Source: Cyrtodaria siliqua
Taxonomy: Eukaryota > Mollusca > Bivalvia > Adapedonta > Hiatellidae
Length of the DNA: 64,000 nt
Assembly: GCA_037043455.1 (NCBI GenBank)
Contig: JAWPHD010010252.1
Span: forward strand, 31,586-95,585
Direction of reading: 5' to 3'
Shown: piece by piece, positions 1 through 64,000 of the stretch
Numbering within the stretch: the stretch's first letter is position 1
Layout: every line of letters begins with the position of its first letter
Notes under the pieces: generated by a model
Database searches by the model: none
Told to the model about the DNA's origin: nothing
The model's input: the letters and a program-made list of their open reading frames with translations, nothing else
Translations under genes and position numbers: made by a program

Positions 1-249
1 GATAGGTTTTGGATAAATACTTTTGTAGTGTAATTTTGCCGTTATTTTGCGGGTCAGTTCCTTTAACACAACTATATGTTGTTGCTGTTAGCAACGTAAT
101 ACTCTTCACAATGAAATTTGAGTTACTGAAAAAGAGCGTTGATAGTCGCAGATACGCATTTTTTTATGGGCTGTGTATTTGCCAGCTTCATATTTATAAT
201 TCCACATTAATCAAATGACTTTGTTATTGACACATAGGCGTTTTCAGTA

Positions 250-480
250 AAAGCTAGAATCGCCTTCAATAAATGTCTAGGCCTAGGTAAAAGTTATAAA
301 AAAACTAACCCGCCAAATTACGGCAACATTACATTATAAACCCGTTAAATCAAAACTCAGTCCAGTTGTTCAGGTCATATAATAATGTATTTGTCCCGAT
401 TAAAAGTATATATATATATATTCACGGGTTCTTAAAATGCCCATGATTGACTATGCGTAACATAAATTATGAGTGGTAAC
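250..480 (+). repeat. Direct repeat with 23760-23960
   Basis: 'aaactaacccgccaaat', 'atcaaaactcagtccagttg' and 'ccgattaaaagtata' match 23775-23950 in order. Confidence 0.7.
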
Positions 481-540
481 TCTTACTTCGACGCTGCAGT
501 TTTGTAGTTAGGACTGTACAGTATATACCGATTACACCGC

Positions 541-745
541 ATTAAATATATTCCGTACGCATTAAATATATTCCGTATACTACTATACGTTTATGTTATA
601 TTCGTATCGTATTCCTTATATCATAAGTAGATTAAGCGCTATAGCAATACGTGCTACAGGAATAAGTGCTATTGGATTAAACGTGCTTCTGTTTCAAAGC
701 GTCAGGATTACGTGCTATAGGATTAAGTGCTATAGGATTTATATT
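541..745 (+). repeat. Short irregular tandem repeats
   Basis: A 22-bp duplication 'cgcattaaatatattccgta' at 538-580, then repeats of 'agtgctataggatt' to 745. No gene is seen from 1 to 1890. Confidence 0.65.
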
Positions 746-1889
746 TTTTTCAGAAAAAGCTTGTGTTTCAAACGTGCTTAACAATGATTTATTTTTTTAA
801 TATATTTAATTACTTCCTTGTCATCAGGTTGGTTCACTTTTGTGTTATCCGGAATTTACGATGTCGTTAAATAGCCGAGATTGGTAAATAAAAGTTTTAT
901 TATATAACTGCTTGATGTATGCCTATTGATCACGACAAGGTAGTAAGTTCACTGATCGAGTGACACGCTACTGAGATGGGCACACGACCATAAGTTGAAT
1001 CTTGTGTCAAGATAAGTTGGTCTTAATTAAGGTATAGCAACAATGTATTATTATGATGTATAATGCAATATTATAAAAGCACAGTCGTGGTACGATAATA
1101 ACTTCACGCACTGCGATATACACAATATTTACGACTACGTAAGTATGGTATTGTAATGCCATATACAATGTGTTTAACCTGTTATGAATACCAAAATATA
1201 CATATTAAGTATGAAATGAAGCTAGTCTCGGCCAGCTAGACCGTATCATGCATATGTTCTGGATCCATGTAGCATAGCGTAACGAAGAAATCAGAAGCGG
1301 GCCGGGTGACCGAGGCTAGAAATGAAGCAAAATCATTCCGACTTTTTTGACGAAATAAGGTTTGCATCCAAAAGCAATGGATGTACTTTTAGTAGTAATG
1401 TAACATTGTTGTCACAGCTGTGCTGACAAGTACAAACAAATATATATATACATACATACATGCAAATACAAATGGTAAAACACCAGTACCTGGTTGTAAA
1501 TACTTACTCCCAGATGGTACATTTGAGTTTAAGTAACTGAAATGAGATCTGCCAGGTAAAAGTCACCACAACACATTACAAAATGCAAATGCTATATGGT
1601 TGAAACAATAACACGATTGTTTAAGTACTGTTTAATACTAGAACAACATTTAAAATGATATAACCGCTACCGTGGCGTAGTATTGCATGATGTGATATTG
1701 TGTGTATATATAGTATATATATATCTCATACACTTTCAATACAAACAAAAAGTGATTAAGCATTGCAAATCATGAAAGCATGATTCATAAATAGAAGCAA
1801 GTAAATAGTAGCCAGATACTGCGACGATATAATGCGCTCCACACTTTAGCTATACACTGAACAAAATTCCTAACTACTCACTTTTTTTT

Positions 1890-2590
1890 ATCTTATGTGA
1901 TAAGTATTTTGTTTTGACCCATAGTTTGTAAAACATTTATTTTTGTTTAAATTGTTACATGTTTAAATTGTTACATCTTTTGAGAGTTACCCTCCCTTTA
2001 TATGAAAACATGAAATGTGCTGATAAAACACATAACATGAGTCAAAGATCGCTTAAAGATATAAACTTCTTAGAATTGGTATGAAAAAATAGAAAAAAAT
2101 ATAAAAATTTGACCCATTTATCGCAGATTCTCCGTCTATAAAAAAATGAAATATGGATAATCTTAAATTACCTTCCTTTAAATTGAATATTGTTTGAAAT
2201 TCAAGTAACTGTAATTCAGCGTTATCATTAAATATTTCGAAAATTTCGTTTGTAAACGCATTTGTAGTGGTAATGCTAGTAAAACATGATGTCAAAATAA
2301 TTTTAACTGGCATATTTTAGAATTAGGAACATCGAAACTTACACTTATTCGAAGTAATAAAATAATAAAATCCTATATACCCAGTTGTTTAAGTGTTATA
2401 ACTTATTTCTAAGAAAACACATTGACTTAAAAGTTTTAAAATATGTTCATGCAATCAGAGCAGACGATTTACACTCGTTATTTTGCAGTTTAACCGTATC
2501 TCTAATCAAGCTCAAAATACACAAAACAAAGAGAATATTATTGACATATTCTTAGGTAGGTACTTAGCAATTTGGTTTAGTGTATATGAT
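1890..2590 (+). repeat. Dispersed repeat Q, inverted partner of 22830-23490
   Basis: About 650-700 bp that reads as the reverse complement of 22830-23490 with few differences ('acttagcaatttggttta', 'gagagttaccctcccttta', 'gtcaaagatcgctta'). A short minus-strand frame (2313-2053) is partly conserved in the other copy but shifted there, so coding is not supported. Confidence 0.8.
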
Positions 2591-2840
2591 TTTAACAAAT
2601 GTATGCATGTCATAAAACAACCCATTTAACTGCTAGGTTTTTAAAACTGCAAAGCGTATAAATATCATTTTACCACAACTGTAGTATAATATAAAATGTA
2701 TTTTTTTTTAAAAATCAACCGAATACATAACCCAATTTCAGAGCATCCTGATCCATAGTAAAAGCGTCAGGATTAAATATCCAGGACTTTCCTAGGGTGT
2801 CGTCCATTGATGTTGATTTTGTCCACCCTTGCAACCAGCG

Positions 2841-3217
2841 TTATACATTAGGCTCGTCCAGAGTATGTCCCTTTATTTCCTTTAAGGCGATCACCTCCCA
2901 CTGTTCACTGCGGCTTACTTCTTCAACCAATACGAGTCCTTTTTTATGTTTACTCCCCTCCCCGGGTACCAGAAGTTTTGTCCTACTCGGCATACTTTCA
3001 ACACTATCCATTTCAGAGACTTGAGCATCACTTTTACTACATCTCGATTCTGTGACAGTGTTTGTGACAAGTTTTCTTTCGTGCGGTAAGCACGAGTACA
3101 CGGGTCTGTAGAGTATCTCTTCGTCGTTTTCCGTGGTCTCATCACCCATGTAAACCTGTCCCAACTGAAACTCGGAGCTGATGTACTTCCCTCCCTCGAC
3201 ACTGTCCGATGCAACAT
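2841..3217 (-). CDS. ARRDC terminal coding exon, long polar tail
   Basis: 377 nt, residues 320-444 and TAA (2843-2841). The acceptor is TATTTCAG. FQLGQVYMGD near 336-345 and ILYRPVYSCLP match the position of the 'FQLG..' and 'P.YPVY' segments of other ARRDC proteins. After that comes about 80 residues of acidic/basic tail with no recognised domain and no PPxY. The 3' UTR continues below 2841. I see no clear AATAAA on this strand within about 400 bases of the stop; one reads at about 1936-1941, so the polyadenylation site is uncertain. Confidence 0.85.
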
Positions 3218-6200
3218 CTGAAATACAGATATAGTATATTTATCAAATTAAAAACAGAAAATTGGTACTGAAAAAAGGAAAACAGGTCCTTTAGAAAACC
3301 ACAGCTCACGAACACAATGACACCGTAGGTCGCCACTCTACCACACACTTTATTGCGGATTATTTCTTGTATTGCTATGGACGACATTTCATGTTGAGTC
3401 TTTCTCCATTCATACTCTATTCACCAGATACTCAGGCAGGTGTAATTGAAGCCTTTAATGACACCTCTCGGTATCTGGATGACATAGTGAACATTGACAA
3501 TCCTTACTTTTCTACTGTGATTAATAGTATATATCCTAAAGAACTTCAACTCAACAAAGCTAACATTTCTGATACTGTCGCTTCTTTTCTTGACTTACAT
3601 CTCTCTATTGAAAATTGTGAAATAATTACCAAACTCTATGACTAAACTCTATGATGATTTTAATTTTGATATTGCTACTCCAGCAGTGGATGCCGTTACC
3701 ATAAATTTCGAAAACTCTTTGCAAAATTTTATTATCGCAACCCTGATCTACTTTTAAAATATAAGTAATTTAAGAACTCGTCTGCGACAAGGACTATCAC
3801 AAACTGTGAACTGACTTCTATGGTGAGTGTGATTTATAAACTTCATAAGATTCTTGGTCATAATCTCTTTCATACTATCTTTATTTAACTTGTTAAAAAG
3901 TTATCAAAATAGGTTATGACCCTCTCATTTTGCAACGCATTGCATGTTTAGTGATTGACTCATTTACAGTTCGCCACCATGCTTTCCTCTTTGACTGTAC
4001 GATGACCGGACAGAAGGTGGGCTTTATGATGATCTCTGCCTAAATCCTTAAAGGACGGTCACGTTTGGTGCCTTAAATCTTGTCTTATCGTACCCTTAAA
4101 GGTGTGTTCTCTTGTTGATCTGGCTTCTGCCAAGTCAATGAGTAACTTCTTCGTGGCTTCTAGGCTATTGTCTTTTTTTGTATTTATATATACACGAGCA
4201 TCTTTGTGTTTTACTTATATTGCCTATTAATGCTTCCTTGTTTGTTAGAGAATATAACCTGGTGGGGATATATTTATTTATACTGTCACGTTTTATTGGG
4301 ATGACACTAGGGTCACCATGAGGTTTGGTGAACTATAGAACCTGGTTTAAACCCAAGCGGCCTTTTTCGCCACTGGCCGTTCCATGACGGTAGCCCTGTT
4401 GTCGATGCTTTAATAATGTTTGTGATGTCATATCTTTATGAAGAAAATCCTAACCTGAATCTAATTCATCTTTGTAATTGATTGTGGTATGTTTCTGTGC
4501 GTGTTTGTGGTTGACTGTAGTCCTTGAATGCTACATTTCCTGCTCGACTTTTATAACTTTTAATGAAATGAGAAAATTAAAAACTATTTTAAATTAACAG
4601 GACAGTACACAACAAAAAGAGTGTCGAAAACACAAGTTACCTACTTGGAAAAGTCAGCTGGAAATACAGAAACCTTTTTTTCGGATATCAACTTTATGCA
4701 TATTTTCGTTTACAAATTATTCAGTCTAAAACCTTATATCATATCTTCGTTACGATCACAGACAGTTGACACTATAGGCATATAGTGTTCTATGATAAGG
4801 CACACTTTCTGACATTATGTGACGTCATCGTATGTGTTAAATGGAATCTCAAATGCGTGCTTATTTATTATTAAATGAAGTAAACTCGTTGGCAAAAATG
4901 ATATGATGCTCAGCAAGCCGTCGCATCATATCATATTTGCCAACTCGTTTAATAAATTTAAATATAAATAAGCACCAATGTAAGATCCTCTTTTTAAACG
5001 TTCGTTGTCTATTAAATTTAGCATGTCGTGTCTGGGTGTGATTTGCTCACAGAAAATATAAGCAATGATGCCATTAACTTTCGGTGCTTGAGGATTTCCA
5101 TGGGGTGTGGATGGGTAGAGGGGGTGGGGGTCACTTAGCTAGGTGCAATCGTCTAATCCCCTTCGTCATCGTTTAAAGCAAGACCCATATATCACGACTC
5201 TATATGTAAATACTGCCAATAAAATAGGTTTAAATAACAACAAAAACAAACAACAACAAACACAGCAATAACAACGCAACAGAGTCAATCGATAAATACC
5301 ACCGGAAAGCTCATTAATATGTCTCAAAGATTAGGCATACGGATCGCAATATGTTAAAAGTAAGAGAACTGAGAACATTTATTGTCATTATTGTGACACT
5401 CCCATGGCGTTATATTCTAGGCATACAGGAAGTAAATCACTGTGGTATTCATGCCTGGTGTAGATTCATGCCTGGTGTAGTCGAAAGGAGTTCCCAAATA
5501 TATAATCCCTAACTTTTTTTGTGATAAAAGGCATTTTTGAGTATTTAAGGCCTGTTTTTCTGGCTGAAATGACTTTATTGACTTGTTTGTGGTAGCTAAA
5601 AACCATTTGCATGGTTGTATGATGATTTTATTTGTCAACTTGACAGTTTTGAAAGTGAAAGTAGAACACATTTAAGAGGTGCCGAATGAACGCAGTTTGT
5701 TCACGGTATCAACAAAGATCAGAATTTTATTTTCTTATATGCCACATGACCCCTAGTATTCTCAGCAGTTTTCTAGAGAGGCAGGTCTCATGACTAAGAA
5801 CATGTAAGTGAATCTTAGTTTGAACTTCATTTTGAAAAATGGATAACTAAAAAGCTTGCTCAATATTGCATTGGACTCAATGGGATTTGATTTACTTCTG
5901 GTACACCTCTATTAATGATCTAACCAAAAACAACAAAAAAGCTTTCCAAATGAAATAACATGACATTTTACTACCAACTGACACTTGTTAATTAATTGGC
6001 TGCAGGTGATGGACACCTGGGTCACGCATGGACAATTCTGAACACTAATTAACGTCTTCATAAGCAAACAATCGCCTTGGTCATATTTTTGTTTATAGAC
6101 AGGAGTAGGTTTAATGTAAATATCACAAACTTACCAGAAAACATTTATTAGTTATGCAGAATAAAGTCATTTTGGGTGACATTAATACTTCTGTATAGAG

Positions 6201-9200
6201 TACGCAGCATGTTGAGTAAGTAAAGTTGATTTAGAAATGTAGAAGTTTTAGCGAGAACTTACCAAATTGTAGCGTAGGTGGAGGTATGTTCGGAATACGG
6301 AATGGCACTGTTCCTATGGTGATGGGAAATTCTATATGTATCATATCCCCAGACCTTTCACCAACGGCGCATATCTGTAAGCAATATGATTATTACAAGA
6401 CGCTAACTAACAATGTTCATTCATTGTTTACTCACCAATTACTGAATATCCTGTTTTGGTTTAAACATATTTTATTTCCATATTATGCATATATAATAGT
6501 ACAAAGTTAATAGGAGAAAGCAACCTTATAAAGTTCCCCTCCTTGGTATTTAACAAATGCAATTGATGTTGGCGGTTAATACGATATAATAATCTGTTAA
6601 TAAACCCATTTTTCTCCAAAACAATTCCCAGAACAAATGTATAATGTCACGTGCTATATAGATACACTCAATAAATAAAAAAGTATCTAACCGAATCTGC
6701 GTGCAAGGTTAGTTACCTTCTATAAAGACCTATCTAACATTAACAAACATGAACATAAACAGCAATATAACTTTAAATAATCTACTAAAACGTATTGTCT
6801 GTTGCTACTAAATAATCTACTAAAACGTATTGTCTGTTGCTACTAAATAATCTACTAAAACGTTTTGTCTCGTATTGTCTGTTGCTACTAAATAATCTAC
6901 TAAAACGTATTGTATGTTGCTAATAAATAATCTACTAAGACGTATTGTCTGTTGCTACTAAATAATCGACTAAAACGTATTGTCCGTTGCTACTAAATAA
7001 TCTACTAAAACGTATTGTCTGTTGCTACTAAATAATCTACTAAAACGTATTGTCTCGTATTGTCTGTTGCTACTAAATAATCTACTAAAACGTATTGTAT
7101 GTTGCTACTAAATAATCTACTAAGACATATTGTCTGTTGCTACTAAATAATCTACTTAAACGTATTGTCCGTTGCTACTAAATAATCTACTAAAACGTAT
7201 TGTCTCATATTGTCTGTTGCTACAAAATAATCTACTAAAACGTATTGTCTGTTGCTACTAAATAATCTACTAAAACGTATTGTCTGTTGCTACTAAATAA
7301 TCTACTAAAACGTATCGTCTGTTGCTACTAAATAATCTACTAAAACATATCGTCTGTTGCTACTAAATAATCTACCAAAACGTATTGTCTGTTGCTACAA
7401 CTGTATACAGGGTGGCGAAACGACGCGACTTCTTGATCAGTTTCACGGCAAAAAGTGTAAACCAAGGGCTCGATTCAGGTTAGGATTTTCTTCATAACTT
7501 TCTTAATATTTAACGAATTTTGTTCAACTAACGCGCAAACGTGAGGCAATTTGGTTCATTCAGTGCTTTTTGAGATTAGCTCTCTCAAAATGTACACGGT
7601 CATATATTTATTTCGTTTCCAGGACATTGGGAGGGCTAATCTCAGAAAACATTTGATAAATCAAATTACCATTTGCGGAGGAGGAGGGGAGAGCTCACTT
7701 TACTTTGGAGGGGTATGTGCACTTAGGTTGAATACAATTCGATATATTTACATCGCTAGTGCAGTCGCTACGATGAATCTTATTTGACACGCTGCATTTA
7801 ATTTTCCAATGAATACCATTACCTTCGGAATACCTCATGATATGCCCTTTAACGGTTTTCATTGGATGATGGGCGGAGCTTAACTTAATAGAATATTGCG
7901 CATGAGGGGTGCGTCTAAAATATTGCCGATCGTAACGGCTATTACATTTTACTCCATAAAAATCCGGTATAATAAACTATTATTTCGAAATAAATAGTAA
8001 ATCTGACGTACATAGAGAAGAAATCAACGCCATGTTAAAGGTAACTATGTATGTAAATATAAGGAATGAAATGCGCTCTTTTGGTTTTCATTGGGGTATG
8101 ACAAATATTTGGGTGGTTTAAAGTGTGTGGACTCCACGCGTACTTTAAACCATCCAAATGTCTTCGGTCTCCACACACTTTAAACCACCCAAATATTTGT
8201 CATACCCCAATGAAAACCAAAAGAGAGCATTTCATTCCTTAAAACTTATCAAGCGTCTTGTTTACACTTTCTTTGTCGTGAATCCGATCAAAATGTCACG
8301 TGGTTTCGCCACCCTGGTATAAGTAAAATTAATTTGAAAACAATTTCACGAAACTCGGTGAAGTGCATTCAGGAGACGTTATTTGCTAATGGATGACTAA
8401 CATTTAATTTACAGCAAAAATAACATTTAATTACAGCAAAAATAACATTTAATTACAGCAAAAATAACATTTAATTACAGCAAAAATTATGGAACGTTAT
8501 TAACGTTAACTACCTTTTGGATAGGCTCTGCATTTTTTCTTTGAATAACTTAATTTCCTTTCATATTTTGAACACAAAAATGTTATGTGTGATTTTTGTT
8601 TATACAATTTGTTTTATTGACCACAAACAAGGCGATTTATAAAGGATCTTACATGAGTACTCATTCATTATTGAATTTATTAAACGAGTTGGCTAAATGA
8701 TATAATGCAAGGCTCTTTCTAACGAGTTTAAATTCAATAATGAATGAGAACGAGTGTCAGATTCTATTTATTACATAACTTATAACGTATAATTACGTCA
8801 GAAAACGTACATGGACGTCATTAACGTTATGTTATACCACAAGTGGAATATCGAAAATATTGAATGGTGTTATTACACTCCCACACCACATATTATGTGA
8901 TAAGATTATTTACACTAAATAAATGCTAATGCTAAACATAAAGCAAATGTTTCAATTAGGTGTTAAACCGTTACCTTAAGTACATAGTTTATCCGTATCA
9001 GATTGCACACGTTTATCATTGTGGGTGGAGCTACGGGTACTTGTAGTGTGTCTTGCAATTTATCGAGTCTCTCTGTGTGTCGAGGGGACACGGACTCGGT
9101 CTGATACTCCCAGATCTTGTGATTCACAGTTTTCACCAGCCCCAGTACTCCCTTGTTTATGTAATAATCAACATACTGAAAATGAAACGAGGATATATAT

Positions 9201-12200
9201 GTATGTAAACTGGCGGTTGGTCTGAAAACTCGCCACATGCCTCACAGAATGAAAACAACAACAACAACACAGTTTGAATAACTGTGGAAGATATTACTAG
9301 TGAAAAAAAATAACGCAAAACTTTAACGTAAAAGTTAGCTGTCAAACATATTTTGACTTAAATACTTTCTGTGTGGGAAGCTTATAATGTGCTTCCATTT
9401 AGTACAAGCATCAAGAAAACTCCATTTACAGTTCCCCACTATGCTTTCCGGTTTAATTGTGCGATAACCGGTCAGGATGTTGACCCTATCAGGGGCGTAG
9501 CTGGGTGAATTTGAACTGTACGCCCGTCGGGGTTCCAAGGGTCAACCGCCCCTTGGTCAGGGGGCTCTTGCCGATTGTACGTTAGATTTCAGGATTTTTA
9601 GCTTAGATTAAATTTGTGTATAATTCAAGCGAAAGAAAGCGCACATGTAAAGTCAATTTAAAAATAGTATACATGTATTAATACTTTGTATAACAAATTA
9701 GGATCGGAAACGACTCGGCTGGAAATATTTTACCCCTAATCTTCTACCCCACTTCGGATTTTATTGCATTTTTGGATCATTTATCTTTTCCATTTTTCTA
9801 GCGAACTGTACGCCCGGGCGTACGGGTGTATGCATGGCTAAGCGCCTGCCTATGATGACGTCTACCTAAACCCCAAAAGGACGGTGACGTTTGATGTTTG
9901 TCAGCAGTCTTGTCGTGCCCTCAGTGGTTTGTTCTCTTGTTGCTCTGGCTTCTGCCAGTCATTGAGTACCTTCTTCGTGGCTTTCTATGCTATTGTTTTT
10001 GGTATTTATATAGACACGAGCATTTTTTGTGTTTTACTTATATTGCCTATTAATTCTGCCTTGTTGGTTAGAGAATAGTGCATGGCATTTACGCTGTCCC
10101 GTTTTACTGGGATGACAGTAGGGTAAGTGTGGGGTTTGATGCACCCTAGAAGAACCTGGTTTAAACCCCCAGCGGCCTCTTTTGTCACTGATCGTTCCAA
10201 GGCGGTATCCCTATTGTCAACCCTTTTGTGTTTGTGATGTCTTATTTGACCTTTTATTCATATTTAAAATTGTTCTTTGTTTCTGTGTGTTTGTGGTTGA
10301 CTGTCGTCCTTGAATGCTACTTTTCCAGTTCGATTTTTTATATCTTCTTAGACGAGATCAGTGAACGACAGACGCATATATAAGACGACATCCGCCATAA
10401 TTGACCTTATAAACATTCTAAAAACGTTACATGCTGTGGACATACAGTCGACACACTGTATCAAGAAATATCTATAAAAAACATTGTTTGGGAACATAAT
10501 ACTAAATTACACTACATTGAGTTACAAACGGCAGCAATGCCAATGGATGTTAGCTCACCTGAGCCGAAGGCTCAGAGGGGAGCTATTGTGATCACTCATC
10601 ATCCGCCGTCCGTCGTAAACTTTTTCTTCAAACAGCTTCTCAAAATACCCAGCTTATATTAGTCAATCTTCACATGGATGATCATTAGGTCGATGGTTTC
10701 AAAACCTGTTAAAACTAGATCTTAGATGGCGACCATTACTATTAAATGTGCAAACCTTAAAACATGTTGTCTCAGGAACCAATGAACAGATTTATTTCTT
10801 TATTAATGACCGCCAACCCACAGACTATCATTTCTTTTAAAAAGACCGTGTCACGGTGGTCAAAATGTGTACATAAACAGTGTTCATGTAAACAGTGTTC
10901 ATGTTTTACATAGACATGAAAACTTGAAAAATCTTCTCTGAAACCAGAAGGCATAAAGCACTTAGCATTATCTTATATTCCTCTAGTTATAAAGGAATGC
11001 CGTCTTTAAAATTACGAGAGAGCTAGAGTTCTCATATATTGCATGTAGCATATATTTATAGTCCTCTACCAAGTTTGTTCATATAGTGACCCTGGGGTAA
11101 AATTCGGCACCGCCCTAGAGATCACATGTTTCAACAACAAGGACTTGTATCAGGAAAAACTTAAAACATCTTTTTTAAAACCATAAGGTATAGAGCGCTC
11201 ACATATTGCATGTAGCATAGGCATAGGATGCCCTACCAAGGTTGTTGAAATAGTGATCTTGAGGTCAAATCTGGCCCAACTCCTGAGGCCATACTTTTAC
11301 AAAAAGTAATACAGGAACATGTTGAAAAAAAAATTCTTTTCTGAAACTAGAATTTAATGTTGTTTAACGGCTCATCAACACAGTATAGGTTACTTAGAGC
11401 CGCCCCAGAGAGAGAGGAAAGATACATAGGAATCCGGGAACCGTGCCCTGCTCTTATTATCGAATAGATTCCTATGGCTCTTTAACGTGCTCGGAGGACC
11501 GATACACGGGACCGCCCGGTTTACGTCCACATCGACGGACGCGGCTAATTATACAAGTAGTATAAGCGTATAGTCCTCTACCAAGTTTGTTCAAATGTTG
11601 ACCTTCGGGTAAAATTCAATCCCGCCCCAGTGGCTTACTTTTTACAGACTTGTATAAAGAAAATTAATAAATCTTATTCTCTGAAACCACAAGGTATAGA
11701 GCTCTCATATATAACATGTAGCATAAGCCAATGGTCATTTACAAACGTTGTTCAAATGGGGACCTTGGGATCAAATATAGCCCCATCCCGCGGTCACAGT
11801 TTTAAAAAGGAAATGGTTATATAGGAGCATCTTTTAAAACAATATTCTCTGAAATTACAAACGCTGGAGTTCTTATAGTATGCATGTGATATATGATCCT
11901 CTACGGAATTTGTTCGAATGGTGACCCAGGAATCATATTTGGCTCCACCCCAGGGTCACATGTTTTACATATTTTACAGACTGACATTCACACTAGCGTG
12001 TGTTTAGTACTGTGTGGCGGCTGTAAAAAGTAGCCCGACTACAAATCAGTAATGTTATTATACTCATCCTTTATGTCTTCAAGCCCAATCTCTGTGCTTT
12101 TAAAGTAGAATACTGCTTAACCCGGTGTTAGTGGGCATGAGCTGTTTTGCACCTTATATTACTTCTCATGAACAGACTTAACAAAACCGAGTCTGTTACT

Positions 12201-14848
12201 TTTCTCTGTTGGTTTTGTTGGTTTCTTCCAATGGATCCTATTTTCAGTATTTATTAACATTCACACTAGCACTAGGATCCCCTTTACAGTATTTCTATAG
12301 AGAAAATATTAACATTCTTTTCTGAAGCTCGAATATATGGCATGTAGCATAAGCGAATGATCCTCTACCAAGTTTGTACAAATGATGACCCTGGGATCAA
12401 ATCTGGCCCCGCCACGGAGGTCATATTTTACATAGAGTTTCTTTCTACTGATACTGCACACAATCAAGTATGATTATCACGGCAGCCTCGTTTCCGAAGA
12501 AGGGTTTAAGGGCTTTATGTATCACGGATTAAAACAGAAGTTCAGCGAGATCATTAACGTGCATAGGATATTGCTCTCCCTATACACGGGACCGACGGCA
12601 TTTGCATCCCCTCTGTATGATGACATACTTTCACAGTTATTTTGGGACATCTTAAAAAAATCTCCTCTGAAACTGCAGGCGCTAGAAATCTAATAGATGT
12701 ATATACCATAAGCTAAGTTATGGTTATCTACCAAGCGTGTTCAAATGGTGACTCTGGGGGTAAAATCTGGCCCACACAGTTTTACAAAGAGTTATATAGG
12801 GACACCTCTAAAACTATTCTTCTCTAAAACTACAAGATATTTAGAGCTCTCGTATATTGCATGTAGCATATAGGGACATCTTTAAAAATATTCTTCCCTA
12901 AAAGTACAAGATATTTAGAGCTCTCGTATATTGCATGTAGCATAGAGGGACATCTTAAAACAAATTCTTCTCTAAAACTACAAGATATTTTAGAGCTCTC
13001 ATATATTGCATGTAGCATAAGCTGGGGGTCTATCAAGTTTGTTCAAATGGTGACAAATCTGCCCCCATGTCAGGGGTGATACGTTTACAAAGTGTTATAT
13101 AAGATCATCTTTACAAAATATTCTTCTCTGAGATGTCTAATGGTATGCATGAAGCATACGTTTATAGTCCTTTCTTAGTCCTTTATAGTCCCCTACTAGG
13201 TTTGTTCAAATGGTGGTCATGTGGTAAAATTTGGCGCATCTCAGTGTGTCTAAAGGAGCTAGCAGTCTTATATTATGTATGTATCATAAGCTTATGGTCC
13301 TCAAATGGTGACCCTGAGGTCAAATCTGGCCTCACGCTAGGAAACATAGCCTTACAAAAAGTTATATAAGAACATCTTTAAAAATAGTCTTCTCCGAAAC
13401 GAAGTGTACATAAAAGTGAGTATGATAATGGACCTTTGGAAACGGCCGAGCACGACACATACGAAATATTGCAGTCTTGGTTTGACTGAGACTGTTCATG
13501 AGGGGTAGTGAAATATGCTAGCTACCGCTCACGCCCTCTAGCCCCGGGTTGAGCAGAACTCAATATTCATAAAAATCAACAGTACAGAATAATTTTAACC
13601 ATCCCGAAGGTGGCAAGCATATGGCGGTAAAAACATCTTTAAAAATATTCTGAAACTACAAAATTTAGATATCTAATAATAATATGGATGAAACTTAAGC
13701 TTATAGTCCTTTTGTGTTTAAATGGTGACCATGTAGTGAAATTTGGCGAATCCCCAGCGGTCACATGTTTTACATAGACTAGCATAGGATTATGGTCTTC
13801 TGCCAAGTCTGTTTAAATGGTGATCAAGAGATTACATTTTAGGATGCCCCGGTGGTAAGTTTAAAATAGAGTTGCTCTGACTACAAATCAGGAGTGTTAT
13901 TATTTACTGTCGTTTGGGATCAACAAGCCCATTCTGTGTTGCTTTAAAGTAGAAAATCGCTCATGCCGGTGCTAGGAGGCGTGAGAGGTGTTGCATCTTA
14001 TAATTACCTCTCATGAACAAACTCACTAAAACCGAGTCTGCCACTTTTCTCTCTTGCTTGTGTTTGTTGCTTCCAAGGGATCACCTTTTCAGTATTTATT
14101 GACATTCACACTAGCGTTTGTTTAGTGCTGTGTGGCGGCCGTAAAAAGTCGCCCCGACTACAAATCAGTAGTGTTATTATTTACTGGTCCTTTGGGATCA
14201 TCAAGCCCATTCTGTGTTGCTTTAAAGTAGAATATCGCTTAATCCGGTGATAGGAGGCGTGAGAGGTGTTGCATCTTATAATTACCTCTCATGAACAGAC
14301 TCAATAAAACCGAGTCTGCTACTTTTCTCTCTTGTTTGTGTTTGTTGCTTCCAAGGGATCACCTTTTCAGTTTTATTATAATGGAATATCTTTAAAAATA
14401 TTCTTCTGAAGTTATCACAACTCTTTTATCTGATCGACTTTTGTTACTATTGCAAGTGTCTAAATGGACAAATGTCATCAGGTGAGCGATTCAGGGTCAT
14501 TTGGCTCCGTTATTTTTAATTCAAACGTTAATTGAAAACTTGATGTTCTATCGACCATAAAGAAGAAATCACAACTATACCTGGTAAAATTTACAGAGTA
14601 AATAAACGCTTTCGTCACTTCCGTTCTGTATTTCCGATTTGACCCGGATGTGTTCTCCACAACAATATGCACTTCTTTCAAGCGTCGCTTGTATCCTGAC
14701 TGGACCTTGGATACAGCAAAGGCAGCATGTTCTGTGCTTGTCCACAGCATACTTTGGTGACTGTTACACATAACAAATGTAATGTGAAATGAAAGGCATG
14801 TGTTGGTAAAAGTTATTGTTGTAGTGGGTTAAGTGTTCGTATGCAAAC

Positions 14849-14896
<48 letters not shown>

Positions 14897-17800
14897 TCAA
14901 TGCTGATTCAACGTTGTTTTTACCGATCAGCGACTTTTTAAAAATATCAGCAATTTATAAAATGCGTTTTTCAATAGTAATATTTACACGAGTTTAAGAA
15001 AAACACAGTAAATTGAAACAGCGTGTCCCCTTAGAAATAATTAAGTGAATGTAAATGTTTTATATTGGAGATTATTTCGCTATTCCTTACCAGATATTTA
15101 TCCTCCATACAGTCAATATGCGGACCAATAACAGTGAAATATTTGATTCCCTGTGGTGGGGATGCGTATGGAATATCCATTACTATTCTCAGGTAGTAAC
15201 GCACGTGTCCCACTTTGCTCTCAAACGAGCACGGCAACGCCGTCTCGGGTAACTTAAACTCAAATGGGTAACTGTGGTTCCCCCGGGGCAGGATTGGGTT
15301 GCCCCCATCTTCGTGTTTATCTAAAATAATATAAGGATAGCAATTGGAAATCATGTTTATAGGGAGACGTGATTATTATTTGCGTACCGTTTCTCTTTCA
15401 GTCGCATCCAAATCTAACAAGTTATAAATAGTATTTGGTAGAGTTATAAACAGACAAACTTGTTCCTCGTGTTTGTTGCTTCCATGAAATCCCCATTTCA
15501 GTATTTATTCATTATCTTTTCCGTGAGACAAAATACCTGTCTTGTCAAATTCTTGTAAACTCCGCCCCGAAAATGGTTAATAAAGTATTCAACATTGACA
15601 TTTTTTAATGTTCCATGACCGAAACAAAGAGCCACAAGAATATCTCGCGAATGCGATCCTGGTTGATATTTGTAAAGAAACTGTGTGGCTTTAAAATAGA
15701 ATACCACTTAAGCCATGCTAGGGGGCCTACGAGGTGTTGCGCCTTATATTACCTCTCATGAACAGACTCAATAAAACTGAGTCTGACACTTTTTCTACTT
15801 TTTGTTTGCTGCTTTCAATGGAGCCGCTTTTCAGTATTTATAGACATTCACACTAGCGTTCGTTGAGTGTTGTGTGGCGGCTGTAAAAGGTCGCCCCGAC
15901 TACAAATCAGTAGTGTTCTTACTTACAGGTCCTTTAGGAAGATCGAGCCCAATTTGTGTTGTCTAATTTAAAGAAGAATTTCGCTTAAGCCGGTGCTAGG
16001 CGGCATGAGAGGTGTTTTACCTTATATTACCTCTCATGAACAGACTAAATAAACCGAGTCTGCTTATTTTCTCTCTTGTTTGTGTTCGTTGCTTCCAAGT
16101 TCAAGTGATCCCCTGTTCATTATATTTTATACAAATCCTACATAAGCTGAAGTTGGCATTTCTGAGAGTAAATACTGCAAGAAAGCCATTATGTCATCAC
16201 GAAAAAGAGTCTGAATCATGGGCTGAATCAGTGTTGCTAGTTTTAGTTAACATACCCTACTATTTGTTTGGAGTGACTATACGTTACGTTGACATTTTTG
16301 AGAACCCAAACACAATTTGTAATAAAAAGTGACAATCTGAAAGTACATAAAACCAATTAACGGTGTAGTCACGATACGTTGAAACCTGGAAAGCGGTTGT
16401 ATCGCATACTTGCATATAAATATTTTGTTTGTGAATATACGATACGACATACATGTAGCTAGTCATATCAGTCAGGATTTAGTTGCCGGGCAATAAAGTT
16501 TTATCACACGGGTGAAATAAAGGGTAAACAAGGTCCTATCGCGGAAATAACCGCATGTTTTTCCGATTTGGGTCCAGCACCTCGACTCCTTTACCGGAGT
16601 GATACGGACATTACCGATTAGTTAGGATTGTATACGATTTGTTACGTATATGGTTTGTCGGCTTCGTTTTATTCGTGCTTCCATTCTTTTTTCGCGCCAG
16701 ATTATTGGCTATAGAGTCATTATCCGTGGATGAAATTAACCACTTTTATCATGCAGATATGCACTTTTCTGCCCAATAAAGGGGTGACCTATTAAATTTT
16801 GCTTTATTAGCCACTGACCAATAGAGCAAATCAATGCGGAATCCCTCGGCGTTTATTGTACGTAACGTTATCTGACGTCATGCACGTAACGTTACATGAC
16901 GTCATAAAACAAACAAAAAACAACAACATGGCGGCGTCCTCGATAAGCGTAACATTCGGAGAAATAGATAATAATAGTAATTCATACAGAAAATGTGGAT
17001 AATCTACATGATAAATAGAATATTATGTCAGTGCCTTTTACTATCAAGTTTATTAGGCTCGGCACGAAAACGAAGAATGGCTCGGCAGAGCCTCATCATT
17101 CTTCGTTTTCTAAGCCTCGCCTAATAAACTTGATAGTAAAAGGCACTGACATAATATTCTCTATATAACCATTCGTTTTCTTGAATAAGCTTCATATTCA
17201 ACGACATTCATTTTAAATCAAGTTTCGGAAAAAAAAGTTGTACACCACGCCGCAGAGATGAACACATCCGATATATATTAATAACATTAGTTTATCCCTG
17301 GAAAACTACGTAATGAGTTAACTGAAGATGACAGTTCGACAAAGTAATTGCTGAAGTATATGATAAATAGAATAAATGTTTATTTTCATATCACACCCTT
17401 TATCAGGCCCTCGACTCATATCAGCCCTCGAGCTAAAACTCTCGGGCTGATATGGCGTCTCAGGCCTGACATAGGGTGTGATATGAAAATATGCATTTAT
17501 TATTCTCTATATACTATGTGTTATGCATATTTTGCACCCGTTTATTCATAATACATTTTATATGTAAACTCAGTATACGTATATCAGATGACAAAAGATA
17601 CCTGACAGGATAGGATAGGTTAAATTATAGTTTTTAATTATTTATCTGAAGTTCGAGTGGTCTGTATAAGAGCAGTCTCAGTTAACCCTGGAGTAAAGCA
17701 GTCTGACTGTCATCTTAAATGGGAAAATATTATATTTCTAAATATCTCCAAGAAATAACAAAAATGTATATTAATTATTCAAATATGAGCAAAAATGCCC

Positions 17801-20378
17801 AAAAAGGTCTATGACTTTCTCGGAGAATACCTATACGTATTAAACCGGTAACCTTTTCCCCTAAAATCCTCACAGGAAAGAGTAGTAAAGGGCATACCTT
17901 TACCCCAAAGCACCTTCTTGTCGTCTATATAATACTCGTCATCCTTCACTGTACGTCTCTCCCCGGCCTTGTTAATCTTCCAATCGGTGTGGGACTTACC
18001 TCGAAGTGTCAGTCTTACACCTGTGTAGTAAAGTTATTGAAGAGAAGTCAAAACGAAACTATGGTATCGTATTAATTATTTATTACAATAATATTTTAGG
18101 GCAGGAAATGAGATTACTTGTAAAGAAGTCACACATTTAATTACCATTTTTATTAAGTATTTATTTTTTATCTGTGCTAGAGACATTTGCTTGCGACACA
18201 TTACTTGCTAGTGATCTTTGTGTATGTAGCCACACCACGTATTACACCATTAGTTTTGGACATTCTACTTGAAAAAAACAACAATTATACAATGATGGCC
18301 AAACATTCGTGTACATTGTCGGATGAATCGACTCGTGCATCCTGCATTTCATCAAATGAAAATTTCCATGCACGCCAACTTTAGTTGATTCTGCACCTAT
18401 AAGTTTAAGAGGGCTAGGCGAAACACATTTCACAAAACTGAGAATTTTCAGTTAAAATATTAAGTTCATAGTGTGTTTTTCTGATTTATATGCTCTTGTT
18501 TCCCAGATATCATTAGTTGTTAGTGATGTTGCACACACGATTACAAGTAGATATAAAAATCGAACAGGAAACGACAGTCAACCACAAACACACAGAGAAA
18601 CAAAGAACAGCTTTAAAGATGAATAAAATGCCAAATAAGATATCACAAAAACAAAAGGGTTCACAATAGGGATACCGCTTCGGAACGGTCAGTGGCAAAA
18701 AAAAAGGCGCCGTGGGGGAAAGGATTTAAATCAGGTTCTAGGGTGCACCAAACCTCACACTTACCCTACTGTCATCCCAATAAAACGGGACAGTGTAAAT
18801 AAAGAAATTCCCGCAATGAATTGTTCTCGAACCAACAAGACAGCAATAATAGGCAATATAAGTAAAACATAAAGATGCTCGTGTATATATAAATACAAAA
18901 AAAACAACAATAGCACAGAAAGCTACAAAGAAGGTACTCAATGACTTGGCAGAAGCTAGAGCAACAAGAGAACACACCATTGAGGGCTCGACAAGACAAG
19001 ATTGCAGACAAACATCAAACGTCACCGTCCTTTTGGACTTTAGGTAGACGTCATCATAGGGTCCACAGCCTGGCCGGTCATCGCACAATTAAAGAGGAAA
19101 GCTTAGTGGCGAAATATAAATGGGTCCACCACCAAGCATGCAGCGCGTTGCAAAATAATAGGGTCATAACCTCTTTTGATAAACCTTTTAACAAGTTTAA
19201 CAAAGATAGTATGAAAGTGATCATGACCAAGGATCTTACGAAGTTTGTAAATCACGTCACCTGTGATAGTCCTTTTCGCAGAAGAGTTCTTCAAATACTT
19301 TTAGATTTGGAAAGAAGATCAGGGTTACGATAACGTTTGCAAAGGTTTTACGAACTTTATGGTAACGGTAGCCCTGATGTAGTAGTTTTTTAGTTATACA
19401 AATATTACGAATATTAAAGTCCTCAACTCGAGTACAAGCTCTAGAAAAAGGAATAAGTTGGGACACATAGACCCCATAAGAATTTGCTTAGACGGGGATA
19501 ATAAACAATATCAAAACTAAAATCGTCTCTCTTGTCATATATTTTGCTAATTATTTCACCATTTTCAGAAGAGAGATGTAAATCGAAAAAAGAAGCATTA
19601 GTATCAGAAATATTAGCTGTGTTAAGTTGAAGTTCTTCATGAGATATATTACTAACTATAGTAGAAAAGAAAGGGTTGTCAATGTTCAATATGTCATCCA
19701 GATACCGAGATGTGTCATTAATGGCAAAACCGCTGCTCCCAACTAAATTCCTTTTTGTTTATTTTGCTCTTCGTGGCATACCATTTTTTTAGATCCTGGG
19801 ACCATACGCCGCTGGATATATGGGATGAAATAAAGATACAAATATTGCTATATCCACCGCCATATGCTTGCCATCTTCGGGATGGTTAAAATTCTATACT
19901 GTTGATTTTTATAAATATTGAGTTCTGCTTAACCAGGGGCTAGAGGGCGTGAGCGGTAGCTAGCATATTTCACTACCGTTCATGAACAGTCACAATCAAA
20001 CCGAGACTGCAATATTTCGTATATGTCGTGTTCGTCCACTCTCATACTCTTTCAATAACATCTGCCTGGTTATCTGGTGAAAGACTCAACATGAAATCTC
20101 TTTCATAGCAATTTAAAAACAAATCTGCGACGAGAGTTGCACGTTTATTTAAATCTCATATGAACAAAGTTCTAGGGTGCACCAAATCTCCCCATTTCTT
20201 ACACTATCGTAAAGCCAATTAATCAGGCCCGTTTGTGTCATAATGCCCAGTTTATAATATGTTTACCTTTGACCTTTATGTTTTCCGTCGTCACTATAAT
20301 GACGCGCCCGGTTACAAGTTCACCAGCGTAGTAGACGTCCTTGTCCAAGTCTATATCGAACTTCTGTACAAAGTCCAT
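2841..20378 (-). CDS. Arrestin domain-containing protein (alpha-arrestin), 7 coding exons
   Basis: Coding segments in transcription order are 20378-20267, 18020-17898, 15320-15091, 14760-14581, 9175-8975, 6374-6263 and 3217-2841. They total 1335 nt and encode 444 residues plus TAA. Every intron is GT..AG and all junction phases agree. The N-lobe (about residues 1-155) has the arrestin start FDIDLDKDVYYAGE, the ILPRGNHSYPFEFKLP strand (88-103) and the LRIVMDIP strand. The C-lobe (about 156-306) has CCLCC at 167-171, LQVPVAPP near 259-266 and PITIGTVP at 299-306. Residues 320-444 form a polar tail. Family members act as cytosolic adaptors in membrane-protein trafficking and ubiquitination, usually recruiting NEDD4-type ligases through PPxY; no PPxY is present here (nearest is RPVY). 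Vertebrate relatives are about 340-435 residues, so the length fits. Family identity is secure; the exact paralogue and any function without PPxY are not. Confidence 0.92.
3367..4560 (+). pseudogene. YLDD-type reverse transcriptase relic, copy 1
   Basis: The first 279 nt remain open and encode FNDTSRYLDDIVNIDNPYF, ELQLNKANISDT and FLDLHLSIENCEI. The RT catalytic YLDD motif is followed by the FLDL block seen in Penelope-like RTs. Beyond 3645 the frame breaks repeatedly, but LRTRLRQGLSQ (about 3773) and the ILQRIACLV / FTVRHHAFLFDCTMTG segment (about 3930-4010) can still be read in shifted frames. A shared non-coding 3' tail runs to about 4560, ending near 'tttttataactttt'. It lies inside ARRDC intron 6, antisense to the gene. 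The superfamily is my inference; the RT identity is well supported. Confidence 0.8.
4857..4977 (+). repeat. CTCG-type palindrome, arm family A
   Basis: The arms share GGCAAA.ATGATATGATG. The outer pair CTCG is at 4885-4888 and 4944-4947; the inner pair is decayed to CTCA 4909-4912 and GTCG 4920-4923. Both pairs are centred on 4916. The arms match those at 42496-42655. TGACGTCA lies at 4820-4827. Confidence 0.85.
4990..6262. other. ARRDC intron 6, mostly unannotated
   Basis: Apart from the dispersed repeat at 5450-5680 I see only AT-rich intron sequence and a G-rich stretch at 5100-5135. Confidence 0.6.
5450..5680 (+). repeat. Dispersed repeat shared with 41755-41960
   Basis: 'gcctggtgtagtcgaaag', a T-rich middle and 'tgacagttttgaaagtgaaagtag' recur in order at 41762-41950. 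A 17-bp direct duplication 'attcatgcctggtgtag' starts it. In ARRDC intron 6. Confidence 0.65.
6263..6374 (-). CDS. ARRDC coding exon 6
   Basis: 112 nt, residues 283-319 plus one base. The acceptor is TTACAG and the donor GTAAGT. The peptide contains GDMIHIEFPITIGTVPFRIP, the last conserved C-lobe strand ('PI.IGT.P'), then a proline-rich PNIPPPTLQF. Confidence 0.94.
6775..7400 (+). repeat. 35-bp minisatellite, ~17 units
   Basis: Unit AAATAATCTACTAAAACGTA + TTGTCTGTTGCTACT. Most units are near identical. A variant with a 10-bp internal duplication (TTGTCTCGTATTGTCTG) recurs at about 6869, 7054 and 7204, hinting at a higher-order unit. It lies in ARRDC intron 5, abutting the 909-bp element. Confidence 0.95.
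7408..8316. mobile_element. 909-bp non-autonomous TIR DNA element with internal foldback
   Basis: The terminal inverted repeats start CAGGGTGGCGAAAC at both ends and stay alignable for about 60 bp (GATC, TTCAC, AAGTGTAAAC blocks). GTATA flanks both sides (7403-7407 and 8317-8321). If the right end is read one base longer, the duplication would instead be TATA. No transposase frame is seen. It lies in ARRDC intron 5, directly after the 35-bp minisatellite. It contains a second, near-perfect palindrome at 8061-8240. Confidence 0.88.
8061..8240. repeat. Near-perfect palindrome, ~70-bp arms
   Basis: The left arm from AAGGAATGAAATGC through GGGTGGTTTAAAGTGTGTGG is mirrored in the right arm. The loop (about 8130-8169) holds a third, decayed partial copy of the arm ('tactttaaaccatccaaatg'). 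It carries no CTCG pairs, unlike the palindrome set described elsewhere. Confidence 0.85.
8400..8490 (+). repeat. 22-bp tandem repeat, 4 units
   Basis: Unit AAAATAACATTTAATTACAGC(A), near perfect. Confidence 0.9.
8642..8773 (-). repeat. CTCG-type palindrome, arm family A, reverse orientation
   Basis: Read on the minus strand, CTCG occurs at 8754-8751, 8726-8723 and 8688-8685. TGAG (plus strand) at 8654-8657 is the decayed partner of 8751. One inner arm is partly deleted. It ends with TAATAAATAGAAT (minus strand, 8773-8761). It shares the long outer arm (attcattattgaattt) with 42496-42655. Confidence 0.8.
8975..9175 (-). CDS. ARRDC coding exon 5
   Basis: 201 nt, 67 codons (216-282), phase 0 at both ends. 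The acceptor is TTTTCAG and the donor GTAACG. The peptide runs from YVDYYINKGVLG to LQVPVAPPTMINVCNLIRIN and YVLK, the typical C-lobe strand pair of alpha-arrestins. It is separated from exon 4 by a 5.4 kb intron packed with degenerate repeats. Confidence 0.95.
9405..10350 (+). pseudogene. YLDD-type RT relic, copy 2, with nested insertion
   Basis: Only the 3' end of the same element is present: the 'catttacagtt..ccactatgctttcc' segment at 9423 (homologous to 3960 in copy 1), then from 9849 the shared tail (gatgacgtctacctaaaccc, cattgagtacc ttcttcgtgg, ending near 'cgattttttatatct'). It is interrupted by a 359-bp element at 9490-9848. It lies upstream of ARRDC exon 5, in intron 4. Confidence 0.75.
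9490..9848. mobile_element. 359-bp TIR element inserted in RT relic (5-bp target duplication)
   Basis: The ends are CAGGGGCGTAGC (left) and the complement of CAGGCGCTTAGC (right). CCTAT flanks both sides (9485-9489 and 9849-9853). The uninterrupted target, ..GACCCTATGATGACG.., can be read in the other copies of the host repeat (complement near 19045), which confirms the insertion boundary. Inside, GAACTGTACGCCCG occurs near each end. No coding capacity. The ends resemble hAT-type termini, but a 5-bp duplication is shorter than the 8 bp usual for hAT. Confidence 0.8.
10540..11000 (+). repeat. Dispersed bivalve-type repeat ('agctcacctgagccgaagg')
   Basis: It begins TTAGCTCACCTGAGCCGAAGG, runs through GATCACTCATCATCCGCCGTC and 'cgtcgtaaactttttcttc', and leads directly into the ~190-bp tandem array. 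I recall this arrangement from other bivalve sequences; it is not coding here. Confidence 0.6.
11355..11560 (+). repeat. Dispersed repeat 'aacggctcatcaacac', copy
   Basis: TGTTGTTTAACGGCTCATCA, GAGCCGCCCCAGAGAGAG, TTCCTATGGCTCTTTAACGT and GTGCTCGGAGGACCGATACA occur in order. The same order is seen at 27020-27240, 35480-35760 and 36510-36690. Confidence 0.75.
11985..12290 (+). repeat. CAGACTC/GAGTCTG hairpin repeat
   Basis: It contains 'cattcacactagcgtgtgtttag', 'gactacaaatcagtaatgtt', 'tctcatgaacagactta' and GAGTCTG, ending 'agtatttattaacattcac'. It belongs to the family at 13860-14370. Confidence 0.8.
13440..13640 (-). repeat. CAGACTC hairpin repeat, diverged minus-strand copy
   Basis: Minus-strand reading matches 19860-20035 almost base for base (catcccgaagg, gctagagggcgtgagcgg, ttcatgaacagtc). 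Confidence 0.7.
13860..14370 (+). repeat. CAGACTC/GAGTCTG hairpin repeat, two tandem copies
   Basis: Two ~250-bp units in direct order, each with 'actacaaatcagtagtgtt', 'ttaataccggtg'-like text, 'aattacctctcatgaaca' and the stem CAGACTC ... GAGTCTG around a loop containing AATAAA in the second unit (about 14293-14315). It lies just downstream of ARRDC exon 4. Confidence 0.85.
14581..14760 (-). CDS. ARRDC coding exon 4
   Basis: 180 nt, exactly 60 codons (156-215), phase 0 at both ends. The acceptor is TAACAG and the donor GTATAG. It starts the C-lobe: SPKYAVDKHRTCCLCC, then GPVRIQATLERSAYCCGEHI, and ends KFYQ. A longer open frame overlaps this exon in another phase, but only this frame carries arrestin residues. 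Confidence 0.93.
14849..14896 (+). repeat. (AAT)n microsatellite
   Basis: Pure triplet repeat, about 16 units, just upstream (transcript sense) of ARRDC exon 4. Confidence 0.97.
15091..15320 (-). CDS. ARRDC coding exon 3
   Basis: 230 nt, residues 79 (last two bases) to 155. The acceptor is TTTTAG and the donor GTAAGG. It holds the most diagnostic N-lobe stretch: ILPRGNHSYPFEFKLP, then a SFESKVGHVRYYLRIVMDIP segment. It ends in frame at DCMEDKYL, phase 0. Confidence 0.95.
15690..16120 (+). repeat. CAGACTC/GAGTCTG hairpin repeat, two copies
   Basis: Two units; the stems are near 15764-15787 and 16041-16063. Same order of landmarks as 13860-14370. In ARRDC intron 2. Confidence 0.8.
16850..17000 (+). 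promoter_or_regulatory. Promoter-like block: two TGACGTCA octamers before ATGGCGGC
   Basis: TGACGTCA at 16873-16880 and 16897-16904, each next to ACGTAACGTTA, is followed by an A/C-rich stretch and AACATGGCGGCGTCC. The ATG at 16928 opens only 24 codons before TAA. It may be a captured promoter or first exon, or simply part of the repeat that precedes the palindrome at 17009. No transcript evidence. Confidence 0.35.
17009..17168 (+). repeat. CTCG-type palindrome (arm family B)
   Basis: Arms of about 40 bp (TATTATGTCAGTGCCTTTTA..) plus an inner arm AAAACGAAGAATG. The outer CTCG pair is at 17058-17061 and 17116-17119; the inner pair is CTCG 17081-17084 and CTCA 17092-17095. Both are centred on about 17088. 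The ends are TGATAAATAGAAT (17009-17021) and ATTCTCTATATAA (17156-17168). It lies in ARRDC intron 2. Confidence 0.9.
17361..17513 (+). repeat. CTCG-type palindrome (arm family C)
   Basis: The arms AATAAATG, TCATATCACACC and CATATCAGCC are unlike the neighbour at 17009. Tetramers: CTCG 17410-17413, CTCG 17427-17430, CTCG 17441-17444 and CTCA 17459-17462, centred on about 17436. The ends are TGATAAATAGAAT (17361-17373) and ATTCTCTATATA (17502-17513), the same as at 17009-17168. Confidence 0.9.
17514..18524. other. ARRDC intron sequence around exon 2
   Basis: Outside exon 2 (17898-18020) nothing is recognised. Confidence 0.6.
17898..18020 (-). CDS. ARRDC coding exon 2
   Basis: 123 nt, residues 38-78 plus the first base of codon 79. 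The acceptor is ACACAG and the donor GTATGC. The peptide contains VRLTLRGKSHTDW and DDEYYIDDKKVLWGK, matching the conserved arrestin N-lobe strand 'G.A.T.W' followed by the 'Y' segment. Phase 1 in, phase 1 out. Confidence 0.92.
18525..20115 (-). pseudogene. YLDD-type RT relic, copy 3, interrupted
   Basis: Reading the minus strand, 20115-20047 matches the segment upstream of the RT block in copy 1 (ttcatgttgagtctttc). Then 19722-19440 encodes YLDDIL-like sequence, NIDNPFFSTI, ELQLNTANISDTNASFFDLH and YDKRDDFSFDI. Later fragments give LLHQGYRYHKVRKTFA and ILQRAACLV. The common 3' tail ends near 18525. About 320 bp of unrelated repeat separates the first two parts. Frameshifts and stops make it non-functional. 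Confidence 0.78.
19723..20047. mobile_element. Insertion inside RT relic copy 3
   Basis: Comparison with copy 1 shows host sequence on both sides and foreign sequence between. The inserted part contains, on the minus strand, a member of the CAGACTC/GAGTCTG repeat family (19860-20035), nearly the reverse complement of 13440-13630, including the 'catcccgaaggtggcaagc' segment. Exact edges and target duplication were not resolved. Confidence 0.6.
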
Positions 20379-20394
20379 TGTCATTAACCATGCT
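20267..20394 (-). CDS. ARRDC exon with start codon
   Basis: The exon begins after a pyrimidine-rich acceptor (TTTTTACAG), so at least one untranslated exon must lie upstream, outside the part I could resolve. The start chosen is the ATG at 20378-20376, with A at -3 and G at +4, because it alone opens the arrestin frame (MDFVQKFDIDLDKDVYYAGE). An out-of-frame ATG lies 13 nt upstream at 20391-20389. The donor is GTAAAC after 20267, phase 1. Confidence 0.9.
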
Positions 20395-20762
20395 CTGTAA
20401 AAACAACAACAACAAAAACAATAACTATGTGCATATGTTTAAAAATCTACATGCGCAGTTTCTTCTTCAATTGATTGACGTGTTGTAAAGTCATATTGGT
20501 TGTGTAATATATACTCGTTCGTGATTGGTGCAATTTTCTGTTTATGTCAAAGAAAGAATGTCACGTGATGTAAACAATGTAGATTTCATTCATGCTGTAG
20601 TCATTTCGAATATTTCAAATGATACTAGTATCGATCGAGGGCTAGAATGGATTTCATTGTGCACATTCTCACGATGTTACGAACTATGTAATGAAATATA
20701 TTTGTTTCAATGTTACAATCTATTTTATTGTTCTAATTTAAAATTGTGTATGCAATAAAACG

Positions 20763-20889
20763 GTTACTAGATTTATATAGGGATATATGCACTCGTTCTT
20801 TCGCGCATAAATATTGCGCTCCTAAAGTCGCGCAATATTAATACGCGAAAGAACTCGTTCATATATCCCAATACAAATCTAATAACCTA
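20763..20889 (+). repeat. CTCG-type palindrome (arm family D)
   Basis: The arms include GGATATATG, TTCTTTCGCG and AATATTGCGC. The outer CTCG pair is at 20792-20795 and 20854-20857; the inner pair is decayed to CTCC 20819-20822 and GTCG 20827-20830. Both are centred on 20824.5. It lies just upstream of the first recognised ARRDC exon. Confidence 0.85.
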
Positions 20890-21251
20890 TAAATACTAGA
20901 ACTTTAAAATGGTACTAACTCATGAATATGAATGAGTCAAGGGTGAAGAAGTTTCGGATGGAAAAAACCATCCTAACATTTAGTATATAAGCCAGAAAAC
21001 GATGCGTACATTATCAAGTGTGAGCTTAGCCTTCATACAGGTAACATCGATAAGTACGGTTTTTGCATTTATTTCACTAAGTTGTCATGGAGCGGAATTG
21101 GAACCAGGAACCTTACGGTCTTATTAGCATTTCTAACACTGAATAAGGTATTACATAATTAGGAACTCGCGCACACCCACGCACACATTTATTAAATATC
21201 GAGATGAAGTACTTTTGAGACAGAATACCAGTTTCGTTAATAACTTATACA

Positions 21252-21556
21252 CTGCTCAAAAATATTAAGGGATTGCTTATAGATCTACTATATGGTTACG
21301 TGTTAAAGGTCCATTTTGACAGCCCGGCTTTTCATAAATGCCTTTCCCTACCAACCCGGCTTTTATGCCAAATGCTTATCAAGACATTAAACGTTTGTTG
21401 CAACAAAAGTTTAACGTCTTGATAAACATTTGGCATAAAAACCGGGTTTGTACAGAAAGTCATTTTAATAGTAAAAGCCGGGCCGTCAAAATGGTGCATT
21501 TAACATGTAATCATATGGAAAATCGACAAGCAATCCGTTAATATTTTTCAGCATCG
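21252..21556. mobile_element. ~305-bp foldback MITE
   Basis: The ends TGCTCAAAAATATTAAG and its near complement form inverted repeats that continue through GGATTGCTT, ATATGGTTACGTGTTAAA, CCATTTTGACAG and CCCGGCTTTT. The centre is a further palindrome (aaacgttt-gttgcaac-aaacgttt type). The terminal sequence resembles Tc1/mariner-type MITE ends; that is from memory. No coding capacity. Confidence 0.75.
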
Positions 21557-21989
21557 TAGTTTTAAATCTTACACGTGCGTCATGACGGGCTATATACAGA
21601 TGTATCTTGAGGTGAATTAAAAAAAGAGAGTTACTTTTCATTATAAGAAAAATGATAATAAGTACATCATGTTTTCGAACGAATCCCAATAGATCAGTGG
21701 TTGACTGTAAATCAGAAGATATTATGTGAGAGTTTAAATAGAGGAAATGCATTTCTTAAAATGTATAAAGCTAACTGTAATAGGACGATGTTCACTTCTC
21801 GATGTGTATAACGCAAACGATGTCGGGATCAGTTTGCAAAATTGAGTAGAACTTCTCTCATTTACCCAAAGTACAGAGTACCCGTAACTTTTTCAGAAAA
21901 GAGAAATATACTTTCATTATAGGCGGTACACTAGCTGATGAGATAGTAAATGCATATTAGTTGCGGATTAGAGGTTAATATCTGCAAAG

Positions 21990-22190
21990 TTATGACCGTC
22001 TGATTCACTGGTCAACGGAATGGCTGACCGTCTGATGCACTGTTCAACGGAATCACTGACCGTCTGATTCACTGGTCAATGGAATCACTGACCGTCTGAT
22101 TCACTGGTCAATGGAATCACCGTCTGATTCACTGGTCAATGGAATCACTGACCGTCTGATTCACTGGTCAATGGAATCACTGTAAACGAT
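21990..22190 (+). repeat. 32-bp minisatellite, ~6 units
   Basis: Unit GACCGTCTGATTCACTGGTC + AATGGAATCACT; one unit is shortened. Confidence 0.92.
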
Positions 22191-22329
22191 AGACACATCC
22201 TCTATACGTCATTAATTAAGTATACAAAACAAGTGTTCACGTGTCATATGTGTATTCGTTTTAAAACTGAATATACGAAATACTGACAAGGGGATCGATC
22301 CCTTGAGCGCAACATAAACATCCAAAAGA

Positions 22330-22630
22330 GAAAAAAAAATCAGACTGTTTTATTGAGACTGTTCATGAGAGGTAATATACGGTGCAACATCTCTCACACC
22401 GCCTTGCATCGGCTTAAGCGGTAGTCTACTATACAACAACGAGACTGGACTTGCTGACTGACCCCAAACGACAAGTAATAACATTACATATTTATAGTTG
22501 GGTTGTTTACAGCCGCCACGCAGCAGTGTGAATGTCTAGTTTGAATGTCAATAAATAATGAAGAAGGGGATACCGTGGAAACAACACAAACAAGGGAGAA
22601 TAAGAGCGAACTTGGTTTTACCAAGACTGT
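22330..22630 (-). repeat. CAGACTC hairpin repeat, minus-strand copies
   Basis: Complements of 'ctcatgaacagtctcaataaaac', 'gctgtaaac..cgactac' and 'acattcacac' occur in order. A second partial unit follows at about 22600. Confidence 0.7.
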
Positions 22631-22829
22631 TCATATGTGTATAATAAATATAAGGTGATATATATCTTATAAGGATTTAAGTAGAAGGCATAATCGAGTT
22701 CTCAATATGGTAAGATCGGGTTTGATCAACTACTTCAGTTAGGTTTCAGACCGGTGAAGTTCAGCCCATTGACCACAAAGTAAAATCAGCTACTGTTGGA
22801 CACCAGTCACAAGCTATACAACATCCGTT

Positions 22830-23490
22830 CACTTATACTAAACCAAATTGCTAAGTATCAACCTAAGAATATGTCAATAATATTCTCATTGTTTTGTGTA
22901 TTTTGAGCTTGATTAGAGATACGGTTAAACTGCAAAATAACAAGTGTACATCGTCTGCTCTGATTGCATGAACATATTTTAAAACTTTTAAGTCAATGTG
23001 TTTTCTTAGAAATTAGTTATAACACTTATACAACTGGGTATATAGGATTTTATTAAGTACTTCGAATTAGTGAAGCTTTCGATGTTCCTAATTCTAAAAT
23101 ATGCCAGTTAAAATTATACTAGCATTACCACTACAAATGCATTTGCAAAAGAAATTTTCGAAATATTTAATGTTAACGCTGAATTACAGTTACTTGAATT
23201 TCAAACAATATTCAATGTAAAGGGAGGTAATTTAAGATTATCCATATTTCATTTTTTTATAGATGGAAAATCTGCGATAACTGGGTCAAATTGTTATGTT
23301 TTTTTCTATTATTTCATACCAATTTTAAGAATTTTATAACTTTAAGCGATCTTTGACTCATGTTATGTGTTTTATCAGTACATTTCATGTTTTCATATAA
23401 AGGGAGGGTAACTCTCAAAAGATGTAACAATTTAAACAAAAAATAAATGTTTTACAAACTATGGGTCGAAACAAAATACTTATCATATAT
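22830..23490 (-). repeat. Dispersed repeat Q, copy 2
   Basis: Inverted partner of 1890-2590. It is followed at 23760-23960 by a block that is a direct repeat of 260-470 ('taacccgccaaat', 'ccgattaaaagtata', 'acgggttc'). Confidence 0.8.
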
Positions 23491-24199
23491 CTATTCTAAA
23501 ATATATTTAAAATAAGAAAATTAGTTATGATACAAAAGTTGATACTTAGCAATTTTGTTCAGTATATACACACTTACGCATATTTGGCTCTCAAACCGTG
23601 CTATATCCGAGAATCGATTAAATATCTCAACAGTTCATGTAATTCATTCCCACCATGCATATTTTTAAATACACAAATGTCAAAGCGTTTCCTCTGTGCT
23701 GATACACTCCGAAGACATTGTTCTGACAAACACAGTAAAATACTCGATATTCATGACTGTTCAAGTCATAATTCTTTAAAGATACTAACCCGCCAAATAA
23801 TGTCAAAATTACACTTCAAAACCATTTATCAAAACTCTATCCAGGTGTTCATGTCATATACTAATGTATATGTGCCGATTAAAAGTATAGGATTGTTTAC
23901 GGGTTCCAAAAATACCCTCGACTGAATATGCGTAAAATGAATTATGAGTTGGTAACCCGGAAGTACTTTCTGACCGTTGTAACACTGTTATTGAGAAGAA
24001 AACTTAACCTCCATCCCCTATCACCCATGACATTCGATGAACACGACATCTAGAAATAGGGTCAGTGGCCACACATTTGAATGTCTTAATTCAAGAATAT
24101 AAGAAGATTTTGGTGAATCGTTTCAGCTTTACGTGACGCCACCTAAACATAGGTAACAGTTTGTATACGCGAGTGTTCTGCTAACAGCAACGAACGATA

Positions 24200-24345
24200 T
24201 AACATTGTTTGTTGTTTAACGTCATTTTCAGCACATTTTAGGCTATGTATGATGGTCGATTTGTTAGTGGTGGAGGCAGACCACCCACTTATTCCTGGGT
24301 AGAACCAGTACTGAATCCCTCCTGCCATCCGTTAAAATAGACACT
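24200..24345 (+). repeat. Dispersed repeat shared with 51190-51290
   Basis: 'gtggtggaggcagaccaccca', 'tgggtagaaccagt' and 'cctgccatccgt' are shared in order with 51210-51280. Confidence 0.7.
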
Positions 24346-24363
24346 TTCTTACTTACAAGTTGA

Positions 24364-24442
24364 GCTCCCAGTTGGATTCGAACTCGCAGTGTTGAGAGGC
24401 GAAGTTTACAACGCACCTTCGTTAACCCCTCGACCACGGAGC
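24364..24442 (-). ncRNA. Degenerate tRNA-derived sequence
   Basis: On the minus strand: GCTCCGTGGTCGAGGGGTTA (A-box region) then GAGTTCGAATCC (B-box), ending GGGAGC. Five acceptor pairs (GCTCC/GGAGC) form, but the T-stem is poor. It probably belongs to a SINE or a pseudo-tRNA; part of it is repeated at 25285-25340 by a tandem duplication. Confidence 0.55.
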
Positions 24443-26116
24443 AGCTCAATGCTATAACAATAAGGTATTATAATAAGGTATAACGGAAATGCGTTTTTCT
24501 GTCTGGAAAATAATGGAAATGTTTATAATTGCCTGCAATAGTACATATTAGTCACGATTCAAATTTCTTTTCTTTCTATAATTTAATGTGTTTGTGGACC
24601 AAGCAAACACAATTATGGCGTAAATTCACCCATATATAACAACAGATGTGTACAAACAAACGATCGATTCCTGTGAAATCAGATACATAAATGAACGCCG
24701 TCATCCATTACGCAGGTCAGGAATAGTACAAGACTACGGTCTTCGATAAATGCACTCATAACGACGAACGAAATTGCCCTTCTTAATTCACACTAGGCCA
24801 AATAAAATTATATGTGTGGTTCCCTTTCCCAACCGATCCTTTTTTTAAACATTTTATGCAACAAAAATAAAAAGGAAAACAAATGAGAAAAAAAGAAATT
24901 CAAATTAAGTTATGTTAAAATATATTTATTCTAGTTATTTCATATGCGGACATATTTACAATCTCATTAAAATCAGACCTTTTATCACGCTACGATACTC
25001 TACAGTCTCATTAAAATCAGATTCTTTATCACGCTACGATACTCTTTACTACAAGGATCTGACAACGCTCTATTGGAGGTCACTTCAGATTGACCTTAAG
25101 ATTAGCCAATCGGATTTCAGCCTACAAAATTGCTCGGTATAGACTGCTTCACTGCGCATGTCGCGTTTCAGTAAAACGCTGTGGAGCAGTCTACGCTCGG
25201 TATTGAAAGAGACAATGTCCGTAACTTTTAGCTTATAAAACGCAAAATAATTTCGTTGACAAACATAATGCACCAACCATTACTGAAGGCGAAGTTTACA
25301 ACGCAACTTCATTAACCCCTCGACCACGGAGCAGCTCAATGCTATAACAATAAGGTTTTATAATAAGGTATAACGGAAATGCGTTTTTCTGTCTGGAAAA
25401 TAATGGAAATGTTTATACTTGCCTGCAACATATTATTCACGATTCAAATTCTTTTCTTTCACTAATTTAATGTGTTTGTGGACCCAGCAATTATGGCGTA
25501 AATTCACCCATATACAATAACCAAACGATCGATTCCTGTGAAAACAGAGACATGAATGAACGCCTTCATCCATTACGCATCAAGAATAGTACAAGACTAC
25601 GATCTTCGATAAATGAACTCATATTGCCCTACTTAGTTCACACTAGGCCAAATAAAATTATATGTGTGGTTCCCTTTCCCGACCGACCCTGTTTTTAAAC
25701 ATTTTATGCAACAAAAATAAAAAGGAAAACAAATGAGAAAAAAGAAATTCAAATTAAGTTATGTTAAAATATATTTATTCTGTAAGCTCCCTAGTTATTT
25801 CATATGCGGACATATTTACAATCTCATTAAAGTCAGAACCCTTATCACGCTACGATACTCTACAATCTCATTAAAATCAGACTCTTTATCACGCTACGAT
25901 ACTCTTCACTACAAGGATCTGACAACGCTCCATTGGAGGTCACGTCAGATTGACCTTAAGATTAGCCCTACAAAATTGCTCGGTATAGACTGCTTCACTG
26001 CGCATGTCGCGTTTCAGCAAAACGCTGTGGAGCAGTCTACGCTCGGTATTGAAAGAGACAACGTCCGTAACTTTTAGATTATAAACAAAAAATAATTTCG
26101 CTTACAAACATAATAC
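24400..26116 (+). repeat. Tandem duplication of ~0.85-0.89 kb
   Basis: 24400-25284 is repeated at 25285-26116 with high similarity: 'cctcgaccacggagcagctc', 'tgcgtttttctgtctgg', 'tatgtgtggttccctttccc', the ATCTCATTAAAATC end and the AGACTGCTTCAC hairpin all recur in order. The second copy merges into the complete TIR element at 25864-26783. Confidence 0.85.
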
Positions 26117-26783
26117 ACCAACCATTATTGAAAATTTATAGGAAAAACAATAAAGAAAATATTGTTTGACGGAATTTAATAGCGGTACAAAAACAAATAC
26201 CGATTCGTGGGATTGAACCCACACTAAAATGACACTCGCGGTTCAACAGTCGAGTTCGCTAAGCGGGCCATATGTACTATATCTTACTATTTAGAGGACT
26301 AATGTCAATTTCGGTAGAATATATATTTTCAAACACATATGGCAGAGCCCATGATTTTCTTCATATCTTGGTATAAAACATGTCATTTAGTGAATTTCTT
26401 TGAATTTATCGTGCAATCCACAGCAATACACACGAAGACTTTATCTTTATTCGGATATAGATCTATGTGTTTTATGTGGATTTTTTCTTCTCCTCCATGC
26501 TTCATCGGTTTTTGCACGCAAAATGACCTATTTATGTGTCGACGTGCCGTAAAACACCATTCATTCATTCATTCATTCATTCATTTTATGTGGATTTTCG
26601 TTTGTTCAGTTCACTCGAATCTGAAGTGCATATGAAACGCGCGATTTCATTGGTTGAATTTAGTTGATCTTCTCATGAATATTGATTAGATGAAAGGTCG
26701 ATCTGACGTGACCTGACGTGATCTGTCAGATCATATAGCGGAGAGTATCAAAGCGTTATTAGGATATGATTTTAATGAGATTA
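25864..26783 (+). mobile_element. TIR element carrying a tRNA-like sequence, copy 1
   Basis: The ends AATCTCATTAAAATC (left) and GATTTTAATGAGATT (right) are followed inward by about 70 bp of inverted similarity (TATCACGCTACGATACTCT, GGATCTGACAACGCTCC, GGTCACGTCAGAT against the right side). It contains the tRNA-like block at 26207-26272 (minus strand). A second copy in the opposite orientation lies at 31402-32213. No transposase frame. Confidence 0.78.
26207..26272 (-). ncRNA. tRNA-like sequence inside TIR element
   Basis: On the minus strand it reads GGCCCGCTTAGCGAACTCG, CTGTTGA (Asn GTT-like anticodon loop) and a B-box-like GGGTTCAATCC. Ten bases of the A-box region present in the copy at 31781 are missing. 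The acceptor ends do not pair, so a functional tRNA is unlikely. Confidence 0.55.
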
Positions 26784-27019
26784 ACATATTTACAACTTCG
26801 TTTAAAATACGAAATATTAGAATATTACATAGTAATTCATAACCGATGCAAAGGAGAGTATCTGTTCTGTACCTGATATCAACAAACATATATTCAAGGT
26901 AGTTTATTAGGATTTAAGAGTACTGAGTGAAAAAAAAAGGCAAATATAAAATAACATATTTTTTCGACTCACCTACACTATTAATTAGCACCATATCATT
27001 TTATTTGGCCTTATCGTAA

Positions 27020-27240
27020 GTTATTTCTAGCCGACCAGAGAGAGGGGAAGGATATACAGGATTCCGAGAACAAATATACCTCTAAGGTTCGTAACATACT
27101 CGGAGTGTATACTCCGAAACAAGGGCCCATCCGATTTATGTCTCCATCCGACGGATGAGACTAAGGACATACCGCAGGAAAACAGTGGTAACCATGAGTA
27201 TTAAACCTGTGGTCTCCGGGTTCTGGTCACCGTGCTATAC
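27020..27240 (+). repeat. Dispersed repeat 'gagccgcccc', copy
   Basis: 'ccgaccagagagaggggaagg', 'catactcggagtgtatactcc', 'ccatccgacggatgagactaagg' and 'gtggtctccgggttctgg' in the same order as 35480-35760. Confidence 0.65.
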
Positions 27241-27450
27241 ACTGATAAAATGCCGAATGGGATATGAAGATGTAAGTCTAATGTAATTGATGGGGTTGGG
27301 TTGGGTTCGGTTGCGGGGGGAGGGGAATGGGTGTCATCTCAAGTCACAGCATACCGACATCGGGCCAACCAGTACTATACCTTCTGTATGCTGAATGTCA
27401 AGTAATGGAGCTACTAGTATATATGTATCATTTTTATAATGTCTTTGGTA

Positions 27451-27524
27451 TCACCCGGCCGGGGATTGAACCCACGACCTCCCGCACGAGAGTTGGACGC
27501 TTGACCACTAAGACTCTGGTGCGG
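27451..27524 (-). repeat. tRNA-derived SINE head
   Basis: On the minus strand: GAGTCTTAGTGGTCAAGCG (A-box) and GTGGGTTCAATCCCCGG (B-box) in tRNA spacing. No cloverleaf acceptor stem closes. No body or tail was resolved. Confidence 0.6.
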
Positions 27525-27830
27525 TTTAGAAGAAATAGTGGGTGCGAGACCACATCTCATCAGGAATAACACGGTCACATCCAATACATTAAGGTTATAC
27601 ATACATGTCTTGATCTATTTACTTATTTTTAATCTATAATAAAAGCATCTTTTCACGACATAAAAGTCCCTCACAAATGCTAACGACAGATGATAAGAGA
27701 GCCTTGGGTGCCGCCATAATTATACACTATTTTGTATCGCGTTTTGCTGAGCTTAATTAACAGTTTCATGTACAAAGACAATGTTGCCATAAATAATAAA
27801 CATAATAAATTGCAGGAAAAAATGTTTGTC

Positions 27831-27960
27831 ATCTTTTATATGATTCTCATATGCTACTTATAAGATTCTTATATAAAAGGTTTGATATAGGAATCATGTA
27901 CTGCCACTTTTATATAAGTAGCATAGAACACGTTCATATGAGAATCATATAAGGATCATG
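27831..27960. repeat. Foldback repeat, TATATGATTCTCATATG arms
   Basis: Arms of about 20 bp at the outer edges and a second inverted block (GCTACTTATA / TATAAGTAGC) further in. No CTCG tetramers. No coding content. Confidence 0.75.
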
Positions 27961-28019
27961 ATACTTACAATGTGCCAAAACTGGTAGTTTTCACTGAGGT
28001 CAATAAAATACAATTATAC

Positions 28020-28441
28020 TGGCGGTCAACGAAAACGCACCGGTATAAGGAAGGCAGAAGAGCATGGATTAGCTATGACACTTTATATATTGATGGAAAA
28101 CCAGTGAAATTTGACTAGGAGCACGCAGAGGATGGACTAAGTGTTGTGTATTGGAATTGTAATGGATTAACGACTGTAAAAAAGAACAGTCGAACTTTGT
28201 CAGAGGCGTTTACTGTCAGATGTTCTATTCCAAATATTATTTCTTAAAATATATTCAAGTACATCCTCACATAAATTGTTATTTTATATATAATTCCTTT
28301 TGTTTTTTGATATCCTTGGATTATTGATTAAAATGTGTATTGAAAATTGAACTATAAGTGAATGTGTAGAAGTATGTGTAACCTGTCATGTGATTATAAT
28401 TATGTAATGATGAGAAACTGTAAACGTTTAAGTCAATAAAG

Positions 28442-28472
<31 letters not shown>

Positions 28473-28475
28473 AAT
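28020..28475 (+). pseudogene. Internally deleted non-LTR retrotransposon with (TATC)n tail
   Basis: 28085-28215 reads IDGKPVKFD, a stop, then EHAEDGLSVVYWNCNGLTTV, resembling the start of an ORF2 endonuclease domain ('WNCNGL'). After about 28245 the sequence jumps to an AT-rich 3' UTR ending in AATAAAGTATC followed by tandem TATC, a common 3' end for non-LTR elements. The endonuclease and RT bodies are missing. Confidence 0.6.
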
Positions 28476-28620
28476 ATTGGTGTTAAATTGTATTGCTAAA
28501 GTAATCCGAACCAACCAACCAACCAGTCAGCCAGCCACCCACCCACCCGACCGACCGACCGACCGACCAACCGACCAACCAACCAAACAACCAACCAACC
28601 AAACAACCAACCAATAAATT
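28440..28620 (+). repeat. (ATCT)n then (CCAA/CCGA)n microsatellites
   Basis: 28443-28473 is the (TATC) tail of the retroelement relic; 28505-28617 is a compound CCAA/CCAC/CCGA tract. Confidence 0.95.
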
Positions 28621-31400
28621 TTCCACCTGCCCGCTTTCCAACATTGGCCAGGTGCAATGTTTGCCATCTGTCAGATAAGTATTCTTTTTGATAATAGGTT
28701 CACATCAATACTGTTGAATTACTGTCATGTACTATACGGTTTACATTTGCTCATTGCTCATTTACATTGCTCATGCCTAAATTATGCATTTGGTAGACAA
28801 TTTCATTTGACCATAGCCCATCCATGTTGATCCTTTTTTTATCAAGATGGCCGACCAATAGTCCTTAAGATATTAAATTATATTTCGTTGAATGATGGCA
28901 TGCGATAATATCTAGGCGAGATTTCGAATACATCTGTGAAGTTTCATTCCATTCTTAGACGTGGTGGTTACATATACTTTCCAAGCACAATTTGCCGAAG
29001 TATAACAAGGAACATAACTGTGTTCAGTTAGATGACAGATGCATGCCCTCTATTCCTAATTAGGAATTCCTTAAACATCTTTAGTTTGGATAACTGAGTA
29101 TTTAGAAATCACCAATAACGACTTCATTATAAGGACTTCCTTAAATGGTTTCTCTCCTCTATGTATACTCACATTCACTGACTGCTTAAAAATAATTAGG
29201 AAGTAGTAATTGCTTATGAACTAAGAATTAGGAACTAACTTCACACACATCAGAAATACACAGTCCATGATATAGAAGTGCAATTAACTATCTAGAAACA
29301 AATGTAAAGTTCTTAGCAAGCATTGTTGGTACCTATGATACGACTTTTTTCCTGTACACTCACATGTATCGACCGGTATCGCAATTAATTAGGCAGTAGT
29401 AACTTCTACTGAACTAGACAGGAGTAGCTGGTGGTAAAACAGACGGACATATTTCTCACGTCGGCTAGATATAATCAAATATCTTCACATAAGGCGTTGA
29501 AAAGAGAATGGATTAGCTATATGACTATTCATATAATGCGTCGAAAGTAACGACGCAATATGTGACCTAACGCGGTATGACAAAACAAATCACATTGTAG
29601 CGTTATAGTAAAGCATATATTGCGTAAAAGTTATACATTGCACCATAACACACGCTTACGCCACTGCGCCTTGACGCCTAACATTAAGGGTATGCAATGA
29701 GTGCAGCTTATTAGATAATAGTATCCACCTTCTGGGTAAACTATGTATTTGCATAAAGTGTTTGAAGAAAAAAACCGCCTAAAATGTCCAACACTGCGTC
29801 GCATGTAAATTTCTGATTGTATCCACCGGAAAAGTACAGAATAAGGTTCAAGCAACGGAAAGTACTCTCAAAATAGAATGTTCCTGATTGTTAATCGACA
29901 CAGGATTATATTGTTGTGACTGTGACATACATTACAGATGATAATTAGCGGTAAACCCAGTATTTAGTGAGATATATCGATATGTCTATATTTCGGGTGT
30001 GTAGTTTTAAGGTTTATACATTCCGCCATATTTTAAACCGATAGGAAGTCCAGCGGTATAGGCACAATACAGCCTGGATGTATGAGTGTTTGTGTGTAGT
30101 GTAATGTATCTATCTACCGTCTACTTGTAACATACATAGTGCTACCACACTGGAATACCACGCCGTAGTACGTGATACCCCACCCAGTCACTGTTTCTGA
30201 CACTGAGCCAACCAGACTGTACTACCCATTATTTGCTTATCAAACACAAGTTACAAGTAAATACTGTTACCTTGATATCATTTTCTGATTAATCAATAAT
30301 ATAGTGCTACCAATGAATATTTTTAAGAATAATGTGAACTAGTTATTATATAAACATGTTATTGTGTCATCCAAGGCCATTCATTTATAGTTAGTAACAT
30401 ATAGAAGTTTCTGAATAAATAACATGTTTTCACATATATGACTGTCATTCAAGGTTAACTTGTTTATCTTATTGGAATATTCTAAAACTTTTATGATGTT
30501 CTATGACAGTATAAATACAACCTTTTGGGTGTTGTTATTTGTTCAATGTTCAGTATTTAGAGTTCGTTTGGTTAGTTTGGTTCAGTACTTGGATAGATAA
30601 TTTACTTCAAATTCAGTATGAAGCGAAACTATTGGATGCTTTGAATTAAAAATATATTGTGAGAGGATAAACATTATTGTGCTAATCTATAACAAAAGTT
30701 ACATTGGATTATTTGGACTATTGTGAATAAATAAACCAGGAAATACTTATTTAGATTAAAGACACACTTGCCAAAGGTGTTTGGACTTTATTCTTATATT
30801 GGATTTATTTTAAAGAAATACTGGATCCATTTTATGTATTTTCTGTTAGTTATTTTTTGTTTCGTTGTAGTATTTGAATACATTTGTTGTTTATGTTTTA
30901 TATATACTTATATTTTATTTTATGTTTGATGTAAAAATAGCTGTTGCTGGTTTTGCTTCCTTTCTTGTTATATTTTACCCGTAACAATACTAAAAGGCTA
31001 GTGGAATATAGTGGAATGCCGGTAAGCGTGTGGGTGGGGTGGGGTGGGGAGTGGGAGTTACAGAGGTTTGGAGTAATATGCATGTTTCATAATATCCTAT
31101 CTATAAAAGCATACTATAGTCTGCCGTACACTGGCTTATGATAATGGTTGAGACAACTGAAGCTGTCATAAAACCAAATAAGTCTCCTTGAATTACTGGC
31201 TTCAAACTTAAATGGTTGGTTCAGGGCTATTCAGAAAAAGACTGAGAACAACTTAAATAAAATGTTCAGTTTTCAATTTGTTTTCGTTTTGCTGCCTTAA
31301 TAAATTATTGGTGCAATATAAACAACATTTAGTAAAATGCAAAACACAATTTTCTTTGAACTATTCTAATAATTATTATTAATTATTGCACATGTGCAAG
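28620..31400. other. Gene-free AT-rich stretch
   Basis: It contains the SINE body at 30050-30240 and a diverged local duplication (29120-29240 against 29345-29430, 'aattaggmagtagtaa'). No supported coding sequence. Confidence 0.6.
30050..30240 (-). repeat. SINE body, minus-strand copy
   Basis: The complement of 50540-50740: 'gtagtacgtgataccccacccagtcactg' and 'ctactacaagtagacgg'-type segments match in order. The tRNA head is absent. Confidence 0.65.
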
Positions 31401-31401
31401 C

Positions 31402-32213
31402 AATATCATTAAAATCATATCCTAATTACGCTTCTCCGCTATAGGATCTGACAACACTCCCTTGTAGGTCACGTCAGATCAACCTTTTAACTAATCAATA
31501 TTCATGAAAAGATCAACTAAATTCAACCAATGAAATCGCGCGTTTCATATGCACTTCAGATGAAAATCCACATAAAACACATTGATCTATATCCGAATAA
31601 AGATAAAGTCTTCGTATGTTATTGCTGTGGATTGCACGATACATTCAAAGAAATGCACTAAATGGCATGTTCTCTATCAAGATACGATGAAAATCATGGG
31701 CGCTGCCTTGTGTGTTTTGAAACTATATATTCCATCGAAATTATTACGAGATTAGTACTCTAAATAGTAAGACACTGTCCGGCCCGCTTAGCTCAGCTGA
31801 TAGCGAACTCGACTGTTGACCTGCGAGTGTCATTTTAGTGTGGGTTCAATCCCAAGAATCGGTAAAAATTTCTACCGCTATTAAATTCCGTCAAACAATC
31901 TTTTTTTTATTTTTTTGTTCAGTAAATATTCAATAATGGCTGGTGTATTATGTTTGTCAACGCAATTATTTTGCGTTTCATAAGCTAAAAGTTACGGGCA
32001 TGGTCTCTTTCAATATCGAACGTAGACTGCTTCACATCGTTTTACTGAAAAGTGACACGCGCAGTGAAGCAGTATATACCGAGCAATTTTTTTTGGCTGA
32101 AATCTGACTGGTTAATCGTCAGGTCAGTCTGACGTGACCTCCAATGGAGTGTTGTCAGATCCTTGTAGCGTAGAGTATCGTAGCGTGATATAGGGTATTC
32201 TTTTAATGAGATT
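31402..32213 (-). mobile_element. TIR element carrying a tRNA-like sequence, copy 2
   Basis: It reads as the reverse complement of 25864-26783 with substitutions and small deletions, including both termini, the tRNA-like block (31781-31862, plus strand) and the AGACTGCTTCAC hairpin near 32030-32075. Confidence 0.78.
31781..31862 (+). ncRNA. tRNA-like sequence (Asn-like loop) inside TIR element
   Basis: A-box-like TTAGCTCAGCTGATAGCG, a CTGTTGA loop and B-box-like GGGTTCAATCC are in tRNA order and roughly tRNA spacing. The acceptor strands (GGCCCGC / GAATCGG) do not pair and the anticodon loop is too long. It may keep an internal Pol III promoter. Confidence 0.6.
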
Positions 32214-32961
32214 GATGTGCAAGGTACGTAAAAGAACTGCAATTACTAATTATCTTACACTCGTAGAATAAAGATTTTAGTCACTATTATTAAAATAGAA
32301 ATTATATAATTTATATTATAATTCAGAAAATCACGGAAACTGTATTCAAAAGACGTATATATGTAAGTGTTACAATGCATTTTATGATCAGTTAACGATT
32401 TTGCAGTGATCTGCTTATAATTATGGTAATTTAGAACTACACGTATGACTTCATAGTTCTCAAAGTTGCGGCTTCCATATGCGTTTTAGAACAACCTTCA
32501 ACTCATATCTTCTTTGTTTATCATCCGATTTTGATAATTATTTTACTCTTTTCCAGTTTATGTTTTCAGAACTTCCAATAATAACTTGTTTGGCTGTATG
32601 CCTACATTCCCTTTAAAGTGCTACAGACGCCGTGATAACCGCAATACGGGATCTCCATACTACTTTTTATAACAAGTGGTTCGCATATGGCCCGAGTGGA
32701 GTACTGTTGCATTACTTACATCTATGCAATAAAACGGAGCACGCTACTTCTACACGTGTTTTATTTGGGTTTAAACATTGCCAAGAAGCTCTGTAACAAA
32801 CTACCGAAACGCGAAATATGCCGCCATTTAAACAGGTTATGAAAATCACAGACATAATTAGGTCTGTGTGAAAATGTACACGTGACATATTCGTTTTTAT
32901 CTGGACTGAAATAACTTGTTTTTTTTGCTTGTTTTTTTTTTTTTGTTAGTTAGTTAGTTAA

Positions 32962-33002
<41 letters not shown>

Positions 33003-33940
33003 CAGTATAGTTGGTTAGTTAGTTAGTTATTTTTTGGGTTTTTTAAAAAAGCTGTAAGTAACCAATACACTATCATCTTTGTTAGCGAGTTTAATAAATG
33101 AAACCATGACTTATTCATGAATTCCTGGAAATTTTAACAACTAACTCATTAGCCCAATATAATAAATCAAAGATAATACAATGCTGCTAGCTCGGCTCAA
33201 TGCGATGTTTATGAGAGTCAATAAATATGAATAGCAACCAAGCTTCCATACGGAGATAAATTGATATTCGCCTCTTTAGTTGGCATACTCAATAAGGGTA
33301 GATTTTTTTTGTCATTGCTGTGTATACTGAGAACGCAAGCGCATACTTTGGGTAACTTTATTTCGACATGTGCAAACTTTTTTTGAATTTTTTTTAGTCG
33401 TTTTTTTTAGCCGTTTTTTGACGACCCGTTTATTCTAGCCGTGTTTTGACGACAGTCAATAGGTGGAGCAAGGGTCGTGGAGGAGTGCAAACTCGGCCAA
33501 TCCCATTCTTCGGGATCGTGCAGAAGCAGTGATCGAGATGTTACGAATGTAGAGTAGTAGGCTATCTAGTTATGTCTTATGTTAAATGCTACTTCATGAT
33601 CTGGAAACAAATAGTATTTTACGTGCAACTGATCTGTAAAGCTGCGCTAGTAGCTGGAGATAAGCCCTTGTTTATGGTTACTAATGCACCATGCGAAGTA
33701 GGTAGTATTGTATGTGATATGTTATTATCGGCTGCAAATAATGAATATGTTCCTGAAACCTGGAAATAATGATAGTTTTGAGATCGAAACATAGTCGCTA
33801 TCTTCAAAGTGGGTTAACATATATAACTAGATCTACTTATTAAAATTCTACTGGGTATTATAAGAGAATTTGTAAAGTACCGTGGAAGAGTGAGGTGGTC
33901 ACATTCATGTGTGCCACTATGACTGTCTGGACTCGCTTTT
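32214..33940. other. Gene-free stretch
   Basis: Outside the (TTAG)n tract I see no supported gene. A 65-codon frame at 33572-33769 has a protein-like C-terminal half (KAALVAGDKPLFMVTNAPCE) but no homology I recognise and no splice support. Confidence 0.5.
32938..33032 (+). repeat. (TTAG)n microsatellite after a T run
   Basis: About 20 units with few interruptions. Confidence 0.95.
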
Positions 33941-34390
33941 ATATACAGGCTCGTCAATCAGTAAAACAATTTGAAACGTGCAGAATGTTTTCTCCAAACG
34001 TTAATCGCATGGCCACTACATAGGACATCAGACTGGTGAAATTCAGCCCATTGAACCCAGTGCAAACTAAGCTCTTTTTGGAGAAAAAAGAAAACTCCGA
34101 TTCAACTTTCCGTTCAGTCATAATATGCCTATTTTGAAATAAACATGTCAAAGCCATATCTTTATATATCCTCTTTGCTTATACTCTCTAAAGAACACAG
34201 TAAAATATTTGCTATTCATGACAACAGATATAACACTTTAACACCAGATTAACTTTTACTGCATGTGAAATGAAATTGAGTCTTGAGACAACACATTCAA
34301 ATTAAAAACGTTGGCTTTTTCCATGGAACTACTTCAGCATCCTACGACCCGGAAGTACTTCCTTACCGGTCTGACGCCGTAGGATACGTG
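33940..34390 (+). repeat. Dispersed repeat Q, partial copy 3
   Basis: 'gactggtgaaattcagcccattga' matches 22747-22775, and 'aacacagtaaaatattt..attcatgac' plus 'acccggaagtacttcc' match 23730-23970, with the middle missing. Confidence 0.6.
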
Positions 34391-35170
34391 AAAATAGCAC
34401 CGTATCATCCCTGAAGATCACCCTATAATCCAGGAATAGCACCGTACTACCGCAGAAAAACACCATATTATGTCATAAGAGCACCGTAATATCCAGGAAA
34501 GGCACCATATTTCCTGGAAGAGCACCGTAATATCACAGAAGAGCATCATGTTATTCCGTAAAAGCCGTAATGTTCCGGAAGAGCCACGTAATATATCAGA
34601 GATCTCCATCTTATACCGGCAGAACACACTATAATTTCGAAAGAGCTCTGTATCATCCAGGAAAGTACCATATTATCCCGGAAGAGCACCGTATTATCCC
34701 AGAAGAGACCAAACTATCTCGGAAGAGCACCGTAATATCCCCGAAAGGCACCATATTATCCCAGAAGAGCACCGTTATATCACAGAAGAGCACGATCTTA
34801 TACCGGAAGAACACATTATTATTCCGAAAGAGCACTGTATCATCCAGGAAGAGCACCAAATTATCTCGGAACAGCACCGTAATATCCCACAAAAGCACCA
34901 TATTATCCCAGAAGAGCACCGTTATATCACAGAAGAGCACCGTCTTATACCGGAAGAACACACTATTATTTCGAAAGAGCACTGTATCATCCCGGAAGAG
35001 CACCACAGTATCCCGGAAGAGCACCGTAATATCCCGGAAGAACACAATATTATTCCGGACGACCACCGTAATATCACGGAAGAGTACCGTAATATTACAG
35101 AAGAGCACCATAATATCCCGGAAGAGCACAGTAATATGCCGGAAGAGCACCGTAAACATATATAAAACGT
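34380..35170 (+). repeat. 21-bp minisatellite open on both strands
   Basis: Unit close to AAGAGCACCGTAATATCCCGG (21 bp), about 37 units. Because 21 is a multiple of three and the units lack stops, a 215-codon plus-strand frame (34570-35217; heptads like RKSTVIS) and a 182-codon minus-strand frame (35201-34653; FRDITVL heptads) both stay open. A larger unit of about 170-190 bp recurs. Translation is not supported by splice or promoter signals. Confidence 0.9.
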
Positions 35171-35479
35171 CTAAAAATGGACCAACAAGTAAAGTGCACA
35201 TTGTATATATAGTATAATTAACTGATTTTGTTAATGTTAAATATTTGTCGGTACGGGATTTTAAAAAGCAATATAGACAGAAAGAATTTAGTTCAAAACA
35301 TGATAACCATTCTGCTCAAGTTCGCCAATGATGTATGTGTAAGGAAGTGAAGAACGTTATCGTGAAACAGAAGCGTGTTGACACAAAACATTCCATAATA
35401 CGGTGGCTATAACTTAAATCATATTCTACAATCTAAAAAAACATGCATACAGTTCTCTGTATTCAGTTGTAACTGAACA

Positions 35480-35770
35480 GCATGTTGTTTAACGGCTCAT
35501 CAACACATCATTGGTTATTTACAGCCGCCCCATAGAAATGGGAAGGAATACATGAATACGAGTACTTGCTCTATTCTAACTAATGACTATATTGATATGG
35601 TTCTTTAACCAGTGGATAGAGTATGACTCACAACACCACTGAATTTACGTTCCCATCCGACGCACGAGGCTAAGCCCAAAAACGCACCGAGGAAACTCAG
35701 TGGCGCCGATAAGGCTTGCATCCGGATTTCAAGTTCATTGTATTATCCCCATCGCCAGCCCCACAATGAG
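35480..35770 (+). repeat. Dispersed repeat 'aacggctcatcaacac', longest copy
   Basis: It starts TGTTGTTTAACGGCTCATCA and ends near 'tcatccggatttcaagttc'. It includes 'cccatccgacgcacgaggctaag'. Non-coding. Confidence 0.7.
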
Positions 35771-36509
35771 TTATCATAACGTCTATGGTGAGTAGCATAC
35801 ATAATGTATAAGTATTGTTTACATTCGTAAACATACATCGTAATACACGTACGAATCAACGGAAAATATCGATCAAATATGCTTTATAAACATAGCTCAC
35901 CTTATCTAGTCCTTTAAAACGTGAGTTGCTACACAAAGACACATCGTGATGGCACAGTTCCCGCGTAAAACCTTTAAGTCTGTCAATTGTCCATTATAGT
36001 CCGTTCGTCAATACAGATCGTCAGCATTTAACCATAATGCGAGTATCGAATCAATACCAGTATTGACAAATTTTATGACCAACAGCATCACCATATATTG
36101 TTTCTGTCTGCGCATGCGTATAGAAGATTTTACTGGAATATGATCGCAAGATAAATTAATAATTAATATTTACGCATTGGGTTAATTTCATTATATGTAA
36201 AATAAAGAACATTGCTAATAGTTGGCAATGGCGAATTACATTGTATTTGATTAGTTATTGTTGACTGATGTGGTATCGGGGACTGATTGTCTTGTTATAT
36301 GAAAAACGCTCGTGTATTGCAGCACGCGTAATAAATTGCAATGTTTACAGTATGATTAAAAGATACAAACGAAACAGAAACAAGAAGAAAAACGCTCTTG
36401 TATGGACATATGATTTGCACGTTCATACCAATCATATAACTACAGAAATAGTAATAAGCTACAGATAGCCTATATCAATGAACTACAGAAAGCACAAACT
36501 TTAATCCCT

Positions 36510-36700
36510 TGCCTTTAATAGATTCATATGGTTCTTTAACGTGCTCGGAGGATAAACTCTGATACACGCCCCCATCTGACTAACGAGACTAAGGAAAACT
36601 CACCGACGAAACTCAGTGACGTCGGTGAGGTTTGTACCCGGGTCCTCCAGACGGTTTCAAGTCCAGGATAATATCCACTGGGCCACGTACCTCGTAGTCC
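36510..36700 (+). repeat. Dispersed repeat, partial copy
   Basis: 'gattcatatggttctttaacg', 'tgctcggaggataaactctg' and 'ggtcctccagacggtttcaag' match the second half of 35480-35770. Confidence 0.65.
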
Positions 36701-36749
36701 GAAACATAACAGCCAATATGTGTTTCCATGAGTGAACTCTTACTAACTG

Positions 36750-36845
36750 ATAGTCATTGAGTACTTGCTTTGTGGCTTTCTAGGCTTCTGTATTCTCATA
36801 TATACATGGTCATCTTTTTGTTATACTCATATTGCCTATACACTT
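36750..36845 (+). repeat. Fragment of the YLDD RT element 3' tail
   Basis: 'cattgagtacttgctttgtgg ... atattgcctata' matches 9958-10045 of copy 2. It ends directly at the (ATTG)n tract. Confidence 0.65.
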
Positions 36846-36847
36846 AG

Positions 36848-36849
36848 TG

Positions 36850-36926
<77 letters not shown>

Positions 36927-37025
36927 CTTGCTTGATTGATTGATTGATTGATTCATTCATTCACTCATTCATTCATTCATTCATTCATTCATTCATTCAT
37001 TCATTCATTCACTCATTCATTCAAG
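36848..37025 (+). repeat. (ATTG)n then (ATTC)n compound microsatellite
   Basis: The unit changes from GATT to TTCA at about 36953. Confidence 0.96.
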
Positions 37026-38490
37026 TTTGTTTACATTTTTAAAGAATGTACCTGATCTCGAGAAATAGACAATTTTCAGTAAGAAAATCTCGTTTTGCTT
37101 GTCAGTTAACGTTAGTTTCATTCTACGTTCTATGTTTTTGAATGTTGGGTATAGTTTATATATATATAATTTTAAAAATCCATTCTAAACGTATAAGGTT
37201 ATAGATTTACATACAAATACAAAATGATGCTCTCATTTTTAAATCGTTATATTTAAAAAAATTATAAACACATTCTCATTTGGGCTATAAACGGTCGCAA
37301 ATTTCTTGGTAAATGCATACAAATTGATAATTATTCACATTTACTTAGTACATTTAATAACTCTTGTTTGTATTGCCTCGCATAATAACTGTTATGTTTA
37401 TTTACAGTATGCACTAATTCAACTGAGTCTATATGACTGATAATATAAACAACCTAAACCAGTTGATGGCATAATCGCAGAGAAACTCTCATTTTGTATG
37501 TCGGGAGTTATCCATCTTAACCAGTTATTAACAAAAATCTAAAGGTCGACTCAGAAATGTTAAAGGGACACATGGCAATCTTGAGTTTTATTCAAACATT
37601 AAAATTTGCTCCTCAATTTAATTATCCTGCGTCATTTTGACTTTAAAACTGCTTGCATATGATTAAATAAAAAAGAGATTTCAGTTTTCTTCACTATTTC
37701 CCCAAATTTTTAAACATATTATTGATGCACTATTACAAAAAGTTAGCAATATATAAAAACAATTCGCTTTGAACTATTCTAACAATTACTTTTAATGATT
37801 GAACAAATGCAAGTAAAGAGAAAAACTAACGGGACGCCGTGAGTTTTTAAAGAATCAAGATTGCCGTGTGTCCCTTTAAGGAAGCATAACTACTAATCCC
37901 ATATTTCATACTTGTTAATTCGCGGATACATGTTGATGTTGTTAACTAAACCAACGGTACTTGGGATCTCGCAATATGGAGGTCCAAGGACAAAGGTGGT
38001 CCAGTGCGATATTGTCTACGGGTACGCCATCAACATCACGTACAGTTAGTGAAACGATAAACAGAATGATTAAACAAAAGAGACTTCTTATCGAAAAAAA
38101 TTATATTTCCCCACGCTCATATACCGAGAATATACTATTTTATTCTATACCTAATTTATACGTCCAATCGTAGACGCTCATTCGAATCACGTGACCGTAC
38201 AATATATTCCCGTATCGGGACGCACGCGCGTACAAAATAACCCGTATTCTTTTCGTATTGTACGATTCACAGGTCCCATGTTAAACCTATGATAAAGACC
38301 GAAGCGCGTGAAAAGGTTCCGAATGAAAGTCTGAATCGACCAAACTTGTACAGTAGTTAGATATCCATGAAAGCTCGGTTCCTTTCGAAAAACATTATTG
38401 TTTCCTATTGTTTTGAAGGTATAAAATAAAAAGGTCATTTAACATTATTCTGCATAATACAAAATATATTTTAGGGAAAAAGTCGAGGTA
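37026..38490. other. Gene-free AT-rich stretch
   Basis: No repeat or gene is recognised. 37961-38173 is a 70-codon frame without supporting signals. Confidence 0.55.
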
Positions 38491-38491
38491 T

Positions 38492-38665
38492 AGAATAAAA
38501 AGATCATTTAACAGTGTTCTGTACAATACGGAATATATTTGGACTCGTACACAGCTTGGAAAATCATATTGGACTCGCCTAGCGGCTCGTCCAATATGAT
38601 TTTCCAAGCTGTGTACTCGTCCAAATATATATCCGTATTGTACAGAACACTGTTAAATAACCTAT
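38492..38665 (+). repeat. CTCG-type palindrome (arm family E), intact CTCG set
   Basis: The arms include AACAGTGTTCTGTACAATACG and an inner arm TACACAGCTTGGAAAATCAT. Four perfect CTCG tetramers lie at 38544, 38574, 38586 and 38616, all in plus orientation and exactly symmetric about 38581.5 (counted from tetramer starts). A partial extra copy of the left arm lies at 38413-38470. Confidence 0.92.
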
Positions 38666-39479
38666 AAGTATTCGCCGGATAACTACACGGATACAATACC
38701 AGATCTTCAGGAATATTAGCGTTAACTCTCCACCGACAAGGCTATCCACAGACATATTAATAAACAGATAGGAAACTTCCTATCTTAACCAATGAAGTAA
38801 CCAAAATATCACGTGGCACCTTAACTTTTCCTTCTATCTCCTCTCTCAATTATTCACCGATTTTGATGAGAATACATTCAAACGATTCATAGTGAATAGC
38901 GAAATGGTATTATAATAATTTATGTTTATTTTGAATGTAAGAAATTGTATAAAAAGATGTTTAAAGTTAAAAATGTCATAATTTTTCGCTTTTTCTTAAA
39001 AATCAAGGTTTTGACATAGTCAAAGTTTCCGTCAAACTCCTTTTTTGCTCTAAATGTAAGAGTAAGAAAAATACTATCATTGTAAAGAAAATTAAATTTG
39101 TGATGGTATTTGGCATGAATGAAACTTGTATCTATAAAACTCTTCATAATATGTGTGTTTAAAGTTGGGAAATCATTTGTGAAATTGTCGCACTGTGCCA
39201 CGTGAAATTTAGATAATTTTCGTAGTGTCCAATTTATTTGTTATTAGGTCTGTGGGCTATCATAACGTCTATGGTGACTTGATTTACAAACTTAGGCAGA
39301 TCTTTGGCTGGCCCGGTCTTGATTTGATTTTTTTTCTATGACCGAGATAATTCCATATTTTTTTATTGCGGGTTGAAGGGGTGGGGTGGGATGGGGTGGG
39401 GTTGGTGGGGCGTGGTGTGGGCTGGGACAAGATGGGGTGTTCAGATATGGCTGTTTGTCTTATCTGAGCTTTTATCATG

Positions 39480-40450
39480 ATATTAAAATTTTGATTAAGT
39501 TTGGATGGTGACCACAGTGAAAAATGATGTGTTTGTGTGTGGTGGGGGTGGTGAGGTGGGGTGCGGATTTGGGGGTGGGGGTAAATGGGTGGAGAGTAGG
39601 CGGGGTCAGATAATGCTGATTCTCAAACGTGTCCGAGCGGTTAATGATGTAAATATTCTAAAGGATTTGGACAGATCGAATAAAAAAGTATGAACCTTCA
39701 GAGTTAACAAAGTAAAGTTTAGTATTTGTTACCTTATTCAAATGGATGGGTGGGTAGACATGGCTGGTCCAAGATTTTAGTGATGTTAACATTCTAAACA
39801 AGCTGACAGAGATCAAAGAAAAAACTGGCGTCAAAGCAAAAAAAAGGATTTTTCATTCAATCAAGGGCAACAACTCTGCTGTTTCTGCTCAAATTTGGCT
39901 GATTATTTAATTTGTTCAACATTTTATTTATATACACTCTGACCAAGGTAGGTAAAGATCAGATGAAAAATGAAGTAGCTAGAAATTTAACAAGGTAGAC
40001 TGAAGCATATGTTAATAAATCAAGGGCTATAACGCTGATGTTCCAAATTTAATCTGGCTGGTTTTCGAACTTGTCCGATGTTTGAACGACGCAAATTATA
40101 GCATTTTTAAATAATTCAAGGGCCACAACTTTGCTGGTTCTTTTCTGAAATAAGTTTTCGAAATATTCCGAGCTTTTAACAACTTTAACATCCTGCCAAA
40201 GTTTGGTTAAAATTGAAGGAGCTAGAGCGCTTTCGAAGCAAAAAATAGCTATCAATAAATTAAGGGCCATTACGCTGGTGTTACTAATTCGATCTAGCTG
40301 GTTTTCAAATGTTTCCGAACATTTATTAATATTAAGCCACTGATTTAGCTCGTAAATATTGAATACAAAATAAAGGCGCGAGAGTGTTAAGAAAGGTGAT
40401 GTCTTTTTCCCAGTTAAACAAGGGCCATAACTTTTTTCCTTACCATATTT
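39480..40450 (+). repeat. Degenerate ~150-bp tandem repeat ('caagggccataac')
   Basis: 'caagggc(a/c)a(c/t)aac..tgctg', 'ctggctggttttcgaa', 'ttaacattct' and 'agctagagcgc' recur at about 39866, 40023, 40119, 40262 and 40422. Confidence 0.75.
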
Positions 40451-40860
40451 TTATGTATGCTCGATTGTTGTGGTACTTGTTTGCGTGTTTATTTTGTTTG
40501 CATACATTATGTATATTGTTGACGTATATACCATGTCTGTTTGTTGACATTGACAAGTAAATTGTTCACGTTAACTGTCCAGAACATTTAAGATCATTAC
40601 GGAACATTGAAGAACAATGGAAAACACTGAAGAAAACTGTATAGCACAGAAGAACAGTATAGCATATTAAAGAACAATATTATACCTCATTTGCATATTC
40701 CGCTCTTTGTTTAATGTGACGTCATCCGGTCCACAAAGTTGCATATTGACCGGGCGCCCGGTCCGATAGCTATATTAACGGACGTGTGAAAAAAACGACG
40801 TTAAAATAAATCATAAAACGTATTGATTTAATTTTGGTCAGATTCGGTATAATATAACAA

Positions 40861-40945
40861 ATAATGTATGGTGCTTCTGTCCATATGAAGTTTATGGACT
40901 GGGCAGTCCATAAACTTGCATATGGACCTCAGCACCATACATTAT
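40861..40945. repeat. Palindrome, ~40-bp arms, without CTCG
   Basis: The arms run from ATAATGTATGGTGC through GTCCATATG and AGTTTATGGACTG. A 3-4 bp mismatch lies where other palindromes carry CTCG (left TCTG, right CCTC), so a decayed member is possible but not shown. TGACGTCA lies upstream at 40717-40724. Confidence 0.75.
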
Positions 40946-42300
40946 CTGTTAAGTATAGAATATGCTAGACATCAAATATAAGGAACATTCCAGACATCAA
41001 TGGACGTTTATCCTAAAATGCACTGAAACATACTATAAGGATCTAATTATGTATAAATAAGTGTATTGTGTTGATATATTTCTCAGCAGTATACTTTATT
41101 AGCGCTTAATTAAACATTCGCAACATCTCGTACGCTGCTTCGCAGCAAATCGCCCTGTTTTTTAAAGAGTAACATTTCATTTATTAAATCATATGCTTCG
41201 TTATTTGAAATACTGCTATAATTAATGCATACAGTTTTAAAATGTTTCGTGTCAGAATATATCTACGAAAAGCAATAGAAATACCGAATGTGTCTAAGTA
41301 TATAATATATGATTATAACTGAATATTCAACAGCAACACTCTGTTACATTTTCTGTTACAATTGTGTACAGTGTAACATTAAAATTAAAACAAAAAGTAT
41401 TAACTATGAATCCTGTAATTTTAAGTTTGAGTACACATTGAGTTTGAGCATGGAAACAAGCTTTATAAAATCGAAGCTAGATTTAAATAAAACACAAACA
41501 ATTAATAAAACCACAGACACATGTCTAACAAAATACACATTTAAGCTATGTACAATGTTTCAGCATTCTTTCTAGAAACTTAAAATCTATGGAGGCCACT
41601 GAATGCCAGCCTAAGACTCAATTTATACAAACTTAAAGAGAAAAGTATTTATTTTCATCTGTTAGTTTGTCGATCAAGTTCATAGTCAGACACAAACTGT
41701 GAAAATATGTTCACTAAAACACATGGAGGTCTAATTACACTAAATCAACAGGATGTGCTCGCCTGGTGCAGTCGAAAGTAGTTCTGTATTAAAGAGTGCT
41801 AATCTTTTTTTCTTTAAAAACTTTTTTTAGTGCATTTTCCTGTTATTTTTTGGCTGTAACTGTATTCTGTACATGTTGTTGATATTTGAAAATGCAGCTC
41901 ATCATGTTTTGACAGTTTTTGATATAAATTTGAGAAGTGAAAGTAGACAGGGTATGAAATTGCAAGGGGTAAAAATAGTGTTGACCTTTGACCCGGTGTT
42001 AGTATACAACTGAAGAAATGTTTATTAGAAGGTATTAAACCCCCTATTTCCTTGTTGATGTTTAATAGCAGACATGTTTATTTGCATGATAAAGTAAGTT
42101 TCCCAGAATTCTAACGAGGTTTGAGTTTTTAACAGGTTGTCAACATTCTAACTTTACTATGGAAGGGCAATGGAGACTCATTTACGCTATTATAACCTGG
42201 ATACTAACAAACTCATAATCATAGTCACTGGGTTGCAACTGGTATTTTCCCCCATCGTACTATTGTATCAATAACAGCTCTTCTGATCCGTATTTTCTTC
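40946..42300. other. Gene-free stretch
   Basis: Only the dispersed repeat at 41755-41960 is recognised. Confidence 0.55.
41755..41960 (+). repeat. Dispersed repeat shared with 5450-5680
   Basis: 'cgcctggtgcagtcgaaagtag' through 'gagaagtgaaagtagacag'. Confidence 0.65.
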
Positions 42301-42495
42301 TTATCAGATAACTCATGGTGTGGGAGTGGAATAATTGTCATACACCACTAGTTATATAAGTATGCAAATAAGCCTAGTATGCGCTTTCCAAAAAAAATTC
42401 GATAACGACTATGATCCAATTCCCTCGATTTATGTCGGTTTCGCTTGTTATAATGCGACAGGCAAAATGCAATAAAAGTCGATATGTGAGTTATG

Positions 42496-42655
42496 TGATA
42501 AATAGAATTTAACATTCGTTCTCATTCATTATTAAATTTATTAAACTCGTTAGCAAAAATGATATAATGCTCGGCAAGAGCCTCGCATTATATTATTTTG
42601 CCAACTCGTTTAATAAATTCAATAATGAATGAGTACTCATGTAAGATACTCTTCA
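42496..42655 (+). repeat. CTCG-type palindrome, arm family A, three concentric levels
   Basis: CTCG at 42546 and 42605 (outer), 42570 and 42582 (inner), and a decayed outermost pair TTCG 42515 / CTCA 42636, all centred on about 42577. The left end is TGATAAATAGAAT at 42496-42508. Upstream sequence (about 42300-42480) resembles the flank of the copy at 8642, sharing 'ggtgtgggagtg'. Confidence 0.92.
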
Positions 42656-42750
42656 CGAAAATGCGCAAGTCGTACAAAAAATGGTGGTCAAAACAGTACT
42701 CGTGATTGTACAAGTCCACTAGCATTTTCGTAGCTAACCAAACATCAAAT

Positions 42751-43032
<282 letters not shown>

Positions 43033-44176
43033 AGTTACTGTATGCAGATGATGAAAACATGACTAATCTATAAAGAGAGATTGATTATGATAATGGCAAC
43101 TATGATAAAAATGATTATTTTCATGTGTTTGATTAAATATTGATGACATTACACTGATCTTATTTTTTCAGATTATACATGTACACTAAATATACATGTC
43201 CGTATTTTTACAATTAATAAAAAGGGTAGGTTTAATACGAACATTTATTATTTTCTTCATTTTTAATCATAGTGATGTATTACGCAATCTTATACACATG
43301 GTAGCAGTCAAAGGTTTATCTGAGTTGTAATGCACACGCCAACGCACACGCATCCCTTACATGTGAACACTTTTCTGTGCTGATGTGTGCTTCTAGCACG
43401 TCGTGCTACAAAGGTGAATATGTAATCGATATGTAACGCATGTCAAGGATTTGACCAGAGCGAAGCGAGGTCGCCCACCTTGATTCAAAATGTTTTGTAG
43501 GAAGAACTGATGGTAAAAATTGGGAAGAAAGTGTATGGTAAGAAAAAAACGTCGTGGCGTGTTTACGTCTTTGTGACAACATTTTATTTTCAACACCCTT
43601 GACTTGGTCGGTTATAATGTTAAACTTTGTTCCCAGTTCCAAACCAGGTAAAATACTATTTTCTCTCGGCAGCTATTTTACGCTTGCGTAAAACCTTGCT
43701 TGTATTTCTTAAAATTACAGTGCTACCAGTGTACAGGTATGATGTGCACTACTATATGCCCATAAAGTAAAGGATGTCCCGCTATAAATGTGACTGCTTA
43801 AATTTCCAAAATCGTCATGATATGTCGAACATGACGAACACGCCTACACAGAGGCTGCATTGACCTTGGTTCGATTTCCACAACTTTGTAAAAAGTGTTC
43901 ATGTAATTGCCTTTTTCGTTAAAAATACGTAAAATTACAGGCCTTAAAGTGTTAAGATCTGTATTTACAGTAATGATTTTAAATGGCAGTTTTCCCATTA
44001 TCAGGATAGCGATAATAAGCGTATTTGCGGCTATAACACTTTTACGACTAGTTATTGACGTATAATGACATGTTTTGTAACATGTTTATATGTGTGATAT
44101 ATACATATATTTATTACATAACAGTCATAAATTTACATTGAACTATGAATGATGTAATTTTAGTATCACACAAAAA
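43033..44176. other. Gene-free stretch
   Basis: No supported feature between the CTG tract and the TCACTAGTGA palindromes. Confidence 0.55.
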
Positions 44177-44243
44177 AAGTTATATATCGTCACTAGTGAT
44201 GATATAACTTTTTTATATCATCACTAGTGATGACATAACTTTG
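44177..44243. repeat. Nested palindromes around TCACTAGTGATGA
   Basis: Two copies of the palindromic TCACTAGTGA core are each flanked by AT-rich inverted sequence (aaagttatat / atataacttt). The copies also form direct repeats. Confidence 0.7.
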
Positions 44244-44331
44244 CCGGAACTACTTTCTTAACATATTTGTTAAAAAACACACTGGTTTAAAGTTAAAATA
44301 TTTATTAATTTCTATTTTACGTAAAGTTATA

Positions 44332-44513
44332 TAATAAACAGTATAATTAACAGCATAAATTTGATACTGAATTAAGGTCACTCGAGGAAAAAAGTGGTAA
44401 TCTGGTTAAAAAAACTCGTTCTTCGAACTCGTTTTTGTAACCAAATTACCACTTTTTTCCCCTCGTGACATAAATTCAGTATCAAATTTATGCTGTTAAT
44501 TATTCTCTATATA
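44332..44513 (+). repeat. CTCG-type palindrome (arm family F), intact CTCG set
   Basis: Long arms: TTAACAGCATAAATTTGATA plus an inner arm around AAAGTGGTAAT.TGGTTA. CTCG at 44381, 44415, 44428 and 44462, exactly symmetric about 44423. The right end ATTCTCTATATA is at 44502-44513, matching families B and C. Confidence 0.92.
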
Positions 44514-45530
44514 TATGTGGTGCAATAATTGCATTAGCACGAATTATTTCACCACATCAACATTATATATAAATATTGCATCACAGTGGATATTATCAAC
44601 CACTATATCCCAATGGTAATATTATTGCAATAATCTCAATAGTCAATTGTCCCTTCAATAGTCAGTTCTAGTTAAATCACGCTCACTTATGCAATCAACA
44701 GTTACGACCTCCAATTTGGGGGACGTCGACATGTGCGATAAAACATGTGTTAAAACTAAGTTAAATAATAACCATGTGACTCAAATTAATTCAATTAAAA
44801 GGTATGACGACTTGAACAGTATTACGGGTATACATCTTAGCTACATGTCATGAAATGCAACCACAGACCGTCTCGGACATCGTAGGACACCCTGAACCCT
44901 TAACCAAGGAACAACCGCTCATTGTAACCTCATTTTACTCTTGACATCCATTGGGCATTGACAGCTTTGCCTTTCATTACATTCAAATTTCCCAACGATT
45001 GGCATGGCTCGGACATGGACAAATAAATTTGAATTGGAAGACTTGTTTTGTTTTTGATATTACACGATGGTAAAATAGAAGTATCACGTGGTAATATGTA
45101 TCAGGTGGTAGTTATTTATACATGTGTTATGAAAATGCCTTTGGCAGTTTTACTTAAGTTGACTGAACTATAATAGTTGCAGGATTATTTCCATTGTTTT
45201 GAGAGACGCCATTTGCATAAAAAGGCGCACATAATTAAATTCGAGTTGGCAGCAGGACGTTGTTATCATGTGAACATTTGGGAAGCTGTTGAATGGAATG
45301 GCTGGGCGTAGGGTGGGGCTGGGACTATAATCGAAGTCTTTGGTAAAAGAGGGGTCTCTCAGGATTCCAGTGTATGCTCAGAGTTGTTGAGGCCTCTGTA
45401 ACCAATGCGGCGTACCTGGTCATAGATTATTTTAAAGCAGGTGTAGCTGATGTTTGATAATTTAAAGGGCACTATAAATTGTTTAGATTGTAGGGCAAAT
45501 AGTTCAAGAATGACATCCGGGAAATATGTT
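44514..45530. other. Gene-free stretch with short inverted repeats
   Basis: 'gtggtgcaataattgc ... tttcaccac' (about 44516-44553) and 'cagtggatattatcaaccact' (about 44586-44606) are small inverted repeats next to the palindrome. No gene. Confidence 0.5.
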
Positions 45531-47740
45531 TTCATGATCAGGTCAGAGTGACCTTGACATTTAACCTACTACCATAAAGCAATAGGATAGTTGTTGCAAA
45601 ATGGATACTACATGTATTTGTATGTTTCAGGGTATAGAAGTAAATAAATTACAGCGCAAGGGACGTTTTTTGGGTTGATTGGGTAAGTGTGACCTTAATC
45701 TTTGACCTACTGACCCTAAATGGCCTTATACTTACCAGTTACAGATAGGAGAATGTTTCTGAGGAATCGGTCATTGTCAGTTCCAAGTGTCCTTGGTGAC
45801 CTACTGAACCCAAAAGCATTAGGCTTCCTCCTCTCACTACGGACAATGTACATCTATGACGTTTACTATGGGTGAGGGTATACTTGTGGAGTTATCATGT
45901 GGAATGCTTATGTGCATATTAGGTCATGATGATCTTGACCTTTTGACTTTCTATCTTCAAAAGCAATATGGTTCCTTCCCGTACCAAAGGCAAGTTGCCT
46001 ATAAAGTTTCATGAGTGTAGGTTTTATACTCCTGGAATATATATACCCCTATGAGGTTATTGTGACCTTGGTTTAAACATATTCTATTTCACATGTTTTT
46101 ACAACATAATATTTGTACACAATAGAAGAAAAAGGATAAGAACGAAAGTAAAATACTTATGATGTTTTTCTCCTAGGCATGATACTAATTGTACACAATT
46201 GATGGCATGTTTAACAGCAGTAATTTGAAGATAAGTGTTTTTGATAGACGGGGAATTGAATTTAGCAATACATTTCTTATATCGGTGTTCACAGGTACAC
46301 AATGGCGAAAACATTTTTTGAATACAGGTCGTTGTTGAGGGAACGCACTCTAGTGTGCAGTGTTATGAGGTTTCTTTGTCCAAAGTAGTAGTGTCATGGA
46401 ATGTAGTTAATATCACGATTGAGTGAGTTTTTGAAAGAAAACATTGTTTCGGCCTGACGTGAGTCTTCAGGTAAGTTATTACGTTCGCGAATGACAGAGG
46501 GGAGAAAAGAGTCGTAGTGGTAGTTTGCATGGGCATTAATAGTTTGGATGTTCATGACTGTTCGTAGGTTGTATCTAGAGATGTTACCGACAGAAGTAGG
46601 AATCAAATCAGAGAGGAAAGTTGGGGTTAAATGGTTTACCATTTTAAAAAACATGATGAGTTTGTGTTTACGGCGCATGTTTTCAAGAGTTTCCCAATTG
46701 ATTGCTCTGTAAAGTTTGTCAATGGAGACAAGTTTCGTAGCTCCAGTTACTATTCGTGCAGCCTCATTTTGTTTTTTATCCAACTCATATTTTTCATATT
46801 GTGGGCTGGATTAAATTTAACAAGCCATTGACCGGCCTAAGATGGATTCTTGGGGAACACCGGCTTTAATGTCATTCCAATTTGATTGGGTACCAGGTAA
46901 GACAACGCGTTGTTTTATGTCACTAAGTTAACTTTTGAACCATTTTAAGAGATTTCCTGTGAAACCAGCAGCCTTCAATTTTGCAATAATTCCCAAACTC
47001 TATCAAAGGCTCTGCTGATATCACAGAAAATCGCCCTTATTTCATTTCCAGAATCTAGAGCTTTACAGAAGAAATTGTGTAAGTATGCAAGCTGATTAAT
47101 TGTTGTGTCGCCTGGAACAAATCCAGACTGAATTACAGTTAAGATGTTATTGGTTTGAAAAAAGGTTAAATACGTGTTTAAAAATGATTTTTTCCAAAAC
47201 TGTTTGAAGATGACCTTGACCTTTGACCAAGTGAGCCCACAATTAACAGAGTTCCTCCTCTGACCAAGGGCAATGTATCTATGACGTTTTAAGATGAGTG
47301 TCGTATTTTTGAAGTTATCACGTGGAATAAATATAGACACATAAGGTAATAGCGACATTAACCTACTGACCTGACCCAAAAACAATAGAGTTTCACTTCT
47401 TACCGAGGGCTATGTACCTAAGAAGTTTCATGAGTGTTATGGTTTTAGTTATCGCTTGGAATGCATATTTCCATACAATGCCATGGTGACCTTGACCTTT
47501 GACTGCCTAGACCCCAAAACAAGTGTTTCTACTCTCACCTAGGGAAATGTGCATGACGTTTCACGATGGTGGGTGTTATGATTTTCATAATGCATATTTC
47601 CATAAAGGCATGGTGACCTTGCCCTTCGACCATCTGTCCCCAAAAACAATCAGGTTCATCCTTTCTCCAAGTGCAATGTTCCTGTTTGGGTGTTATAGTT
47701 TCATAATTATCGTCTGGACCCATACCATAATAGCGTATAA
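45530..47740 (+). repeat. Degenerate ~140-bp tandem repeat with TGACCTTGACC motif
   Basis: TGACCTTGACCTTTGACC-like cores at about 45551, 45689, 45929, 46058, 47212, 47487 and 47609, each followed by 'caaaaacaat', 'ctcctctcaccaagggcaatgt', 'gtttcatgagtgt' and 'cgtggaatgcatatttcca'. The array is split by the RT relic at 46085-47210. Confidence 0.8.
46085..47210 (-). pseudogene. CR1/Jockey-like non-LTR retrotransposon RT relic
   Basis: On the minus strand, 47200-46990 encodes FQTNNILTVIQSGFVPGDTT, INQLAYLHNFFCKALDSG and IFCDISRAFDRVW (RT motif A region). A shifted frame then gives KLKAAGFTGNLLKWF, LSDIKQRVVLPG and AGVPQESILG with an in-frame stop. The YxDD-containing block is deleted. 46783-46394 is open (129 residues) and reads QNEAARIVTGATKLVSIDKL, RRKHKLIMFFKMVNHLTP and SRYNLRTVMNI, the usual C-terminus of this group. 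The 3' UTR-like sequence runs to about 46085. It sits inside a tandem repeat array (45530-47740). Dead copy. Confidence 0.85.
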
Positions 47741-49100
47741 AAAAGTGCAAGAGAGACAACTACCATCAGTGTATTTTCAGACGGTAGAATAGCCATTTCT
47801 ATTGAGACATAGTGAATGCGTGGGCAGTATCTCCTCCAATTGATTCTAAATTATTTTTTTCAACAGAAAGTATCAATTGAATGTATAAGTCATCATAACC
47901 ACTACCAGGAATCTATTTTTATTAACTCCCAGTTTCTTTCTGCAAGTCTGAAATAGTTTTGACTAATTGGGGGTAAAATGAAAACCATAAGTGGAGTTTT
48001 ACCATATAAAACGATTTATTCCAAAACATATTTTTTATAAAAAATCCATCGAATTTCATATCACGCCTACACAGTCTTGATCAACATGAAAAACACAGAA
48101 TCATTCTGACAACTACTTAGACTAGGTGGGTGCCTTTTGGTGCATGTGTCGCCTGTTCTAGAAAGTATTTAAAGCCACAGTATGTTTATTTGCAACCTCA
48201 ACGAAGACGATGAAGACTTATTAGTGTATAATATTACCGTCCGCAAACTTGCATTAAATCGCCCGATGTACCCAGGTGTTAAAGGAAACTAGTGATTAAT
48301 AAAAACGTACGCTTTGGGCTTTGGTATGTAAACTTTTTAACTCTTGTGTTAACATAAACAATACCTGTACTATAAATAAACCATTTGGATCGGAAGGCTA
48401 CCTGTTTTATGCTTAGCATTAGCGCAGTGTACAGGGGATACAGCGTAAAAGTACACGGAGGTATTAATTATCTGTCATAGTTTGCACATTTTAATTCTAT
48501 TCATGGTTTTTATAATATAAAAAACATGTTCTATTCAATAGATTTTGTAACGTTTCCAAATAATTCGAAAAAGAAATGATAGCGTATGTGACATAACACG
48601 GTATGTGAAGAAATATATTAAATAGTATTTGCTAAAGAAAACTAAAAACAACAAGATGTGCAATTCCCCTACCAGTAATTGCGTGATAACGTTTTTATGG
48701 GGGATAATTTATTGTTTCCTTGGATAAAGTGACACATGAACATGTAAATGCATAATGTAACGTAACAGCAATGTAATGCGCTATTGCATTAAGAAGCGTG
48801 TTAAATTTAGAAGCGTGAAATGCCCAATTGTATGAGACTGAACAATTAGTGCATAGGATACAACTTGAATGTTTGCAAGAACGACTATGTGTAGTTCAAG
48901 AAAAGTAGTAAAATAAGGATTGCATTTGAATCGAGATAACTATGCTGAAAAAAAAAGAAATCTGTGAAGGTATATGAACTACTTGTTCGGCATAGTAATA
49001 TTGGTAAGAAGACATTTGAACATATGACATGATGATAAAATGACATCATAAAGCCCACATACAAATGTCAAACAAGTATCGTTAGGGTCACCATTTGAAC
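47741..49100. other. Gene-free AT-rich stretch
   Basis: No repeat or coding region is recognised. Confidence 0.55.
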
Positions 49101-49345
49101 ACACTTGAAAGAGGACCATAAGCTTATGGTAAATATAAGCTACCTACCCATAAAGTTTTATTCCAATATCTCATTCCTAATTGAAACAACTGAGCGGAAA
49201 CCGTGTTTTCTATTTTGAGTAACAGTGACCTTGACCCAATGACCCCAAATGAAATCCCAAGCTTCCTTTTCATATAAGCTACCTACCCATAAAGTTTCAT
49301 TCCAATATCTCATTCCTAACTGAAGTTATTGAGCGGAAACAAAGG
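49100..49345 (+). repeat. Duplicated unit of ~140 bp
   Basis: 'ataagctacctacccataaagtt' and 'tccaatatctcattcctaa' occur at about 49135 and 49275, with TGACCTTGACCC between. Confidence 0.7.
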
Positions 49346-50399
49346 AGGCGGGGGGTGGGTAGCGATCATTAATAATAATAAAGAATAACTGAACAAGGGG
49401 TTTCATCATTAAATTCCTTTCAATACCTTTTTACAAGTGCAAAACACAACAACACCCTCAACCGAAATTTAAACCCAAATCTCCATGCTAACATATTTAA
49501 CGAAGATTTTTTAAGTTTTCCCTATATAAGTCCATGTAGATATGCAAAATCGTTATATTCAAACTAATTAACAAAAGGAAAAACGCATCCAAACAGGAAA
49601 CAATAATAAAAATGAAGAATTCAAAATAAAAATAAAAATAAAAAAAGAAATGTCACTGTGACAAACGTCCTCGAAGTGGTTTTGACATTTGACCTTTAAG
49701 TGTGACATTGACCTTGGAGCCACGGACCTGGATTTTGCGCGCGTCACGTCGTCTTGTTGTGGTGGGCACTTGTGCTAGACTATTTGAAAATCAGTCCGGG
49801 AATGTCAGAGTTATTGACGGCACACTATTGTACGGACGGACTGACTGATGGTCTGACTGAGGTCGGACTAATAGTACGACGGACGGACGTTGCGACTACT
49901 ATATGACTACTATATGCCGCCCTTCGGGGGCATACACAAGTTTATCTCCAGGGGGATTTGAACCCACGGCCTTAGCTTCCCAGTGTACAAGAAGTAATTC
50001 AAAGATGTGTCTGTGGTGGCCATCTGGGATGTCATGTTTAAATTATTTTAACAAATTTGACAAACATCTAAGGATCATCCATGCGAAGTTTGGTCAAAAT
50101 TGACCAAGATGTTTCTGAGAAGATGATTTTTTGAAGATTGTGGCCAATTGTGTGACCCCCCACCCACACCCCCGCCCCACGATCAATACTTGAACAAGCT
50201 TAGTAGAGGACCAGAAGCTTAGAGTAAACACAAAACATTAAACCTCCGGCTCTTGTAATTTCAGAGTACAAGATGTTTTAAGTTTTCTATATATAAGTCT
50301 ATGCAAAACATGCACAAATCGTTATATACAAACTTTAAAACAATTAAACAAAAGTAAAAAACGCATCCAAACAAGAAACGATAATAAAAATTAATATAT

Positions 50400-50740
50400 A
50401 TTTTTTTTACCTCCAGTGGGATTTAAGTGCAGTGGTGTAATTGTTAGAGTGTCTGACCTGCAATCAGTAGGCCGTGGGTTCGAGTATCCTGACCGCGTCA
50501 TACCAAATACTCTAAAATGGTTTTAGTTATTGTAGCCCTTGCTTGACGAGCAAATAATGGTTAGTACTACGTCTGGTTGGCCCAGTGTCAGCAAAAAAGT
50601 GACTGGTGGGGTACCATGTACTACGGCGTGGTATATCAGTGCGGCGAGACTACATATGTTACAAGTAGACTGTAGATGACATATGTGTACAACTACACAT
50701 TACATTACACACGAGCAGGCATAAGTCCAGACTATATTGC
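50400..50740 (+). repeat. tRNA-derived SINE, tRNA head plus conserved body
   Basis: The head at 50418-50490 has an A-box-like GTGGTGTAATTGTTAGAGTG and B-box GTGGGTTCGAGTATCC. The body contains GGGGTACCATGTACTACGGC and continues to about 50740. The body is found again in reverse complement at 30050-30240, which defines it as a dispersed unit. Confidence 0.7.
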
Positions 50741-51189
50741 GCTTACACAGGTGTTGATGTCTTATCGGTTAAAATTGTTATGGCGGAGGGACTCTAAATC
50801 TCAGAACTACACACACGCACACACATTGTTCTGATCACTTGAGGAATTGTATATTCATTCAGATATCTTTCAATACCGCAGACAATTTTGCAAGATTATG
50901 ATTATGTTTTCTATGGAAAGGGTATATTTATCTCCTTTATCATAGGTATGTATAGTTATATTATAGTATTATATTATTTCCATGCATGTACACATATCTC
51001 CTATTTGTGGAAAAAATGTTTTTACATTTTTTTAAAGAAAGTTTGTTAGTCTTTTTCAGAAGTATTCCGTCCATCACCCATTCCTGTACCAGGAGGACCT
51101 TTCTCACGATTGGAGTTGATCAGATCAGATGTGTTTGTTTGTATGGTTTATTATGTAATTTTCAACATATACGTGTGAGGTTATATAAT

Positions 51190-51290
51190 ATGACGGTTAA
51201 ATCGATTGTTTTGTGGTGGAGGCAGACCACCCACTTTTTCTGGGTAGAACCAGTCCTGTACACCTCCTTCCATCCGTAAGAATCGACACA
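51190..51290 (+). repeat. Dispersed repeat shared with 24200-24345
   Basis: See the partner; no coding frame is conserved between the two. Confidence 0.7.
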
Positions 51291-51476
51291 GAACATGTTC
51301 GTTTTGAAATTATTATCTGCCTGAATACATACGCCTATTACCTAAGATTGTTTCTGTTGTTCTTACATGCTTGAAGATAAGTGAATAATTCATTTACTCA
51401 CGACGTTAATTAGTGAGTAAATACGTATCTACATATACCAGAAAGACAACCGCCATGGCAATCCTTAGAAATACAA

Positions 51477-51500
51477 ACACACACACACACACACACACAC
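51477..51500 (+). repeat. (CA)n microsatellite
   Basis: About 12 units. Confidence 0.95.
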
Positions 51501-51549
51501 GCCATGACGTCCGTTTGTGTTTATGCTTAAATGTGTTTTTTTACACATA

Positions 51550-51655
51550 TCTATCAATGTACTTTGATGTTTAGAACCGCATTAGCATCCACCTTTAAAT
51601 GTTTAGAACCGCATTAGCATCCACCTTTAAATGTTTAGAACCGCTTTTAGGTCAT
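51550..51655 (+). repeat. 32-bp tandem repeat, ~3 units
   Basis: Unit GTTTAGAACCGCATTAGCAT + CCACCTTTAAAT. Confidence 0.85.
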
Positions 51656-51659
51656 ACTA

Positions 51660-53320
51660 AAGCATTTCATTTTCCACAGCCCTACATTATAGCTCTAAGC
51701 TCTGAACTATAAGAAGCTATATTTTTGCGTACTTGTTTTGAAAGACCTATCTTAGTTTTATCAAAAATGACATACCACAGAAAGATTTCTCAAGTATACA
51801 TCATTAATATCATGTATTCCCCAAAATTTCAAAAATAAAATAAAAAACGAACAAATCAATGCACAAAACTTTACACCAAATCTTCTAGAAAAACTTCAAA
51901 AATCCAATTATACAAACACATTTTTGTACAATCATAAATTATGAAACGAAATTAACAATGATATTATACAACAACACAGTTGGGAACAAGAGTTTCAAAA
52001 AGCTAATCTAGAGTGGATTTTTTTTTTTTTACACTATCCCAATATATTCAACTATTTCAACACAACTGCGCAATTTCCAATATAAATATCTTATGAGGAT
52101 TGTAGCAACCAATACAAAATTAGTGAAATTTAAAATTGCTAATTATAATCTTTGCGATTTCTGTGCAATGGAAACAGAAACAGTAAATAATTTATTTTGG
52201 GAATGTATGCATATACAATCTTTCTGGTCCGATTTCTTAGGTTCTCAATTACACATGACATACATATTAACTTGAGTTTGCAAAACATAACGTTAATAGT
52301 TAATACGCAAACACATGTAAACGTATTGAATTTCATAATTATAAATGCAAAATACTTCGTTTACATAAACAAATGTAGGAAAACCATTCCAAGTTGTTTA
52401 GGTTACAAAACATATTGATTTAAAAGTATAGAAATAGAAAAAGAAATTGCTCTTAAAAATGACAAAATAGACAAACATAACAGCAAATGGAGATCTTTTC
52501 TCCTAAATTAATTTTCATATCTTGTTTTTGAAAGGGGAAACGCACGTCCATCGCTACTCCTTAAGAATTATGTTAAACATCACTTTGGCTGGTATTCGTT
52601 TATTTTATTATTATTAACTTATTTGTTTTCATTCTTTTTCTTATTACCTTTAGTAAATCTTTTTTTCTAGACTACATTTCTCTTCATAGGTTTTTTCCTT
52701 TGTGGTATTATATAGTATTCAACGTGTTGACATTGTAATTCCCAAGTAAGCAAATTAATTGTTCTTGAAAATATTTAAATTTAAACTATTTAGTCATTGA
52801 CTTTTGTATAATATTTAAGGAAAATTCTTCCCTTTTTTATTTAAAAACCAACAACTTTATTTACAACAAATTGTATTAATGGAACATTGTATATATATCT
52901 TTGTTACATATATATGTGGAAGATTCCCGCTCTTTTTTCTTATATAAGAGAAAGAAAATGAAGTACTAAAATAGGGCCATTATTAGTAGTAAACTTTAAA
53001 TAAAATAACATTTATGCACAGGCACATTCAAATGAGTAATAATGAAAATACATAATGCGATGGGTATTGTTTGTTGTTTTTTTTTTGTTGTTTTTTGGTA
53101 TTGTTGTTGTTGTTGCTGTATTTCTCTCTTTTAGTATGAATGGTAAAAATGTAATTCATATAAAAAACAAAAACATGATCGGGCAGAAATCTTCCACATA
53201 AACATCGTATTATCTTAAGTTTACACTTTATTATATATGTTTTAAATCAATATGTATATATAAACCATGTATGAAAAAAACGTTGAAAATAAAGATATTA
53301 TATTAAAAAAATACTAAAAA
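51660..53320 (+). pseudogene. L1/Tx1-like non-LTR retrotransposon 3' end
   Basis: A frame read from about 52000 through 52275 contains RIVATNTKLVKFKIANYNLC and DFCAMETETVNNLFWECMHI, the degenerate CxxC...ET..xLFxxC zinc-knuckle of L1-type ORF2 C-termini (the usual His is Asn). A frameshift leads to LSLQNITLIVNTQTHVNVLN and then IEIEKEIALKNDKIDKHNSK, also typical of that C-terminus. A long AT-rich 3' UTR ends near 53300 at AATAAAGATATTATATT and A-runs. Upstream sequence to about 51660 is compatible but too decayed to assign. Confidence 0.75.
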
Positions 53321-55082
53321 AAACGTACACAAACCATACGTTGAATATGTTTTGAAAAAGCTTTTTGTGTTGGATGGTTGTGACCCACCTACTTGCATGT
53401 AGCAACATGCATGAGGAAAATGTAAAATAATTGCCCGCTGATTGGTTGGTTATCGGTGTAGTCTTGTATTTAATAGCATAATGCCTCTCAGATATGTTCA
53501 ATGTTATGTGCATAATGTAAAAACAAACAAAAAAGAAACAGCTCAAAGAGTGACAAATTCCATTGCGTTTCTGCTGACAGTGCGTCAGGTTTGCTAGATC
53601 TATGTCGTTTTAGATTTGTTTTGAATGAATGCTTCTGTACGCCTCAGCTCGAGTGACATTGGATACATTACATACTGAGGTGTGGATACATTATATACTG
53701 GGGTGGCTTTAAAGGTATACTGAGGTATTATATTATTATATACTGAGGTATGCTTTAAAGGTAATATTGTGTAAATGAAGCTCTTGAAAATCGTAAATCA
53801 CCGCAATGAAACATAACACTTTACCCAATTTGCTGTGCAAGGTTAACAAGAAAGGTAACGGATAATTTCATTGGAATGAAATTTAATTGAAATTTTGAAG
53901 CTTTGGTGATGCAGATGACACTACCATTTTCTGTCATTTTGTCCTCAAATAAAGCATAGTGATGTATATGTAAGAAACAACGCCCCTATTCTGAAGTATT
54001 CTCGCGGAATGAAGTTGTCTCGTCAATGTTGTTATGGTATGGTAACATTGGTTAATCGTTACTGTTATATTACCAACTAATATCCATGATTAAAACAGAT
54101 GGATGCTCATCAACATTATTTATTTAAAGTATGCTCATCGTCAGACGGCAGTTCTTTACTGTATCCGGGAATAATGCCTACCAGCCTTAAGATGCCGAAT
54201 TATAATCATAGCGAACATCCTGGTATTGGCTTCCGCACCGATAAACGTTGAACCTTTTAGCAGAGAACTAGTCTAGATCATCAGTGACTTACGCTTGTCT
54301 GTTTTTCAAGACAAACGTCTAAACCCTTTCTGCTATTTTTTGTGTTTTTTGACGCGGCATCCATTTTACCAAGATTCTGGTATCATTTCTGATTGTCTGA
54401 CAGGCGCACCTTCTACCCAAGATATACAGAACGGCAGAAAAAACACTACATTAATAAATCAACAAAGGGGAAAACTTCATCATTACATCGACGAACTAAA
54501 TGTGGACTGTCAAACATACTAGGATAAAAACATGGGTTTCCGGTTTAATTTTTTTTCTGCACAAAGGGTGAAGACGTTTGTATTTACAACCAAGCGTCAA
54601 AGATGATCAATACTAGCAGAAAACTGGCTTTACATAACAAATCGATACATACACGTGCACTCTTGTGAAGCTTACATGTATGACAAACTCAGTTAGTTCT
54701 TTTGTTTGGACCTACATGTAGCACTTAGGAAATTAAGTCACGCAACTGCTTAGCGAGAAATACACCGCGAGACGTAACTACGGCGACATCAGGGGCACTT
54801 TTATAAACTCTTATTCAGCCAGTTGAATATAAAAAATGTAAATAGTGTCTATGAAACTAAACTTATTAATATTGAAATATATTATGCATCTGTGTGTAGC
54901 CGTACTGAAATATAGGGCGTTACAGGAATTAAACTGCGGTTAAAACGTTCCTGATCATAAACCTCGTCCTGGTGTCAACATGCATACATATAACGCTTCA
55001 TAAAATTATACATTCAGAATTAATTTCTTAATTGAAAGAATTTAACAGCAGTTCACCATTAACAATCTGTAAACACATACTT
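53321..55082. other. Stretch with one weak exon candidate
   Basis: On the plus strand at 54377-54522 an acceptor-like CTGATTGTCTGACAG precedes GAPSTQDIQNGRKNTTLINQ and then QRGKLHHYIDELNVDCQTY and a TAG. It looks protein-like but has no recognised homologue. Otherwise nothing is seen. Confidence 0.3.
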
Positions 55083-56684
55083 ATTTACGTTATGACACAT
55101 TTGCATTACTACACACTTATGTAAAGACACAGATACCTTACTACACACTTATGTTAAGACACAGCTACCTTAATACACACTTATGTTAAGACACAGCTAC
55201 CTTACTACACACTTGTGTTAAGACAAATACGTTACTACACACTTATGTTAAGACACAACTACGTTACTACACACTTACGTTAAGCCACCGTTACGTTACT
55301 AAATGCTTAAGTTATGACACAGCTACGTTACTACATGCTCACGTTAAGACACAGCTACGTTACTACATACTGACGTTATGACACATCTGCGTTACTACAT
55401 ACTGACGTTATGACACATCTGCGTTACTACATACTGACGTTATGACACATCTGCGTTACTACATACTGACGTTATGACACATCTGCGTTACTACATACTC
55501 ACGTTATGACAAAGCTACGTTACTACATACTCACGTTAAGACACAGCTGCGTTACTACATACTCACGTTAAGACACAGCTACGTTACTACATACTCACGT
55601 TAAGACACAGCTACGTTACTACATACTCACGTTAAGACACAGCTACGTTACTACATACTTATGTTAAGATACAATTACGTTACTACGTACTTATGTTAAG
55701 ACACAACTAGTTACTACACACTTACGTTAAGACACAGCTACGTTACTACATACTTATGTTAAGACACAATTACGTTATTACGTACTTATGTTAAGACCCA
55801 ACTAGTTACTACGCACTTACGTTTAGACACAGCTACGTTACTACACACTTACGTTAAGACACAGCTACGTTACTGCATACTTACGTTAAGACACAATTAC
55901 GTTACTACGTACTTATGTTAAGACACAACTAGTTACTACATATTTACGTTAAGACAACGGTTACGTTACTACACACTTACGTTAAGACACAGCTACGTCA
56001 TTACCTAAAAGACACAACTAGTTACTACACACTTACGTTAAGACACAGCTACGTTACTACATACTTACGTTAAGACACAATTACGTTACTACGTACTTAT
56101 GTTAAGGCATAACTAGTTACTACACATTTACGTTAAGACACAGCTACGTTACTACACACTTACGTTAAGACACAGCTACGTCACTACCTACAAGACACAG
56201 CTACGTTACTACCTACTTACGTTAAGACACAGCTACGTTACTACATACTTATGTTAAGACACAATTACGTTACTACGTACTTATGTTAAGACCCAACTAG
56301 TTACTACGCACTTACGTTTAGACACAGCTACGTTACTACATACTTACGTTAAGACACAACTACGTTACTACACATTTATGTTAGAACACAACTACGTTAC
56401 TACACGCTTACGTTAAGACACAACTACGTTACTACATACTTATGTTAAGACACAACTACTTTACTATATACTTATGTTAAGCCACAACTACGTTACTACA
56501 CACTTATGTTAAGCCACAACTACGTTACTACACACTTATAGACACAACTACGTTACTACACACTTATGTTAAGACACAACTACGTTACTACACACTTATG
56601 TTAAGACACAACTACGTTATTACATAATTACGTTATGACACAGCTACGTTACAACATACTTATGTTAAGACACAACTAAGAAAA
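55083..56684 (+). repeat. 32-bp satellite, left block (~50 units)
   Basis: Consensus ACTACACACTTATGTTAAGA + CACAACTACGTT, with C/T, A/G and 1-3 bp length variants. Confidence 0.95.
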
Positions 56685-57880
56685 CAGATAGAAGCTGTAA
56701 GTGGTTATAATTATGTTGGATTGTTTTTTACATGTCGATTATCTATGTACCAGATGGCGAACGCACTGGCAATAAAGGCAAAACGTGTATTAGTTGCTAT
56801 GCTAGCTTCATTAAGTGAGCTAACCCCGATACCTTACAGTATATATTTTAAACTATTTGACTCAAAAGTTAGTCCGGTATTTCTTTACGGATCAGAACTG
56901 TGGGGATTTGATCAAATGGAATGTATTGAAAGGGTTCATATGTATGCTTGTAAACGTTTTATGAATGCATCTATAAATGCATGCAATGCAGCAGTAATGG
57001 GTGATTGTGGTAGATACCCTATGTATATAGCAGCCAACAAAAGATGTATAAAGTATTGGTTTAAAATTATAAAAATGCCTTGCACAAGATATGTTAAAAA
57101 ATGCTATGAAATGTTGATTCTTTTAGATAGTCATGGATATGAAAATTGGGTAACAAAACTAAAGCACAATTTGTATTATAATGGCTTTGGATATATATGG
57201 GAAAGGCAGAGTGTTGTCAATGAAAATGTTTTTATAAAGCAATATGAGTTAAGGCTCAGAGACCAATATATACAGAAGTGGAGCGAACAAGTAGAGGGTA
57301 ATGCAAAGCTGCATTTGTATAGGTATTTTAAATCTGAACTTGTTGTAGAAAATTATTTAAATGTGTTAAATATTAAGAAATTTAGAATAGCTATGGTATC
57401 TTTTAGAACATCCTCTCACTCTCTACTCATAGAAAGAGGACGGCATGTAGGTATGCCTAGAGAGAGACGTTTGTGTTTTCATTGTAATAATGTTATAGAA
57501 GACGAATATCACTTTCTACTGATATGCCCATTATATCATGATTTAAGATCGTTATATATTCCTAAAAAGTACTATGAGTTTCCTAACAAACACAAGTTTA
57601 ATATTGTCATGTCATGTAAAAATAAGTGTTATAAAACATATAGCTATGTTTCTTTACTATGCTTTCGTTAAACGAAGTGAATTTATTCATGATTAGTATG
57701 TACTGTTATATAACAGCAATAGTATTGTATTGATAGTATTGTTAGTTAATTGTACATTTATGCATAACAACCAAACCACGTGTAAATTTATGATAAATAT
57801 ATTGTATACATGTTATGTGTTTTGGCCGGTGGCCTGTATCACTAATAAAATATTGAAAATATTGAAATATTGAAATATTA
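56684..57880 (+). mobile_element. 5'-truncated non-LTR retrotransposon inserted in 32-bp satellite
   Basis: The satellite is clean on both sides of this block. An intact 316-residue frame (56721-57671) is the post-RT C-terminal region of a non-LTR ORF2: VSPVFLYGSELWGFDQMECI, GDCGRYPMYI, CIKYWFKIIKMP, SFRTSSHSLLIERGRH and a C-x2-C-x8-H-x4-C knuckle (C252, C255, H264, C269). The RT catalytic core is absent, so this is a 5'-truncated copy. The 3' UTR ends in AATAAA followed by repeats of TTGAAATA, a typical non-LTR tail. The uninterrupted frame points to a recent insertion. No clear target duplication was resolvable because the flanks are themselves repeats. Confidence 0.88.
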
Positions 57881-60857
57881 CATACTTATGTTAAGACACA
57901 GCTACGTTACTACACACTTATGTTAAGACACAACTACGTTATTACATAATTACGTTATGACACAGCTACGTTACAACATACTTATGTTAAGACACAACTA
58001 AGTTATTACATACTTATGTTAAGACACAACTAAGTTATTACATACTTATGTTAAGACACAACTACGTTACTACACACTTACGTTAAGACACAACTACGTT
58101 ACTACACACTTACGTTAAGACACAACTACGTCACTACATACTTATGTTAAGACACAACTACGTTACTACATAATTACGTTAAGACACAGCTACGTCACTA
58201 CATACTTATGTTAAGACACAACTACGTTACTACACACTTATGTTAAGACACAACTACGTCACTACATACGTATGTTAAGACACAGCTACGTCACTACATA
58301 CTTATGTTAAGACACAACTACGTCACTACACACTTACGTTAAGACACAACTACGTTAATACATAATTACGTTAAGACACAGCTACGTCACTACATACTTA
58401 TGTTAAGACACAACTACGTTACTACACACTTATGTTAAGACACAACTACGTCACTACATACGTATGTTAAGACACAGCTACGTCACTACATACTTATGTT
58501 AAGACACAACTACGTCACTACACACTTACGTTAAGACACAGCTACGTCACTACATACTTATGTTAAGACACAGCTACGTTACTACACACTTACGTTAAGA
58601 CACAGCTACGTCACTACATACTTATGTTAAGACACAGCTACGTTACTACACACTTACGTTAAGACACAGCTACGTCACTACATACGTATGTTAAGACACA
58701 GCTACGTCACTACATACTTATGTTAAGACACAACTACGTTACTACACACTTATGTTAAGACACAACTACGTTATTACATAATTACGTTATGACACAGCGA
58801 CGTTACTACATACTTATGTTAAGACACAACTACGTTACTACACACTTACGTTAAGACACAACTACGTTACTACACACTTACGTTAAGACACAGCTACGTT
58901 ATTACATAATTACGTTATGACACAGCTACGTTACAACATACTTATGTTAAGACACAACTAAGTTATTACATACTTATGTTAAGACACAACTACGTTACTA
59001 CACACTTACGTTAAGACACAACTACGTTACTACACACTTATGTTAAGACACAACTACGTTATTACATAATTACGTTATGACACAGCTACGTTACAACATA
59101 CTTATGTTAAGACACAACTAAGTTATTACATACTTATGTTAAGACACAACTACGTTACTACACACTTACGTTAAGACACAACTACGTTACTACACACTTA
59201 CGTTAAGACACAGCTACGTCACTACATACTTATGTTAAGACACAACTACGTTACTACACACTTACGTTAAGACACAACTACGTTACTACACACTTACGTT
59301 AAGACACAGCTACGTCACTACATACTTATGTTAAGACACAGCTACGTTACTACACACTTATGTTAAGACACAACTACGTTATTACATAATTACGTTATGA
59401 CACAGCTACGTTACAACATACTTACGTTAAGACACAGCTACGTCACTACGCATCTACACATTTATGTTAAAACACAACTACGTTATTATATAATTACGTT
59501 AAGTCACAGCTACGTCACTACATACTTATGTTAAGACACAACTACGTTACTACACACTTACGTTAAGACACAGCTACGTCACTACGCATCTACACATTTA
59601 TGTTAAAACACAACTACGTTATTATATAATTACGTTAAGTCACAGCTACGTCACTACATACTTATGTTAAGACACAACTACGTTACTACATACTTATGTT
59701 AAGACACAACTACGTTACTACATACTTATGTTAAGACACAAGTATGTTACTACACACTTATGTTAAGACACAACTACGTTATTACATAATTACGTTATGA
59801 CACAGCTACGTTACAACATACTTATGTTAAGACACAACTACGTTACTACACACTTACGTTAAGACACAACTACGTTACTACACACTTACGTTAAGACACA
59901 GCTACGTCACTACATACTTATGTTAAGACACAGCTACGTTACTACACACTTATGTTAAGACACAACTACGTTATTACATAATTACGTTATGACACAGCTA
60001 CGTTACAACATACTTATGTTAAGACACAACTAAGTTATTACATACTTACGTTAAGACACAACTACGTTACTACACACTTACGTTAAGACACAACTACGTT
60101 ACTACACACTTACGTTAAGACACAGCTACGTCACTACGCATCTACACATTTATGTTAAAACACAACTACGTTATTATATAATTACGTTAAGTCACAGCTA
60201 CGTCACTACATACTTATGTTAAGACACAACTACGTTACTACACACTTACGTTAAGACACAGCTACGTCACTACGCATCTACACATTTATGTTAAAACACA
60301 ACTACGTTATTATATAATTACGTTAAGTCACAGCTACGTCACTACATACTTATGTTAAGACACAACTACGTTACTACATACTTATGTTAAGACACAACTA
60401 CGTTACTACATACTTATGTTAAGACACAAGTATGTTACTACATACTTATGTTAAGACACAACTACGTTACTACACAATTATGTTAAGACACAACTACGCT
60501 ATTACGTAATTACGTTAAGACACAGTTACGTTACTACATACGTATGTTAAGACACAAGTATGTTACTACACATTTATGTTGACACAACTACGTTACTACA
60601 CACTTACGTTAAGACACAACTACGTTATTACATAATTACGTTAAGACACAACTACGTTACTACACACTTATGTTAAGACACAACTACGTTACTACATACT
60701 TATGTTAAGACACAACTACGTCACTACATACTTATGTTAAGACACAACTACGTTATTACATAATTACGTTAAGACACAACTACGTTACTACACACTTATG
60801 TTAAGACACAACTACGTTACTACATACTTAAGTTAAGACACAGCTACCTTACAACAT
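57875..60857 (+). repeat. 32-bp satellite, right block (~93 units)
   Basis: Same unit as 55083-56684 but more homogeneous. Irregular units ('cgcatctacacatttatg') recur with an exact 688-bp offset (59451/60139 and 59587/60275), showing a duplicated higher-order segment. Confidence 0.95.
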
Positions 60858-61019
60858 ATGATGACGATATATGATATGTTTGAAATGCATGTAACTATTT
60901 GATATAATTAGATTTGTTGATAGAAGTTTACATCTATTGCAATATGATTAAACATAATACATGGGAAAATGAAGACAAATCTATTTATCATTTCCATTTT
61001 ATAAGGCATATCCACGAAC

Positions 61020-61660
61020 TGTTTGATAACTCCAAGGTAATACATACTTGTTTATTGTCCACGAACTTGTAGATAAACCCTCGTATACCCCTCGTATACT
61101 ACGGTAATACATACATGTTTATTGTCCACGAACTTTTGGATAACCCTTCGTATACTACGGTAATACAGACTTGTTTATTGTCCACGAACTTGTGGATAAC
61201 CCCTCGTATACTACGGTAATACATATTTGTTTATTGTCCACGAACTTGTGGATAACCCCTCGTATACTACGGTAATACATACTTGTTTATTGTCCACGAA
61301 CTTGTGGATAACCCCTCGTATACTACGGTAATACAGAATTGTTTATTGTCCACGAACTTGTGGATAACCCCTCGTATACTACGGTAATACAGATTTGTTT
61401 ATTGTCCATGAACATTTGGATACCCTTTCGTGCACGAAAATTGCCCGGAGTGGCACCTGGGGTCTTCCTCCACCAGTGGAAGCTGGAAAGTCGCCATATG
61501 ACCTTAGCTGTTAGTGCGACTATAACATCCAATTCAGTTCAATTCAATTCGTATACTACGTTAATACATGACATACATACATACTTGTTTATTATATACT
61601 ACCGTAATACAGACTTGTTTATTGTCCACGAACATTTGATTCACCCTCGTATACTACGGT
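61020..61660 (+). repeat. 56-bp minisatellite
   Basis: Unit CTACGGTAATACATACTTGT + TTATTGTCCACGAACTTGTG + GATAACCCCTCGTATA, about 9 units, interrupted at 61425-61545 by a dispersed repeat fragment ('gtggcacctggggtcttcc', 'ggaaagtcgccatatgacc'). Confidence 0.92.
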
Positions 61661-61679
61661 AATACATACTTGTGTTTAC

Positions 61680-61793
61680 TCTCGGGGTCCATGTCTTCCT
61701 CTCCAAAATTAATGACCTGTTCGCCAGGAGGAATCTTCTCTGGGCCATCTTCAGATTCGGCTGCTGCCATCATTGGCTCTCGCGTGGGGCTTT
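61680..61793 (-). CDS. Orphan coding exon, unidentified protein
   Basis: On the minus strand an acceptor (TTTAATAG) is followed by a 114-nt open block ending at a possible donor (GTAAAC). The peptide includes SPTREPMMAAAESEDGPEKI then PPGEQVINFGEEDMDPES: acidic, protein-like and with no stop. If the donor is not used, the frame stops about 20 nt later inside the 56-bp minisatellite. Two in-frame ATGs could make it a first coding exon. I do not recognise the protein. The remaining exons are either beyond 64000 or hidden at lower coordinates. Confidence 0.5.
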
Positions 61794-61844
61794 CTATTAA
61801 ACAATAAGATATTATTGAAGTACGATACTGATTTATGTGTTATC

Positions 61845-61940
61845 AGTACGTAGGAGGCCATGGTGTCCGCACCGACCATGGTGTCCGCGGATATCATGGC
61901 CTAGGCGTAGGAGGCCATAGTGTCCGCAAGGCCATGGTGT
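61845..61940 (+). repeat. Short repeats of CCATGGTGTCCGC
   Basis: Four units of 'ggccatggtgtccgc' in tandem, two separated by an imperfect inverted copy. Related in inverted form to the 49-bp repeat at 63199-63346. Confidence 0.8.
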
Positions 61941-61999
61941 CCGCAGGGGGAATCTCAACGTTATGTGATCGCGTGTAAGGTGCTGTTATAGCATATTGG

Positions 62000-62305
62000 G
62001 TGGAGAAATAGTTACTGAATAGAACTGAATACTCATCAATACATTATAGGTTATTTGGAGCCGCCCCAGAGAAAGTTGAAGGTGTATTATAACTTATTGA
62101 GTGGGTGAGTGGGGTATTGAATTGAATTGAATATTGTCCAACGGCTCATCAACACATCAGAGGTTATTCCCCCCCCCCCCCCCCCCCCCCCCACCCACTC
62201 AGTAATTTATAATATACCTCCAGCTTTCTCTGGGGCAGCTCTAAATAACCTACAATGTATTAATGAGCCGTTAAACAATATTCAATTCAATTCAATTTAC
62301 TCATT
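62000..62305. repeat. Head-to-head copies of the 'aacggctcatcaacac' repeat around a poly-C tract
   Basis: 62110-62155 (ATTGAATTGAATATTGTCCA then AACGGCTCATCAACACA) is mirrored at 62255-62300. C runs at 62169-62192. Confidence 0.8.
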
Positions 62306-62311
62306 TAGTCA

Positions 62312-62640
62312 TTATTTCTCCACCCAATACGTTATAATACCTCCTATAGAGTCCACAGCCTGTCCGGTCATCGCACATTTAAAGAGGAAAGCATAGTGGC
62401 GAACTGTAAATGCGTCCACCACCAAGCAAAATGATAGGGTCATACTGATAGGGTCAAAACCTCTTTTGATAAACCTTCTAACAAGTTTAAGAAAGATAGC
62501 ATGAAAGTGAGCAACGATCTTACGAAGTTTGTAAATCACGTCACCATAGAAGTCAGGTTGTGATAGTCCTTGTCGCAGAAGAGTTCTTAAATTACTTTTA
62601 TATTTGCAAAGGAGATCAGGGTTACAAGTTAGATACAACC
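62312..62640 (-). pseudogene. YLDD-type RT relic, copy 5 (C-terminal part)
   Basis: An uninterrupted 108-codon minus-strand frame reads NPDLLCKYKSNLRTLLRQGL, SQPDFYGDVIYKLRKIVAHF and KRGFDPI, then a VRHYAFLFKCAMTGQAVDS segment. These blocks are collinear with the shifted-frame remains in copies 1 and 3, so this is the best-preserved part of the element's C-terminus. It is truncated at both ends; the RT core is missing. Confidence 0.75.
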
Positions 62641-62740
62641 CTGTTTCCCTTACAAAAGGGACTCAACATCCGGCCAAGTGTGTGCGGTATGAATTTCAAT
62701 ATGCAAATATGTTGGTTCTTATCAGTTTCATTGCGTAATA

Positions 62741-62858
62741 GTCAATAACGGCCTAAAGGGATACCACGGTAAATTGTGTAACAGTAATTATCATCGCAGC
62801 GGGGTAATAACCACATATCACGCACCTGACCGTGGTATCCCATTAGGCGGTTAATGAC
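62741..62858. mobile_element. 118-bp element with 30-bp terminal inverted repeats
   Basis: GTCAATAACGGCCTAAAGGG plus ATACCACGGT at the left is mirrored at the right with four mismatches (GTCATTAACCGCCTAATGGG..). The internal 58 bp has no coding frame. Confidence 0.75.
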
Positions 62859-63198
62859 TTTTATGTAATGACACTGATAAGAGCCACATGATTGTATCTC
62901 GGTTAGCACTCCCCACTCCACCCACCCACCCTCTCTGTCTCATACACGCACACATACATGTGTAGCAACGAAATAATACGTATTACCCAGGACCAACACT
63001 CCCCTCATACACACACGCATACACATGATAAATAATAATTATACACTTACTGCAACTTGAAACTGAATAAATCATACGTTTACAACTTATAGATCAAATA
63101 TATTAGTTTATTTGGGTAATATTTTTGGGTCTATGTTACATTTATACTATCTGGAATTATATATATTATGTTTTTGTATTGGAAGCAGACATCGTCGT

Positions 63199-63346
63199 GA
63201 TATGACCGAAAGATTGGTATCCGCGGATGGCCTCCTACACATGTATGTATATGACCGAAACATTGGTATCCGCGGATGGCCTCCTACACATGTATGTATA
63301 TGACCGAAACATTGGTATCCGCGGATGGCCTCCTACACATGTATGT
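63199..63346 (+). repeat. 49-bp tandem repeat, 3 units
   Basis: Units start at 63201, 63250 and 63299: TATGACCGAAACATTGGTAT + CCGCGGATGGCCTCCTACAC + ATGTATGTA. Confidence 0.93.
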
Positions 63347-63439
63347 AAACTGGACAGTACCGTGTATCGGAGTCTATCCTCCGAACACGTTAAACAACCA
63401 CACGAATCTATTCGATTATAAGAGTGGGTCTGGTTCCTG

Positions 63440-64000
63440 GACTCCTATGTAGCCTTCCCTTATCTCTGTATTGATGAGCCGTTAAACCATTCAATTCAAT
63501 TTCCTTATTCAGGCATTATTTCACACTCACGAAGTTATAATACCACCTTCCATTCTCTCTGGGGCGGCTCTGAATAACCTATAATGTGTTAATGAGCCGT
63601 TAAACAAGGTTCAGTTCAATTCAATTCAATTTCCATATTTAGTCATTATTTCATCACTCAGTAAGTTATAATACCACTTTCCATTCCCTCTGAGACGGCT
63701 CTGAATAACCTATAATGTGTTAATGAACCGTTAAACAAGGTTCAGTTCAATTCAATTCAATTTCCATATTTAGTCATTATTTCATCAATCAGTAAGTTAT
63801 AATACCACTTTCCATTCCCTCTGGGGCGGCTCTGAATAATATATAATGTGTTGTTGAGCCGTTAAGCAAGATTCAATTCAATTCAATTTACTTATCTAGT
63901 CAATATTTCACCACTCAGTAAGTTATAATACACCATACCACTTTCTCTGGGATAGCTCTAAATAATCTGTAATGTGTTGATGAGCCTTTGAACAATATTC
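63440..64000 (+). repeat. 131-bp tandem repeat, ~4 units, runs off the window
   Basis: 'ataatgtgtt(a/g)atgagccgttaa' recurs at 63581, 63712, 63843 and about 63969; each unit carries 'attcaattcaattt' and 'ctctggggcggctctgaat'. Confidence 0.9.

Follow-up and report, generated by a model that had tools for sequence, protein, structure and literature searches.

The window, 64,000 nucleotides of Cyrtodaria siliqua contig JAWPHD010010252.1, contains eight short, non-coding, dispersed inverted-repeat elements (A to H); five more, together with decayed relatives, were located in 290 kb elsewhere in the genome. Positions are those of the window and strands are those bearing CGAG. Element A (4836..4996, minus strand) has a CGAG/CGAG bubble and, near the apex, CGAC/TGAG. 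Element B (8634..8774, plus strand) has TGAG/CGAG outermost and CGAG/CGAG, and its inner stem is without one side. Element C (17008..17169, minus strand), with CGAG/CGAG and TGAG/CGAG, is homologous to A, B and G and shows double stem changes. The base letters of C recur on both sides of element D (17360..17515, minus strand), which carries TGAG/CGAG and CGAG/CGAG: the 5′ base motif of C (17154..17169, minus strand; ATATAGAG region) has identical letters in D and H, and its 3′ base motif (17008..17021, minus strand; ATTCTATTTATCAT) has identical letters in D. Element E (20752..20897, minus strand) has CGAG/CGAG and, round a 4-nt apex, CGAC/GGAG. Element F (38493..38671, minus strand) has two intact CGAG/CGAG bubbles in nearly perfect stems; the bases of E and F merely resemble the others. 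Element G (42497..42657, minus strand) has TGAG/CGAA outermost and two CGAG/CGAG bubbles, and element H (44331..44515, minus strand) has two intact CGAG/CGAG bubbles. A palindrome at 40855-40951 with a TTCT/CTCA bubble was considered as a ninth member and rejected, being without a second bubble and having a base and centre that do not fit; it was among the seven controls for the window count of G.U against A.C.

Mirrored tetramers and surveys of symmetric bubbles

The initial annotation described eight palindromes in which both arms read CTCG, in direct orientation, at mirrored spots. This arrangement was confirmed and exceeds chance, accounting for 8 of the window's 15 symmetric two-base bubbles outside a tandem array. 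On rereading of the sequence, the tetramers of F (38544/38574/38586/38616) and H (44381/44415/44428/44462) were mirror-symmetric and all intact. The direct orientation stood, but the spots are not mismatched over four bases: only the middle TC is mismatched, and in CTCG/CTCG the flanking C and G form pairs with each other. Nor do several of the bubbles read plain CTCG/CTCG on the CTCG strand. The closing pairs are retained in CTCC/GTCG of element E and TTCG/CTCA of G, and one is lost in CTCA/GTCG of A.

Bubbles were scanned as symmetric 2x2 mismatches flanked by good stems, with no letters demanded; the window scans omitted a tandem array (57.8-61 kb with strict stems, 54.9-61 kb with relaxed stems). 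Strict stems gave 13 bubbles in the window, of which six were TC/TC, every one CTCG/CTCG, and seven were other kinds seen once each. Relaxed stems gave 15, eight of the CTCG/CTCG kind and seven other kinds once each. A relaxed scan of a further 29 stretches of this genome, each 10 kb long (290 kb in all) and outside the sequence available to the initial annotation, gave 29 bubbles of 17 kinds. The excess of CTCG at mirrored mismatches expected by the initial annotation was found here as in the window, CTCG/CTCG being the commonest kind (4/29 bubbles, at three loci); two other kinds had three matches, all within one repeat of stretch L020, and the remainder had two or fewer. The strict scan of the first 24 other stretches was weaker, with CTCG/CTCG at 2 of 21 bubbles, behind TC/TT with three, two of which represent one place.

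Folding of the CGAG strand and co-variation of the arms

On the opposite strand the tetramers read CGAG/CGAG and close as C-G, G.A, A.G, G-C, a tandem G.A within one long hairpin. CGAG opposite CGAG is a closing context typical of tandem sheared G.A, a motif known from RNA and DNA helices. That motif is a structural one, unlike the repeat family described here, and we know of no repeat family that is defined by it. In the RNA energy table, GA/GA in this context is tied best of 100 mismatch combinations (1.70 kcal/mol), with AG/AG of equal stability, and UC/UC is 83rd (3.80 kcal/mol). With DNA parameters the ranks are 14 (GA/GA) and 90 (TC/TC), yet the energies are merely 3.50 vs 3.90. Tandem GA mismatches are the subject of Walter, Wu and Turner 1994, as cited in PMC5393185. 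The CGAG strand gave the more stable fold in 8/8 window elements; control palindromes likewise differ between strands in folding energy, by up to ~21 kcal.

Closing pairs were tallied by eye for 26 bubbles in 13 elements (n = 52), a sample biased to intact cores because the elements were found through their cores: 43 were C-G, 5 U.G, 2 U-A, 1 a swapped C-G, 1 C.U and 0 A.C. In the same biased sample TGAG was counted eight times and CAAG once, forms that arise at one and the same CpG; another CAAG lies in the broken apex of B. Closing pairs change jointly, as in TGAG/CGAA of G and of L005, an element elsewhere in the genome, and in CGAC/GGAG of E. Among window elements G.U exceeded A.C by 17 to 4, which would point to RNA. 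The excess was not replicated in the five new elements (9 vs 7, p 0.40), and these held-out elements weaken it as proof of RNA.

Elements A, B, C and G descend from a single sequence, and in diverging their two arms have changed in concert. Both sides had changed in 21 of 53 pairs, with 94.5% of cells remaining paired; paired double changes averaged 7.1 in shuffles, none of 500 reaching 21, and numbered 1-3 in slid structures. The bubbles occupy aligned columns in this alignment. The six unrelated arm sequences reported by the initial annotation were not upheld, since C (17008) can be aligned over its full length with A, B and G. A single ancestor with simply diverged arms had been named as the refuting case: at least four of the eight do share one ancestry, but their arms diverged together and not simply. 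With L005, these four form a subfamily that has arm sequence in common beyond the base.

A covariance model built from A, B, C and G scored 51 bits for E, 66 for D, 76 for F and 86 for H; under default filters it missed E. Palindromes without the motif, in four control regions scanned with filters off, scored up to 66.5 bits, and the model was dropped as proof of homology of D, E, F and H. Because D and E score no better than controls, the homology of these four rests mainly on base, bubbles and spacing.

Base motif and spacing

A base of ~7-14 nt is common to most copies. Further in, the arms have no common sequence outside the A/B/C/G/L005 subfamily, and outer arms are unlike between elements though no CTCG intervenes between base and arm. 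Measured from base strings chosen by hand, the distance from the TATAGAG-like base motif to the first main bubble was 39-42 nt in 10 of 12 elements, despite differing arms and an inner part of 10 to 77 nt; the exceptions were E (29 nt) and L024a (11 nt). TATAGAG with at most one mismatch stood 38-43 nt before the bubble in 8/13 elements vs 20/2638 other YGAG sites. Convergent TATA boxes were considered as the meaning of the base motif.

A putative second stem, formed by the left flank and an inverted partner further out, gave p values of 0.05 (B), 0.01 (C) and 0.05 (G), and of 0.14-0.88 for A, D, E, F and H with the same query. A shorter query gave 0.02-0.05 for B, C, F, G and H and 0.45-0.98 for A, D and E. 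In C the putative stem falls within a promoter-like stretch.

Interpretation and comparison with known systems

What was observed directly comprises the motif, its presence in other parts of the genome, the co-variation within one subfamily, the shared base and the spacing. We give a somewhat better than even chance to the reading that the elements belong to a dispersed, non-coding repeat of ~105-230 bp that forms hairpins and whose CGAG strand, when folded, is recognised through its base and G.A motif. We infer both the recognition of the folded strand and the mobility of the repeat; the folded molecule would be RNA or single-stranded DNA, RNA more likely. The CGAG-bearing strand would fold back into a long hairpin with a base of the form TATAGAG-like ... 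CTATTTAT-like, followed by an outer helix of roughly 40 bp and the CGAG/CGAG internal loop with its tandem G.A; the part within, of no set length, would usually end in a second CGAG ... CGAG round a few bases. The tetramers would stand in direct orientation because they are two sides of one internal loop, not a failed part of a palindrome. A partner would recognise the folded strand at the base and the G.A motif, a fixed distance apart, and the stem letters may therefore drift while staying paired. The proposal in the initial annotation that CTCG is a conserved recognition site fits this reading. No transcript or partner protein for the hairpin repeats was found in this analysis.

The broader proposal, of a multi-copy structured-RNA (or single-stranded DNA) family defined by geometry, in which a box at the base and a tandem G.A box, lying on a single folded strand ~40 nt from each other, act as a ruler read by a partner, is offered tentatively and is rather doubtful. 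No earlier description of such a family was found in the open-access literature by mostly multi-term queries, which could miss one. Repeat finders that group by sequence would split such a family into unrelated palindromes, and if it is geometry that is conserved, families of this kind would generally escape notice. A simple search key is provided by the CGAG bubble together with its spacing, and the biochemical question is raised of a partner that binds a folded strand with this base and tandem G.A motif.

The elements might instead be nested insertions, a palindromic element with a central CTCG having inserted, at each level, into the CTCG of the next level out and having duplicated these 4 bp as its target site. 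Direct orientation and exact mirror positions are accounted for in this way, and two elements elsewhere agree with it: one at ~352-458 of stretch L024 bears a single CGAG at its apex, and the outer tetramer pair of L005 encloses merely 10 nt. The L024 apex is the one example, among the 29 other stretches, of the single-CTCG centre that the initial annotation had sought, and no palindrome in the window bears one. Nesting with such target duplications is not supported and very improbable, given that the levels fall at aligned columns in related copies, that outer arms are unlike with no CTCG parting them from the shared base, that closing pairs change jointly and that the observed spacing would not be expected. 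In a blastn search with the elements (E 0.5) no inner segment had a clear second copy besides the related A, B and G; a 29-bp match of G was returned at 33071-33099.

Correction of imperfect palindromes is a known process, and copying of one arm onto the other would account for the co-variation without function or selection on folding, CGAG/CGAG surviving since the helix tolerates tandem G.A. Near-perfect palindromes nearby without the motif (8060-8241, and 5850-6010 of L015) are in keeping with it. We consider it unlikely: it predicts neither a single tetramer, a shared base nor the 39-42 nt spacing, and the equally stable AG/AG turned up at a single, unrelated palindrome of the window and does not feature in the list of the eight most frequent kinds from the other stretches. 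There is also little probability that the elements derive from a DNA transposon, with the base and CTCG as double-stranded transposase sites at the outer and inner ends of a ~40-bp TIR and folding incidental. In favour of this, the elements are short, non-coding and dispersed, and have a conserved terminus, a second motif ~40 bp from it and a spacer whose length varies freely. A site within inverted repeats should be inverted, however, and CTCG is direct on both sides; the inner part is palindromic as well, and no consistent direct repeat marking a target duplication is visible at the approximate ends of the eight window copies. Foldback elements and MITEs are likewise short, dispersed and non-coding with long inverted repeats, and within one family of these, as of transposon derivatives, the arm letters are normally common to the copies, whereas most arms here differ while base, tetramer and spacing are kept.

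The proposed hairpin repeat resembles microRNA precursors in forming a long hairpin; to our knowledge, such precursors are not characterised by a conserved base or by conserved G.A bubbles. No known microRNA precursor family came near the gathering score, either in the window at gathering threshold or in a lax-threshold scan restricted to two regions in which C, D, G and H lie, which gave sub-threshold generic microRNA precursor matches. No tRNA was detected in the window by ARAGORN in its bacterial setting, a tool not made for decayed SINE heads. Retrozymes (PMC4918200) are non-autonomous repeats in which RNA structure matters, and the elements would be alike in this. None of the eight elements matched a hammerhead or any other Rfam family at gathering score; the whole window gave one match at that threshold, SECIS_1 at 9844-9909, outside every element.

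Mirrored CTCG tetramers and their spread

The initial annotation had described palindromes in which both arms carry CTCG on the same strand at mirror positions. Its two best palindromes read as claimed, and mirrored tetramers were confirmed in all eight window palindromes: elements A (4836..4996), B (8634..8774), C (17008..17169), D (17360..17515), E (20752..20897), F (38493..38671), G (42497..42657) and H (44331..44515). Symmetric 2x2 mismatches between stems (bubbles) were then scanned for with no letters specified. With strict stems, and the tandem array at 57.8-61 kb left out, the window held 13 bubbles; 6 were TC/TC, all of them CTCG/CTCG, and seven other kinds occurred once each. With relaxed stems (window minus 54.9-61 kb), 8 of 15 bubbles were of the CTCG/CTCG kind, and again seven other kinds occurred once each.

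The scan was extended beyond the window, the only DNA that the initial annotation had covered, to 29 stretches of 10 kb each, taken from three contigs of this genome. There the relaxed scan returned 29 bubbles of 17 kinds, including 4 of the CTCG/CTCG kind (one each in stretches L005 and L022, two in L024). Two other kinds came up 3 times each, always within one repeat in L020, and the remainder at most twice. CTCG at mirrored mismatches exceeds chance. The strict scan, run on the first 24 of these stretches, gave a weaker result (CTCG kind 2 of 21; TC/TT ahead with 3, two being one place).

Elements were located at L005 8006-8134, L022 3565-3795, L024 352-458, L024 2436-2541 and L015 6188-6356, with decayed relatives at L026 6572-6745 and L004 7471-7591. 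The hairpin repeat is dispersed: these five clear elements and decayed relatives in 290 kb correspond to about one per 40-60 kb, compared with eight within 40 kb of the window, seven of them sharing one orientation. Two palindromes of other make were also seen, one at 8060-8241 without CTCG (72-bp arms, 99% complementarity), likely another foldback element, and a long, nearly perfect one without a G.A bubble at L015 5850-6010, close to the L015 element.

Tandem G.A mismatches and predicted folding

Where two CTCG tetramers face each other, the C and G at their ends pair mutually and leave TC opposite TC. The complementary strand has CGAG opposite CGAG there, giving C-G, G.A, A.G, G-C, which we take to be the tandem sheared G.A motif that stacks inside helices. 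For the CGAG context an RNA energy table puts GA/GA joint first among 100 mismatch combinations (1.70 kcal/mol, level with AG/AG and AA/GG) and UC/UC 83rd (3.80 kcal/mol). DNA parameters gave a small gap, 3.50 (rank 14) versus 3.90 (rank 90). On folding, the CGAG strand was more stable in 8/8 elements, by 3 to 17 kcal/mol; strands of six control palindromes differed by up to ∼21 kcal/mol in either direction. A direct tetramer is a requirement of a folded CGAG strand, and a special insertion event is unnecessary.

Read on the CGAG strand, C could be aligned over its full length with A, B and G. Both sides had changed in 21 of 53 pairs (shuffles: mean 7.1, 0/500 as high), a count inflated by the kinship of the four sequences; paired cells made up 94.5% versus 84.9% after shuffling. 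Sliding the partners by 1-3 columns left only 1-3 double-changed pairs. Double changes in the main helix were transitions on both sides in 13 cases and included a transversion in 2; wobbles were involved in 6 steps, A.C in 3 and other mismatches in 6. In the second helix, where alignment is less safe, the corresponding numbers of double changes were 2 and 4.

The 52 closing pairs of 26 bubbles in 13 elements, read by eye, were 43 C-G, 5 U.G, 2 U-A, 1 swapped C-G and 1 C.U, with no A.C; they change in the same manner as stem pairs. Among related copies, B carries an outermost TGAG/CGAG bubble, and G and L005 carry TGAG/CGAA there; A has lost this bubble. TGAG and CAAG are outcomes of one type of change at a single CpG; the 26 bubbles held 8 TGAG and 1 CAAG (plus 1 in the broken apex of B), an excess favoured by sampling, as elements were found via intact cores.

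Stem mismatches on the CGAG strand in the window were 17 G.U versus 4 A.C (p 0.007), equivalent to 17 A.C and 4 G.T on the CTCG strand. Counting events common to A, B and G once left ∼15 versus 4 by eye; seven other palindromes gave 15 and 15. The five new elements had 9 G.U and 7 A.C (one-sided p 0.40), and the pooled set 26 versus 11 (one-sided p 0.010). Given the weaker excess in the new elements, identification of the folded molecule as RNA is suggestive only.

Common base and the nesting alternative

Outside the stems most elements carry, on the CGAG strand, 5′ TATAGAG and 3′ CTATTTAT, the latter extending to CACATAAC in G and L005. TATAGAG is exact in C, D, H and L005, has one letter changed in B, L022 and L015 and two in A and G; E and F show mere resemblance. 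With base strings chosen by hand, and an extra outermost bubble nearer the base in B, G and L005 passed over, the distance from base to first main bubble was 40 nt (A, B, G, L005, L022, L015), 39 nt (C, H) or 42 nt (D, F), the exceptions being E (29 nt) and L024a (11 nt), one of the two L024 elements (the other being L024b). These twelve elements make up the measured set; the 5′ base of L026 is unreadable. The segment between the halves of the main bubble is shortest in L005 (10 nt) and longest in H (77 nt); in F it measures 68 nt. TATAGAG (≤1 mismatch) ending 38-43 nt before the bubble was found in 8/13 elements versus 20/2638 other YGAG (C/T-GAG) sites (Fisher p 6e-14), the motif being derived from window elements. 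Among the five held-out elements L005, L022 and L015 matched and L024b did not; L024a matched only via a second TATATAG, probably not its base.

The palindromes might instead be nested, each level inserted at the CTCG of the outer level with duplication of the tetramer, a reading we consider very improbable. Nesting would predict that empty states are clean and that the duplicated tetramers decay independently. The expected state with one central CTCG was absent from the window; outside it, a single CGAG forms the apex of the element at L024 ∼352-458, as nesting would have it. Also in favour of nesting, L005 lacks the inner stem, but loss of the hairpin centre, as on one side of B, explains this equally well. 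By blastn (E 0.5) inner segments had no clear second copy except in the related A, B and G; G has in addition a match of 29 bp at 33071-33099. Outer arms moreover differ between elements although no CTCG lies between arms and base, which indicates that arms change in place.

Known families and neighbouring features

Like foldback elements and MITEs, the hairpin repeat is short, non-coding and palindromic. Copies within one foldback or MITE family normally have common arm letters, whereas most copies here differ in them. An Rfam scan of the eight window elements gave no family at gathering score, and sub-threshold matches at elements in a lax scan of two regions were generic precursor hairpins. 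Literature searches, at the level of listings, found no such hairpin-repeat family.

The window is animal-type nuclear DNA, with ∼35% GC and a CpG observed/expected ratio of 0.94. It holds an arrestin-domain exon (15034-15372, E 6e-17); a reverse-transcriptase hit is weak and falls short of its cut-off. The resemblance of the repeat proteins may point to a mollusc. Rfam gave a SECIS_1 match at 9844-9909 (+ strand), just above gathering (36.4 versus 35). Tandem repeats lie at 6704-7460 (period 35 bp), 34531-35217 (21 bp, with open frames on both strands, e.g. a repetitive 228-residue frame), 55061-60900 (a long array of period 32 bp, itself full of short inverted repeats) and 61031-61478 (56 bp). 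The neighbourhood of C (16745-17000) is promoter-like and holds TGACGTCA twice and one CCAAT-like site; sites of these types also lie left of A and, less exact, left of B. B and G each have on their left a 36-bp block (8870-8905, -, and 42299-42334, +; 83% identity), 110-200 bp away from the base; the block contains the base letters inverted (TTATCACATAA) and might belong to a longer element.
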